Source: Cyanobacteria bacterium RM1_2_2 (GTDB lineage: Bacteria; Cyanobacteriota; Cyanobacteriia; Elainellales; Elainellaceae). Taken from it: DNA of 56,823 nucleotides. Of this stretch, positions 1-56,823 are shown in pieces. The position numbers and the translations under genes were made by a program. The notes below the pieces were generated by a model. It had not been told where the DNA came from. It made no database searches and was given only the letters and a program-made list of their open reading frames with translations. Location of the stretch: positions 1-56,823 of the forward strand of contig JAAUQT010000009.1 of the NCBI GenBank assembly GCA_012033495.1, written 5' to 3'. Within the stretch, counting starts at the first letter, position 1. Every line of letters begins with the position of its first letter.

Positions 1-2
1 AA

Positions 3-107
3 GATATTCTGGCGCTGACCCAATACCTCTGGTTTGAAAGTTGGCAGCACCTGCTGGATTTTATGCTCTGCGGCCCTCCACCTGCTCAAACGGCTAATTC
101 CCCTTAG
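3..107 (+). CDS. C-terminal end of an unidentified protein (5' truncated by window edge)
   Basis: An open frame runs from the first full codon at position 3 to a TAG at 105-107 and encodes the last 34 residues of a protein, ending in CGPPPAQTANSP. The aromatic-rich stretch YLWFESWQHLLDFML looks like an amphipathic helix. I do not recognise the family. The gene lies on the same strand as the tRNA-Ser that follows 115 bp later. The frame could also be chance, since only about 100 bases are visible. Confidence 0.4.
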   Translation, partial: DILALTQYLWFESWQHLLDFMLCGPPPAQTANSP

Positions 108-221
108 TTTTGAATTTAGAATTGCTGCGGGTTCAGTTGATTCAGTTCAACTGGAATGAATTTGGTGTACATTTACAAAAGCCCTGTTTTGCGCTGATAT
201 TGAGCAGCAGGCAAAATACCT

Positions 222-306
222 GGAGAGGTGGCAGAGTGGTCGAATGCGCTCGACTTGAAATCGAGTGTGGCGAAAGTCACCGAGGGTTCGAATCCCTCCC
301 TCTCCG
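222..306 (+). tRNA. tRNA-Ser (anticodon UGA)
   Basis: The 7-bp acceptor stem GGAGAGG pairs with CCTCTCC at 299-305, with discriminator G at 306. The anticodon arm reads CTCGA-CTTGAAA-TCGAG, giving anticodon TGA. A long variable arm (GTGGCGAAAGTCACC) marks a class II tRNA, and the T arm carries GGTTCGAATCC. The CCA end is not encoded. A hairpin repeat element begins 15 bp downstream. Confidence 0.96.
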
Positions 307-320
307 TTGAGTTTGTTTCG

Positions 321-454
321 CTTAAGAATGGGAATTCAATCAGTTCGATTGTGCGTAGGGGCGGGTGTTGCGGTCATATCCATTGCAGGCTGCCCATTAA
401 TCTGCTTAACCCGCTCGTACATTTTACGGATTGATTAAGTCCACGATTCTTAGG
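321..454 (+). repeat. Dispersed hairpin element, family A, copy 1
   Basis: About 134 bp that closely match 13443-13575 in the same orientation and 54372-54499 in inverted orientation. All three share end motifs (CTTA-GAATGG at the left, CCACGAT-CTTAG at the right), a central GGGCGGGT stem paired with ACCCG-(C/T)(C/T)C, and the block TGCGGTCA. The ends are imperfect inverted repeats, so the whole unit can fold into one long interrupted hairpin. This copy lies just downstream of tRNA-Ser and is the most diverged of the three. There is no coding potential. Confidence 0.8.
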
Positions 455-840
455 AATGAGTGCAAGGCGTTAGGCATCTCAACACACTAAGCTGAGGAGT
501 TTCTGAGGTTTATAGAGGGGAGGTGACGAAGGTTCAAGCAGCTTCTCGTATGATGAAGTTAGCGCAACCTCAAAGTTATGGGAGTCTTAAAGCTAGCAAC
601 CCCAATCGATGCGTCTGGGCAACTTCACCTCAATTTGCGAACCCATTTGCCCTTCAAGCAACTGAGGAAATCATTTAGATTTGCTGTGAATTGAAGTACT
701 GATTTATGCGAAGACTCGAAAAGCACCAGTGGGAACAGAACTAGAAACCGACTCAGCAGGCATTTAACTGTTACACTCCTATCTAAAGGCTTGATCGCAC
801 CGTTACTGTCCTCATTGACTTTATTGAACTGACTGTTGCA
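455..840. other. Intergenic spacer without recognisable gene
   Basis: No open frame with family similarity, no tRNA and no clear terminator is seen between the family A repeat and the DICT gene at 841. The promoter of the 841 gene must lie here. TTGACT at 815-820 is a possible -35-like hexamer but has no good partner. Nothing else is supported. Confidence 0.5.
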
Positions 841-2304
841 ATGTTACCAGGCTCAATTTTACAAAAGCTTAGTGATGCTCACCACCCCCTTCATGCGGGG
901 AAGCGCCCACTCAATTTTGGTGTTTACTACAAAAACACCTTGGTTGCCCTTTGTCATGCCCTAGAAGACGCTATTCTCAGTGCAGACTATCAGCCTTTGA
1001 TGATTACTGCCTTCCAACGCGGCAAGTGGTATCTCGAAGAAGCCAATCGCTATGGTGAAATTGCCGATCGAGCGCGTCAGGTCGTGATTATGGCGGCGGC
1101 TGAGTCAGGTTTTGCAGAGCACCCTACAAGCCAGAAAGCGATCGTAGAGTTGGTCAGCCTCGATCCAGAAGATGCAGTAGCGCAAGAGTGGCACTTGATT
1201 ATTGTGTCTCCTAACTACACGGCAATGGTGCTGTGTCAAGAGCTATCTGAGGCGGACTACGGCAAGGCTGGGCAGCCAAAAGCTGACTTAGAGCGCAAGT
1301 TTTATGGCTTCTGGACGTTTGAGCCCAGTTTAGTCATAGAAACCGCAGAGCTAGCGATCGAACATATTGGCCGCTACAACCCCACTTTGCAGCAAAAGTT
1401 AGCAGCGCAAGTAGCAGAAATTTCTGGACAGATTCAGCAGGATGAGTCCCTTTGCGGCTTGCCCACGGCAGAACATTTAGGTGAAACGGTTTCGCGCGTG
1501 ATTGACTACCTGCAAGCCTGTCAGCAAGACCTTAACCAATTCCGCTCACCCTACTCGATGGCAGCAGATCCGCTCGACACGAATCTCACTTCTAGCGAAC
1601 TGCAAGCCTTTTTGCGCCTCGCTCAGCTAATGGATCAAACTGACCTGAGTAATCCCATGGCGGCGGCTGAGGTAGCCAGTTTAGCTGAAGCCATCGGGCA
1701 ACTGTTGGATCTACCGTCTTGGCAACTGCACCGCCTCCGATTGGCAGGTTTACTGCATCGCCTCGCGTTTTTACGCACCTCCGAAGCCTTATCTGATCGC
1801 CGCACTTCGATCCAAGAATATGCCGAATCGCCCGAAAAACCTCTCGCTTGCCCGCTGATTCCTGGCATTCAAGTGTTGCGAAAAATGCAGCGATTACGAG
1901 CCGTTGCCGCTATTTTGACGCACCAGAACGAGTGGTGGAATGGCTCAGGGCAACCTGCCGGCCTCGCAGGTGACGAAATTCCAGTCGAGTCTCGGATTTT
2001 GGCACTCATAGCCGAGTTTCAGCAGCAGCTAGCCCATTTGAGAGCGAATACCGCTACCCACACGGTTGATGCAGAAGCCGCTTCCTCAGAGGCAATGCTG
2101 TCAATGGCGCTCGAAGCCTGTCGGCAACAAGAAGGCGAGCGCTGGGATCCAAAACTGCTTGAAGTGTTGAAATTGCTGGTGATTGCCCTTCAACAAGGCG
2201 TTAGCTTGCCCGTGACGTTGCCCAAAATTGCATCTGGGCTGTGGCTGCTTGATGCCTACGCCGATGAGGAATTCAGCCCATCTAGCAACCTCTCACTCAC
2301 CTAA
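841..2304 (+). CDS. DICT sensory domain protein with degenerate HD-type C-terminal domain
   Basis: A 487-residue soluble protein. Residues about 20-180 match the DICT sensory domain: FGVYYKNTLVALCHALEDAI near the start and FYGFWTFEPSL at the end. This domain is found beside GGDEF, EAL, HD and histidine kinase modules in cyanobacteria. The C-terminal half (about 240-430) resembles an HD-GYP phosphohydrolase, but the metal-binding signatures are gone: the HD pair reads HR in LAGLLHRLAF, and the HHExxDGxGYP motif reads THQNEWWNGSGQP. It is therefore probably a sensor or scaffold rather than an active cyclic-di-GMP hydrolase. The signal sensed is unknown. It is monocistronic and the ATG at 841 is the only good start. 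Confidence 0.85.
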   Translation: MLPGSILQKLSDAHHPLHAGKRPLNFGVYYKNTLVALCHALEDAILSADYQPLMITAFQRGKWYLEEANRYGEIADRARQVVIMAAAESGFAEHPTSQKAIVELVSLDPEDAVAQEWHLIIVSPNYTAMVLCQELSEADYGKAGQPKADLERKFYGFWTFEPSLVIETAELAIEHIGRYNPTLQQKLAAQVAEISGQIQQDESLCGLPTAEHLGETVSRVIDYLQACQQDLNQFRSPYSMAADPLDTNLTSSELQAFLRLAQLMDQTDLSNPMAAAEVASLAEAIGQLLDLPSWQLHRLRLAGLLHRLAFLRTSEALSDRRTSIQEYAESPEKPLACPLIPGIQVLRKMQRLRAVAAILTHQNEWWNGSGQPAGLAGDEIPVESRILALIAEFQQQLAHLRANTATHTVDAEAASSEAMLSMALEACRQQEGERWDPKLLEVLKLLVIALQQGVSLPVTLPKIASGLWLLDAYADEEFSPSSNLSLT

Positions 2305-2358
2305 CTCCTTTTCGCTGTATAAATTTTTCTGTATAAATCCTATTCATCAGCAATTGAC

Positions 2359-3006
2359 ATGGATATTGAGGCAATTCGGACAGGCAAGCTCAAGCAGTTA
2401 GCAGGCGCAGATCTGGAAGATGAAGACTTGTCGCAGGCAGACCTCAGCCGCGTGAATCTGGCAGGCGCAAAGCTGAACGGAGCAAATTTGAGTGCCGCCA
2501 AACTCCTAGGAGCCAACCTTGATGGCGCGAGTCTTCTGGGCTGCCAACTGCTGCGTACCGATCTGCGAGCCAACCTGCTCGGAGCTAACCTCATGCAAGC
2601 AGACCTCACCGCTGCCGACTTGCGGGGGGCGAATCTGCGAGGCGCAAATCTGATGCAGTCTCGCTTGACGCAAGTGACGCTCACAGGTGCTTTTTTGAGT
2701 GGAGCCAATTTGATGGGTGTTAGCTTATCAAGGGTTGATCTGCGGGGTGCAGACCTGCGGGGCGCTAATTTGAATGGCGCGAATCTGGCAGGGGCAAATT
2801 TAGCGCAAGCCGACCTGCAAGGAGCAATCTTGACGGAAGCAAATTTGGAAGAAGCCGACCTCAGAGACGCAAACTTGGCAGGCGCAAACCTTACTGGAGC
2901 CAACCTGCTCTGTGCTGAGCTATCTGGCACAAACTTTGATGGTGCAAATTTGACCAGCACCTGCATCAAAGGCACTGTGTTAGAAACTGAAGCGATTAGA
3001 GACTAA
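2359..3006 (+). CDS. Pentapeptide repeat protein
   Basis: A 215-residue protein made almost wholly of tandem A(D/N)LxX pentapeptides from about residue 16 to 205, for example ADLRGANLRGANLMQ. Such repeats form a right-handed quadrilateral beta helix. There is no signal peptide, membrane segment or extra domain. Pentapeptide proteins are abundant in cyanobacteria and most have no assigned function. It starts 54 bp after the DICT gene on the same strand, so the two may be co-transcribed. A hairpin at 3039-3095 follows it. Confidence 0.9.
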   Translation: MDIEAIRTGKLKQLAGADLEDEDLSQADLSRVNLAGAKLNGANLSAAKLLGANLDGASLLGCQLLRTDLRANLLGANLMQADLTAADLRGANLRGANLMQSRLTQVTLTGAFLSGANLMGVSLSRVDLRGADLRGANLNGANLAGANLAQADLQGAILTEANLEEADLRDANLAGANLTGANLLCAELSGTNFDGANLTSTCIKGTVLETEAIRD

Positions 3007-3038
3007 GGAGATTTCTGGCAAACCATCCACCCCGGTAC

Positions 3039-3095
3039 GGGCAGGTTTTGCAGATCAATCATCTGTCAATCGTAAGATTTGGGCCAAACCTGCCC
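3039..3095. terminator. Perfect 10-bp inverted repeat downstream of the pentapeptide gene
   Basis: GGGCAGGTTT at 3039-3048 pairs exactly with AAACCTGCCC at 3086-3095 across a 37-nt loop. It starts 33 bp after the stop codon. No T-tract follows, so it is not a classical intrinsic terminator. It could be a transcript-end stabilising hairpin or a remnant of a small palindromic element. Confidence 0.4.
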
Positions 3096-3296
3096 CAACG
3101 TAGCGACAACTTTTTCCCCAGAAAGCTCCTAAGCTAAACCTCAAGTCACAAAAATTACGCAACTAAAACCATTTCGTAAACTCGAAGTAAATTTGAGCCG
3201 AAATTAGGATGTTTTCTCCTGAGCAAAGGCAGTACTTCCGTAAGCAAGATTTGGGTAACGTTCCCTTTTGCACTTTCTCCCTACTCAATCTTACTC

Positions 3297-5762
3297 ATGG
3301 CTAGCACTTTCTTTGACCTATCTACTCTTGATGGCACGAATGGCTTTGTCATTAATGGCCCGGCTCCTCAATATGGGTTTGGGCGCTCACCTAGTTGGCT
3401 AGGCGACATAAATGGTGATGGCATCGATGATGTCATTGTTGGAGCAGATGCTGTTGGCAGTGAAAGAACTTTTCTACCCGGATTTGCCTACGTTCTATTT
3501 GGCAGAACCAGCGGATTTTCAGCCAGCTTAGATCTTGCTAGTCTCAACGGCAGCAACGGTTTTGTGATTCAAGGCGCTTCTGCCAACGACAGCACTGGCT
3601 TCTCCGTTAGCGGCATTGACGATATCAACGGCGATGGATTCGCAGATTTGATCGTCGGAGCAAGATTCTCCAACATTAAGGGCTCCTTATCCGGACGCAG
3701 CTACGTTGTATTTGGGCAGCGAGGCGGCTTTCCATCCATTCTCAATGTGTCTGACCTCAACGGCAGCAATGGATTTTTCATTAATGGAATTGGCCCCAAT
3801 GATCGATTAGGTCGAGCCGTCAGTCGAGCCGGAGATGTAAACGGAGACAGACTCGCAGACTTCATGATTGGAGCAAGTTTGGCCAGACCTGGAGGTGCTG
3901 ATACAGGACAAACCTATGTTGTCTTCGGCAACAGAAATGGTTTTCCTGCTGATTTTGATCTAACTTCCTTAAACGGCACGAATGGCTTTGCCATTGATGG
4001 ATTCAGATCAAAAGATGATCTGGGTTTTGCAGTCAGTACCGCTGGTGATCTGAACAGAGATGGCTTCGATGATCTGATCGTAGGAGCGCTTAACGCTGAT
4101 CCAGACGGTAAAAACGCAGCCGGACAAAGCTACATTATCTTTGGCAAAGCAAGCGGATTTTCTCCCCGCTTTGACCCAAGGACTTTAGACGGCACGAATG
4201 GCTTCATCATCAATGGGTTGAAAGCAGGAGATATTTTGAGTCAGTCTGTGCGTTCGGCTGGAGATGTGAATGGAGATGGAATTGATGACATTGTAATAGG
4301 TGCTCCTGAAGCTGACCCAGACGGTAAAGATGCAGCCGGACAAAGTTATGTCATCTTTGGACAACGCGGCGGGTTTCCAAAAAACTTTGACCTCTCCACT
4401 CTGAATGGCAGCAACGGGTTTACCCTCAATGGAGCCTCAGCCGGAGATGAGTTTGGCATTGTGGTGAACACAGCCGGAGATCTCAATAATGACGGTATCG
4501 ATGATCTGGTGTTTGGTGCCCCTAAAGCTGATCCAGATGGCAAAAACAACGCTGGGCAAGTGTATGTTGTCTATGGGAGTCGAGCAGGTTTTGCCCCCGT
4601 CATCAATGTTGCCAATTTGAGCAGCAATGAAGGATTAATCATTAATGGCAGAACTGCTGGGGCTGATTTCGGGAGATTTGTGAGTAAAGCAGGAGACTTA
4701 AACCAAGATGGCATCGATGACCTGATTATTGGTTCCCCTTCTGCTGGGCCCAATGGCATCAACTCAGGACAAGCTCACATCATTTTTGGTGGCAGCACCT
4801 TCAAAAATGTTGCTGGCTCGCTCGGACTAACGCTCACTCCCCCTCTCATCGACGCTTCTGGGGTGACGTCCGGCTCCATCACCGTTGACCTGTCTACTAC
4901 CACCCTCACCGTTAATCAAGCTCCTCAACCATCTACCCAAACCGTCAAAGGCTATACCGATGTGATTGGCACTGTCTTTAACGACAGCATCACCGGCAAT
5001 GATAAACCCAACTTCCTGTCGGGCAATGCCGGAGATGACACAATTTTTGCAGGAGCCCAAAACGACATTTTGGTTGGAGGAGCAGGCAACGATCGCCTTG
5101 AGGGTGGGACAGAAAACGATCGCTATCTTTTCGATGCAGATACACCCCTTGGAACGGATACCTTAACGGATACCTCCGGGGTTGACACATTAGATTTCTC
5201 GTCAACTACAACTCAAAAGGTTAACCTCAACCTTCGGAGTTCTAAGCTTCAAGTTTTGAACTCCAATCATCGGTTGAAATTGAGTCCACCCAAGTTTGAG
5301 AACGCGATTGGGGGCAGCTTAGCTGACACGTTGACTGGCAATGCGGCCGGCAACCTCTTGGTCGGCAATGCGGGCAACGATCGGCTGACAGGCGGCGCAG
5401 GGCGAGATCGGCTCACCGGGGGCAGAGGACGAGATCGGTTTATTTTTGACTTGGGCACTCGCTTCAGCGCTAAAACAATGGGCAAAGATGTCATCACTGA
5501 TTTTACGCGCTCAAAAGATAAAATAGTGCTCGACCGCAGCACATTCCATACCCTCAAAAAAGGCCGGTTGAAAAGTTTTGCGAAGGTCAAAACAATTGCC
5601 CAAGCCAAACGCAGCGATGAGCAAATTGTTTACATTCGTAAAACAGGCAGCTTGTTCTACAATGCCAACGGCGACAAAGCTGGATTCGGTCAGGGTGGAC
5701 TATTTGTCGATCTGAAAAATGGGCTAAACTTGGCAGCCCGCGATTTCCTGACCCAAGCCTAA
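3297..5762 (+). CDS. Large FG-GAP / RTX calcium-binding exoprotein
   Basis: An 821-residue protein. Residues about 35-490 hold seven FG-GAP beta-propeller blades, each with a calcium motif such as GDINGDGIDDVIVGA and a linker such as YVVFGQRGGFP. Residues about 560-730 hold RTX nonapeptides (GGAGNDRLE, GNAGNDRLTGGAGRDRLTG). A serralysin-like C-terminal region with DVITDF follows. There is no N-terminal signal peptide. The RTX block plus a short C-terminal tail are typical of type I secretion substrates, so it is probably exported and folds on binding calcium outside the cell. No type I transporter genes are nearby. Integrin-like propellers often act in adhesion or surface-layer structure. The specific role here is unknown. 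Confidence 0.88.
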   Translation: MASTFFDLSTLDGTNGFVINGPAPQYGFGRSPSWLGDINGDGIDDVIVGADAVGSERTFLPGFAYVLFGRTSGFSASLDLASLNGSNGFVIQGASANDSTGFSVSGIDDINGDGFADLIVGARFSNIKGSLSGRSYVVFGQRGGFPSILNVSDLNGSNGFFINGIGPNDRLGRAVSRAGDVNGDRLADFMIGASLARPGGADTGQTYVVFGNRNGFPADFDLTSLNGTNGFAIDGFRSKDDLGFAVSTAGDLNRDGFDDLIVGALNADPDGKNAAGQSYIIFGKASGFSPRFDPRTLDGTNGFIINGLKAGDILSQSVRSAGDVNGDGIDDIVIGAPEADPDGKDAAGQSYVIFGQRGGFPKNFDLSTLNGSNGFTLNGASAGDEFGIVVNTAGDLNNDGIDDLVFGAPKADPDGKNNAGQVYVVYGSRAGFAPVINVANLSSNEGLIINGRTAGADFGRFVSKAGDLNQDGIDDLIIGSPSAGPNGINSGQAHIIFGGSTFKNVAGSLGLTLTPPLIDASGVTSGSITVDLSTTTLTVNQAPQPSTQTVKGYTDVIGTVFNDSITGNDKPNFLSGNAGDDTIFAGAQNDILVGGAGNDRLEGGTENDRYLFDADTPLGTDTLTDTSGVDTLDFSSTTTQKVNLNLRSSKLQVLNSNHRLKLSPPKFENAIGGSLADTLTGNAAGNLLVGNAGNDRLTGGAGRDRLTGGRGRDRFIFDLGTRFSAKTMGKDVITDFTRSKDKIVLDRSTFHTLKKGRLKSFAKVKTIAQAKRSDEQIVYIRKTGSLFYNANGDKAGFGQGGLFVDLKNGLNLAARDFLTQA

Positions 5763-5831
5763 CTGCTTGCCCAATGATCCCCTTAACCAGTAAGCTCATC
5801 CAAAAAGTGAGTTAATAAATTCATGGATTAA

Positions 5832-6701
5832 GTGGATCAAATGGTGGCAACTCAAAATTTGATAGAAAATTCTATTACCGTCGAAAAACTGGAATGGTTT
5901 TACCGCACGGCTGAGCCGCTCAACCCTGCTGATAAACCCCCGGTTGTTTTGCTGCATGGTTTGCCTGCTCAAAGCTATAGCTGGCGAGCCGTGATGCCTG
6001 CCCTCGCCGAACAGGGCTTTCGCTCAATTGCGCCCGATTGGTTGGGCTTTGGCTTCTCGGCTAAACCTGACCGGCGCGACTTTGCCTACACTCCCGATGC
6101 CTATGTGCAAGCGCTAGCCGATTTTCTCAAACTACTGGAGATCGATCGGTGTTTCCTTGTGGTGCAAGGGTTTCTGGGTTCCGTTGGGTTGCAATATGCC
6201 TTGCGCCATCCCGATCAAATCGAGCGGCTGGCAATTTTGAATACGCCCCTGACAACTGCCGCTAAGCTGCCTTGGAAAATGAAACAGCTTGGTATTCCGC
6301 TGATTGGCGAGATGCTGACGCAAGATCCGCTGCTAGTAGATCGCACCTTGGAAGGGGGCGGCGGCTATCGGGTCGAAGATGCTGATTTGGATGTGTATCG
6401 CCGACCGTTTTTGAAAAGCTCGGCAGCCGGACGCTCGCTGCTTGCCGCCGTCCAAAAACTGAACCTCCCTCAGGTTACTGCCGAACTGGAGTCCGGATTT
6501 GGCAATTGGCAACAGCCAACCCTGATCGCTTGGGGCAAGCGCGACCCGTGGTTGCCATTTGAGATGGCTCAAGCTTTTAGTAAAAAACTGCCAAATGCAG
6601 AGCTGGTAGAGCTTGCCGAAGTTGGACATTACCCCCAAGAAGACTGGCACGAAAAGGTAAGCGAAGCCTTGCTTACTTTTTTTCGCCGTCAGATTGTTTA
6701 G
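5832..6701 (+). CDS. Alpha/beta-hydrolase fold protein lacking the nucleophile
   Basis: A 289-residue protein from a GTG at 5832. An ATG at 5841 is an equally plausible start and no Shine-Dalgarno sequence decides it. The fold is clear: the oxyanion HG motif in VVLLHGLPAQSYSW, the strand-turn PDWLGFGFSAKPD typical of epoxide hydrolase and dehalogenase relatives, a late acid in WGKRDPWLP, and the base histidine in EVGHYPQEDWHE. The nucleophile elbow, normally GxSxG or HDWGG, reads VVQGFLGSVGL, with glycine where Ser or Asp belongs. Catalysis by the usual ester mechanism is therefore unlikely. Substrate and role are unknown. It precedes coaD on the same strand by 176 bp. Confidence 0.85.
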   Translation: MDQMVATQNLIENSITVEKLEWFYRTAEPLNPADKPPVVLLHGLPAQSYSWRAVMPALAEQGFRSIAPDWLGFGFSAKPDRRDFAYTPDAYVQALADFLKLLEIDRCFLVVQGFLGSVGLQYALRHPDQIERLAILNTPLTTAAKLPWKMKQLGIPLIGEMLTQDPLLVDRTLEGGGGYRVEDADLDVYRRPFLKSSAAGRSLLAAVQKLNLPQVTAELESGFGNWQQPTLIAWGKRDPWLPFEMAQAFSKKLPNAELVELAEVGHYPQEDWHEKVSEALLTFFRRQIV

Positions 6702-6766
6702 GCAACCCTGAATAAATGATTAACATTTGTTGAGTCAGCCATCGTTACCGAAAGTAAGGCTTCAGG

Positions 6767-6816
6767 TATAATCACTTGACATTCACCCTGATTAGCGTGA
6801 GAGTGTCCGATATAAT
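6767..6816 (+). promoter_or_regulatory. Candidate promoter region for coaD (two TATAAT boxes)
   Basis: Two consensus -10 hexamers, TATAAT, occur at 6767-6772 and 6811-6816, both followed by C(A/G)C. The first has TTACCG 16 bp upstream. The second has no strong -35. TTGACA at 6776-6781 sits between them but is too far from the second box for normal spacing. The coaD start is about 60 bp downstream of the second box. This is motif evidence only. Confidence 0.35.
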
Positions 6817-6877
6817 CGCCTCAACCCAAAGGATGAGTGTGGTTTAGTCTCCAAGCGAATAAAAACTGGAATAGGCT

Positions 6878-7456
6878 GTGATTGCTATTTATCCTGGCAG
6901 TTTTGATCCGATCACCCGTGGACATTTGGATGTCATTGAGCGCGGCTGTCGCCTCTTTGAACAGGTGATCGTCGTTGTGTTTCGGAATTCGAGCAAATCG
7001 CCTCTATTCACGGTGCCGCAACGCTTGGATCAGATTCGTCGGTCTACTCGACATCTACCTAACCTGGAAGTGGATAGTTTTGATGGCTTAACTGTCACCT
7101 ATGCTCGCCTCCGACAAGCCAAAGTGCTGCTGAGAGGGCTACGGGTCGTTTCAGATTTTGAAATGGAGCTACAAATGGCTCACACCAACAAAACGCTGGC
7201 AGACGACATCGAAACCGTCTTTTTGGCAACCTCCACTGAATATAGTTTCCTCAGCAGTAGTGTGGTAAAGGAAATTGCCCGGTTTGGTGGCCCCGTTGAT
7301 CATCTCGTTCCTCAAGCTGTTGCTATAGATATCTGCAAATGTTACGCCAAGACCCTGATCGCATCAGCCCCGACGACCGCCGAAGGCTCAGCCCCAACAA
7401 CACCGGAGGCTCCTCAAATCGAGTGCCTCAAGAAGCCGCACGCATCGGGGGGGTAG
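6878..7456 (+). CDS. coaD: Phosphopantetheine adenylyltransferase
   Basis: CoaD transfers AMP from ATP to 4'-phosphopantetheine, the fourth step of coenzyme A synthesis. The start is a GTG at 6878, immediately before [20 protein letters not shown], which holds the nucleotidyltransferase TxGH motif. The second signature, [18 protein letters not shown], is near residue 125. The enzyme core ends near residue 162. The remaining 30 residues are a low-complexity Ala/Pro/Thr tail not typical of the family. That tail is encoded by DNA that also encodes the start of the next gene in another frame, an overlap of 118 bp. The pair is probably one transcription unit. Confidence 0.95.
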
Positions 7457-8058
7457 ATATTCAGCGAGAACTCAACAAGCTAGAGGAAATGATCCTAGAC
7501 AGCCCGCGCATTCCGCTGAGCCGTCGCACGCTTGTCGATGAGGAGCAGTTGTTGGATCAACTCGATTTGGTGCGCTTAAATTTGCCGCCCGCCTTTCAAG
7601 AAGCGACCGAAATCCTTTTACACAAGGAAGAGGTGATTTCAGAAGCGGAGCAAATCGCCCAGCAAATCATTGCCACTGCCGAACAGCGCGCCAACCAGAT
7701 CCTAGACGAGATGGATATTCTGCGTCAGGCGGAAATGGAAGCTCAGCACATCCGGCAGCAGGTGCAGCAAGATTGTGAAATGATGCAGCAACAGGTGCTC
7801 TCAGACATTGAGCAAATGCGGCGACGCGCTCAGCAAGAACTCGAAGAAATGCAGCGCATGGCGATTTCGGAATGTGAAGAAATTCAGCGGGGCGCAGATG
7901 ACTACGCCGATCGAATTCTTAGCGACATGGAGCAGCAGTTTGTCGAGATGATGCGCGTGATCCGCAACGGACGCCAACAAATCCAGTCGGATTCTGCTGC
8001 CAAACAATCAGAGATGAATTCTTTTAGCCGTCGAATGCAGGATCGCTCAGGCAGATAA
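7339..8058 (+). CDS. DivIVA-like coiled-coil protein (Cdv3-type)
   Basis: A 239-residue, strongly charged protein. The region from residue 39 ([19 protein letters not shown]) to about 75 is the conserved cyanobacterial N-terminal block. Residues about 85-225 are a continuous Glu/Gln/Met-rich coiled coil like that of DivIVA or the ATP synthase b subunit. It resembles cyanobacterial Cdv3, a DivIVA homologue needed for normal division in Synechococcus. The symbol is left blank because the match is by pattern only. The ATG at 7339 makes it overlap coaD by 118 bp. A GTG near residue 29 would shorten the overlap, and the first 38 residues look unstructured, so the start is uncertain. Confidence 0.8.
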
Positions 8059-8243
8059 ACTAATACGGCGTTACCACTCGTGCTGCGCTTGAAAGACTGA
8101 GAACAGTATTTGTTATGCCGCTCTGGATGCGGACTGAGCTAAAAATAGAGTTGTTTTGTAAGCCAGATGGTAGGCTGCCTCACGACTCTCTACTCATTGC
8201 CTGTCGAATATTTTGCTCAGTGCGTTTGAGACTTGTTTGTGAT

Positions 8244-8364
8244 AGGACTTACGCATCTGCCTCCCAAGTCTCCACTGGTGGGGGACTTCTCTAATCTGTT
8301 TTTTCTCAAAGTCCCCCAGAATGGGGGATTTAGGAGGCAAAGTCGCTTGAGTTGCGTAAGTCCT
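8244..8364. mobile_element. 121-bp palindromic MITE-like element (AGGACTTACGCA ends)
   Basis: Terminal inverted repeats AGGACTTACGCA (8244-8255) and TGCGTAAGTCCT (8353-8364) are perfect over 12 bp. Inside, the arms TGCCTCCCAAGTC... and its partner ...GGGGGATTTAGGAGGCA keep pairing, with GTGGGGGACTT and AAGTCCCCCA around a short TTTTTT-containing loop. The element codes for nothing and fits a miniature inverted-repeat transposable element. GTGAT occurs directly at the left end and two bases outside the right end, a possible short target duplication. It occupies most of the 327-bp gap between the DivIVA-like gene and the phosphoesterase gene. Confidence 0.8.
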
Positions 8365-8385
8365 GTGTGATTAAGGTTCGGATGG

Positions 8386-9348
8386 CTATCCTTTCCTGCT
8401 CCTGACTGCTGCTTGATACAAAATTTGCTGACTCTGGATGGTGAAATCGTCCTGAACCCAGACTAGAGCAGCGTCAGTGACCACGCCATTTACCAACGTC
8501 ACGAGCGAAAAATTGCGGCTGCGCCCACTCGAAGTCTGAACAATCCGAGGCACGCTAGCGGCATTGAGGTAAACGGTTCCATCGTTATCTACCTGCACCA
8601 TTTTTCGGAGGCGGGTTTTGGTGTGCCGCAGTTGGTGGTGCATATGCCCGAAGGCAACCAGCGGGATGTGTTTCCCTAAAGCGCGGGTTTGTTCAATAGC
8701 GGCTGTAAAATCTGGATCGCCGTAGTCGCCGCCAATCGGATTCCAGTCCTTGCCACAGGGGTCTTCTGGCTGTTCGCCCAAACCTTTGGGGCCACAGTGT
8801 CCGATAAAAAGCACGGTTTCTGAAGTCGTCGATGCAGCCGCCGCTACAATTTTGGCGGTTGAGGCAGCAAAGCTATCGATGCCAAAGCGCTGTTGATAAA
8901 AGCTGCCGTTTTTCCAGGTGGAGCCACCCCAGCTAAACGGACGACTGCCAACCACGCTAAACCCAAATTGGGGAAAGTCAAGCTTGCCATAGCCTACGTG
9001 AGCCGCTCCCAGTAAATCAAGCTGTTGCTGCACCCGATCATCTTGCCGAGTCCCTCGCAAGCCTCTCCCCCACGCAGTCGCCGTAAACCAAGCATCATGA
9101 TTGCCCAAAATCACGGCTTTAGGCAAATCCAACTGCGCCACTGCTCTCACCACCTCTACCGCCTCGTTGCCAAAATCACCGACCAGCAGCACTAGATCTA
9201 CACCCAAATGCCGCAAGATGCCTTCCTCTGCTTCGTCCCAAAGATCGTGAACATCTCCAACAACGGCAACTCTATGAGCGCGAGAGGAACTGACAGCCTG
9301 AAGCGACGCAGAACTATGGTGCGGAATCAATGGAGCAGGGTTAGTCAT
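8386..9348 (-). CDS. Calcineurin-like metallophosphoesterase (TIGR04168-type)
   Basis: A 320-residue protein when started at the ATG at 9348 (MTNPAPL). The open frame reaches 9462, but those 38 extra residues come from low-complexity purine/pyrimidine DNA and look spurious. The metal motifs are in order: GDVHDLW, VGDFGNE, GNHDAW, IGHCGPKG and FGHMHHQL, all needed for the two-metal phosphoesterase centre. The pattern fits the cyanobacterial/plant TIGR04168 family, whose substrate is unknown. It is soluble, has no signal peptide and is transcribed alone. Confidence 0.88.
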   Translation of the reverse strand: MTNPAPLIPHHSSASLQAVSSSRAHRVAVVGDVHDLWDEAEEGILRHLGVDLVLLVGDFGNEAVEVVRAVAQLDLPKAVILGNHDAWFTATAWGRGLRGTRQDDRVQQQLDLLGAAHVGYGKLDFPQFGFSVVGSRPFSWGGSTWKNGSFYQQRFGIDSFAASTAKIVAAAASTTSETVLFIGHCGPKGLGEQPEDPCGKDWNPIGGDYGDPDFTAAIEQTRALGKHIPLVAFGHMHHQLRHTKTRLRKMVQVDNDGTVYLNAASVPRIVQTSSGRSRNFSLVTLVNGVVTDAALVWVQDDFTIQSQQILYQAAVRSRKG

Positions 9349-9762
9349 GCGGCTGGTCTTTCCTTGGGTGAAGGCAGAGGGCGGAAGAGGCAGAAGGCAG
9401 AAGGGGGGGAAGACAGAAGGCATGGGATGAAGGATTGGAGCAGGCAGTAGAAGCTTGAACATCCAGAAACCTGAACGAGGCGCGAAGAACTCTTTTCCCT
9501 TCCACCTCCTTCTTCCGTTTTCCCCTTTTGCCTTCTCTATTATGACAAGTCCAAAGCGCTGACCTGCATTGAATTTCTTGAGAGTTTAGCTGAACTAAAT
9601 CCAATCTAGCTCCTCGCTCTTCGCAAAAACTCCAAGGGAGGAATTGGCTCAACGCTCTCTTAAAATCAGAGAATTGAGGGCGCAGCGAGAGTCAGGCAAG
9701 CGTAGCTGATATTTTGTCAAAGGTTTTTTTAATTTTTGGCGTTGATTGAACGGTTGATTGAG
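9349..9762. other. Intergenic region with purine-rich GGCAGAA repeats
   Basis: No gene is seen. On the plus strand 9372-9420 is a purine tract with GGCAGAAGGCAGAAGG, a heptamer repeated with variations. About 9495-9537 is a pyrimidine tract (CCTTCCACCTCCTTCTTCC). The same GCAGAAGG/CCTTCTGCC words recur at 35431-35533. They resemble the degenerate short tandem repeats common in cyanobacterial spacers. The region probably also contains the promoter of the phosphoesterase gene. Confidence 0.5.
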
Positions 9763-10266
9763 CTAATAATCAGTTTTCTCAATCTGAGATCGAATATCGT
9801 TAAGGTCAATATAACGATCAGTGGCGTTGCGTAGTTCGCGGGCGATCATGCCTTCGGTGGAAACAACTGTAATGTGTGTATTTTTAGAGCGCAAAAGCTC
9901 AATTGCCCGTTCAAAATCGCCGTCACCGCTAAACAAAATCACCCGATCATATTGATCGACGGTATTAAACATATCGACCACAATTTCAATATCTAAATTC
10001 GCTTTCTGAGAAATTCTACCGGAATCGTCTGTGTATTCCTTCAAATATTTAGTGCGAACGGTATAGCCAAGGCTGATCAACGCATCTCTAAAACCTCGCT
10101 GATCTTGAGGATCTTTCAACCCCGTATACCAGAAAGCATTGACTAAAGACACATCTGGATTGTTGGTAAAATGCTCCAATACTCGCCTTGGATCAAAAAA
10201 CCAGCCATTTTTCTGTTGTGCGTAGAACATATTGTTCCCGTCTACAAAAATCGAAAGACGGTTCAT
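9763..10266 (-). CDS. NYN domain (LabA/DUF88) protein
   Basis: A 167-residue protein from the ATG at 10266 (MNRLSIFVDGNNMFY). The frame extends 23 residues further to 10335, but the family begins at this methionine. The PIN-like nuclease acidic residues are visible: FVDGNN near residue 9, LDIEIVVDM in the middle and LFSGDGDFE after it. The family includes cyanobacterial LabA, which acts in circadian output in Synechococcus, and many uncharacterised NYN proteins. Which branch this belongs to cannot be told here. It is a single gene with long spacers on both sides. Confidence 0.88.
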   Translation of the reverse strand: MNRLSIFVDGNNMFYAQQKNGWFFDPRRVLEHFTNNPDVSLVNAFWYTGLKDPQDQRGFRDALISLGYTVRTKYLKEYTDDSGRISQKANLDIEIVVDMFNTVDQYDRVILFSGDGDFERAIELLRSKNTHITVVSTEGMIARELRNATDRYIDLNDIRSQIEKTDY

Positions 10267-10880
10267 AGCAATAACACCAAAAGATTTAGACTTAATATTT
10301 TTAGCTGTAAGTTTAATTACTGAGGATTTCAACATAACAACTTGGTGCGGAGAAACCCTGCGTTAAGGACATATTTTCATCTTGAGCAGATGGGTAAAAC
10401 ACAACCCCGACATTCTAACTAAGAAAACATTAAAGGGAACAAAACCACTCTCTGTTACTGTCTTGGCTGATTGGGGCGAAGAAAAGGCGCTGCTTGCTTA
10501 GAAAAATTCTCCCATCCCCAAGTTTTCTGATCACTGACTTGAGATTGCCATATTAGCCTACTGAGGCAGACAAAAATAGGTTCAGTGGATTAAGTCCTAT
10601 TCTTGTAGGCTGTCTTCTAGCTTCAAAGGGAATGGGATGAACTCTAAGTTGAACTGTTTTGATGCAGCGTCTTCAGATGCCCCACGATCCTGATTCGCTA
10701 GCCATAAGATGTGAAAGTTTAGAAACATACTTTCAAGATTCTAATCACTCAAATAAATGTGACGTTGTTCTGAATATTGTAAAATTATAAACTTCCTTGA
10801 GCCGTGTGTATAATTTGCCTAAAACCTCTTAAGAAAAAGGCGTCCTCTTACCAAGTTTCTGTTTAGATAGCCTAGATAGG
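10267..10880. other. Long spacer, no gene seen
   Basis: A 614-bp AT-leaning region between the NYN gene and the sulfurtransferase gene, both on the minus strand. No open frame resembles a protein. TATAAT at 10808-10813 is a chance-level -10 candidate on the plus strand, pointing toward the convergent sulfurtransferase gene. No repeat shared with other parts of the window was found. Confidence 0.45.
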
Positions 10881-11714
10881 TCAGAGATAGGAACACCAAT
10901 CACTCCAGCTACCAGGATAAAGTTTTGCTGAAGTCATTCCAGCCATTTCAAGCGAGAGTAGATTAACGCAAGCCGTGACTCCAGAACCGCAGTAAACCAC
11001 AATTTCTTGATGGGGTGGCAGAGTTGCCCAACGCTGTTGCTGCACTGATTCCGGCAGGGCGAAACCTTGAGGATCGGTCACTTCTTGCCACGGATAGTTC
11101 ACCGCACCTGGAATGTGACCCGCAACCGGATCGATGGGTTCGCGTTCTCCTCGATAGCGCTCGGCTTCACGAGAATCAACCAAAATTACCCCATCTGGTC
11201 GGGCTTGGATGGCTGCAATATTCCTTACCCAGTCTGATTGAAGCCGTGGCAAAAATTCGCCCGCTTGAGGCTGAGGCAGCTTTGCCGTCACTGGATAGCC
11301 TGCTGCCTGCCAACCTTGAAATCCGCCGTCTAGAATTGCCACCTGCTCATGCCCTAGATAGCGCAACAGCCACCACAGACGAGAGGCAAAGGCAAAGCGG
11401 CTGTCATCATATGCAACCACCCAGGTTGCATCGGCTCCCGACCGGACGCCCATAGCGGTGAGCTTGCTAGCCAATTTTTGAGGATCTGGCAAGGGGTGCC
11501 GCCCTCCGTGAGGTTGAACTGGGCTTGATAAATCCCGGTTTAAGTCCAAATAGTAAGCGCCAGGGATGTGGCTCTCTAGATACAGTTTTTGACCTAGATC
11601 AGGGTCGGCTAGGGAAAACCGACAGTCTATAACCACAATTTTTGAATTTGATAGGCAATGACATAACGCTTCTGCGGGAACGACCCAGCGGTTTTTCAAA
11701 GTCAGATTAATCAT
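10881..11714 (-). CDS. sseA: Rhodanese-type sulfurtransferase (3-mercaptopyruvate type)
   Basis: A 277-residue protein with two tandem rhodanese domains. The N-terminal inactive domain spans about 15-140 (HIPGAYYLDLNRDL, WVVAYDDSRFAFASRLWWLL) and the catalytic C-terminal domain about 155-277 (GHIPGAVNYPW). The active-site loop is CGSGVTA with nucleophile Cys242, the form typical of 3-mercaptopyruvate sulfurtransferases. Thiosulfate enzymes usually have CRKGVTA. It transfers sulfane sulfur to cyanide or thiol acceptors in the cytoplasm. It is a single gene. The choice between mercaptopyruvate and thiosulfate as main donor rests on the loop alone. Confidence 0.9.
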   Translation of the reverse strand: MINLTLKNRWVVPAEALCHCLSNSKIVVIDCRFSLADPDLGQKLYLESHIPGAYYLDLNRDLSSPVQPHGGRHPLPDPQKLASKLTAMGVRSGADATWVVAYDDSRFAFASRLWWLLRYLGHEQVAILDGGFQGWQAAGYPVTAKLPQPQAGEFLPRLQSDWVRNIAAIQARPDGVILVDSREAERYRGEREPIDPVAGHIPGAVNYPWQEVTDPQGFALPESVQQQRWATLPPHQEIVVYCGSGVTACVNLLSLEMAGMTSAKLYPGSWSDWCSYL

Positions 11715-12397
11715 TAGTATTTGTTTATACTAAATTCCAAATTTAGGTAGAAAGCTACACGCGATGTAGAGCGTTAAGTGTATAAGTAAATAAGTAAAAA
11801 ATCATAATTGGTTGATTAAATTGGTCTTAAGCCCGTGGTTTTGTGAGCCTCGCTCCTTGGGACAGTTGTATCTGGTAGTTTTGACCGCTGTAGCCCCTAA
11901 TTCTAATGAATTCTCCCCACAGCTTAAGCTTCATGCCCTCTGAAGCTAGCCATTTTAAGACTGAGCATTTGCTCACAATATCCTGTAGCTCTTGGTGCTA
12001 ATCTCTTCGGCTGGAGGAGAGGCAATGGTTTACATTGATTGGTCTAGACCTAGTTTAAGCTTTGTTTAGCAGCAAGCGCAGCACTTGCTACGCTCAATGT
12101 TCAGAATTGTGGATGGCAGTCTTGATTTGTGAGGATCAAAGTGCTAATCAAGCAGTGATAAAGAGGCTCCAGATCGGCTAAACAAATCTTCTATTAAAGT
12201 CTGTAATCTGCCAATTTGTGCCTTGAGGTTGACCCTACTAAGAATGAGGATTAGCCCTTCAAAAATGAGGATTAGATGGTTGTGAAACAGCTTAGAGCAA
12301 CCCTAAGCAAGCAAAGAATCTTAGCAAAGCGTTACATTCGCCTCTAATTTGTGTCGCTTCATGCCTATGAGGGACTTTTTAGAATTGGCGTCTTGAA
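11715..12397. other. Long divergent spacer, no gene seen
   Basis: A 683-bp region between the sulfurtransferase gene (leftward) and the response regulator gene (rightward), so it must carry both promoters. It is AT-rich next to 11715 with short repeats of AAGTAAATAAGT. AATGAGGATTAG occurs twice (about 12243 and 12263), a 12-bp direct repeat upstream of the response regulator that could be a binding site. No tRNA, small open frame or terminator is convincing. Confidence 0.4.
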
Positions 12398-13411
12398 ATG
12401 AAGCAAGAATTAAAGAAAAGAGGTGAGAGTTTTCCTGTGAATCGTCTTTCAGAGCGAGCAAAAATTTTAGTGGTAGATGACCACCCTTCTAGCCGAATGA
12501 CGGCTGTATCCTTGCTTTCGATGGAAGGCTATGAAGTATTGGAGGCAGATAATGGTCAAGCTGCCCTAAATCAAGTTCAAGTCGCCGATCCAGACTTGAT
12601 TTTGCTAGATGTAATGATGCCTGGCATGGATGGCTATGAAGTGTGTCAGCGCCTTAAACAAGATGAGCAAACCCGCCTGACGCCGATTGTGTTTGTTACT
12701 GCCCTTAATGACCGAGGTGCCAGAGTCAAAGGAATCGAGGTCGGCGGCGATGACTTTTTGACGAAGCCGTTTGACCAGTTGGAACTTGCTGCGCGGGTGC
12801 GGTCGCTCGTTCGGCAAAAACAACTCAACGAAGATCTTGATCATGCTGGACAGGTGCTGTTCTCTCTGGCTCGCACGATTGAAAGTCGTGATCCCAACAC
12901 AGGCGACCACTGTGAGCGGTTGGTTCAGTTGGGACAAACCTTCGGTGAGTTTTTGCAGCTACCGCGTCAAGAAATCCGAGATTTGATGTGGGCAGGCTAT
13001 CTGCATGATATCGGCAAGATTGGGATTCCAGACGCAATTTTGTTAAAAACCAGTCCGCTTACCCCCGCAGAACGAGTAATTATGCAGCAGCATGTGCTGA
13101 TTGGAGAGCAAATTTGTCAACCGTTACGCACAATGCAGGGAGTGGTGCCAATCATTCGCCATCACCATGAGCGTTGGGACGGTTCAGGCTATCCCGATCG
13201 GCTGATGGGAAATCACATCCCGTTTTTGGTGCAGGTGTTTCAATTGGTAGACATCTACGATGCCCTCACCCATGAACGCCCCTACAAGCCGGCCTTTAGC
13301 CCGCAGGAGTCGCTGGCTATTTTGATGCAGGAAGTCGAGCAAGGGTGGCGCAATCCGGCTTTGATGCAGAGATTTACTGAATTTGTTTCTTCTCAGCAAG
13401 TTGCTGCCTGA
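12398..13411 (+). CDS. Response regulator with HD-GYP phosphodiesterase output domain
   Basis: A 337-residue protein. The receiver domain spans about residues 22-140, with acidic pair Asp27/Asp28, phospho-acceptor Asp71 in LILLDVMMPGMDG and Lys123. The HD-GYP domain spans about 150-320 with intact HD at 203-204 (YLHDIGKIGIPD) and HHHERWDGSGYP at about 255-266. Such proteins hydrolyse cyclic di-GMP when phosphorylated, so this is a likely active RpfG-type phosphodiesterase. No histidine kinase is adjacent, so its partner is elsewhere. This contrasts with the degenerate HD domain of the 841-2304 protein. A family A repeat follows the gene. Confidence 0.92.
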   Translation: MKQELKKRGESFPVNRLSERAKILVVDDHPSSRMTAVSLLSMEGYEVLEADNGQAALNQVQVADPDLILLDVMMPGMDGYEVCQRLKQDEQTRLTPIVFVTALNDRGARVKGIEVGGDDFLTKPFDQLELAARVRSLVRQKQLNEDLDHAGQVLFSLARTIESRDPNTGDHCERLVQLGQTFGEFLQLPRQEIRDLMWAGYLHDIGKIGIPDAILLKTSPLTPAERVIMQQHVLIGEQICQPLRTMQGVVPIIRHHHERWDGSGYPDRLMGNHIPFLVQVFQLVDIYDALTHERPYKPAFSPQESLAILMQEVEQGWRNPALMQRFTEFVSSQQVAA

Positions 13412-13442
13412 AATAGCAGTTTTTATATTGGAATCGACGTTG

Positions 13443-13575
13443 CTTAGGAATGGGAATTCAATCCGTTCGATCGTGGGTCGGGGCGGGTTTTGCGGTCAAA
13501 TCGATTGCCGGATGCCCATTGATCTGCTCAACCCGCCCGTCCAGTTTACGGATTGATTAAATCCACGATCCTTAG
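13443..13575 (+). repeat. Dispersed hairpin element, family A, copy 2
   Basis: 133 bp, same orientation as copy 1 and inverted relative to copy 3. It is the best-preserved copy: the central stem GGGCGGGTT pairs perfectly with AACCCGCCC, and CAATCCGT occurs in both arms. It lies between the HD-GYP gene and glmU. It could act as a transcript boundary between them and ends 22 bp before a TATACT hexamer that may be the glmU -10 box. Confidence 0.85.
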
Positions 13576-13596
13576 TTTAAACACAATCAGACGCGC

Positions 13597-13602
13597 TATA
13601 CT
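13597..13602 (+). promoter_or_regulatory. Candidate -10 box for glmU
   Basis: TATACT lies 27 bp upstream of the glmU ATG, directly after repeat copy 2. The sequence around 13574-13579 would supply any -35, and it is a poor match. This is motif evidence only. Confidence 0.3.
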
Positions 13603-13628
13603 CCGTTGGGAAGAGTGGATGGAAGAAC

Positions 13629-15002
13629 ATGGTTGCGGTAGCAATTCTGGCAGCAGGACGGGGCACTCGCATGAAGTCTCGTCTGCCCAAGGTGCTGCAT
13701 CACTTAAGCGGACAATCGTTAGTTGAACGGGTGCTACAGTGTGCCTCGGTGGTTCAACCGAAACGGCAATTGGTGATTGTGGGTTATGGCAGTGAATTGG
13801 TGCAACAGTCGTTGGCTCATTTGCCAGAGGTCGAGTTTGTAGAGCAAACTGAACAACTTGGTACAGGTCATGCCGTCCAGCAGGTGATGCCCCATCTGCA
13901 AGGATTTTCAGGCAGTTTCCTGGTGCTGAATGGCGATGTGCCACTGTTGCGACCTCAAACGCTGATATCGCTGCTGCAAACGCATCAAGAGAACGGAAAT
14001 GCAGCAACAATTCTCACTGCTCAAATGCCGGATGCTAAAGGCTATGGGCGAGTTTTTTGTGACGGACACAATTTGGTAACGCAAATCGTTGAGGATCGAG
14101 ACTGTACGCCTGCCCAACGGCAAAATCGGCGAGTCAATGCAGGGATTTATTGCTTCGATTGGGACCAACTGATGCAGGTGTTGCCCCAACTGCAAACCAA
14201 TAATGAGCAAAAGGAATACTATCTCACCGATGCTGTTAACTACCTCTCGCCTGTGATGGCAGTAGATGTTGATGATTACCAAGAGATTTTGGGCATCAAC
14301 GACCGCAAGCAGTTGGCAACCGCACATGATATTTTGCAAACGCGGATCAAAGAAAGCTGGATGATGGCAGGTGTTACTTTCATTGATCCAGATAGTGTCA
14401 CGGTTGACGATACGGTGACGCTTAGCCCAGATGTTGTGATTGAACCACAAACTCATCTACGTGGACAAACGGTGATTGAGGCAGGCAGCCGCATCGGGCC
14501 GGGAAGTTTAATTGAAAATAGCCAAATTGGGGAAAATGTGACGGTGCTGTTTTCGGTGGTGAGTGATAGCGTGGTGCAAGCCAACTCGCGGATTGGGCCC
14601 TATGCCCATATTCGCGGCCATGCCGAAGTTGGGCAAAACTGCCGGATCGGAAACTTTGTTGAACTTAAGAAAGCCCAGCTTGGCGACCGCACGAATGCAG
14701 CCCACCTGTCCTATCTGGGCGATGCCACGATTGGCACACAGGTGAACGTTGGAGCCGGAACCATTACTGCCAATTACGACGGCTTCAAAAAACACCAGAC
14801 CCAAATTGGCGACCGTACCAAAACTGGCTCAAATAGCGTATTGGTTGCCCCCGTCAAGATTGGGCAAGATGTGACAATTGCCGCAGGCTCCACAATTACG
14901 GAAGATGTTCCTGATAATTGCTTAGTTGTTGCCCGCGCTCGTCAGGTCATCAAACCCGACTGGCGACCTCAAGCGCAGCAGACAAACCCAGAGCAAGGCT
15001 GA
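13629..15002 (+). CDS. glmU: Bifunctional GlcNAc-1-P uridylyltransferase / glucosamine-1-P acetyltransferase
   Basis: GlmU makes UDP-N-acetylglucosamine for peptidoglycan and lipopolysaccharide. It is 457 residues, the normal length. The N-terminal pyrophosphorylase domain (1 to about 230) opens with [18 protein letters not shown], the nucleotide-binding loop, and carries LNGDVPLL. The C-terminal half (about 255-450) is a left-handed beta helix of hexapeptide repeats with the acetyltransferase signatures [17 protein letters not shown] and NYDGFKK. It appears to be transcribed alone from a promoter next to repeat copy 2. Confidence 0.97.
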
Positions 15003-15038
15003 ATGATTGCCAAGCAAAAGATGATTGCCAAGCAAAAG
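15003..15038 (+). repeat. 18-bp perfect tandem duplication after glmU
   Basis: ATGATTGCCAAGCAAAAG occurs at 15003-15020 and again at 15021-15038, starting on the base after the glmU stop codon. This is a recent-looking duplication with no apparent function. Confidence 0.8.
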
Positions 15039-15096
15039 GGGAGTGAAGATGCAGATTTACCTGTCTATCACTCCCAGTGATTTCCTTCAGTGCCCG

Positions 15097-15205
15097 TTAA
15101 AGGATTTTGGAAAAGTGGTTAGCTGTACTTTGGGAACCTGTTGCTCCCCCTAGCCCTCTTCAATTCATCAAAAGGAGTGAACTGAACTCAACGTCCCTTT
15201 AGATG
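15097..15205 (+). repeat. Degenerate copy of the outer MITE found at 16637-16991
   Basis: The left part (TTAAAGGATTTTGGAAAAGTGGTT..., GGGAACCTGT, CTGAACTCAA-GTC-CCCTTT) aligns with both halves of the 16637-16991 element. It reads straight through the point where that element is interrupted. The right terminal repeat is missing or unrecognisable. It therefore shows what the unoccupied site looked like before the inner element inserted. Confidence 0.6.
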
Positions 15206-15322
15206 TTTTTGGGAACAGGCGCGATCCGGCTGATGCTGCAAGCGTTTGACCCTTCATGTTTGACCATGCATGGATAATGCGCCCTAGACAATACGTTACG
15301 CAAATTAAGAATTCACATCGTG

Positions 15323-15955
15323 CTAGCCAGTCACCTTCTTGACGTTCGGAAGTTGCCGCACCTGCTCCCACCAAACGCGAAGTTTTGGAGTTTTAGCTGT
15401 AATTGCCTCGAATTCAGGCACTTGGCAAAGGTAGGTGAAGATAAAAATCAGGTAAAAGTCAGCAATGGTGAGGTCGGTGCCTAATAGATAGGGCTGCCCT
15501 ACCGTAATCGCTTCAATTGCTTCCATGGCCGTTTTGGCCGGTGCAACCGCACTTGCAACCTTGGCTTCGTCGGTTTTGCCGCCTTGGCTGGGCACAATTA
15601 GCCGCTGAATCACGATCGATCCAATGACCGCAGGGTAGAGATAGCTATCCACAACTGCCATGATTTGGCGCATTCGAGCTTGGCGAAGCGGATCACTAGG
15701 GCTGAATTTGTGGTCTGCTACAACTGCGTCAAGGTAGCCAACGATGGCGGACGTTTCGTAGATTAATTCGCCATCTGCTTCAAGAGTTGGCACTTTACCA
15801 AATGGATTTTTGGCAAGATATTCCGCTGACTGGCTTTCACCATTGAAGATATCAACTGATTTCAAGCTGTAGTCTACCCCTGCTTCTTCCAGCAGCAATC
15901 GGACAATCCGAACATAGACACTGATGGGAGTGCCATAGATAGTGAATTTTGCCAT
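15323..15955 (-). CDS. Glutathione S-transferase family protein
   Basis: A 210-residue cytosolic protein. The thioredoxin-like N-terminal domain (1 to about 80) has the cis-proline motif GKVPTLE and the glutathione-gamma-glutamyl contact ETSAI (residues about 67-71). The all-helical C-terminal domain carries the N-capping box LTIADFYL. GSTs conjugate or reduce electrophiles with glutathione, and class and substrate cannot be assigned from sequence alone. It is a single gene. Confidence 0.9.
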   Translation of the reverse strand: MAKFTIYGTPISVYVRIVRLLLEEAGVDYSLKSVDIFNGESQSAEYLAKNPFGKVPTLEADGELIYETSAIVGYLDAVVADHKFSPSDPLRQARMRQIMAVVDSYLYPAVIGSIVIQRLIVPSQGGKTDEAKVASAVAPAKTAMEAIEAITVGQPYLLGTDLTIADFYLIFIFTYLCQVPEFEAITAKTPKLRVWWEQVRQLPNVKKVTG

Positions 15956-16099
15956 GCTTTAGATCTCAATCAGAGTGAGCATCCATCAGAATACTCGATT
16001 CAGCCCATTAACGATATCATCTACCAAACTGGAGCCACAGAAGAATGTTCCACTTGCGGTTCAGTTAGCATTCAGACAATATCATTTGTTGATTACTTT

Positions 16100-16546
16100 T
16101 TAGTTATCAAAAACATCTTTGATATTATCAACCGCCTGCTCGATTACGTTTTTCGTGTTATCAACTGCTTTCTCAGTCCGAGCCGCATCTTCCTCTGCTC
16201 TTTTCTCAATACGAGATCTGTCTTGCTTGGCTCTACGCTCTAGAAAGTTTCCGTCATCTGTTGCCTGATCAACACGCCGAGCGTTCTTATTTGCAGTTTG
16301 TTCAACCCGATCTGCTGTATCTCGGATAAAGTTCTTGGCACGAGAAGCGTCCTCGCTTACTTTATCTTGAACTTGATCGCCTACATCTGCGGCGGCAACC
16401 AAATTCGTGAGTGGAGCAGCCAATGCAGTGCTACTTACAGAAAATCCGCCTTGCCAAACGAAGGTGACGGCTACCAGGCAAATAAGCGTCATTACCATCC
16501 AACGTCCCAACGTCGAAAGCCGTTTTGCAAAGTAATTTAGTCTCAT
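16100..16546 (-). CDS. Small exported, highly charged helical protein of unknown function
   Basis: A 148-residue protein. Residues about 14-44 form a signal peptide or membrane anchor (MVMTLICLVAVTFVWQGG then STALAAP, a plausible cleavage site). The rest is a continuous, very charged helix rich in Ala/Asp/Glu/Lys/Arg with heptad-like repeats (RVEQTANKNARRVDQ, RIEKRAEEDAARTEK, NVIEQAVDNIKDVF). The pattern is similar to LEA or CsbD-like stress proteins, but no family is assigned. It would act in the periplasm or on the thylakoid lumen side. It is a single gene near mobile elements. Confidence 0.7.
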   Translation of the reverse strand: MRLNYFAKRLSTLGRWMVMTLICLVAVTFVWQGGFSVSSTALAAPLTNLVAAADVGDQVQDKVSEDASRAKNFIRDTADRVEQTANKNARRVDQATDDGNFLERRAKQDRSRIEKRAEEDAARTEKAVDNTKNVIEQAVDNIKDVFDN

Positions 16547-16636
16547 AGAATACCATCTCTAAGTGATTTAGTATCCTACTCTACTGGATTCGTCTATCCG
16601 CCAGATCACCCTCTAGACAGACTTCCTATCTACCTT

Positions 16637-16991
16637 AGAGGATGTTGAAAAGTGGTTTGCTGGGACTTTAGGAACCTGTCTCCCTGGCCCGCGTTCAAAC
16701 AAGCTACGGTGTACACACAAGTTGGGATTCGCTTCGTTGCAGATTTTTTCGCCCCCTAAATCCCCTATTCTGGGAGACTTCTCCAAGCCAATTGTGTCTT
16801 CAAAGTCCCCCACCCGTGGAGGATTAGGGGGGCTGAGAGGAGTTGTGTGTATACGGTAGGTTCAAACAAGAGGAAACTGAACTCAAAGTCTCCCTTTCTC
16901 TAGACGCGAAGCAGCTTCCCGCAGGGTAAAGGAATTTGGGGGAATCTAAGACGGTTTGTGATCGAAAATTGGACTTTTTAAAACATCCTCT
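16637..16991. mobile_element. Outer MITE-like element, interrupted by an inner element
   Basis: Ends AGAGGATGTTGAAAAGT (left, 16637-16653) and ACTTTTTAAAACATCCTCT (right, ending 16991) are imperfect terminal inverted repeats. The body without the insert is about 190 bp and non-coding. A degenerate partial copy lies at 15097-15205. It is split at 16704-16859 by another element. No transposase gene for it is in the window. It lies just downstream of the shortened metallo-beta-lactamase-fold gene. Confidence 0.7.
16704..16859. mobile_element. 156-bp MITE with 17-bp inverted ends and 11-bp target duplication
   Basis: Ends CTACGGTGTACACACAA (16704-16720) and TTGTGTGTATACGGTAG (16843-16859) are inverted repeats matching at 15 of 17 bases. 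GTTCAAACAAG occurs at 16693-16703 and 16860-16870, flanking both ends exactly as an 11-bp target-site duplication. The interior has CCCCCTAAATCCCC and AAGTCCCCCACCCGTGG arms that fold back. It has no coding capacity, so it must have been moved by a transposase encoded elsewhere. Confidence 0.85.
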
Positions 16992-17008
16992 TGGATACGT
17001 TTCGGGTA

Positions 17009-17596
17009 TTAATCGAGCTTGTGCACTGGAATAGTAAAGTGATAAGTTTCACCGTGGCTCAAATACCGAACCTGCTCTGTTAAGCCAGCTTCTTTGACAG
17101 CTTGAATAAAGTCTTCGAGCGGCGATTTGAAAACAGTATAGTCGTTGTAGTGAATTGGAATTGCAGTTTTAGGGGCAATGATTTGTAGTGCTCTAACGAT
17201 TTCCGACGTTTCCCAAGGTTTAAGAGCTAGCGTTTTTGTAAATCCTTTCCCTTGAAGAGAATGTGCAGCATGAGGCATAGTGACAATCGGCAGCGTTTTA
17301 TCAAGTTTTTCTGCGGCAATGTGATCAAAGTGATCGTCATGCATATGAGACAACACCAGCAAATTGAGTGGCGGCAAGGACTCAATCTCTATATCCGGAT
17401 TGGTACACCAAGTCGCCTGAAGCCCATAGCCGAGATGGATGTGGTCGCCCTGATGGAGAAAATTGGGATCAGTCAAGATTGTGAATCCGGCATAGCGAAT
17501 GATCACCGTTGCAGTTCCCACAAAAAAGATTGATCCCTGGGCAAAATCAGGACTCGCTCCATTGGCCGCTAGTTCGAGCGTTTTCGGGCTATTCAT
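17009..17596 (-). CDS. Metallo-beta-lactamase-fold hydrolase with internal deletion
   Basis: A 195-residue UlaG-like protein. The metal motif HMHDDH (84-89) is intact. A later His is in TMPHAAH and the final His in [15 protein letters not shown]. Full-length relatives are about 260-270 residues. After KPWETSEI (about residue 133) the sequence jumps to [11 protein letters not shown], skipping the segment that carries the LYITGDT metal-bridging Asp and the LALLHLGGT region. The reading frame is kept. The product probably cannot hold a normal dinuclear centre and may be non-functional. Its ATG overlaps the ndhK TGA by 4 bp, so the two are translationally coupled. Confidence 0.8.
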
Positions 17597-18444
17597 GCAC
17601 CTACATCTGCGCTTCCTTCTGCTTTTTGCTGTCCGGCCAGATCCAACTCTTCTTTTAAGGCAGGGTCAGTTCGTTCTAGTTCGACATCTCGGCTCCTTTG
17701 TGTCAGCAACGCTGGTGGCACAGATGTTCCCATGGCTTCAATCACGTTAGCGGGGACATTTTGCCGATCGGCAGACCGCAGATATTCGCCCGTATAGATA
17801 GGAGAAGCGGGCTTCATTTTGTGAGAAACCGTGTAGTAGCGATGCGTCTGTCCAATCATGCCTCGCTCTTGCAGCGATTCTTTAGCGATTTTCTTCCGCA
17901 ATTTGACAATGCCATCAATAATCGCTTCGGGTCGGGGAGGGCAACCTGGAATATACACGTCGATCGGCAGAATTTTGTCTGCCCCGCGAATTGCCGTGGG
18001 TGAATCCATACTGAACATGCCGCCCGTAATCATGCAGGCTCCCATGGCAATCACATACTTAGGATCGGGCATTTGCTCGTAGAGCCGCAGCGTCGGTTGC
18101 GCCATTTTCATATTCAACGTACCCGCCAGGATAATTAAATCGGCTTGGCGAGGACTGGCACGGGGCAGCAGCCCAAACCGATCAAAGTCAAACCGAGAGC
18201 CAATTAGAGCCGCAAACTCGATAAAGCAGCAAGCCGTTCCATACAGTAGCGGCCAGAGGCTAGACATTCTCGCCCAGTTGTAGAGGTCATCCACGGTTGT
18301 CAAGATCACATTTTCTGAAAGCTGTCTGGTGACTTCAGGATGCCCAATCGGATTGATCACAGAGTTTTGTAAATCAAACTCTAGACTTTTAAGGCTTCGA
18401 GGTTGATTGGGTTGGCTGCCAGCAGAGGGAAAGTCGCTTGTCAT
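17593..18444 (-). CDS. ndhK: NAD(P)H-quinone oxidoreductase subunit K (orphan copy)
   Basis: A 283-residue NuoB/NdhK subunit, which carries the [4Fe-4S] cluster N2 of the photosynthetic NDH-1 complex at the thylakoid membrane. The cluster ligands are present: Cys72 and Cys73 (TACCFIEFA), Cys137 (GACMITGG) and Cys168 (PGCPPRPEA). The core is very similar to cyanobacterial NdhK but has substitutions such as [18 protein letters not shown], a longer N-terminus and a roughly 60-residue charged C-terminal tail. In cyanobacteria ndhK normally sits between ndhC and ndhJ, and neither is here. It may be a second, diverged copy. It is followed by the shortened metallo-hydrolase gene with a 4-bp overlap. 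Confidence 0.9.
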
Positions 18445-18850
18445 AGCAAATGCTTAGAGAACAAAGAATATGAGATGCAGAGGAACATTTTCTTTAAGCT
18501 ATTCGCTACGGCTGCTCTATCCGTCTATCAACAGAGAGATAGATGATTAAGGATTTGCGTGTGTAGGAATACACATAGAGGGTCAACTGTATCTACTATA
18601 GGAAATAGCTGCTAACTTTCCTTTCTGCTCTAAGACCAAAAATGAGCGTAGGAGAGCCTCCCCTCCTTAACCTGAATCTCTTACAAATTGTTGCAATTGC
18701 CGCTTCTGAGCCTGACTGCAATCCTGTCCTCCGACCGACGTAGATGATTCTTCAAAACAGAACGCGGCAAGAACGCTACTTTTGGCGCTTCCACTTTCTG
18801 CCAAATTCAGTGTATTCTTTAAAAAATGAAACAATTGTGAAAAGCAGGAA
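18445..18850. other. Divergent promoter region between ndhK and mntC
   Basis: A 406-bp spacer between two divergently transcribed units. It must contain the mntCAB promoter. In Synechocystis the ManS/ManR two-component system represses mntCAB in manganese excess. No ManR site can be assigned here by eye. An AT-rich stretch (TGTATTCTTTAAAAAATG) lies at about 18810-18827. No small gene is convincing. Confidence 0.4.
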
Positions 18851-19840
18851 ATGCCACCTCTCAATCAACGCAGTCCTATTACTCCGCAAATTGTCTGCAA
18901 AGTAGCGATTATTACTAGCCTCTCGGCGGCATTTTGGCTAAGTGGCTGCACTTCTGCCTCCAACAATTCGCCCTCTGCTTCGTCAGCAACCAGCAGCGCT
19001 CAGCAACCCGACCTGCGGGACAAGAAGGTCATTTTGACGACATTCACCGTGCTGGCAGACATGGTACGCAACGTGGCTAAGGATCAGGCAATTGTTGAAT
19101 CGCTGACTAAGCCAGGAGCCGAAGTTCACGGCTACGAACCCACACCAAGCGACTTGGCTAGAGCGCAGGAAGCCGACCTGATCCTAGACAACGGATTAGG
19201 GCTAGAGCGTTGGGCAGAGCGATTTTACGGCAGTGTGAGCGACGTGCCTCATGTCACGGTTAGTACGGGAATTCAACCCCTTGAAATTACAGAAGGTGGC
19301 TACCGCAATCAGCCCAACCCCCATGCTTGGATGTCGCCCCGAAATGCCTTAGTCTACGTCGAAAATATTCGCAAGGCGCTAGTTGAAATTGATCCGGTTA
19401 ACGAGGCGGCTTATAACGCCAATGCGCAAGCCTACAGTCAGCAAATTCAGGCGATTGATCAAAAGCTGCAAACCTCCCTGTCTCAGCTTCCCGATCATCG
19501 GCGGTACATGGTGACTTGTGAAGGTGCGTTCACCTATTTGATCCAAGATTACAACTTGAAGGAGATTTATTTGTGGCCGATCAACTCCGATCAAGAAGGA
19601 ACACCCCAGCAAATTCGGCAAGCTATCGACAAAGTGAAAGCAAATCAGGTTCCGATTGTTTTTTGTGAAAGTACCGTAAATGCCGAGGCGCAGAAACAAG
19701 TTGCTCGTGAAGGCGGCGCAAAGTTTGGGGGCATATTTTATGTGGATTCACTCACAGACGCTAGCGGTGATGCTCCAACCTATATTGAACTGTTGGAATA
19801 CAACGTTGATACGTTAATTAAAGGACTTCAAGGAGGTTAA
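18851..19840 (+). CDS. mntC: Manganese ABC transporter, substrate-binding lipoprotein
   Basis: A 329-residue cluster A-I solute-binding protein. The lipobox LSGC puts the lipidated residue at Cys33, followed by a Ser/Ala-rich linker. Metal ligands expected for MntC are all visible: His in EVHGYEP, His in NPHAWMSP, Glu in CEGAFTYL and Asp in FYVDSLTD. The two cysteines in TCEGAF and VFCEST match the disulfide pair known in Synechocystis MntC. Together with LYLWPIN-type context this favours manganese over zinc (ZnuA). It binds Mn(II) in the periplasm and feeds the MntAB transporter. First gene of the mntC-mntA-mntB operon. Confidence 0.92.
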
Positions 19841-20595
19841 TGGTGCAGCGGTCATTTAGTATTCAAGTCGAAAACGTCACCGTCAACTATAACGGTAAAA
19901 CAGCGCTGCATGGAGCAACTTTGGCGCTAGGTGAAGGTACAATTGCCGGCTTGGTGGGCATGAACGGAAGCGGAAAATCCACTTTGTTTAAGGCCATCAT
20001 GGGTTTTGTCACGCCTACATCGGGACGAGTCTTAATCAATGGTCTGTCGATTCGCTCTGCTCAAAAACGCGGGTTGGTGGCATATGTGCCCCAGTCAGAA
20101 GAAGTGGACTGGAACTTTCCGGTTAGCGTTGCGGATGTGGTGATGATGGGACGTTATGGACACATGAATCTGTTAAGAATTCCGCGAGCAACTGATCATC
20201 GCATTGTGGCCGAAAGTCTTGAACGAGTTCAAATGACTGAGTTCAGAAATCGCCAAATTGGGGAGCTTTCTGGCGGGCAAAAGAAACGAGCATTTCTGGC
20301 AAGAGCATTGGCTCAGCGTGGCACAGTTTTGCTGCTTGATGAACCCTTTACTGGAGTTGACATCAAAACTGAGAAAGCCATGATTGAACTGTTGATTGAA
20401 CTGCGGGATATGGGGCATACCATTCTGGTTTCAACTCACGATCTCACGTCTGTTTCGACCTTTTGTGACCAGGTTGTCTTCATTAATCAAACCATCTTGG
20501 CCTATGGAGCAACGCAAGATGTGTTCACTCAGGAGAATCTCAACCGCACTTTTGGCGGCGTGATGCCCAAACTTCAGTTTAAGAAAAGTCAATAA
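19840..20595 (+). CDS. mntA: Manganese ABC transporter, ATP-binding protein
   Basis: A 251-residue ABC ATPase: Walker [11 protein letters not shown]-loop VPQSEEVDW, signature LSGGQKKR, Walker B VLLLDEP and the H-loop STHD. It energises MntB. The ATG at 19840 overlaps the mntC stop (TAATG). An AGGAGG at 19831-19836 inside the end of mntC is only 3 bp from this ATG but 6 bp from the following GTG at 19843, so translation may begin at the GTG. It is clearly translationally coupled to mntC. Confidence 0.93.
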
Positions 20596-20631
20596 TTCAA
20601 GCAAAAGCAATTAGCAGCGAGTAAGTGAATA

Positions 20632-21483
20632 ATGGATGCAATTGTGCAGTGGTTTGTCGCACCCCTTCAGTATGAGTTCATGGTAAAGGCGGTGATCGTG
20701 AGCGGCTTTGTTGGCTTAGTTTGTGCCGTATTGTCTTGCTACATGACACTGAAGGGCTGGGCGCTGATGGGCGATGCCGTTTCTCATTCAGTAACGCCAG
20801 GGGTTGTATTGGCGTACATTTTTAACCTACCATTTGCGCTTGGAGCATTTGTTTTTGGCGTTGGTTCGGTGTTGGCAATTGGCTTCATTAAATCCAAGAC
20901 AAGAATCAAAGAAGATACAGTCATTGGTCTGGTTTTTACAGGCTTTTTTGCGCTGGGATTGGTGTTGATTTCTAAAAATCCTAGCAACGTTGATCTGATG
21001 CATATTCTGTTTGGCAATGTGTTAGGAATTCCAAACGGAGATGTTATTCAAACATTTATTATTGGCTCGATTACTTTAGCTGCTGTTGCAGTGTTACGAA
21101 AAGATCTGCTGCTATTTTGTTTTGACCCAACTCATGCTCGCTCGATTGGACTCAATACAACAGCGCTCTACTACATTTTGCTCACTTTGCTGTCTCTAAC
21201 CATTGTGGTGGCGTTGCAGGCAGTGGGGATTATTTTAGTAATTGCGATGTTGATTACTCCGGGCGCAATTGCCTACCTTCTCAGCGATCGTTTTGACCAT
21301 ATGATGATATTTGCGATGATTTCAGGCGTTATTTCTAGTGTTCTAGGAACTTATCTTAGCTATCACTTAGATGCTTCAACCGGCGGATGTATTGTGGTGC
21401 TGCAAACCGTGCTGTTCATCCTTACCATGATCTTTGCACCCAAACATGGGCTGTTAGTTAAAATGCGCAGCGAAGCAACTTGA
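20632..21483 (+). CDS. mntB: Manganese ABC transporter, permease
   Basis: A 283-residue integral membrane protein with about eight hydrophobic segments, typical of the ABC-3 family (ZnuB/MntB/TroC). Diagnostic stretches include GWALMGDAVSHSVTPGVVLAY, ALQAVGIILVIAMLITPGAIAYLL and TYLSYHLDASTGGCIVV. It forms the plasma-membrane channel for Mn(II) import with MntA. It starts 36 bp after mntA and ends the operon. Confidence 0.93.
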   Translation: MDAIVQWFVAPLQYEFMVKAVIVSGFVGLVCAVLSCYMTLKGWALMGDAVSHSVTPGVVLAYIFNLPFALGAFVFGVGSVLAIGFIKSKTRIKEDTVIGLVFTGFFALGLVLISKNPSNVDLMHILFGNVLGIPNGDVIQTFIIGSITLAAVAVLRKDLLLFCFDPTHARSIGLNTTALYYILLTLLSLTIVVALQAVGIILVIAMLITPGAIAYLLSDRFDHMMIFAMISGVISSVLGTYLSYHLDASTGGCIVVLQTVLFILTMIFAPKHGLLVKMRSEAT

Positions 21484-21725
21484 GCTAAAAGAGAATTGCG
21501 GGAGTTGATTCAGGCGTTGAGGGACTGGTTGTAAATGGAGATCATGAGCTTCGCGTTGTATGACTCAGAATGTAAGTGGTTATGGTTCTTCTAACTCTGT
21601 GGCAGTATTGATCGATATCAACAACCTCAACAGGGTAGGGATTAGCCAATGAAGATCGATGCTGCTGGATGCAAATTAACTTCTGTCTACCTGACAGTCA
21701 AACTGTGACGCTGTACTGGGGCAAA

Positions 21726-24700
21726 TCAGTCGATTGGAATCTCTGGATCGGTAGTGCGGATGATTGGTTCTGCGGTAGTGGGTTCGGCAGTGAAAATAGC
21801 GTCTAGCGCTTGATCCAGCGTTTCGGCCATCACAATTCGGTTGCCGTAAGCTACAATAACTCGCACCAATGTGGGCAACTGGTTTTGTTCAGCAATCAAA
21901 TAGAGCGGTTCAACATAGAGCAGTGATTGGTCAACCGGAATCACCAGCAAATTGCCTTGTGCTGCCCGCGAGCCTTGCCGATTCCAAAGCGAAATTCTCT
22001 CGGAAATGATCGGATCTTGGTTAATCCGGGCTTCGATTTGCTCTGGGCCAAAAACCAACTCCTGTTTAGGAAATACATACAGCAACATTCTGCCATATTG
22101 GTCGCCATCCGAACGAGCCGCCAACCATGCAATCAGGTTATTGCGCTGCGCCGGGGTGAAGGGACGCAGCAGAATAAATTCTTCCGTATTGCCGATGGGC
22201 AGTTTCATAATCAGGTAGTAAGGTTCGACCAACTGTTGTTCGCTACCGTAAATTTCATTCGGTGCTCGCCACTGATCTTCACGGTTGTAGAACACAATCG
22301 GATCAGTCATGTGGTAGGTCATCAGTTGATTAGACTGCACCCTAGAAAAATCTTCGGGATAACGAATGTGACGTTGCAGTGCGGGAGGCATTTGTTCTAA
22401 AGGTTGGAACATGCCTGGAAACAGTTCGCTCCATGCCTGAATGATGGGATCTTGCGCATCAGCAACATAGAAGTTGACGGCTCCATGATAAGCATCGACC
22501 ACAACTTTAACAGAATTGCGAATGTAGTTGAAATCTTGCTCTAATGGATCAGAGTATGGATACCGATTGCTGGTTGTGTAGGCATCAATGATCCAATAAA
22601 GATGGCTTTCATCTGGTTCCGGATTGATTCCATCCATGGTTTCCGGTTCCCGGTAGCCTCTCTCCCATTCTTTATTGCCAGTATCAACTACAACTAGATA
22701 GGGATTAGAATCATATCGCAAGAAAGGGGCAATCGTTTGCACACGCTCGCTAATATTGCGTCGAAAGAGCAGTCTGGTTTGCGGCGTAAAGTCGTCAGTA
22801 AACAACATTTGCCAGTCTCTCAGATGTTTGGCAAATAGAAGCCTCTGTCCAAAATTGCCAATATGAACGCCGCCCCAGCCGCCATAGGTATTATAGATGT
22901 TCTCATCGCCGCTTGGATAGTCTAACTCTTGCACTCGTGTTTGCGTCATCACATACGTATCTGAAAGTTCACCGTAATAGATGCGCGGTTTACCAATTGG
23001 AATGGTGCTTTGCACTCGTGGATCAACCGCCGTTGATTCAATTCCGCGTACAAAGTAGTCGGGTAGTCCACCTTCAGCAACCGTATTCACCGGACTGAGG
23101 GTAAACCCATAGCCATGCGTATAAACTAAGTGTTGGTTGACCCAAGTTTGGGCGGCAGCCGGAACCGCTTTGTAGTCGAGTTCACGGGCGGCGATTAATA
23201 CCTGCTGTTGAGCCGTTCTCCCGTCCTCAGTAGGAAGTGTGTATCGATCAATATCAGCATCAGGAAATTCATAATAAAGCCGAATTCGCTGCAACTGTCG
23301 ATTGGTGACGAGCAGCGGGTTTTTGTCCCAGAGCCGAATGTTCTCTAGGGTTAAATTGTTAGCTTCTCGGTCTGCTGCGGTTAGGTTGGTGTTGGGGTCA
23401 AATGTTTGTACGTCAATTTCATCGAGCTTGAAGCCTCGCCGTGTCCACGCAATTGTGCGTCTGATGTAGGGTTGCTCTAAGCCTAATTCGTTAGGCTGCA
23501 CGACCAGTCGCTGGGTTATGGCGGGTAGCCCGAAATTTAACAGCAGCATGGCTAACCCATAGAAACTGAGGCTTAGCAACAAGGGAGAACGGTGAGCGGG
23601 TCTGCGCCTGGGTCGGTGATCTGTTCGGTGATCTATGCCGTAATCTATGCCGTAATCTATGCCGCGATCTGTCTCGGAATTTGGCCGGTAATTTGTTCCA
23701 TAAATGGGGCGACCAAAGACCTGCACCTCACCGATTTTTCGCACGGGTTTTTCTTGCCGCTGTCCTTTCCATCTGCTCCATCTGCCGTTGCTAATACCTT
23801 TGATCAGCAGCCAGACCGCCAACGGCATCGCTGCTAAGCTGAGACTGATCGCGGCAGGTAGCTCAACTGCAACGTTGGTGTAGCTTGCCCCATAGGACGC
23901 GCCTTGCGAAGAGTAGAGCAGCATATAGCGATCGAGCCAATAGCTGAGGCCAATCATCAGCATCAGCCAACCGCCTAACTGACTTAAGTGACGGGCTTGG
24001 GGTGGCGAAAATCCTGGAAAATAGCCCTGACTCAAGCTATCCGCAGACAGCAGATACACCAAACTAACTGCCAAAGATGTGAGAACTGCCAGCCCTAGCA
24101 GCCAAAATTGCAGCAATTCCAACAGCGGCAACGTGAAAATATAAAAGCCGATGTCGGTTTGAAACAGTGGATCAGATTGGGCAAACGGCTGACGGTGAAA
24201 GGCAAGCAGCAGCTTATCCCAATACTCGGATAAAACCAGCACAAACCCTAAACTGACCAAAACGGTGATGGCGCGTAACAGCAAGCGAGGATAAATTAGC
24301 AGCGTAACTGCCAGACCAGATACGAGCAGCGGCTGCCAAGGCTGAGCCGGCCAGTGTCGCATGAACTGCCAAATCACCCGAATATCAAACTTAGCGGGCA
24401 CAGCTAACTTGGTGGTGCGTAAATTCAAGCTAGGCTGCCAATGCTCTACTGCTACCTGTCCGTAATAGAACAAGCTTGTCACCAGAATGAAGCTGATCAG
24501 TCCGACGAGCGGCATAGGTACTTTAACCGCAAGTGACCAGGCAACATCATTCGCTCGGCTCCTGGCTCTGGATGCGTCCACATCCGTTGCTCAGCAATGG
24601 TCAAGTTCAGCCACAAACAGCCCAAGCTAACGGCAAACACGCCTAGCCCAATCAGACCTTGGCTTAATAGGCGCGTGGCAAAAACGTCTCCATAGCTGAC

Positions 24701-24862
24701 TGCCTGGAACCACAGCCCTTCAGCCAGCAAAAAGGTGAGCAAATCAAGCAGTAGCAAGACACCGAGCGAAATTCCTATCCATCGCAGGATGGTTATGCCC
24801 TTGCGATCGAACTGCTTAGAGATCCACATGAGCGTTGCCTCAACCCCGTATCCCTTCAGCAT
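21726..24862 (-). CDS. UPF0182 family membrane protein (frameshifted as read)
   Basis: Two overlapping frames make one protein of roughly 1,035 residues. The first (from the ATG at 24862) has two membrane helices, including WIGISLGVLLLLDLLTFLLAE. The second continues with VPMPLVGLISFILVTSLFYYG and five or six more helices. A large periplasmic region follows, with WTRRGFKLDEI, YGGWGGVHIGNFGQR, YRYDSNPYL-like and DGINPEPDESHLYWIID motifs diagnostic of UPF0182/COG1615. Restoring one base near 24521-24526 (a TTT on the plus strand) rejoins the frames at LRLK-VPMPL. Function of the family is unknown. An internal 12-bp tandem repeat sits at 23616-23675. It starts 15 bp after ggt on the same strand. 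Confidence 0.85.
23616..23675. repeat. 12-bp tandem repeat (five units) inside the UPF0182 gene
   Basis: Units GTGATCTGTTCG, GTGATCTATGCC, GTAATCTATGCC, GTAATCTATGCC and GCGATCTGTCTC follow each other. On the coding strand they give an in-frame DRGIDYGIDYGIDHRTD stretch in a soluble loop between membrane helices. The unit length is a multiple of three, so copy-number changes keep the frame. Confidence 0.85.
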
Positions 24863-24877
24863 ATCGAATTCTCTGGA

Positions 24878-26462
24878 CTATTCCTGCTCTGTCACACCTA
24901 CGGCTCCCCAACGGCGCAGATCGCCCGCTCCTGCAAACACGCCTGCGGCTGATCGCGTCACGGCATGAACGCCGCCAAAAAACATATTTTGCTGCTGCCA
25001 AAGTTCTAACTGCCCGTTGAACGGAAATTGAGTTTGATCAAGCAGTCCAGACTCGAAGCCAGGCTCCAAGTTGAAAACATCTTCTTCCCAATGGACGCGC
25101 GGACTGCGAACCGCTGACTCAACTGATAAGCCGAAATCGATCAGGTTCGAGAGCACCTGCAAAATGGCCGTCCGAATGCGATTTGCGCCACCAGAACCCA
25201 GCACAATTTCAGGCTGATGGTGGTTCAAAATCATCGTGGGAGCCATCATTGAAGAAATCCGCACGTTTTCTTGCCACTGATGAAAGCCTTGCGGATGCAA
25301 ATCAGCTTCCCCTAGCATGTTGTTCATCATAATGCCTGTGCCTGGAATGATGTAGGTCGAGCCTTCCCCGCTGGAAGTCGTGACGCTGGCGGCATTGCCC
25401 TCATGGTCGATGGCGCTCACGTGGGTCGTGCTGCCCCATTGTTCACGCCTCCCGTCAGGAATCCGCTGTCAGCTAGCTGCTGTTGGTAAGTTTCCAAGTG
25501 GGCAGAGGCAAGAAAGTCTTCGGCGACGTTAGGGGAATACAAATGAGCATCATAGCCATCGCGGCGGGCAACATTCGTTAACTGCATCACGCGAGCCAGC
25601 AGCCGTAAGTGTTCTGCGCTGCCAAACTTTAGATCGGCGAAGTCAACCGATTCTAGCAGCGCCAAGGCAAAGGCAATCAGCGCTCCTCCCGAACTAGGCG
25701 GCGGATTGGTGAGCACCGTTCTGCCTCGGTAAGTCATGCTAAACGGCTGACGTTCAATCACCTGATATTTCTCTAGATCCGTCAGCGTCAAATAGCCGCC
25801 CTGCTCCTGGCAGTCCTTGACCAACCGCTGCGCAATCTCTCCTTGATAAAAGCCTCGCGCACCTTCACTGACCAAATACGACAGGGTATCTGCTAACTCA
25901 GGCAGGGCAAAAATCGATCCGGAGTGAGGCAATTCACCTTGAGGCGCAAATAGCTGCCGTGCTGTTGGGCTACCAATCAGGATCGGCTGAAGAATTCTGC
26001 AACAGTAAGCCTGAAACTGACTCACTTCTACACCCGCTTTGGCAAGGTGAATGGCAGGTTCTGCGACAACAGCCAGCGGCAACCGTCCCAATTTTTGATG
26101 TACATGCAGCAGTCCGGCGATTATTCCTGGCACCGCAATCGACCCCAGCCCCACATGAAACTCTTGCAGAACGCTGCCAAAATTCACCTGCACTGGATAG
26201 AAGTCTACTGCTGTCAGTGCTCGCTTCTGGCGTGGTGTTTGGGTAAAAAATCAAACAAAAGATTCTGCCCAGTTTGGGTGTGCGCCAGCAGAAAGCCGCC
26301 CCCGCCCGGTGAGGTGAGGGTCGGTTCTGCCACAAACGACGCCATCACTGCGGCAACGACCGCATCAAAAGCATTGCCTCCCATCTGAAGCATTTCGAGT
26401 CCAGCAGCAACGGTTTTAGGATGTCCAGCGGCAATCGCGCCCTGCGTTGGGGAAGTTATCAT
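24878..26462 (-). CDS. ggt: Gamma-glutamyltransferase (two frameshifts as read)
   Basis: Three consecutive frames (26462-26214, 26193-25417, 25420-24878) together give a full-length enzyme of about 528 residues. The N-terminus has GGNAFDAVVAAVMAS and PTLTSPGGGGFLL. The middle part has GLGSIAVPGIIAGL and NPPPSSGG. The small-subunit part has VSAIDHEGNAASVTTS, PGTGIMMNNML and SGGANRIRTAI. The catalytic Thr motif GSTTHVS lies exactly at the second break. One base added in the A6 run at 26245-26250 (restoring FDF-QTPRQKRALTAVDFYP) and one in the C4 run at 25434-25437 restore a single frame. It would hydrolyse or transfer gamma-glutamyl groups from glutathione in the periplasm. Confidence 0.88.
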
Positions 26463-26893
26463 TCACAAATCCATTCACAAGTCATTTGAGATCGTTTGAA
26501 ACCGCGCTTCTGGCTCTGCACCGCAATTCCTAAACGGTTCTATCTTAGTGCAGTGTTTCTGTAAGATAGCATTTCTAGTAACATCAGTTTGGGCAACACC
26601 GGGAAACTCATTTGACTGCACCCCAGCAATCGCGTCTACCAAGACAGAGCAGCGATATTGTTTGATACTGTCAACATAGAGATTAATAGTTTAGTGAACG
26701 TTGCAGAAACTTAAAATTGAAAGCTGAATCTATTAAAGAAAATCTTTAAGATATTTTGTGGATTACTTGTAGATCAGAGCACTAACTCAACTCCTGCTAG
26801 AATCTGCTCAACGAGCCAGGAACCGACGCTTGCTAAATAAATTTTAACTACTCAAATCTCAAATTTTTGCTATTATGAATAACTGCAACACCT
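26463..26893. other. Spacer upstream of ggt and tRNA-Leu
   Basis: 431 bp, strongly AT-rich toward 26893. It must carry the ggt promoter (leftward) and the tRNA-Leu promoter (rightward). No gene or repeat shared elsewhere in the window is seen. Confidence 0.4.
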
Positions 26894-26975
26894 GCGGATG
26901 TGGCGGAATTGGTAGACGCGCTAGATTTAGGTTCTAGTTTCGCAAGAAGTGAAGGTTCAAGTCCTTTCATCCGCA
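26894..26975 (+). tRNA. tRNA-Leu (anticodon UAG)
   Basis: Acceptor stem GCGGATG pairs with CATCCGC at 26968-26974, discriminator A at 26975. The anticodon stem CTAGA/TCTAG encloses TTTAGGT, giving anticodon TAG. The variable arm TTTCGCAAGAAGTG is long (class II) and the T arm has GGTTCAAGTCC. CCA is not encoded. Confidence 0.96.
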
Positions 26976-27022
26976 TATTTGTAATATTTGTTCTGTAAAG
27001 TGTAAATCATGGGTTGGCTTTT

Positions 27023-28417
27023 TCAATCTAGCTTCTTTAGGCTCACGGAGGGTTGCTGCCCTACTTTGCTATACCAGCGCAGCAGAATCCGGGCGAGGCG
27101 ATCGGAGTTATGCCGGACTAAACCCGTTTTGGCATCTTCGTCCATGACGTTAGCGACAATTGCTCGTCGCCCCAACCGCGTCACATCTTCCCGATCAAAA
27201 AAGACTGGGTGAGATTCTTCTTGAGCATAGCGGATTAAAGATTGGGCAGATGGGGAAGTTCTCTGCACCAGTACCGCATCAAATAGCTTGTGCCCGGCAA
27301 CCCGATCAATCGTGCGGATGTGATCAGAGACGGTGTACCCATCTGTTTCGCCGGGCTGGGTCATAATGTTGCAAACATAGATGCGGGCGGCTTTAGAGCG
27401 GGCGATGGTTTCGGTAATTTCGGGAACCAGCAGATTCGGGATGATGCTGGTGTAGAGCGATCCGGGGCCAATAATCAAATAATCAGCGTCCTGAATTGCC
27501 TGGATCGCCCTGGGAAGAGCCGGAGGATGAGCCGGCGTGCAGCCAATTTTGATAATCTTCCCTTTGGCTTCGGTAATGTTAGATTCGCCTTCGATGCGGC
27601 GACCATCTGCCAGTTCTGCCCACAGGCGAACATCGCTTAATGTGGAGGGTAGCACCTGTCCACGAATAGCTAATACCTTAGAGCTAGCGGCAATGGCTTG
27701 TTCGATATCACCGGTCACTTCACTCATCACCGTCAGGAACAAATTGCCGAAACTATGACCTGCTAAGCCTTCGCCAGCCCGAAAGCGATATTGAAACAGT
27801 TCAGTGAGCAGCTTTTCTTCATCAGCAAGGGCTGCAATGCAGTTCCGCAGATCACCCGGCGGCAGGACGCCAATCTCTCGCCGCAACCGACCTGAAGAGC
27901 CACCATCATCGGCAACGGTCACAATGGCCGTAATGTTGGCGCTGTAGGTTTTTAACCCGCGCAGCAGTGTAGACAACCCTGTGCCTCCACCCAAAACCAC
28001 AATTCGTGGCCCGCGATGCAGACGGCGATGGTTCATTAAAACATCGACCAGTTCCCCGTTGCCCTGGGGCATCAATACTTCTGTAATGGAACCAAGGCTG
28101 CGAGTTTGCCCCCACAGAATCATCAAAATGCCGCTGATGATTACAATCGGCCCGCTGACATAGCTGGGAATCAGCCGAGTAATGGCGCGTAAAAAACTAC
28201 GAGAAAATTCACTAATGTAATAAACGGGTGTTAAATTTGACCAAATAGCCAGCCCTAGCGCCACAAAAATTACACCCGCCACGCTGATCAGGAGCCACCG
28301 CTTGACCAGCAAACCAGGAGCTAACCACTTAAACCACTGATTCACCCGCGTTGGTGTGCGATAGCGGGATTCCTGCTTCAAAACTTGGAATGCTTGCTTA
28401 AGAAGACCCATTGACAT
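27023..28417 (-). CDS. yvcK: Gluconeogenesis factor YvcK/CofD-like, with N-terminal membrane anchor
   Basis: About 464 residues from the ATG at 28417. The open frame extends to 28522, but the extra 35 residues look non-native. The N-terminal part has two membrane segments ([19 protein letters not shown] and [18 protein letters not shown]), a cyanobacterial feature. The remaining 310 residues are the YvcK domain: [58 protein letters not shown] and [15 protein letters not shown]. YvcK binds UDP-GlcNAc and affects cell shape and carbon use in Bacillus. The role in cyanobacteria is not established. It is convergent with tRNA-Leu. Confidence 0.9.
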
Positions 28418-28744
28418 AGAGGTGAGTGGCAGGGAAAAAGATGGTGATTGCCTAACTTGAAGTCGGGCTAGATCGATTAGATATTCAAAAGAAAGTGAGA
28501 TCAGTTTTTCTAGAAATAGCAATCATCGAACATCAGATGGCATCCCTGAGTAACTTTAGCAACTCTTCTGCAAATTGGTCATAAAGTTAGTTTGCTGGTC
28601 AAACAGATTATGCTTAATTTCACTAGCTTGATGGTCTACCCAAACCTGAACCAACATAGACTGTCACTCATAAACCAACTCGTTCGCTCGGAGAGATTCA
28701 CTGACTCGTACAATGGATGGAGTTCATGTTCAGATTGATCGATT
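28418..28744. other. Divergent promoter region between yvcK and mlaF
   Basis: 327 bp separating leftward yvcK from rightward mlaF. No open frame, repeat or RNA gene is supported. Promoters of both genes must lie here but none stands out. Confidence 0.4.
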
Positions 28745-29524
28745 ATGGCTGAACCGTTGATTGAACTAAAAGGCGTTACTAGAGCATTCGACGATCGGGT
28801 TATTCTTGACAGCATCGATCTGACAATTTACCGAGGCGATGCCCTCGCCATTATCGGGCCTTCTGGCACTGGAAAATCCACCACATTGAGAGTAATCTCA
28901 GGTTTAGATAGGCCTGATGCGGGCGAAATTTACATCCAAGGGCAGCGTCGGGAAGGGCTGGTAGAAGATAGCAAAGACCCACTTGGCATCACAATGGTGT
29001 TTCAAAACTCAGCGTTGTTTGACTCGCTGACAGTAGATGAAAATGTGGGCTTCTCGCTGTATCAGCACTCTAAAATACCGCGTCGGAAGATCCGTGCATT
29101 AGTAGAGCAAAAGTTGGAACTGGTGGGGCTGCCGGGCATCCGCGATCTCTATCCATCAGCTTTATCAGGCGGGATGCGGAAACGAGTCAGCTTTGCTAGA
29201 GCAATTATGGAAAATCCAGAGAACCCATCCAGCAACCCTGAAGTGATTCTCTACGATGAACCCACTGCCGGATTAGATCCTATCGCCTCGACGGTCATTG
29301 AAGATCTAATCTGCAACTTACACTGTGAAGGCGGTTGCAGCACCTATGCTATCGTTACCCACCAGCACAGCACCATTCGACGCACCGCAAAACGGGTTGT
29401 CTTTATCTATCATGGGAAAATCCAGTGGGAAGGCACAATTGATCAGATCGACACCACTGATCACCCAATGGTGCGACAATTCTTTAGCGGTCAAATTGAA
29501 GGACCTATTCAAGTCGCTGGATAA
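28745..29524 (+). CDS. mlaF: MlaF-type lipid ABC transporter ATP-binding protein
   Basis: A 259-residue ABC ATPase with Walker A GPSGTGKST, signature LSGGMRKR, Walker B VILYDEPTAGLDP and H-loop VTHQHSTI. The GGMRKR signature and TAGLDPIAS stretch are typical of the MlaF/Ttg2A/TGD3 branch, which drives phospholipid movement between membranes. It is followed by an MlaD-like gene 70 bp downstream. The matching MlaE permease gene is not in the window, so the transporter is split across the genome, as in other cyanobacteria. Confidence 0.9.
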   Translation: MAEPLIELKGVTRAFDDRVILDSIDLTIYRGDALAIIGPSGTGKSTTLRVISGLDRPDAGEIYIQGQRREGLVEDSKDPLGITMVFQNSALFDSLTVDENVGFSLYQHSKIPRRKIRALVEQKLELVGLPGIRDLYPSALSGGMRKRVSFARAIMENPENPSSNPEVILYDEPTAGLDPIASTVIEDLICNLHCEGGCSTYAIVTHQHSTIRRTAKRVVFIYHGKIQWEGTIDQIDTTDHPMVRQFFSGQIEGPIQVAG

Positions 29525-29594
29525 GCTACTCTGATCGGTTAATTAGCGCTCAGATAGGGTGTTCGTCTGCTCCCAACCTTCATGAGGAATCGTC

Positions 29595-30983
29595 ATGCGA
29601 TCAAGAACTGTCCGAGAAGGCTCCGTCGGCCTACTCATTCTGTTAGGTCTGGCCGTGATGAGCGGACTCTTCCTCTGGTTACGGGGTTTCAGCCCTGGTA
29701 GACGGAGCTACCAAACGACGATTCGCTTTCCCAGTGCGGAAGGAATGCAGGTTGGCGCACCTGTGCGCTATCGAGGCGTTACTGCGGGCAAAATTTCTGA
29801 TATTCGCGTCAGCGCTAACTATGCTGAGGTGGATGTCCAGATCTCACCTGCCACTACGGTCATTCCTAAAAACGTCACCATTGAAGCTAAGCAGTCAGGA
29901 TTGGTTGGCGAAACTTTTATTGACATTACGCCCAACACCCAACTGCCTGAAGCGGCGGTGGCAGGCAATCCGCTTGCCCTTGACTGCAATGAAGAGGTAA
30001 TTGTTTGTAATGGCAGCTACCTACAAGGAACCAGCAGCGTCACGCTGACGGAACTCCTTGGCTCGATGATTCGGTTTACCAACCTATTCTCTAGTCCAGA
30101 ATTTTTTGGTGAACTGCGCACCCTGACCCGCAACTTTGCCAGCGCTGCTTCTGGAGTGGATACCTTGTCGGGAGAAGTGACAACACTCTCACAATCCGTG
30201 CGCAGCGAACTGGGAACCCTCTCTAATTCGGCTGAACGCTCGGCTGAATCGTTGGGGGCGGCGGCAAACCAGATTGGACTAACGGCGGGTGAGTTACAAA
30301 CCCTCATTGTTGCCAACCGGACTTCTCTGGTCAGCACGCTAGATAATCTCAATCAAACCGTATCAGGCGTCAAAACAATCGTGAATAGCCTAGCTCCGGT
30401 GATTGAGGAAGGAGAATTTTTGGCTAATTTGGAAAATCTGTCGTTGAATGCCTCGGAAGCGTCGGCCAATTTGCGGAATCTCTCTGAGGCAGTTGGCACA
30501 TCCGAAAATATTTTACTGCTACAGCAAACTCTCGATTCTGCCCGCGCCACGTTCCAGAATGCTCAAAAAATCACAGCAGATTTAGATGAACTAACTGGCG
30601 ATCCAAACTTTCGCCAAAACATTCTGCGCTTGGTGAACGGCTTGAGTGGGCTGGTTTCTTCAGCAGAACATCTGCAAGAGCAAACCCAGCTTGCCGAAAC
30701 TCTCTCGCCAGCAGAACTAGCGCTGAATGCAGCACAACCTTCCCTTCCCCCCCCCTCAAACAAAACTAGCCGCTCCGCCACTCCTGCCACAGAGTCACCT
30801 GCCACACCTGCTGAATCGGCAGCAACCCGAGAAGTAGAACCCTCTGCAAATTCAGACGGCTCGCCAGTGTCGCCGGATCTAGTCCCGCCGCTCACCAGAA
30901 CAGGCTCAGCCAAAGACTTGTTGCTTCCGAACAACGGCTTGCAAGAGCTTCTCAGAGAACAGAGTGGCGTTGAGCAGCAGTGA
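29595..30983 (+). CDS. mlaD: MCE/MlaD family lipid-binding protein
   Basis: A 462-residue protein. Residues about 10-28 are a single membrane anchor (GLLILLGLAVMSGLFLWL). Residues about 37-115 form the MCE domain: GMQVGAPVRYRGVTAGKISDI and KQSGLVGETFIDITP. Then comes a long helical region (about 150-370) with repeated Leu/Ser/Asn heptads, as in cyanobacterial and plastid TGD2-like proteins. A Pro/Ser/Ala-rich tail closes the protein. MCE proteins form hexameric periplasmic rings or tubes that shuttle phospholipids. Co-transcribed with mlaF. Confidence 0.9.
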   Translation: MRSRTVREGSVGLLILLGLAVMSGLFLWLRGFSPGRRSYQTTIRFPSAEGMQVGAPVRYRGVTAGKISDIRVSANYAEVDVQISPATTVIPKNVTIEAKQSGLVGETFIDITPNTQLPEAAVAGNPLALDCNEEVIVCNGSYLQGTSSVTLTELLGSMIRFTNLFSSPEFFGELRTLTRNFASAASGVDTLSGEVTTLSQSVRSELGTLSNSAERSAESLGAAANQIGLTAGELQTLIVANRTSLVSTLDNLNQTVSGVKTIVNSLAPVIEEGEFLANLENLSLNASEASANLRNLSEAVGTSENILLLQQTLDSARATFQNAQKITADLDELTGDPNFRQNILRLVNGLSGLVSSAEHLQEQTQLAETLSPAELALNAAQPSLPPPSNKTSRSATPATESPATPAESAATREVEPSANSDGSPVSPDLVPPLTRTGSAKDLLLPNNGLQELLREQSGVEQQ

Positions 30984-31008
30984 CGGTTGGAGTAAAAGCG
31001 CTCAAAGG

Positions 31009-31707
31009 CTAACTAATCGCAGCCAAAGACTGTAACAGCCCTTCAAATAAATAGATACCGTCCGTGCTGCCCAGCAATGGGTCAGACGCTCTTTCAGGAT
31101 GCGGCATCATCCCGATCACGTTCCCTTGGCGGTTGCAAATTCCTGCAATGTTGTTGAGAGACCCGTTAGGGTTGCCCATACTCGTAATTTTGCCATCCCG
31201 ATCGCAGTAGCGAAACAACACCTGATGGTTTGCCTCTAACTCAGCAAGCGTCTCTGGTTCAGCATAATAGCAGCCTTCGCCATGAGCAACCGGGAGGGTA
31301 ATGATTTGCCCTTTCTGGTATCGCTGCATCCACGGTAAATCGTTGCGTTCAACCCGAAGCGACACCCGATCGCAAACGAAGTGGAGATCTCGATTTCGCA
31401 TCAGTGCGCCGGGCAGCAACCCTGCCTCTGTCAGTACCTGAAACCCGTTACAGATCCCCAATACCAACTTGCCTTGCTCCGCATGGTGCAGGGTTGCCTG
31501 CATCGCTGGAGAAAACTGAGCAATTGCCCCACAGCGCAGATAGTCTCCATAGCTGAAACCACCTGGTACAATCACCACATCTAAATCAGAGAGATCGTTT
31601 TCCTCGTGCCAAATCATACGAGTCGGTTGCTGTAGCAAATCGCGAGTCACCATTGCCACATCGCGATCACAATTTGAACCCGGAAAGACGATGATGCCAA
31701 ACTTCAC
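31009..31707 (-). CDS. purQ: Phosphoribosylformylglycinamidine synthase subunit I (glutaminase)
   Basis: A 232-residue class I glutamine amidotransferase. The nucleophile is Cys86 in GICNGFQVL. The His/Glu of the triad are in MMPHPERA near the C-terminus, and FSYGDYLRCGAIA is the PurQ-specific stretch. It supplies ammonia to PurL for the FGAR to FGAM step of purine synthesis, together with PurS. purS, often directly upstream in cyanobacteria, is not adjacent here. The next gene upstream is the PP2C phosphatase. It is convergent with mlaD. Confidence 0.95.
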   Translation of the reverse strand: MKFGIIVFPGSNCDRDVAMVTRDLLQQPTRMIWHEENDLSDLDVVIVPGGFSYGDYLRCGAIAQFSPAMQATLHHAEQGKLVLGICNGFQVLTEAGLLPGALMRNRDLHFVCDRVSLRVERNDLPWMQRYQKGQIITLPVAHGEGCYYAEPETLAELEANHQVLFRYCDRDGKITSMGNPNGSLNNIAGICNRQGNVIGMMPHPERASDPLLGSTDGIYLFEGLLQSLAAIS

Positions 31708-31822
31708 AAGAACCTCTTTCCACTTGTCGGTTGAAGTGCCATCTCCAGACTAGCCTATTCCAGACTCTGATGGTTTGACTGTGATGGCTAGTGTGATGGC
31801 TAGATTGAGATTTGACGAGAAC

Positions 31823-33946
31823 TTACCGTGACACTTGCTCTAGATTGGGTCGCACTCGCAGCCGAACTGCAATCGCGGTGATGTTATCGTGCCCATTGTA
31901 ACGATTGGCCAAATCGATCAATTGGTTGACGCCCTGCTCTAGGTTCATCCGTTGATCAAGCATGGGTTCAAGATGACTCTGCCAATGGGTTTCGAGCAGG
32001 TCATTATCCGATAAACCATCCGAGCACAGCAGCAGAATTCCATCTTCGTTCAGTTCCATAAACTTTACATCTGGACTAAGAAAGTTCTCGTCTCGCGGCC
32101 CTAGCGCTTGAGTTAGTTGGTAAGCATCCGGGCGAGCATAGGCAATGGTTGACTCTACGCCCCGCTGAATTTCGCGTTGACCGACTTCGTGATCCACGGT
32201 CAACTGCTGAAGACCTCGACGGCGGCTCAGAAAATAGAGGCGACTATCGCCCACATGCGCAATTGCGGCTTCTCCATCGTGAATCAGCAACAGGACTAAC
32301 GTGGTTCCCATCCGTCCGCTGCCCGCACTTGCGTTTTGTTGATTCAAATCATAGATGGCTCGGTTGGCTTGCCGAATTGCTTCTCGAATTTTTTCTTCGT
32401 TAGGCAAGTTGTCTTGCCAGTGTTCAGCAAAGAATCGCTGCAAGGTTTCCACTGCTAAAGCGCTAGCCACCTCTCCACTCGCATGTCCTCCCATTCCATC
32501 GCAGAGGATGTAAAGCCCCTTTGCTTGAAAGGTGCGCCCTTGGGGATTTTCTACCTTCTTAACATCAGTTTGTACGCTGAAACAATCTTCGTTGTGATCC
32601 CGTTGGCGTCCGATGTCGGTGCGTCCAGCATCTTCCAAACTCACCAGTTTCATCGCTAACACCACAGTGGGCAGATCATCAGCATTAGCCCCCTCCTCGT
32701 CTTCTATCACTTCGGTGGGTAAGTCCGCATCGACAGCAATAGGAACTGCTGGCTCGCTGTCCGAGTTGGCAGTGGCTGAGTTAGCACTGGCAGAATCATC
32801 AGCCGTTGGAAACTGATGCAACGGTTGGGTTGGGGGCGCTGTCGGTAGATCCTGGCTCATGTCTAGGTTAGGATCTTGCCAGTCGGTTTCTAGATTCGGA
32901 TCATCTATGTCATGAGACATTAGAGAGCTTTCGGGAAGAGAAGGCTGAGAATGGGCTGTCATAGGAGCATCAACTTGTAGGGTATCTGCAATGGCTTCAA
33001 TACGTGCTTGCAAGTGGCTGAGAGCGGTAATTGTTCCTGCATCTAGTTCTGCACAGAGACGAGAGAGTTCAACATTTTGAGCGCGTTGAGAGGGTTGAAA
33101 TAGTTTTTGCCAGAGTCGCCCTAGCTGCGATAGCTCTGTCGGTTGCTGGGGTAGATCAGGATAGAGGCGCTGCAAGCAAAGTAAATAGTCTTCGTCTACG
33201 CGCAGATTGCCTAAGTCCAGCAAACTACGGCAGCAGCCCTGAGTGTCTAACGCAGCCCAGAGTTCAGTCATTTCATGCAGCCAGTGAAGCATTTGCAGCG
33301 GCAACACATCCTCATCGACCCACAGATCAACCAACAGCGGTAAATTTGATCGATCCTCCAGTAGCAGGATGTTCAGACCCTCTTGCTGCCAAGCATCATG
33401 TAGATAAGGCAATGACAAAAACGGAAACTGTTCCTGTAGTTCGAGATAGGGTCTGGCAGGTTCTGGAACAATTTCTGCCGGCAGTTCGGCTGTGGCAGCA
33501 GGTTCTGCAAGTTTTGTCTGGAGTTCTTGCTGTTGGTAAAGGCAGCTTAACAAGCTAGCTTGTAGCGGTTGATGATCTAACACCCTGACTTCAAACTCGG
33601 CAGATAAGGCAATTTGCTGCGGTAATGGCTCTAATAACTGATAGCGTTGTTGTGAATCGAGAAACTTGCCGTCCGGTAAAGTAATGGCGGCATCTGCATC
33701 GGTCGGATCAGATAGGTCAGTTAGGGCGACTGCTGGCTCTGCCCAACGAACCGTCGCACCTAAAGGAGATAAAATTGCTTTCCAAGTTGTTCCAGTCACT
33801 GTGCCACACTGCAAACAATATTCTGATTTGAACACAACGAATAAACCACATGCTGAACATTCTTGTTCAGTCAAGGACACACCACAATCCTGGCAAAACT
33901 TGTGGGTATCTGGATTTTCAAACCGACATCGGGGACAAACAAGCAT
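31823..33946 (-). CDS. Zinc-ribbon PP2C-type serine/threonine phosphatase
   Basis: A 707-residue protein. Residues 1-48 hold a double zinc ribbon (CPRCRFENPDTHKFCQDCG and CSACG...CLQCG). A middle part of about 400 residues looks like a degenerate protein-kinase-like or scaffold region (FPFLSLPYLHDAWQQEGL, LHEMTELWAALDTQG). An acidic, low-complexity linker follows (about 330-430). The C-terminal 250 residues are a PPM/PP2C phosphatase with DIGRQRDHNEDCF, LCDGMGGHASGE, AHVGDSRLY, LLCSDGLSDN and GHDNITAIAV, giving all metal-binding aspartates. It removes phosphate from Ser/Thr proteins in a metal-dependent way. The target is unknown and no kinase gene is adjacent. Confidence 0.88.
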   Translation of the reverse strand: MLVCPRCRFENPDTHKFCQDCGVSLTEQECSACGLFVVFKSEYCLQCGTVTGTTWKAILSPLGATVRWAEPAVALTDLSDPTDADAAITLPDGKFLDSQQRYQLLEPLPQQIALSAEFEVRVLDHQPLQASLLSCLYQQQELQTKLAEPAATAELPAEIVPEPARPYLELQEQFPFLSLPYLHDAWQQEGLNILLLEDRSNLPLLVDLWVDEDVLPLQMLHWLHEMTELWAALDTQGCCRSLLDLGNLRVDEDYLLCLQRLYPDLPQQPTELSQLGRLWQKLFQPSQRAQNVELSRLCAELDAGTITALSHLQARIEAIADTLQVDAPMTAHSQPSLPESSLMSHDIDDPNLETDWQDPNLDMSQDLPTAPPTQPLHQFPTADDSASANSATANSDSEPAVPIAVDADLPTEVIEDEEGANADDLPTVVLAMKLVSLEDAGRTDIGRQRDHNEDCFSVQTDVKKVENPQGRTFQAKGLYILCDGMGGHASGEVASALAVETLQRFFAEHWQDNLPNEEKIREAIRQANRAIYDLNQQNASAGSGRMGTTLVLLLIHDGEAAIAHVGDSRLYFLSRRRGLQQLTVDHEVGQREIQRGVESTIAYARPDAYQLTQALGPRDENFLSPDVKFMELNEDGILLLCSDGLSDNDLLETHWQSHLEPMLDQRMNLEQGVNQLIDLANRYNGHDNITAIAVRLRVRPNLEQVSR

Positions 33947-35412
<1,466 letters not shown>

Positions 35413-35430
35413 AGCAGGCAGCAGAGCGAA

Positions 35431-35475
35431 AGGCAGAAGCATCATTATTACATCAAGTACATCAAGCTTCTGCCT
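35431..35475. terminator. Candidate bidirectional hairpin between convergent ilvC and prfA
   Basis: AGGCAGAAGC (35431-35440) pairs perfectly with GCTTCTGCCT (35466-35475) over a 25-nt loop, between two genes that end toward each other. No strong T-tract follows. The arms contain the GCAGAAG word that also recurs at 9372-9402 and 35509-35533, so it may instead be a simple-repeat pair. Confidence 0.4.
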
Positions 35476-35538
35476 CAGCGTTGTTCTACAACTTGCTAGC
35501 TCTTACCTACTGCCTTCCTATTGCCTTCTGCCTTATTC

Positions 35539-36642
35539 TCAAACCGCAACAGAGGTAGATGCTGCCAACTCCTCTAGTCGCTCCTGCTGATCTTGAGAAA
35601 TGCAAGACTGAATGACTTCTTCTATGTCGCCTTCCAGGACTGGAGATAAAGTAAAGTTTTGTCCTAGGCGATGATCAGTAACCCGATTGTCTTTGTAATT
35701 GTAGGTGCGGATTTTTTCAGAACGAGCGCCTGTACCAACCTGAGAGCGCCGCATTGAGGTGACAGCCTCTTGCTGCTCACGCAACTTAATTTCGTAAAGT
35801 TTGGCCCGTAGGATCTGCATGGCTCGCTCTCGGTTTTGAAGTTGCGAACGCTCTTCCGTACAGAAAACCCGAATCCCGGTTGGCTTGTGAATCAAATCGA
35901 CCGCAGTTTCTACTTTGTTGACGTTTTGCCCACCGGCTCCACCTGATCGGGCTGTAGTCATTTCAATATCTTTGGGATCAATTTCAACTTCCACATCATC
36001 AACCTCCGGCATGATTGCCACCGTTGCGGTTGAAGTGTGGACTCGTCCACCGGCCTCTGTCACCGGAACCCGCTGCACTCGATGAACGCCCGCTTCAAAC
36101 TTCAGCTTGCTATAAACCTGATCGCCTTGAATTTCTAAAATTGCTTCCTTGAAGCCGCCGCCATCAATCAGCGATTCACTCACCATCTTGACCCGCCAAC
36201 CTTGACGATCTGCATAGCGAGAGTACATTCGCACTAAATCGCCTGCCCAGATGCTAGCCTCATCGCCGCCTGTACCTGCTCGAATCTCCAACATGATGTT
36301 CTTATCGTCGTTGGGATCACGAGGGAGCAGCAGAACCTTCAGACGAATTTCGAGCGTTTCAAGTTGGGTTTCTAACTCTTGAATTTCAGCCGCCGCGAGT
36401 TCCCTCAAATCGTGATCACTTCCAGCATCCCGAACGATTTGCCTGGCTTCTTCAACACCTTGCTGCGCTTTTTTCCAGGTTTCGTAAGTGTTTACTGTTT
36501 CTTCAAGCGAAGAGCGAGCCTTAGCCAGGCGTTGAAACTCAGACGGGTCGGTTGCCACCTCCGGATCGGCTAACCGCCGCGTCAATTCGTTGAAGGTTTG
36601 CTCAACCGACTTCAACTTGTCCAATAAGTAAGCTTCAGCCAT
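35539..36642 (-). CDS. prfA: Peptide chain release factor 1
   Basis: RF1 reads UAA and UAG and releases the finished peptide. 367 residues. The catalytic GGQ motif is at residues 237-239 within [18 protein letters not shown]. Upstream [14 protein letters not shown] and [18 protein letters not shown] are the RF signatures. It is the last gene of the long minus-strand ribosomal cluster, 110 bp after rpmE. Confidence 0.97.
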
Positions 36643-36752
36643 AGAATACCTAACCCAAAAGAATAAAGCAGCAGATCTTTGTGTCCTGATTAAAAAACAA
36701 ACGCAGCCAATCTAAAAACTGACTGCTTGCTACAAATTTCAGGGTATGGCTG

Positions 36753-37001
36753 CTACTTTTTCTTCTGTTCTTCGGCTTGAGCTGAATCGCCACCTTCCAA
36801 CATGCCGTACTTGCGAAGAAATCGCTCTACCCGTCCCTCTGTATCAATCAACTTTTGAGTGCCGGTAAAGAAGGGATGATTACCAGACCAAACATCTACA
36901 TGCAGTTCTGGCTTAGTTGACCCAACCGTCATCACCTCTTTACCGTTACAGTACACTTTAGCTTCCGGATACCACTTTGGATGAATCTCTGACTTTGCCA
37001 T
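36753..37001 (-). CDS. rpmE: 50S ribosomal protein L31
   Basis: 82 residues: IHPKWYPEAKVYCNGKEVM then WSGNHPFFTGTQKLIDTEGRVERF. Only one of the four zinc cysteines of the Zn-type L31 remains (YCNG), so this is a zinc-free type. It has a basic/acidic C-terminal extension ending EEQKKK. It lies between rpsI and prfA. Confidence 0.95.
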   Translation of the reverse strand: MAKSEIHPKWYPEAKVYCNGKEVMTVGSTKPELHVDVWSGNHPFFTGTQKLIDTEGRVERFLRKYGMLEGGDSAQAEEQKKK

Positions 37002-37107
37002 GACAAACCACTATCAATCAATGAATAACGATCTTTTCAATCCATTCTAACGATTTTTGCTCTAGCCCGAAGCCGTCTCTATTCAGCGCTTCCAGCCCTT
37101 CAAAAAC

Positions 37108-37521
37108 CTATCGCTTCGAGTACTGTGGTGCTTTACGCGCCTTGTGCAAGCCATACTTCTTACGCTCTTTAGCTCGCGGATCTCGCGTCAGGTAGCCTTC
37201 CACTTTCAGCGGTTTGCGATTGTCTGGATCTAACTGACAAAGGGCGCGAGCGACCCCCAATCGAATTGAATCTGCCTGTCCAGTCAAACCACCACCATTC
37301 ACATTCACCAGAATGTCATACTCGTTCTCTAGACCCAAGGTTTCCAAGGGTGCCTTTGTCACCGCAAGATAGCCCGGATTAAACTGAAGATAGAGGTCGC
37401 CGGGCTTGCCATTGATAACAAGCTGACCATTCCCAGGAACCAATCTCACTCTGGCAACTGCTGATTTGCGTCGCCCTGTTCCCCAATACATCACGCGCTC
37501 GCTTCTTTCCGTTGCTTGCAT
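37108..37521 (-). CDS. rpsI: 30S ribosomal protein S9
   Basis: 137 residues with [16 protein letters not shown] near the start and the conserved basic end ...KAPQYSKR, whose terminal Arg reaches the P-site t[22 protein letters not shown] is the family signature. Its ATG overlaps the rplM stop by one base, so the two are coupled. Confidence 0.97.
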
Positions 37522-37976
37522 TAGTCATTTCCTCCAGGAATCGTTTTCAGTTCTAGCACTTCTGGTTTTTGAGCTTGATGAGGATGCTCTGAGCCAGCAT
37601 ACACCTTCAACTTTGTGAATAGTTGCCGCCCTAAGGCATTTTTGGGCAACATTCCCTTCACTGCCTGTTCAACAATTCGCTCTGGCAAGCGAGCCTGAAG
37701 TTGAGTAAAGGTTTCTGTCTTCATCCCACCAGGGCGACCAGAATGGCGGCGATAAAGCTTTTGGCTGCGTTTTTTGCCAGTCACCTCTATTTTTTCGGCA
37801 TTGATTACAACCACAAAATCCCCTGTATCAAGATGAGGGGTGTAGATGGGCTTATTTTTGCCCCGAAGCACCATCGCAACTTCACTGGCTAAACGCCCCA
37901 GCCGCTGATTGGCAGCATCCACGATGTACCAGTTTCGCTCAATTGAGTCTACAGGGGGAAGATAGGTTTTGTTCAT
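37521..37976 (-). CDS. rplM: 50S ribosomal protein L13
   Basis: 151 residues with [20 protein letters not shown], the [15 protein letters not shown] stretch and [18 protein letters not shown]. It binds 23S rRNA early in assembly. It follows truA by 47 bp and is coupled to rpsI. Confidence 0.97.
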
Positions 37977-38023
37977 GATTCAACTAGTGTCCTTGAAAAA
38001 GTAATAAAGCTTCAATCAGGCGA

Positions 38024-38905
38024 TTAACCGAAACATGAGGCAGGCTCAGATGTAATCGGTAGGATGAGCCTGGGCTGAGTATCAAACCAGATATCCGAAG
38101 CGAAAGGAAAATCTGGATACCCTACTCGCAGGAGGCACAATCCTTGAGGAGGAGCGGCATGTTTAACCAGATCTCGCCGTTGCTGCTGCCACAACTCGGT
38201 GAACTGAACAGGGGATCGCAGCCCTTGACCTACCTCAACCAGCATACCGACCAACAGCCGCACCATCCCGTACAAGAAACCGCTAGCTTGGAGTTCAATT
38301 TGAATAAAAGTACCTTGGCGCGTACATTCTGCGGCTTGGATATCAACCCAGGAATGAGCGCGGCTTGAACCAGCCCGATGAAAGGCTGCCAGATGATGCC
38401 GGCCAATCAATGGTTCCAGCGCTGCCTGCATCAGCAATACATCCAGCGAGTTTCTGTAGTAATGCCAAGCAAACGGGCGAACAAATAAATTAGGGCAAGG
38501 ATCAGTGTAAAGAGTATATCGATAGCGTCGCCAAGAAGCCGAAAACCGCGCGTGCCAAGCTCGGTCTACTACAGATGAAGCTCGAATCAGCACATCTTTC
38601 GGCAGGCGGCTGTTGAGAATACTTGCCCATCGATAACCCGGAATGTGATCAGGGGCATCAAAATGAGCAACTTGAGCGGCAGCATGAACCCCTGCATCTG
38701 TCCGACCTGCCCCATGCAACGGAGTGTGTTTCAAAAGAACCGATTGAATCGTCTGCTCAATCTCTTCTTGAACTGTTCGCTGATGAGGCTGCCTCTGCCA
38801 ACCATGAAAATGCGTGCCCAAGTATTGAATGACAAGAGCAATCCTTTGAGTCTTGGCTCCTTTCGCGGCTTCAAACTCGGTAGGTAAGGTTTCAGGACTA
38901 GACAC
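38024..38905 (-). CDS. truA: tRNA pseudouridine(38-40) synthase
   Basis: 293 residues. The catalytic Asp is residue 70 in GAGRTDAGVHAAAQVAHFD. YLGTHFHGWQRQP and RASWRRYRY-type motifs and FLYGMVRLLVGML complete the family pattern. It modifies uridines in the anticodon arm of several tRNAs. In cyanobacteria truA commonly follows rplQ, as here (30 bp). Confidence 0.96.
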   Translation of the reverse strand: MSSPETLPTEFEAAKGAKTQRIALVIQYLGTHFHGWQRQPHQRTVQEEIEQTIQSVLLKHTPLHGAGRTDAGVHAAAQVAHFDAPDHIPGYRWASILNSRLPKDVLIRASSVVDRAWHARFSASWRRYRYTLYTDPCPNLFVRPFAWHYYRNSLDVLLMQAALEPLIGRHHLAAFHRAGSSRAHSWVDIQAAECTRQGTFIQIELQASGFLYGMVRLLVGMLVEVGQGLRSPVQFTELWQQQRRDLVKHAAPPQGLCLLRVGYPDFPFASDIWFDTQPRLILPITSEPASCFG

Positions 38906-38935
38906 GACAGTTAGGTTGAGAAATAGCTTGAAAAA

Positions 38936-39286
38936 TTAGGTTAACTCAATGATCGCCATCTCAGCATTGTCACCCTTGCGGTTAACAGTACGGAGAATAC
39001 GAGTGTAGCCACCTTGACGGCTACCATAACGTTCAGGAGCTTGCTCAAATAAGGCATGAACAAGCTGCTTGTCATAGAGATAGCCTAAAGCTTGACGGCG
39101 GGCTGCCAGCGATCCATCTTTCGCTAGTGTGACCATCCGCTCTGCTTCAGAGCGAACTGCTTTAGCTCGAACTTTGGTCGTAGTGATCCGACCATGACGA
39201 ATGAGCTCAGTTGTTAATGCTCTAAGCAATGCTTTACGCTGATCAGCGGGTTTGCCCAATTGAGGGACGCGACAACGGTGGCGCAT
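38936..39286 (-). CDS. rplQ: 50S ribosomal protein L17
   Basis: 116 residues, short bacterial type: [24 protein letters not shown] at the start and [23 protein letters not shown] at the end. It follows rpoA by 97 bp, the usual order. Confidence 0.97.
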
Positions 39287-39383
39287 AGTTCTTGCTCGAA
39301 TCCGAAATTAAGATGAGGTGTACATAAGTTGAGGAACAAAGCCATGGAATGACAATTTCATCGAGGTTCAACCCAACAAAGGC

Positions 39384-40331
39384 TTAGGTTGGACGCGAAG
39401 ACTTGTCATGGGGTAGCGTGATTCCCAAACGATCTTGCAAAGCTTGAATAACTTCTTCCGCAGATTTGGCCCCAAAGTTTTTGATTTCTAACAAATCCTC
39501 TTGGGTGTAATCTAGCAGGTCAGCAACCGAGTTAATCTGAGCGCGTTTAAGGCAGTTGTATGCCCGTACAGAAAGCTGCAACTCTTCAATTGGGATCTGG
39601 TTTGTTGGATCTTCGTCAGGTTCAATATCGTCACCGATGGGTGCAAAATCGATTTCCCGTAGCGGATTAAACAAACCAACCAAGATGTCTGCTGCTTGGC
39701 TTAAAGCCTCTTGAGGAGTCAAACTTCCATTTGTCCAAATTTCTAAGAGCAAGCGGTCTTTTTCCAGTGATCCACCTACTCTGGCATCCTCAACTGTGTA
39801 GTTAACCTTGCGAACAGGCATAAAAACAGAGTCAATTTGTAGAAAATCCAGAGCCGAGGTTTCATCTCGCCCTCGCTCAATCGCTCGATAGCCAATCCCT
39901 TTCTCAATCCTAAACTCCATCTCTAGCGTTGAACCCGCAGATAGAGTTGCAACATATTGCTCAGGATCGATCACCTGCACTTCTGGTGGTAGATCAAAAT
40001 AGCCTGCTGTGACAGTTGCAGGTCCTTCAACCCGCAACCGCCCAATCTGAGGCTGAGATGAGTAGCTTTTCAGCACAACCTCTTTCATATTCAGCAGGAT
40101 ATCGAGAACATCTTCTCGTACCCCTGGAACTGTCATAAATTCATGGGTCACACCAGCAATCCGAACCGCCGTCACAGCAGCTCCTTCCAGGTTCGACAGC
40201 AAAACTCGCCGCAAAGCATTTCCTACTGTGATCCCCTGCCCTCGATCGAGAGGTTCCAGAACAAATTTGCTGTAGGAACTCCGATCATCACTTGTGTCCG
40301 ATTCTATGCACTCGACCTGAAACTGTGTCAC
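39384..40331 (-). CDS. rpoA: RNA polymerase alpha subunit
   Basis: 315 residues from a GTG at 40331. A longer frame reaches 40367, but a clear Shine-Dalgarno sequence (GGGAGG) lies 7 bp before the GTG, and family members begin at TQFQVECIES. The N-terminal dimerisation domain has FVLEPLDRGQGITVGNALRRVLL. The C-terminal domain (about 240-305) has NCLKRAQINSVADLLDYTQEDLLEIKNFGAKS, which contacts UP-element DNA and activators. Placed between rpsK and rplQ. rpsD is not in this operon. Confidence 0.97.
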   Translation of the reverse strand: MTQFQVECIESDTSDDRSSYSKFVLEPLDRGQGITVGNALRRVLLSNLEGAAVTAVRIAGVTHEFMTVPGVREDVLDILLNMKEVVLKSYSSQPQIGRLRVEGPATVTAGYFDLPPEVQVIDPEQYVATLSAGSTLEMEFRIEKGIGYRAIERGRDETSALDFLQIDSVFMPVRKVNYTVEDARVGGSLEKDRLLLEIWTNGSLTPQEALSQAADILVGLFNPLREIDFAPIGDDIEPDEDPTNQIPIEELQLSVRAYNCLKRAQINSVADLLDYTQEDLLEIKNFGAKSAEEVIQALQDRLGITLPHDKSSRPT

Positions 40332-40476
40332 AGTCAAACCTCCCTTCTCCTTAGCCCTGGAAAGCAAACTTCATTCTTACCCAACCCCCACCAACCCTTT
40401 CACTCCTGATGTTTGATGCCATCTCACCCCTATCAGGCTTCAACTCATCTAAAAAACATCTACTTCCAGACCAACC

Positions 40477-40872
40477 TTAAACCCGACGGCGCTTAGGAGG
40501 GCGACAACCATTATGAGGAATGGGAGTGACATCACGAATTAGCGTAATTTCTAAGCCAGCGGCCTGTAAAGCTCGAATTGCTGTCTCTCGACCAGAACCA
40601 GGACCACTTACCATGACTTCGAGCTGCCTCATTCCTTGCTCAGTAGCGCGCCTAGCTGCATTTTCAGCCGCAGTTTGAGCTGCATAGGGAGTGCCTTTCT
40701 TCGCCCCCTTGAAACCACTGGCCCCTGAAGATGACCAGGAAATCGTTTCCCCATTCACATCGGTGATGGTGACAATCGTGTTGTTGAAAGTTGATTGGAT
40801 ATGAGCCACACCACTGGGTACATTCCGCTTCTGTTTTTTGGTTCCCGTTTTCCGGGTAGGTTGTCGTGCCAT
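40477..40872 (-). CDS. rpsK: 30S ribosomal protein S11
   Basis: 131 residues with [38 protein letters not shown] and the end [18 protein letters not shown], all diagnostic. It lines the mRNA exit platform of the 30S subunit. Located between rpsM and rpoA. Confidence 0.98.
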
Positions 40873-41058
40873 ACTTCAATCTCTAAACTTAAGACTCAAA
40901 TATTAATCTGATTAGGCATAATTAACTTCCGAAGTTGTAAGAAAACCTCCCTACAGCTACAGAGCTTGTCTGCTTTGCCCAACACCTTTAGACAGACAAA
41001 AACAGCGACTAGGGCGACCCATCTCGCTGCTAGATATTGACCACCAGAAATCAATGCG

Positions 41059-41442
41059 CTATTTCTTACCAGGCGCCTTCTTCTTCCCAGCCACAGTCCG
41101 CCGTCCACCCCTACGGGTTCGAGCATTTGTCCGGGTTCTTTGACCCCGAACTGGGAGCCCCAGACGGTGACGACGACCCCGATAGGTGCCGATATCCATC
41201 AACCGCTTGATGTTCATCGATTCCCAGCGTCGCAAATCACCTTCAATCTGGTAATCGCCTTCAACAGCCTCTCGAAGGGCAGCCACTTCAGCATCGCTGA
41301 GTTCCTTAACCCTCGTATCAGGATTAACGCCAGTCTTCGCCAAAACTTGCTTCGAGCGGGTCAATCCAATTCCGTAAATATAGGTCAGACCAATTTCAAC
41401 ACGCTTATCTCGTGGAAGGTCTACTCCGGCTATCCGCGCCAC
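41059..41442 (-). CDS. rpsM: 30S ribosomal protein S13
   Basis: 127 residues starting [19 protein letters not shown], with [10 protein letters not shown] and the basic tail [13 protein letters not shown], which contacts P-site tRNA and the inter-subunit bridges. The last 12 residues are lysine-rich. Order rpmJ-rpsM-rpsK is normal. Confidence 0.98.
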
Positions 41443-41562
41443 GTTTCTATCCTCTCCGGTTTGGCTTTAAAGCTACAATCTGACAATTTGAACTGGACAG
41501 GAATTCAAAGCAGAACGCTGATGAATTTTCCCTCTCCAGAGCAGAGTTTCAACAGCTAAAGA

Positions 41563-41676
41563 TTAGCCCTGACGCTGCTTATGCTTAGGATTCGAGCAAA
41601 TAACCATCACTCTACCTTTGCGCCGAATCACACGGCATTTTTCACACATTTTACGAACGGATGCTCGGACTTTCAT
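41563..41676 (-). CDS. rpmJ: 50S ribosomal protein L36
   Basis: 37 residues. It begins [14 protein letters not shown] and ends NPKHKQRQG, with the zinc ligands C-x2-C, a later Cys in VICSNP and His in KHKQ. It lies between infA and rpsM in the standard order. Confidence 0.96.
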
Positions 41677-41835
41677 GTCCTTCAAACCAATGACTACAAA
41701 CTTAATATAATATCAAAAATTGTTCACTCTGTCAAGTATCTGTAAATTATATTTTACCAATCGCTAAAACGCCCGTAAAAGCGATGATGTCTACTTCCAT
41801 ATTCAAAAGTCGGATTTCTGCTAGCCTTTCTATCT

Positions 41836-42060
41836 CTACTTTTTGCGTAAACGGTAAGTGATTCTACCCTTTGTTAGGTCATAGGGAGTCAGTTCCACTT
41901 TGACTCGATCACCCGGCAAAATTTTAATATAGTTACGGCGAATTTTCCCTGAAATGTGGGCAAGGACATTAAAGCCGTTATCTAAATCAACCCGAAACAT
42001 CGCATTAGGCAATGAGTCAGTTACCGTCCCTTCCATTTCAATCAAATCTTGTTTAGACAA
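41836..42060 (-). CDS. infA: Translation initiation factor IF-1
   Basis: 74 residues forming a single S1/OB-fold domain: [45 protein letters not shown] and [16 protein letters not shown]-1 occupies the ribosomal A site during initiation. It lies between adk and rpmJ. Confidence 0.98.
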
Positions 42061-42238
42061 GTTGCTCTCCTTTAATAAGAACCATGGAATACACCCTTAC
42101 AGATCACGACATTTGTTCAATCTAAAAAAGCCGCTTTTGTCTCTAGCCTAACAAATGTCTAAAAAATCGGCTTTGCAGCAGCAACCAAGAGCTTGAACAG
42201 TGAGCAAGTTTCACAAGTCATAAATCAACCAGCGCTCA

Positions 42239-42796
42239 TTAAATCACTTGGAAGCATTGGCTCAGCTCTGCGGTCACTGCTTCTACAGATCGATTACCGT
42301 CAACTGAAAGCAGTAGCTTACGATCGCGGTAAAAGTCAATCAGAGGTGCAGTTTGTTGATGATAAACGACCAACCGGTGTTGGATCACCTCCTTGGTATC
42401 GTCTTTACGTCCACGTCCCAACAGCCGCTCAACTAAAACCTCGTCTGGCACTTCAAAGTTAATTACTGCACCACAAGACTGACCCATTTCTTGTAATAGA
42501 GCGTCCAGGAAAGATGCCTGCACTACAGTACGAGGAAATCCGTCTAAGATCCAACCTGAAGCGCTGTCGGGTTGACTGAGGCGGTCGCGAACTAGATCAA
42601 GCATGAGTTGATCTGGCACTAACTCTCCCCGATCCATATAAGATTGAGCCTTTTGACCCAATTCAGTCTTTTGTGCCACTGCACTGCGTAGAATATCGCC
42701 GGTTGAAATATGAGGGATCTCCCAGTGCTGAGCTAGGGTCTGAGCCTGAGTCCCTTTGCCTGCTCCAGGAGGACCTAAGAAGATAAGTCGAACCAC
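42239..42796 (-). CDS. adk: Adenylate kinase
   Basis: 185 residues, short type without the LID zinc insert. The P-loop is [12 protein letters not shown], the AMP site [12 protein letters not shown] and [13 protein letters not shown]. It catalyses AMP + ATP to 2 ADP. Its start overlaps the secY stop by one base, so the two are translationally coupled. Confidence 0.97.
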
Positions 42797-44106
42797 TACT
42801 GTTTCACCATTCCTTCGTAACGCTGCGAAATAACATAAGTCTGAATTTGCTTTGCTGTATCAATAGCAACGCCAACGAGGATGAGTAACGAAGTCGCACC
42901 TAACCCCTGAAAAGTTCGGACTTGCGTTGCACCTTCTACCGCAGTAGGCACAATGGCAACTAATCCCAGGAAAATTGCTCCTAAAAAAGTGAGTCGATTC
43001 AATACCCGCTCGATGTACTCACTGGTTGCTTTACCAGGGCGAATTCCCGGAATGCTGGCTCCCATCTTCTTCAGGTTTTGAGCCATATCAACTGGGTTGA
43101 CAATCAGCGACGAGTAAAAGTAACTGAAGAAAAGAATGAGAGTTAGATAAACCAGAATGTATAGCCAATGTCCAGGGCTAAGATACCGGAGGGCTTGAGC
43201 TAAAGCGGCGTTGTTAGGGAAGAATTGCGCCACCGATGCCGGCAGAAACAGCACCATAGAAGCAAAAATAATCGGCATCACGCCACCTTGGTTGAGGCGC
43301 AAAGGCAAATAGCTGCTTTTCTCCAAGTAAAGCCGACGCCCTACTTGCCGCCGAGCCGAGATGATCGGAATACGTCGCGTTCCTTCCTGAACAAAGACAA
43401 TACCGACAATCATGACCAGAAAAACTAAGAGCAGAACGATTACCCCTCCAACCAAGCTGCGGTCGCCACTCTGCGCCAGTTCAATCGTTTGTCCTAAAGA
43501 ACGGGGCAAGGTTGAAACAATACTGATAAAAATTAGAAGAGACGCTCCATTCCCGATCCCACGTTCAGTGATCAGTTCACCAACCCACATCACAAACATT
43601 GAGCCTGCGGTGAGTGCTAGAACAGTCTGCGCGATGAAAACAGGCCCAGGTGTCACAGCATAATTACTCACAAACAAGGAAATGCCGATACTTTGAAAAA
43701 TTGCCCAAACCAGGGCAACATAGCGGGTAATTTGAGAAATTTTGCGCCTACCAGCTTCGCCTTCGTTCTTCTGGAGGTCTTCCAGGCTTGGAATAGCGGC
43801 TGCCATCAACTGCATGATGATAGAAGCATTAATATAGGGCAGAATTCCCAAGGCAAAAATGCCTAAAGCAGAAATACCGCCTCCAGCCAGAATATCGAGA
43901 ATTCCAATCAGGTTGCCTAATCCACTGCCTTGAAGCCCCTGCTGAAATGCAACTCGATCAATTCCTGGCACAGGAATATAAATTCCCAACCGGATCAGGA
44001 GCAGCATCCCGATCGTGACAAGCAGCCGACCGCGAAGTCCGGCTGCCTGAGCCATCTGGATGAATGTTTCCTGTGCGGTGGGTGTCTTGTCTCGGCTAAC
44101 TACCAT
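42796..44106 (-). CDS. secY: Preprotein translocase subunit SecY
   Basis: 436 residues with ten hydrophobic segments. TM1 holds [24 protein letters not shown], the plug region follows, and TM2 has [16 protein letters not shown]. Cytoplasmic loops carry [16 protein letters not shown] and [19 protein letters not shown]. It is the channel of Sec-dependent export in plasma and thylakoid membranes. It lies between rplO and adk, as in most bacteria. Confidence 0.98.
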
Positions 44107-44167
44107 AACGGGATACCTCTTAACAGGGTCAGCTTTAGCTTAATTCAGGAATGACCTGATCTAGATT

Positions 44168-44614
44168 CTAGCTAAGGACTTCGCAAGTTCCTCCAGCCGC
44201 CTCAATTTTCTCTTTAGCAGACCGGGTAAAAGCAGCCGCCTGAACCTTAAGTGCAACGGTTAAATCACCATTTCCCAAAACTTTCAAAGGGCCATCGTCA
44301 GTTGTGACAACTCCGGCATTCATGAGCGTAGCCAAATTAACCTCGGTATTTGCCTCAAATGAAGCCAAGTCTTCAACATTGATCAGCGTATACTGCTGCC
44401 GATTGATCAAGGGGAAGTGCTTTAATTTGGGAATCCGACGGTAAAGCGGCATCTGTCCACCCTCGAATCCTGGACGAGTTGGGCGACCAGAACGAGATTT
44501 TTGACCGCGCATACCAAATCCGCAGCTTGCTCCTTGCCCTGCCGAAATACCTCGACCCACTCGCCGTCTGCGCTTTTGAGAACCTGCCTTAGGGACAGCA
44601 TCTTCTAATCTCAT
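44168..44614 (-). CDS. rplO: 50S ribosomal protein L15
   Basis: 148 residues: the N-terminal basic [33 protein letters not shown] is the L15 signature, and [15 protein letters not shown] follows. Located directly after rpsE. rpmD (L30) is missing between them, as in cyanobacteria generally. Confidence 0.97.
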
Positions 44615-44707
44615 GACTATCCTCGTAAATCATCTAGCGGTTTAACTAACGTAAGCTCAATCTTCAGCAAGAAATAAACCCCTGAAGCCAAGCGAATGAG
44701 CCGGATA

Positions 44708-45226
44708 CTAAATGTAAAGGGTTTCAATCGAAACACCGCGTTCCTCAGCCACCTCTGAAAAGGTGCGCAGAGAAGCAAGCGCATTCGCTGCGGCCCTAGC
44801 ATTATTCAAGGGATTGCCAGAACCAAGCTGTTTCGCCAAAATGTTGCGCACACCTGCTAGTTCTAGAACCGTTCGCACTGCGCCACCCGCAATTACTCCA
44901 GTACCAGGGGCAGCAGGACGCATCATCACCTTAGCACCACCGCCTGCTCCGTTCACGGGATGGGGAATCGAATTTGCTTTGGTCAGCGGCACATCAACTA
45001 AATGCTTCTTCCCGTCAGCAACGCCCTTCCGAACCGCTCCAATAACATCGCTGGCTTTGCCAACACCGACCCCGACTTGCCCCTTTTCATTGCCAACGAC
45101 GACAATCGCGCGGAAGCTAAGTTTCTTACCACCCTTGACCACCTTAGTCACACGGCGAATTTGAACGACTCGCTCTTGCCAATCTGACTCTTTTTCCTTG
45201 GTTTTACCTTTGCGACGATTCGCCAT
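44708..45226 (-). CDS. rpsE: 30S ribosomal protein S5
   Basis: 172 residues. [23 protein letters not shown] and [24 protein letters not shown] are the double-stranded RNA-binding part. [27 protein letters not shown] is the C-terminal half. It helps decoding accuracy. Sits between rplR and rplO. Confidence 0.98.
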
Positions 45227-45285
45227 GTTAGTTTTTCCTCATTATCTAACCTATTTCTTAATGACTGCTGAAGCTGCCGGCATGA

Positions 45286-45648
45286 TTAAAATTCTAAGCC
45301 ACCTTCTCTGGCAGCATCGGCGAGTGCTTTCACCCGTCCATGGTAAAGGCTGCCACCTCGATCAAATACGACCTGCTTAATCCCCTGAGCGCTTGCCCGC
45401 TCTGCAATCAACTGACCCACCCGCGTTGAGGCATCACACGTTGAGCTAGATTCAAGCTCTGAACGAAGCTCGGCTTCCAGGGTTGAAGCAGCAGCTAAAG
45501 TATGGTGGCGAGAATCATCAATAACTTGAGCATAAATATGCTGATTGGAGCGAAAAACTGCCAAACGAGGACGTTCGGAGGTTCCTACTACTGTGCGTCG
45601 AATGCGACCATGACGGCGACGAGTCGATTCCTTGCGTGTCATTTTCAT
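45286..45648 (-). CDS. rplR: 50S ribosomal protein L18
   Basis: 120 residues, including [31 protein letters not shown] and [26 protein letters not shown], the conserved 5S rRNA-binding end. It follows rplF by 2 bp. Confidence 0.98.
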
Positions 45649-45650
45649 GA

Positions 45651-46190
45651 TTACTTCTTCCCTGCCTTGCCAGCCTTACGTCTCACCATTTCACCTGCAT
45701 ATCGAATCCCTTTACCCTTATAAGGCTCCGGTGGACGAATCGAACGAATCCGAGCTGCAATATTTCCGACAATCTCTTTATTGATTCCAGTCACAATCAC
45801 GTTTGTGTTGTTTTCCACCGCCAACTGAATGCCTTCGGGAGGCTCAATTTGCACCGGATGGCTGTAACCTACACTTAGCATCAAATTGCGACCCTGAACC
45901 TGGGCACGATAGCCCACTCCTTGAATCTCTAGGCGGCGCTGAAACCCATTGGAAACTCCTTCCACCATATTGGCGACAAGAGTCCGGCACAAGCCATGAC
46001 GTTGTCGAGCCACACGAGATTCATTCCGACGATTTACCTGAATCGTTCCTTCTTCTTGAACCACTTCTACCTCTGAAGGTAAAGTGCGAGACAATTCACC
46101 CTTAGGCCCCTTCACCGCCACATGCTGATCTGTGATCGTGACCGTGACATTTTTAGGAACCGGGATAGGGCGTTTACCAATACGAGACAT
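45651..46190 (-). CDS. rplF: 50S ribosomal protein L6
   Basis: 179 residues from the ATG at 46190 ([15 protein letters not shown]). An in-frame ATG seven codons earlier (46211) is less likely because the family starts at MSRIG. The C-terminal signature [19 protein letters not shown] is intact. It binds near the sarcin-ricin loop. Confidence 0.97.
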
Positions 46191-46301
46191 AATCTTTTCT
46201 CCTAGACACAATCATCAGCAGTTCGTTGCGATTTTGGGACTTCACGAAGCCCATCCTTTAGCTCAAAAGAATGCGCTGATGGCAACAACAACTTCATTGC
46301 G

Positions 46302-46703
46302 CTACCAGATGTAGCAAAGCACCTCGCCCCCTAGCCCTTGTCGCCGAGCATCTCGATCTGTCATGATGCCGCTAGACGTTGAGATAATTGCAACTCCAAT
46401 TCCGCCTAAGACCCTTGGTAGCTCTTTGCGGTTAGAGTAAACCCGCAGCCCAGGCTTACTGATTCGCTTCAGTGTATTAATAATCGGCCGACGATTTTTA
46501 CCCTTGTACTTGAGCGCAATGACGAGGCTCTTCTTGACCCCCTCTTCTTTTTCAGCGAATTCAGCAATAAATCCCTCTTCCTGCAAGACTTTAGCAATAC
46601 TGCGAGTCATCTTCGTGGATGGAACTTCTGTCGTCTGATGCCGCGCTAAATTTGCATTCCGAATTCGCGTCAGCATATCTGAAATCGTGTCGTTAGCTGC
46701 CAT
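46302..46703 (-). CDS. rpsH: 30S ribosomal protein S8
   Basis: 133 residues: [19 protein letters not shown] at the start and GIAIISTS-type [24 protein letters not shown] at the end. It follows rplE directly (22 bp). rpsN, which sits between these genes in many bacteria, is absent, as in cyanobacteria. Confidence 0.98.
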
Positions 46704-46725
46704 AGTTTCCCCTTAATGAAACTGC

Positions 46726-47271
46726 CTAATTGTCCCGGAAGGGCATGCCTAGTTCCTTTAGCAGCGCACGACCCTCCTCATCTGTATTTGCCGTAGTGAT
46801 GATGGAAATATCCATCCCTCGAATTTGGTCAATGTTGTCATACTCGACTTCAGGAAAAATAAGCTGCTCTCGAATTCCCAAAGTGTAGTTACCCCGACCG
46901 TCAAAACTTTTTGGACTGATCCCGCGAAAATCTCGGATGCGGGGAAGCGCTAGATTAATCAGACGATTCATAAATGCGTACATCCGCTCGGAGCGCAGCG
47001 TCACCATGATGCCGACTGGCATTCCTTTCCGAATTTTGAATCCAGCGATCGCCTTTTTCGCTCTCGTGACCACTGGTTTTTGTCCCGTAATCAGAGAAAT
47101 CTCATTAATCGAGGATTCCAGCGCCTTTGCATTCTGCGCCGCTTCTCCCAAACCGCGATTAATCGTCACCTTAATGATTTTAGGAACTTGATGAATGTTC
47201 TCATACTGAAACTGCTCAATCAGCTTTGGAACAACCTTTTCCTTGTAAAGCTCTTTTAATGCATCCGTCAT
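46726..47271 (-). CDS. rplE: 50S ribosomal protein L5
   Basis: 181 residues: [41 protein letters not shown] and [27 protein letters not shown]. It contacts 5S rRNA and the P-site tRNA. Confidence 0.98.
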
Positions 47272-47327
47272 AGCATTTCTCCTCTAATTGCCCTGGTCTT
47301 GGTCAGGGTTGAATTTAGTTTGCGCAT

Positions 47328-47672
47328 TTAGTCCAACACTTCTCCGGTCTTCTTCAGCATTCGGACTTTGCGCCCCTCTGCGTTGAAGGTGTAGCAAACG
47401 CGGCTTGCCACTTTTTGTTTGGTGGAGTAAAGCATGACGTTAGAACTGTGAATCGGCACTTCAATCGTGGTGATTTGTCCCGACTCACCCTCTTGTTGAG
47501 GCTTGACATGCTTCGTTTTGATATTGACACCTTTAACCAAGACCTTGTTGGTCTTCGGAAAGGTTTGCAGCACTTCGCCCACCTTACCCTTGTCGCTACC
47601 GGCAATGACCTGCACGGTATCGCCCTTTTTAACGTGCATCTTGTGACGCACAGGGGTTAAATTCTTCGTCAT
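47328..47672 (-). CDS. rplX: 50S ribosomal protein L24
   Basis: 114 residues with a KOW motif: [24 protein letters not shown], then [22 protein letters not shown]. Start overlaps the rplN stop by one base. Confidence 0.97.
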
Positions 47673-48037
47673 TACAGCACCTCCGGAGCCAAAGAGACAA
47701 TTTTTGTGAAGTTTTTGTCTCGCAATTCGCGGGCAACGGGGCCAAACACCCGCGTTCCTCTCGGATTGCCCTCTGCGTTGATGATCACTGCGGCGTTGTC
47801 ATCAAAACGGATGCTCATGCCGCTGTCTCGTCGCAGTCCTTTTTTCGTCCGTACTACAACAGCCCGAACGACGTCTGATTTCTTCACTGCCATGTTGGGA
47901 ATTGCGTCCTTTACTACGGCAATGATCACATCCCCGACATTGGCGTAACGACGGTTGCCGCCCAGCACCCGGATACACATCAGCTTGCGAGCACCGCTGT
48001 TGTCCGCCACATTAAGATAACTTTCCTGTTGAATCAT
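47672..48037 (-). CDS. rplN: 50S ribosomal protein L14
   Basis: 121 residues: [41 protein letters not shown] and [27 protein letters not shown]. Typical full-length L14. Confidence 0.98.
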
Positions 48038-48072
48038 GATTCGCCTCCCTGGAGAATGAATTTATAAATTCC

Positions 48073-48324
48073 TTAGGCTTCAGGGATATGGCTAAGAATA
48101 TCTACCACTTCCCAACGTTTGGTGCGGCTTAGAGGTCGCGTTTCCTGAATCCGAACCCGATCCCCTACCTTACATTTGTTCTCTTCGTCATGCACTTTGT
48201 ACCGCTTCGTGCGCACAACAATCTTGCGGTACTTGGGGTGGGGAGCACGGTTCTCGATTGCCACCACAATCGTCTTTTCCATCTTGTCGCTGACCACTAA
48301 GCCAACGCGCTGCTTGACTGCCAT
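48073..48324 (-). CDS. rpsQ: 30S ribosomal protein S17
   Basis: 83 residues: [22 protein letters not shown] and [22 protein letters not shown], the OB-fold signature of S17. It follows rpmC by 2 bp. Confidence 0.97.
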
Positions 48325-48326
48325 AA

Positions 48327-48566
48327 TTACTCCTCTCCTTCACTCACTTCTGAACCGGGAGTTGCAGCAGCCAACTGGCGCTCTCGCTCTAGGGTCATCA
48401 ATTGAGCTAACCGATGACGCAGATGCTTGAACTGGTGTGGTTTCTCCAGTTGCCGAGTGGCTTTTTGAAAACGCAACTGAAACAACTCCTTTTTAGTTGC
48501 CACAATCCGATCGTTTAGTTCTTGATCGCTAAGATCGCGAATTTCCTCAACTTTGGGCAGAGGCAT
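48327..48566 (-). CDS. rpmC: 50S ribosomal protein L29
   Basis: 79 residues: [45 protein letters not shown]. It sits at the polypeptide exit where SRP and trigger factor dock. It follows rplP by 4 bp. Confidence 0.96.
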
Positions 48567-48570
48567 AAGA

Positions 48571-48989
48571 CTACGACTCCTCCGCTTGGCGCGTGATAAA
48601 TTTGGTCTTGATGGGCAGTTTGTACTGAGCTAATCGCATTGCTTCACGAGCAGTTGCTTCCGGCACGCCTGCGATCTCAAACAAGACGCGACCCGGCTTC
48701 ACAACGGCGACCCAAAATTCTGGGTTTCCTTTACCAGAACCCATCCGGGTTTCTGCCGCTCGCATTGTGACTGGCTTGTCAGGGAAAATCCGAATCCAGA
48801 TTTTGCCACCCCGACGAATGTAACGAGTCATGGCACGACGCTCGCCTCAATTTGTCGAGAGGTAATCCAGCAGGGTTCAAGTGCCTGTAGGGCAAACTCA
48901 CCGAAGTTGATTTCATGACCAGCAGTGGCCATCCCCTTCATGCGCCCCCGCTGCTGCTTTCGGAATTTAGTTCTTCTAGGACTTAACAT
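48571..48989 (-). CDS. rplP: 50S ribosomal protein L16 (frameshifted as read)
   Basis: The full protein of about 139 residues is present in two frames. From the ATG at 48989 it reads [20 protein letters not shown], then [20 protein letters not shown] and ends at RQIEAS. The second frame (from 48831) continues [20 protein letters not shown] through to the stop. One missing base at 48840-48841 (AGC-CGT-CGT-GCC-ATG expected, one C absent) separates them. L16 is essential and single-copy, so this is almost certainly a sequence error. L16 shapes the A-site region of the 50S subunit. Confidence 0.93.
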
Positions 48990-49082
48990 GGCTACTACCT
49001 TTAAAGTCAGTTTGAGTTTCTTCGTTTTGAGTTACGGGCTAGAGAAGATCTGACTTGAAACTCAAAAATTCAAACCTCGATT

Positions 49083-49831
49083 TCACCCTTCATTCGAGCG
49101 GTCTTCGTATTGCTGGCGACGACGCTGTTGACGACGACGAGGCTGGGTATTATTGGGCTGAGTGACTTCCTCTTGACCAGGAATGATTTCGCCCTTGAAC
49201 ACCCACACTTTAATACCGAGAATGCCGTAGATGGTTTGAGCCGTCCGGTAGGCATAATCAATATCGGCTCGCAAGGTGTGGAGCGGCACTTTACCTTCAC
49301 GAGTGTATTCAGTCCGAGCAATTTCAGCCCCGTTCAACCGACCGCTGATTTGAATTTTGATGCCCTCGATTCCGGCTCGCTGGGCCCGCTGGATAGCTTG
49401 CCGCACCACACGACGAAATGAAACCCGCCGTTCTAGATCGCGCACCACGTTTTCTGCAATTAGGGCAGCATCGGCATCAACGCGAGCAACTTCAACCACA
49501 TTGACCCGGATCTGACGGTTACTGTCCCCTAGGGCTTTTTGCAAACCGTTGCGTAAATCTTCAATCCCTTGCCCCCCTCGGCCTACAACAACGCCAGGAC
49601 GAGAGGTATGGATTCCAGATCAATTTGATCCGCTTTGCGTTCAATCCGAATCTTAGCGATTCCCGGACTGTCTAAGCTTTTGAGCTTCTGGGGGTTGGTT
49701 TCCAGAAAGTTGCGAATAGTGTAGTCTTCTTGCAGCAGTTTAGGATAGCGACTGGAATCCGCAAACCACCGAGACTGGTGCTCCTGCGTGATACCAAGTC
49801 GAAAGCCAACTGGATGAATCTTCTGTCCCAC
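49083..49831 (-). CDS. rpsC: 30S ribosomal protein S3 (frameshifted as read)
   Basis: Two frames together encode about 250 residues. The first (from 49831) has [21 protein letters not shown] to KADQIDLE. The second holds the KH-domain end (reading [20 protein letters not shown] before QKALGDSN) and [33 protein letters not shown]. The break lies at the AA at 49613-49614, where one further A restores [13 protein letters not shown]3 is essential, so a base-calling error is the likely cause. The C-terminal tail is Gln/Arg-rich ([14 protein letters not shown]). It forms the mRNA entry channel. Confidence 0.93.
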
Positions 49832-49890
49832 GGTACGTCCTCTAGTTAAAGGCAGTAGAGATAGTTAAATCAGCAAACATAAATCTTAAA

Positions 49891-50256
49891 TTAATCCTCA
49901 TCTTCAGCACCTGGTGCGACGGCAATTGTGATGTGGCACGTCGGCTTGCGAATTTGATAAGCCCGTCCCTGAGCACGAGGACGGAACCGCTTCAACACAG
50001 GCCCCTGATCTGCAAAAGCTTGAGTGATCAGCAATTCAGACGGGGCATAGCCAGCATTGTGCTCAGCATTTGCGACGGCTGAACGCAACACCTTCAGAAT
50101 AGGTTCACATGCTCTATAGGGCATAAACTCTAAAATGATCAATGCCTCCCGATAAGAGCGCCCCCGAATTTGATCCAGGACTCGACGCACCTTAAAGGGT
50201 GACATTCGGATGTAGCGAGCAATCGCTTTTGTCTCTTCTCCAGTAGCAACAGCCAT
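49891..50256 (-). CDS. rplV: 50S ribosomal protein L22
   Basis: 121 residues from the ATG at 50256, which has AAGGAG 6 bp upstream. The longer frame to 50298 lacks family support. The sequence has [26 protein letters not shown] and the tunnel-loop region [22 protein letters not shown]. Lies between rpsS and rpsC. Confidence 0.96.
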
Positions 50257-50323
50257 AGTTTTCTCCTTGAAGCGATTCGCCTTCTGCATGAACTGCATGA
50301 TCGATCGCTAATTAATTTGCCGA

Positions 50324-50602
50324 TTAGCGACGAGCCTTTTTGTCACTTTTGGCGTGACCTCTGAAAGTACGGGTTGGCGCAAACTCACCGAGCTTGTGCC
50401 CGACCATCTGTTCATTGACGTAAACCGGAACATGCTGCCGTCCGTTGTGGACGGCAATGGTGTGCCCAATCATTTGCGGCAGGATGGTAGAAGCACGAGA
50501 CCAAGTTTTGATCACTTGCTTTTCGCCTCTTGCGTTGAGCGCTTCCACTTTGCTGAGCAAATGATCGGCAACAAATGGGCCTTTTTTTAGCGAGCGAGAC
50601 AT
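50324..50602 (-). CDS. rpsS: 30S ribosomal protein S19
   Basis: 92 residues: [42 protein letters not shown] and [14 protein letters not shown]. Complete and typical. It sits at the head of the 30S subunit and pairs with S13. Confidence 0.98.
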
Positions 50603-50659
50603 GTCAAATAACCTCTGTTTAACCTTGCATCCTTACGAAAACCTAAGCACAGCCTAAGC

Positions 50660-51522
50660 CTAAGATTCTCTTCCGCCCCGACCCCGCTTAGAGGTACGAC
50701 GGCGACGACGCACAATCATCGCATTGCTGGCTTTTCGCTTTTTACGAGTCTTCATGCCCAGAGCGGGTTTACCCCAAGGCGTCACAGGTCCAGGACGACC
50801 GATGGGTGCCCGACCTTCACCTCCTCCATGGGGGTGATCCACTGGGTTCATCACACTGCCTCGCACTTCGGGACGGCGTCCTTTCCAGCGCTTACGACCG
50901 GCTTTACCTAGGCTGGTATTGCGAACATCACTGTTTCCAACCTGGCCGATGGTGGCATAGCATTCTCGGCGCACCATCCGTACTTCAGTTGAAGGCAGCT
51001 TCAGCGTGACGAAATTCCCTTCCTTAGCAACCACCTGCGCTGAAGCGCCCGCTGCTCGGACAATTTGCCCCCTTTTCCGGGAACTAATTCCACGTTATGA
51101 ACGGCTGTACCCAGCGGCATATTGCCTAGCGGCAGCGCGTTGCCCACTTCAAACGGTGCGTCAGGGCCAGAAATAATAGTTGCACCTACTTCCAATCCGG
51201 CAGGATGAAGAATATAGCGCTTCTCTCCGTCCTGATAATGCACTAATGCAATTCGAGCGTTGCGATTTGGATCGTATTCGATGGATGCAACCTTTGCTGG
51301 AATGCTGTGCTTATTGCGGTAAAAATCAATGATTCGATATAGCCGCTTGTGTCCACCCCCCCGATGGCGGCAAGTCACCACCCCGCGATTGTTGCGCCCC
51401 TTCGGACGATGCACAGAACGAGTGAGTGATTTCTCTGGTTCGCTGCGGGTTACTTCAGCAAAATCTGAGACGACTCGCTCGCGAGTACCAGGCGTGTAAG
51501 GACGATAAGACCGAATTCCCAT
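50660..51522 (-). CDS. rplB: 50S ribosomal protein L2 (frameshifted as read)
   Basis: Two frames together encode a normal L2 of about 288 residues. From 51522: [42 protein letters not shown] and ending LVPGKGG. The second frame continues [22 protein letters not shown] and the conserved [20 protein letters not shown] around the peptidyl-transferase-proximal His. The break is at a run of five Cs on the plus strand (51068-51072), where a sixth restores the frame. L2 is essential, so this is most likely a homopolymer error. Confidence 0.94.
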
Positions 51523-51544
51523 AATTTGTTAATCTCCGGAGACA

Positions 51545-51850
51545 CTAGACTTCAGGGAACAGGGTGATAGAATCGCCCGGTGCCAAAGTAACAATTGCTC
51601 GTTTGTATTGAGGACGATGGCCTGCAAATCGGCCAACCCGACGCTCCTTTTGAGGCGGATTATAAGTATTAACACTTACTACTTTCACATCAAACAGATC
51701 TTCAATCGCTGCTTTAATCTGAGGCTTAGTAGCCCGATGCACAACTTCAAAGGTGTATTTGTTGTTTTCTAGAAGAAACGTGGCTTTCTCAGTGACAAGC
51801 GGACGACGAATGAGGTCGGGCAGGCTGCGAGCATCAATTCGATTAGTCAT
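51545..51850 (-). CDS. rplW: 50S ribosomal protein L23
   Basis: 101 residues: [47 protein letters not shown]23 lies at the exit tunnel and docks trigger factor. Its start overlaps the rplD end by 8 bp, indicating coupling. Confidence 0.97.
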
Positions 51851-52478
51851 TACCGTAGACCTCCTGGATCATCGTAAGGGCAGATTGAGTGGCTACCAGT
51901 TGATCCGCCGCGAGGATATCAAAAATATTGAGATTATTTGCAGAAATCATTCGCACATTGCTGACATTGCGAGCAGACAAATAGACGTTGTCATTGCGTT
52001 GAGCCACAATCAACAGCACTTTTGAATCTGCTTCAATGCCCCAACGAGACATTGCTTGCACTAACTCTTTCGTTTTAGGACGAGGCAAATTATCGGCAAA
52101 ATCTGCAACAACAATCAGGTCTTCAGCGCGACTTTGTAATGCAGTTCTCAATGCTAAACGTCGCTCTTTGCGGTTCATTTTGACGGAAAAATCTCTGGGT
52201 TTTGGGCCAAAGATTACACCGCCCCCTTTCCACAAGGGAGACCGAGTAGAACCTGCACGAGCACGCCCTGTCCCTTTTTGCCGCCAAGGTTTGCGTCCGC
52301 CGCCGCTCACTTCTGCGCGAGTTTTAGTGGATGCTGTTCCCTGACGAGCATTATTCATTTGACGCACAAGCGCCCGGTGAACAATATGAGCCGCACTCTC
52401 TTCCTTAGCGACTCGCAAATCGAGCGAGGTTTGCCCCACCTCGGCCCCTTGCCAATCTTTTACTACGCACTCAGCCAT
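51843..52478 (-). CDS. rplD: 50S ribosomal protein L4
   Basis: 211 residues: [39 protein letters not shown] is the tunnel loop and [18 protein letters not shown] follows. In E. coli L4 autoregulates its operon. Whether that holds in cyanobacteria is not known. It follows rplC by 100 bp. Confidence 0.97.
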
Positions 52479-52578
52479 GACTCGCTATCCCTCACCTTAC
52501 AGGTGCAAAACATTCAGAAATCAAGATTCGGACAGTTGCTCAGCTTCAATCAAAGCCAATCGCAGGGTCAATTTTTCG

Positions 52579-53223
52579 TCAACCTTTCGCGCGCCCAACG
52601 GTTTTCGCAGGTACGATATTGAGCAATGCACCCGGCTTCCCTGGGACAGCGCCTTTAATCAACAGCAAATTGCGGTCAGTATCCACACGGACGACCGTGA
52701 GTTTACGCACTGTAACCCGGCCACCGCCCAGTTGACCAGCCATTCGCTTGCCTGGGTAAACCCGTCCTGGCGTTGTTCCTGCACCTGTTGAACCGGGAAG
52801 ACGGTGGTTTTTGGAACCATGCGCCATCGGCCCGCGCTTAAAGTTGTGCCGCTTTTGATATCCAGCAAACCCGCGACCGATGCTTGTGCCAATCACATCT
52901 ACAATCTGCCCTGCCGTGAACGCATCTGCCTTGATTTGCTGACCGAGTTCAAATTCAGCCGAACCCTCCAGCCGATATTCGTGTAAGTGGCGGAGAGGTG
53001 CTGAGCCAGACTTCGCAAAGTGCCCAAGCTCAGGTTTGGTTAGGGCTTTTGGCTTTACCTCGCCATACCCGACCTGCACCGCAGAATATCCGTCCGTTTG
53101 TTTAGTTTTAATTTGAGTAATCGTACATGGCCCGGCTTGAACGACCGTCACAGGAACAGCAGCGCCTGTTTCGTCGAAAATTTGGGTCATGCCGAGTTTT
53201 GTGCCGAGAATTCCAATAGACAC
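52579..53223 (-). CDS. rplC: 50S ribosomal protein L3
   Basis: About 214 residues from a GTG at 53223 ([18 protein letters not shown]), the usual family start. The open frame extends upstream to an ATG at 53271 ([15 protein letters not shown]), which is not typical. A GGGAG 10 bp before the GTG is acceptable. [23 protein letters not shown] is the L3 loop near the peptidyl transferase centre. It is the first gene of the S10-like operon here. rpsJ is absent and is expected with the tuf genes in cyanobacteria. Confidence 0.95.
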
Positions 53224-53330
53224 AGTTTTGGGTCTCCCTTGTTCTACCTTTTGCATCTTTTCCGCTGGCACAAAGAGGAGCGCAACTTACAGACAGAAGT
53301 TCTACCTCTTCTCAGCAGAAAGCAAACAAC

Positions 53331-53368
53331 TCTTCAGCCTGCTCAGCTCTCTTCAGCCTGCTCAGCTA
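53331..53368. repeat. 19-bp perfect tandem duplication in the rplC leader
   Basis: CTCTTCAGCCTGCTCAGCT occurs at 53331-53349 and 53350-53368. It lies about 110 bp upstream of rplC on what would be the 5' leader. Each unit contains the complement of AGCTGAGCAGGCTGA, so the leader RNA would carry two copies. Confidence 0.8.
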
Positions 53369-53844
53369 ATGAAGAATCGCAACCTCAATCAAGAGCCTCT
53401 TATAAAGACTCAGGAACGGAAAAGCTAGCTCATATGCTCTGAATCATTAAAACCAAGACTTGAGTAGAAGCGTTAAATCATTCCACCCAGTATCTTGTGC
53501 TTGAGAGCAAGACGCTACTTCACCAGACCAGGAGAACCAGCCTAAAGAAACTAGCCACCTCAAGGACATCCAGATATCAAGCATCAACCCACTCGTATAT
53601 CTGACCGCGTCCTAACGAAACAAACATGCCAGCAATTGATACCTTACTGACTTAGCTTTTGACGGTCTCAGTCTGATTTTTGGCAACAGCTATTAATCTT
53701 AAACTAGATTTAGTATAAGTGTCTACTATTTTTCACACTTAATTTTGCCTGCTTATCCTCTCTCTAGATCAAATAAATCAACTTTGCTTTACTATCTTTA
53801 GTCCAAGATAGGTTTAAGCGACGCTTAGCCCAGAGCATTTACCA

Positions 53845-53892
53845 TTGGCAGGATTGAAGGTTGGCAGGATTGAAGGTTGGCAGGATTCAAGG
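53845..53892 (+). repeat. 16-bp repeat, three units, just before the thioesterase start
   Basis: TTGGCAGGATTGAAGG occurs at 53845-53860 and 53861-53876, then TTGGCAGGATTCAAGG at 53877-53892. The last unit ends 4 bp before the ATG at 53897 and supplies the AAGG of the ribosome binding site, so each unit carries a potential Shine-Dalgarno-like GAAGG and a TTG. Confidence 0.85.
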
Positions 53893-53896
53893 AAGG

Positions 53897-54331
53897 ATGC
53901 AACCACTCAGCGACGAAAAATGGTTTGAATATCCGGTGCATGTTCATGCTCATCACACAGATTATGCGGGTGTTGTTTGGCACGGAACCTATGTAGCTTG
54001 GCTGGAAGAAGCGCGAGTTGAATGCTTGCGGTCGGTTGGGGTTGAATATGCTGACTGGGTTGCAGGCGGCTGTGAGTTGCCTGTGGTGGAACTGTCGATT
54101 CGGTATCACCGGTTTTTGCAAATGGGGAAATCGGCAGTTGTGAGAACCCGGATGCGGAAAATGACAGGCATTCGGCTGCACTGGGAGTATCAGGTGCAGT
54201 CACTAGACGGGCAAGAAACCTACATTACCGCTCAGGTGACGTTAGTTGCAGTTGACCGGCAAAGCGGCAAAGTCCTGCGGCGGTTGCCTGCTGAAATCAA
54301 GGACACACTTGCAAAACTACCCGCCAGCTAA
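53897..54331 (+). CDS. Acyl-CoA thioesterase, DHNA-CoA thioesterase type
   Basis: 144 residues from the ATG at 53897, with AAGGAAGG directly before it. An in-frame TTG at 53861 would only translate the repeats. It is a hot-dog fold (4HBT) protein: HHTDYAGVVWHGTYVAWLEEARVE carries the catalytic Asp. The motif matches the cyanobacterial Slr0204-type 1,4-dihydroxy-2-naphthoyl-CoA thioesterase, which acts in phylloquinone synthesis, and also YbgC-type thioesterases. The pathway role is inferred from similarity of the active-site block. It is convergent with ygfZ. Confidence 0.85.
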   Translation: MQPLSDEKWFEYPVHVHAHHTDYAGVVWHGTYVAWLEEARVECLRSVGVEYADWVAGGCELPVVELSIRYHRFLQMGKSAVVRTRMRKMTGIRLHWEYQVQSLDGQETYITAQVTLVAVDRQSGKVLRRLPAEIKDTLAKLPAS

Positions 54332-54371
54332 TCCCATCTGCCCTTCACTCAAGCTAGTTGTATTAGATGTA

Positions 54372-54499
54372 CTTAGGATCGTGGATTTAATAAATTCATA
54401 AACTGTACGGACGGGTTGAGCAGATCAATGGGCAGCAATCGATTTGACCGCAAAACCCGCCCCGACCCACGATTGAACTGATTGAATTCCATTCCTCAG
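54372..54499 (-). mobile_element. Dispersed hairpin element, family A, copy 3, with 11-bp flanking duplication
   Basis: Inverted relative to copies 1 and 2. The 11-mer TTAGATGTACT occurs at 54363-54373 and 54502-54512, flanking the element. The right copy is the last codons and stop of ygfZ read in reverse. This fits an insertion at the ygfZ stop codon that duplicated its target. It lacks about five bases in the loop found in copy 2. The central stem keeps its pairing through one G-U position. It now separates convergent thioesterase and ygfZ genes. Confidence 0.85.
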
Positions 54500-54501
54500 T
54501 G

Positions 54502-55566
54502 TTAGATGTACTCATGGCTCACAAAAGGCAAAGCTGCGAGTACGCCCTCACTTGCGCCGACCCTGACAGGCAATTCTGGCGCTACATTTTTGGTGCGAAT
54601 GTAAGCCAGCCCGAAATAGCCCTCGTGAGATTGGGTACAGCTTGTGAGCCGACCAATTTTCTCGTCCCCTGACATCACAGGTGTTTCGGGTTCAGCAAAT
54701 TGAGTTAAGCGAATGCCCCAAAGCTGCTGTTTGACGCCCTTATAGGTATGCAACCGAGCAATTGTCTCCTGACCGATGTAGCATCCTTTGCTGAGCGAAA
54801 TGGTTTGCCAAAGCCCCGCTTCTAAGGGGTTGTAGTCATCGGTGAGTTCTTGTCCTGGGATGGGACGACCTTGCTCAACGCGGAGTTGCTCCCAGAGTTG
54901 CTCACCCATGGGAACTGCGCCTGCATTGAATAGCGTTTGCCAAACGGCGGCCGCTTGCTCAGCGGTTGTGAGAAGCGTATAGCCGGGAATTGCCAAACCA
55001 CTGCCTACTGCCACTCGCACTTCCATGTCGTTTAGCTTCACAGCGACGTGACTGGCATTAGGTTGACCGACAATTGCCCCTGCTCCAAGCTTTTCAACGA
55101 AAGCCTGGCTGTTTGATCCCAAGAGGCTAAATGCAGCAGTCGTATTGGTGAGGTCTTTAGGTTCTACTTGGTCAGCAAAAAAAATAAACCGATCCATCCA
55201 TTCCATGATCCGCTGCGCATAGCCCGGAGACGTGAGCAGCAACACCGATTCATCGAGCAGGTAGGCTGTCACTAGATCGATGGTGCGGGCAGTGGGGGTG
55301 ACAAAAACCGTATCGCAACCTTGCCCCGGCTGCAAAACAGTGAAATTATTGGTGGTTTGGTTGTGCAGAAACCGAATTCGATCGGCTCCTGCCACTTGAA
55401 TTTGCCCCCAGTGGGAGCGGTCATACAAGGCAACGCCATCATGAACCGCCGCGAAGGCTGCCGTTGCGTTGTTGAAAGTGAAAGGAATTTCTAATCCAGC
55501 TTTGGTTGTGCAGATTGCACCAGCGGCGATTTGTTGCTCACGTAACTGCTGCATCGGGGAATGCAC
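54502..55566 (-). CDS. ygfZ: YgfZ/GcvT-like folate-binding protein
   Basis: 354 residues. The N-terminal GcvT-like folate-binding region has DRSHWGQIQVAGADRIRFLHNQTTN. The family signature KGCYIGQETIAR is at about residues 260-271. YgfZ/IBA57 proteins use folate in assembly or repair of certain iron-sulfur clusters. The stop codon (TAA at 54502-54504) lies inside the 11-bp duplication made by the family A element, so the coding end is preserved. It is a single gene. Confidence 0.92.
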   Translation of the reverse strand: MHSPMQQLREQQIAAGAICTTKAGLEIPFTFNNATAAFAAVHDGVALYDRSHWGQIQVAGADRIRFLHNQTTNNFTVLQPGQGCDTVFVTPTARTIDLVTAYLLDESVLLLTSPGYAQRIMEWMDRFIFFADQVEPKDLTNTTAAFSLLGSNSQAFVEKLGAGAIVGQPNASHVAVKLNDMEVRVAVGSGLAIPGYTLLTTAEQAAAVWQTLFNAGAVPMGEQLWEQLRVEQGRPIPGQELTDDYNPLEAGLWQTISLSKGCYIGQETIARLHTYKGVKQQLWGIRLTQFAEPETPVMSGDEKIGRLTSCTQSHEGYFGLAYIRTKNVAPELPVRVGASEGVLAALPFVSHEYI

Positions 55567-55889
55567 CTTACTTTCAATTCAAGGAGAACTATGAGAAGGA
55601 AACGATAAAGAGAAATTAAAGGAATAATCTACCAGGGTACAAAAGCCACAAAGTCATCCTATGCTGTTGCAAGATACAAAAGTTAAAATTATGCAAGCTC
55701 GGCACCCTTTACTCTGACTTTCTAATTTTACTGAGTTTCAAACAGTTCTCTGCTGGATCAGCATCAAGAGATCAAGCAAGCTCATTCAGTCGCGGCCCAA
55801 AACAGTGGTATAACTCCCCTGAAATACTCGTAGCGGCGTTGTATTTAACCAATAGTATTTAGCCAATATCCCCATCCCTCTTGCTGTCA
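55567..55889. other. Divergent spacer between ygfZ and the next hypothetical gene
   Basis: 323 bp, AT-leaning. It must hold the promoters of both. No repeat, RNA or gene is seen. Confidence 0.4.
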
Positions 55890-56366
55890 ATGAACCCTCG
55901 CCCCTTGTTGATTGCTACTTTCACCATTAGCTCAGCTTTGCTAGGAGTGGGCTTTGCGATTAGAATGAACCCCGATCGCGCGTCAATTCTGGTTGAGCAA
56001 CTTCCGCAGCTTTCGCCGATGCCAGCAGATGTTCAGCCTGCACAGACCGTTTCTCCTTCAGCTACCGTCAACCCAACTCCACAGACAGCCGTTGTTCCAC
56101 CCGATGAGTTTGACCAAATTAGAATTCAGTTGCGTCGGGCGATTCGGGATCGAAATTTAGTTTTGTTACGCTCGCTGATGCAGGCTGGTTCTGTACGAGA
56201 AGCCCTGCGGTCAGTTGGAGCAGCAGAATCGATGAATTTCGAGAATTTTGACCAGTCTACCTGGACAGTATTAGAGAAAGCGCTGAACTACCGCTGCCGT
56301 CAGTCGGCTAATAATCTAGAACAGGGAAGCTGCTTCGAGCGCCAATCTCCGCAGCCGCTGCCATAG
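55890..56366 (+). CDS. Hypothetical membrane-anchored protein
   Basis: 158 residues from the ATG at 55890. An in-frame TTG at 55881 is a less likely start. Residues about 5-24 are one hydrophobic segment (LLIATFTISSALLGVGFAI) that anchors or exports the protein. A Pro/Thr/Ser/Val-rich linker (about 40-70) follows. A helical C-terminal domain (about 72-130) has IRIQLRRAIRDRNLVLLRSLMQ and WTVLEKALNYRCRQ, with two cysteines (YRCRQ and GSCFER) that could form a disulfide outside the cytoplasm. I do not recognise a family. It is convergent with hfq. Confidence 0.65.
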   Translation: MNPRPLLIATFTISSALLGVGFAIRMNPDRASILVEQLPQLSPMPADVQPAQTVSPSATVNPTPQTAVVPPDEFDQIRIQLRRAIRDRNLVLLRSLMQAGSVREALRSVGAAESMNFENFDQSTWTVLEKALNYRCRQSANNLEQGSCFERQSPQPLP

Positions 56367-56406
56367 ATTGAGTTCACTTCAAATGGGTTGAGCAGCCTCA
56401 AGCAAC

Positions 56407-56622
56407 CTAAGCTTTTGGCTTCAGATAAACAATGGCCTGTCGCCAAACAATGGTTGACTGATCATAATGGTCAACTAAACAGATGCAATCTGGGTCTTGC
56501 CAGCGAATTTTGCCCGTCAGCAGGTCATTGGTCACTAATTTCAGTTCGACTTCGCTGCCTTCTCGAATCAGAGTTTGTACTTGTCGAACGCTAGGTAATC
56601 CGGTTTCAAGTTCAATAGCCAT
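56407..56622 (-). CDS. hfq: Cyanobacterial Hfq
   Basis: 71 residues, Sm-like fold. It begins MAIELETGLPSVRQVQTLI, the cyanobacterial Hfq signature, with Sm1 (VELKLVTNDLLTGKIRWQD) and Sm2 (STIVWRQAIVYLKP). Cyanobacterial Hfq lacks most of the canonical RNA-contacting residues. In Synechocystis it binds the pilus ATPase PilB and is needed for motility. Typical length for the group. Confidence 0.92.
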   Translation of the reverse strand: MAIELETGLPSVRQVQTLIREGSEVELKLVTNDLLTGKIRWQDPDCICLVDHYDQSTIVWRQAIVYLKPKA

Positions 56623-56789
56623 AGGGTTCAGGAAAACGGGTAGGGAGTAGGGAAAGTCGATGAGAGCTTCCGCTTTACATCTTATAGAAATCCCAGGTAA
56701 AGTCGAAAAGTTTCAGCAATCTATGCCTGTATGCCTATTTCTGTTAGTCTCAGTAGATCGCAAATAGACGATTCGTATTCAAAAAGCTG

Positions 56790-56823
56790 GTGACTGATCC
56801 CCCTCAATCCCCCTTACAAAGGG
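56790..56823. repeat. Edge of a further palindromic element, cut by the window end
   Basis: The last 34 bases read TGATCCCCCTCAATCCCCCTT, then ACAAAGGG. They match the CCCCCTAAATCCCC core seen in the elements at 8244-8364 and 16704-16859. The opposite arm would lie past the window edge. Confidence 0.45.

Follow-up and report, generated by a model that had tools for sequence, protein, structure and literature searches.

According to the relevant passages of PMC3049150, Nezha is a cyanobacterial MITE for which mobilisation by ISNpu3-like elements has been proposed. For Anabaena variabilis, GTAG-15 dimers have been reported within long palindromes; the sections of that report dealing with them tie the outer palindrome to no transposase, and an unoccupied target was not found in this species (PMC3733652).

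In this study, we analyzed a window of 56,823 nucleotides from Cyanobacteria bacterium RM1_2_2, in which an earlier note had described three copies of a hairpin element (family A). All three copies were confirmed at the positions and strands given there, as were the inverted ends and the central stem (GGGGCGGGTT/AACCCGCCC). Copy 2, taken at its full length of 133 bases, is matched by copy 1 at 87.2% and by copy 3 at 89.5%. The mobile unit of copy 2 is bounded by GGAATGGGAATT...AATCCACGATCC and measures 125 bp in copies 1 and 2; since target duplication accounts for the outer TTA, the 133-134 bp originally delimited include the duplications plus one to two extra bases. The termini are imperfect inverted repeats (GGAATGGGAATT and GGATCGTGGATT). 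The window contains the following features:

322..324, no strand: left target-site duplication of copy 1, TTA (partner TTA at 450-452)
325..449, + strand: probable MITE of family A, copy 1, 125 bp, starting 17 bases 3' of tRNA-Ser
3007..3129, - strand: probable MITE of family B, ends GGAGATTTCTGG/GGAGCTTTCTGG, TAA duplication, core resembling the family A core
13403..13420, + strand: terminator-like stem with T-tract, immediately before copy 2 and external to the element
13444..13446, no strand: left target-site duplication of copy 2, TTA (partner TTA at 13572-13574)
13447..13571, + strand: probable MITE of family A, copy 2, 125 bp, with a response-regulator/HD-domain gene on one side and a glmU-like gene on the other
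13477..13540, + strand: hairpin core of copy 2, 64 bp, GTCGGGGCGGGTT...AACCCGCCCGT, an exchangeable module that other ends carry too
54376..54495, - strand: probable MITE of family A, copy 3, 120 bp, with small deletions, within a convergent gene pair

The triplets flanking copy 3 are unequal (TGA vs TAA). Compared with dinucleotide shuffles, copies 1 and 2 form more stable folds (z -3.40 and -3.44), and the result for copy 3 is less clear (z -1.73).

Based on these and the following results, we consider it highly probable (roughly 0.9) that family A is a MITE spread by an ISAzo13-family transposase acting on both ends and duplicating a 3-bp TWA target. The direct observations behind the MITE reading are the copy number, the inverted ends, the target duplication and one empty site. 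In the window, the elements are short (120-125 bp), non-coding and carry no gene, and, as expected of a MITE, copies are many: the high genome-wide number predicted from three copies in the window was borne out by a genome search that returned far more than three. Across the 5.54 Mb of the genome, there are 71 + 61 occurrences of the end motif TWAGGAWYGDGRATTNAAT and 0 + 0 of its reversed control, and 54 full-size copies have exact consensus ends (control: 0). In the genome portion analysed, 80 distinct copies are present, of which 74 are near full length, and extrapolation from 10 copies in 492,453 bases (40 contigs picked without regard to content) gives ~113, i.e. about 110, per genome. An early full-length pattern search, in which the gap was too short, matched nothing but shortened copies (4 matches forward and 4 reverse).

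The flanking triplets are equal in 35/71 copies, compared to a permutation mean of 16.2 (0/20,000 permutations as high), and in 30/31 copies when both flanks are TAA or TTA. Unequal triplets in 36/71 copies count against the MITE reading. One copy (L180:8288) lies within another dispersed repeat, and its filled site reads GTTTTA, element, TTAGCTGG. Among eight aligned uninterrupted relatives of the host repeat, four show the empty site GTTTTAGCTGG and the other four deviate at the insertion site; this is the sole empty-site case found, and all 17 spanning matches for it derive from one copy. Here, the inserted unit is the whole element with a TTA duplication and not the core alone. IS200-type insertion is not known to create a target duplication. 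Both points argue against an IS200-like RAYT (tyrosine) transposase having spread family A as a REP/REPIN whose outer ends are incidental. GTAG/CTAC-type tags do border many cores, as in the REPs described in the corresponding part of PMC3733652, and Y1 transposase (PF01797) matches occur in 11 of 12 genomes, all 12 of which bear these MITEs or their ISs; however, the draft genome of RM1_2_2 itself gave 0 PF01797 matches, and the ends agree with those of DDE-type ISAzo13 ISs. For the element as a whole, we regard a RAYT origin as highly improbable, while it may hold for the origin of the core.

Other cyanobacteria have full-length ISAzo13-type ISs with the same ends and the same duplication. 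In Calothrix NIES-4101, an IS of 1,298 bp with the ends GGATCGTGGATTAAATAA is present at 13 loci, and ten of the 12 loci with an intact left end show equal TAA or TTA duplications, the same in length and sequence as those of family A. Both frames of a kindred IS (L120) match PF07592, the second scoring 286.8 bits and the first 158.5 bits against the NCBIfam ISAzo13 model (cut-off 200). Across 14 ISAzo13-type loci, allowing four mismatches or fewer, both family A ends were matched in 9/14, one end in 2/14 and none in 3/14. Agreement with most of these ISs is poorer for the left end (GGAATGGGAATT) than for the right; in Microcystis NIES-4325, the IS has GGATCGTGG at one end and GGAATGAGG at the other, an asymmetry resembling that of the MITE. 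ISs of this type are also present in two genomes of the same family (G012 and G015).

Within the genome of RM1_2_2, none of the four PF07592 matches was found to belong to an intact IS with family A ends; they lie on contig C45 (with family B ends) and as fragments at C290 and C190. The parent IS could be missing from the assembly, a draft of 335 contigs with a completeness of 91.65%. For family B, the sister case is present in the same genome as a full-length ISAzo13-family IS (L146:1468-2790) with family B ends and TTA on both sides. In the DNA of this genome that we examined, family A ends also form 43 inverted pairs with 0.6-2.5 kb between them (three mismatches or fewer); by eye, nearly all of these are chance pairs, and at L253 and L256 the pairing seems to be between ends of MITEs lying next to each other. 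IS5 was considered as a parent on account of a right end beside a weak IS5-type transposase fragment in genome G039 (locus L037; PF13586, 13.6 bits, cut-off 29.2) and of a family A copy adjoining an IS5-type element (G000, contig C34); it was dropped because that IS5-type element has its own unrelated ends (AAGAAGCTGTTTGTAAA).

The earlier note had recognised no named repeat in family A. This holds in so far as the element is not HIP1 and copy 2 has no match in Rfam at E values up to 1 (at the gathering threshold, the whole window yields two tRNAs only), but the ends are those of a known IS family, ISAzo13, and family A can therefore be placed as a MITE instead of remaining an unplaceable hairpin element. 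It could also be a member of the Nezha family, which we rate as unlikely. Nezha, too, is a cyanobacterial MITE with a proposed mobilisation by ISNpu3-like elements (see the passages of PMC3049150 cited above), and in A. variabilis the palindrome enclosing the GTAG-15 dimers starts, past TATA, with GGAnTnnnATTTGATT, loosely like GGAATGGGAATT, as far as the description in that section of PMC3733652 goes. Equating this palindrome with Nezha is, however, a guess.

The gene context of the copies had been taken to indicate that they may mark or shape transcript ends. Gene-context simulations bear out an excess beside gene 3' ends: 18/58 classified copies are located in convergent gaps (control 14.1%, 3/5000 simulations as high), and 28/60 facing 3' ends are within 60 bp of a copy (control 20.7%, 0/5000 simulations as high). 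In an earlier context test with 43 mostly short loci, 18 were convergent (0/20,000 simulations as high); just 4/17 long loci in that set were convergent, and the test was redone on more long loci. Both excesses, like the strong folds of copies 1 and 2, would favour family A being a signal that functions as RNA or DNA (as a terminator, an insulator or a protector of mRNA 3' ends) and is selected at gene ends. Several results speak against this. Lowering the ORF limit reduces the convergent excess to 16/58 (64/5000 simulations as high). In tandem gaps, 12 copies lie on one strand and 12 on the other, i.e. there is no strand bias. A T-rich tract follows the hairpin in 3/80 copies on one strand and 0/80 on the other, counting copies with an unrecognised hairpin arm as lacking it, which is not the pattern of an intrinsic terminator; at copy 2, a separate terminator-like stem (13403-13420) already precedes the element. 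In the RNAalifold consensus built from 35 copies, both partners have changed in 4/23 pairs, and 11 sequences show this for a single one of these (columns 22-117), which would again favour a signal, but all four are located in the outer ends: the hairpin stem has 0 compensatory pairs, and the pair count in a predefined structure is 1 vs 1.1 in shuffles. Non-consensus positions in 24 copies from this genome amount to 2.7% in the ends, the most conserved part, and 7.3% in the hairpin arms, the least conserved, with the loop likewise less variable than the arms. Together with the missing Rfam match, these observations make a selected signal highly improbable, and the suggestion that the copies mark or shape the ends of transcripts is not supported. 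The 3'-end bias is real but fits a tolerance of insertion there; it would also arise if insertions into genes or promoters were selected against.

Comparing loci across cyanobacteria, we found that the palindromic core held by the same ends differs from one cyanobacterium to another and that alike cores occur between unlike ends, including those of family B, the second ISAzo13-type MITE family in the window. In the clearest core pairs, similarity ends at a GTAG-type core border; it begins at the tag in 5/7 pairs compared, several of whose loci were chosen by a motif starting with GTAG. The core border of copy 2 reads GTCG instead of GTAG. Agreement in a second pair between families A and B is limited to the right third of the core (20/23), and between locus L338 of G012 and locus L350 of G313 it lies only within the 14-mer used for choosing both. 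For a solitary hairpin (L343) compared with family A, similarity starts before the tag (1/200 shuffles as good). A survey of 549,276 bases gave 8 loci of family A, 8 of family B and 5 solitary hairpins, counts that are rough because the loose end pattern assigned at least three solitary-looking hairpins (L105, L110 and L192) to family A. Loose family B matches numbered 17, chance ones among them.

We tentatively suggest that cyanobacterial MITEs could be combinatorial, with few kinds of ends (ISAzo13-type A and B, and others) carrying a shared pool of palindromic cores, GTAG-bordered or other; the evidence leaves this somewhat short of an even chance. Related nesting has already been reported, briefly, for A. 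variabilis, and the modularity is the unexpected part here. It suggests that several cyanobacterial hairpin repeat families spread as swappable cores between transposon ends. If so, many such families would be cargo and not separate elements, and transposition by two unrelated systems, DDE enzymes acting on the ends and RAYT-like enzymes acting on the core, or selection for any strong central palindrome, would keep making new hairpin repeats.

For family A, the sequence comparisons point to a mechanism in which an ISAzo13-family (DDE) transposase would recognise the two ends of the non-autonomous element of ~125 bp and would have moved its copies in the RM1_2_2 lineage. The GC-rich hairpin would then be a separable cargo of the GTAG-palindrome kind and not the transposase recognition site, and copies would survive chiefly behind genes, since insertion there does little harm. 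A probable enzyme family can be named behind an abundant cyanobacterial repeat, and its exact borders, target and empty site are given, which makes proper annotation and masking of such repeats possible.

Among known systems, HIP1 (GCGATCGC) is likewise a frequent cyanobacterial repeat, but it is an 8-bp motif and unrelated. The GTAG-tagged REPs and REP dimers, as characterised in the pertinent sections of PMC3733652, share with the family A core a GC-rich palindrome and may also have the frequent GTAG/CTAC border in common with it. Going by the description in the same sections, family A is unlike the GTAG-15 palindromes of A. variabilis in that its outer pair consists of ISAzo13 IS ends and that several core types occur (PMC3733652). 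Cyanobacterial ISAzo13-family ISs (PF07592, NF033519) have terminal inverted repeats and a 3-bp TWA duplication in common with family A, but they are about 1.3 kb long and encode the transposase in two overlapping frames, whereas family A is gene-free and about 125 bp long. Bacterial MITEs such as Nezha, RUP, NEMIS and others (PMC3733652, PMC10969869) are, like family A, short, non-coding and intergenic, with inverted ends, a target duplication and a strong fold. From bacterial MITEs in general, a possible kinship with Nezha aside, family A is distinguished by its ISAzo13 ends and by a core that can be swapped across end types.

The hairpin repeat pointed out in the earlier note, here called family A, is a real and abundant MITE family of ISAzo13 type with ordinary mobility, and the exchange of its central hairpins (cores) is an unusual feature. 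Direct inspection and alignment showed all three copies in the window as described, and the alignment of copies with their flanks set the unit at 125 bp, from GGAATGGGAATT to AATCCACGATCC (this length in 44/71 copies measured). The following elements of the window are considered here:

325-449 (+), family A, copy 1
13447-13571 (+), family A, copy 2
54376-54495 (-), family A, copy 3
3007-3129 (-), MITE of a second family with other ends, family B
15204-15264, 61-bp piece of a third repeat family

The expectation of a high genome-wide number also held: full copies with exact consensus ends occupy 54 sites, not merely three, in the RM1_2_2 genome (5.54 Mb, 335 contigs, 91.65% complete). The end motif TWAGGAWYGDGRATTNAAT, of which one copy may yield two matches, was found 71 + 61 times compared to 0 + 0 for the reversed control. 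Overall, the examined DNA of this genome contained 80 distinct copies, including 74 near full length, and ten copies in 40 contigs not selected by content (492,453 bases) correspond to ~113 per genome. With copy 2 as query, 7/40 genomes showed a match at E ≤ 0.001, its own genome among them. Four other genomes of the genus showed 25 matches (G001) or none (G002-G004), a patchy presence that suits a mobile element. A Kovacikia minuta CCNUW1 plasmid carries six sites like family A (top identity 79.5%). At G001:C199:47747-48155, five core matches are spaced at 72 bp, a pattern resembling tandem amplification of the hairpin module.

Family A is flanked by a 3-bp target duplication. The outer triplets were identical in 35/71 copies (permutation mean 16.2; as high in 0/20,000), and where both flanks read TAA or TTA (31 copies), they agree in 30. 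One copy (L180:8288) is inserted within another dispersed repeat and accounts for all 17 spanning hits in the search for empty sites. At the filled site, the element is preceded by GTTTTA and followed by TTAGCTGG. Four of eight aligned uninterrupted relatives of this repeat show GTTTTAGCTGG and four are different at the site; insertion of the whole unit is thus directly seen in one case.

The ends of family A are those of ISAzo13-type insertion sequences. In a genome of the same taxonomic family as RM1_2_2 (G015), two inverted GGATCGTGGATTAAAT ends, 1.3 kb apart, enclose a transposase in two overlapping frames, which match PF07592 (8e-24 and 1e-77) and score 158.5 and 286.8 bits with the NCBIfam model for ISAzo13, whose cut-off is 200. 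In named genomes, 26 loci were found, half of which (13/26) represent a single 1,298-bp IS of Calothrix sp. NIES-4101, with matching TAA or TTA duplications in 10/12 loci with an intact left end. Ends were compared with GGATCGTGGATTAAATAA at 14 loci, comprising one Calothrix representative, 12 of the other 13 loci and L163 of genome G012 (fragment L235 excluded; L210 is the G015 locus). Both ends lay within 4 mismatches in 9/14 loci and one end in 2/14, whereas 3/14 had neither, including L234, which was examined on one side only; for shuffled ends, the 1% level was 4-6 mismatches. In Microcystis aeruginosa NIES-4325, the IS carries GGATCGTGG at one end and GGAATGAGG at the other, an asymmetry resembling that of family A. 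In several genomes, the two overlapping transposase frames (L120:764-1983, the G015 IS; L163:947-2172; L213) meet at an A-rich stretch beside an SMDTK motif, a sequence arrangement that suggests programmed frameshifting.

In the RM1_2_2 genome, PF07592 gave four matches on three loci (contigs C290, C190 and C45), and no parent of family A was found among them in this draft assembly. The loci on C290 and C190 are fragments, while that on C45 (L146:1468-2790), an IS of full length, differs in its ends (GGAGATTTC) and has TTA on both sides. These ends are those of family B, for which the genome contains a likely parent. Family B gave 17 loose pattern matches in this genome's DNA, some of them by chance; eight have identical flanking triplets, all TAA or TTA. 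The ends of both families indicate that MITEs of two ISAzo13 lineages coexist in one genome. The third dispersed repeat (~130 bp, ends CTAGGGCGCGTCATCCATTC / CTAGGGGCTGTGATCCATTC; at L175, L271, L283 and other loci) gave 9 long matches in 492 kb of the RM1_2_2 genome, and its own inverted ends suggest a further MITE family. In contig C34, an IS5-type element with ends AAGAAGCTGTTTGTAAA and an interrupted reading frame (L064, ~1410-2352) adjoins a family A copy.

MITEs with exact ends of family A type occurred in 19/388 genomes of the class. Between such ends, several unrelated kinds of cores were found among the matches listed.

Core kinds between family A-type ends, read by eye among the matches listed, and genomes carrying them
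GTAGGGGCGGGTT: e.g. G000 (RM1_2_2), G001, G012, G103, G313
CCTCACC/CCCTCTCC: G030, G133, G327
GTAGGATGYGTTAG-like: G166, G270, G322
GTAGGTTGGGTTGAG: G113, G270, G313
GTAGGGGCGAAGC-like: G051, G113, G286

Genome G030 alone has 44 copies with such ends and a palindrome that is, among the matches listed, wholly unlike that of family A. Conversely, 60 loci selected by core motifs had A-type ends on both sides (19), one side (12) or neither (29), scored loosely with 4 mismatches and including a few cases where two loci are the arms of the same hairpin. Exact matches to the 14-mer GTAGGGGCGGGTTT number 65 in RM1_2_2 and 92 in G313, with 0 for the reversed control. Cores of this kind also occur between ends of a different type (TTAAATTGAGAATGGGGCAGATGCCT / TTTAAATGAACTTCTGGGCAAATGCGAAC, with variants; G313: L333, L339, L350), and GTAGGATGTGTTAGGC cores between TAAGTAGCTGGGTGAAATTAAAC ends, with variants (G270: L309, L315, L321, L326; G322: L329).

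Seven pairs of cores were compared. The window cores of family A (13443) and family B (3007) agree at 50/59 aligned positions (equalled by 0/200 shuffles); the similarity spans the GTCG/GTTG border through CCCGT, with both end types outside. In a second A and B pair, agreement is confined to the right third (20/23). In G322, GTAGGATG...CATCCTAC cores with A-type and quite different ends agree border to border (65/77). The L316 and L326 cores (51/57) are similar from the tag to a point inside the core, the L302 and L311 cores agree at 28/31 positions, and those of L338 and L350 solely in the 14-mer used to select both. The solitary L343 matches family A at 57/65 positions, beginning ahead of the tag (1/200 shuffles as good). 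Loci selected by the GTAG motif share it by construction; the informative features are that similarity does not pass this motif and the right border in G322.

The earlier note had placed the copies directly after gene 3' ends, as possible marks or shapers of transcript ends. With ORFs called on length alone, 58 of 74 copies in long stretches lay between two ORFs, 16 at contig or stretch ends and none inside an ORF. The placed copies were in convergent (18), tandem (24) and divergent (16) gaps, compared to control shares of 14.1, 56.8 and 29.1%; 18/58 convergent was reached in 3/5000 simulations. Facing 3' ends lay within 60 bp in 28/60 cases (control 20.7%, 0/5000) and facing 5' ends in 9/56 (control 16.3%), and a shorter ORF limit gave 16 convergent copies (64/5000) and 30/58 near 3' ends (1/5000). 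These figures show that the 3' bias is real. Other evidence speaks against a conserved function as terminator or RNA: copies in tandem gaps are evenly oriented (12 vs 12), T-tracts are rare (3/80 copies on one strand, 0/80 on the other), and hairpin arms are less conserved (7.3% non-consensus) than loop (4.5%) or ends (2.7%) in 24 own copies, three of them selected by exact ends. Covariation is scant. In the consensus fold of 35 copies, both-side changes affect 4/23 pairs, all in the outer ends, one in 11 sequences, and none in the hairpin stem; a structure specified by us gave one such pair vs 1.1 in shuffles. Copy 2 is located behind a separate terminator-like stem.

Many of these cores resemble GTAG-tagged REPs. 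The RAYT-type Y1 family PF01797 matched in 11 of 12 genomes compared, the twelfth being RM1_2_2, which had no match. Among the literature matches listed, there was no description of an ISAzo13-derived MITE; the one paper with both terms uses ISAzo13 and MITE in other contexts (PMC9208149). In Anabaena sp. 90, 147 MITEs, either complete or partial, are reported and described as unlike the ends of the ISs in that genome (PMC3542288). In A. variabilis, many GTAG-15 dimers are reported to lie inside long palindromes starting TATAGGAnTnnnATTTGATT, and no empty palindromes were found (PMC3733652). This is probably another case of the arrangement of ends and cores seen here, which would thus have been glimpsed previously; beyond that report, the present analysis contributes the transposase family, the target duplication, an empty site and core exchange.
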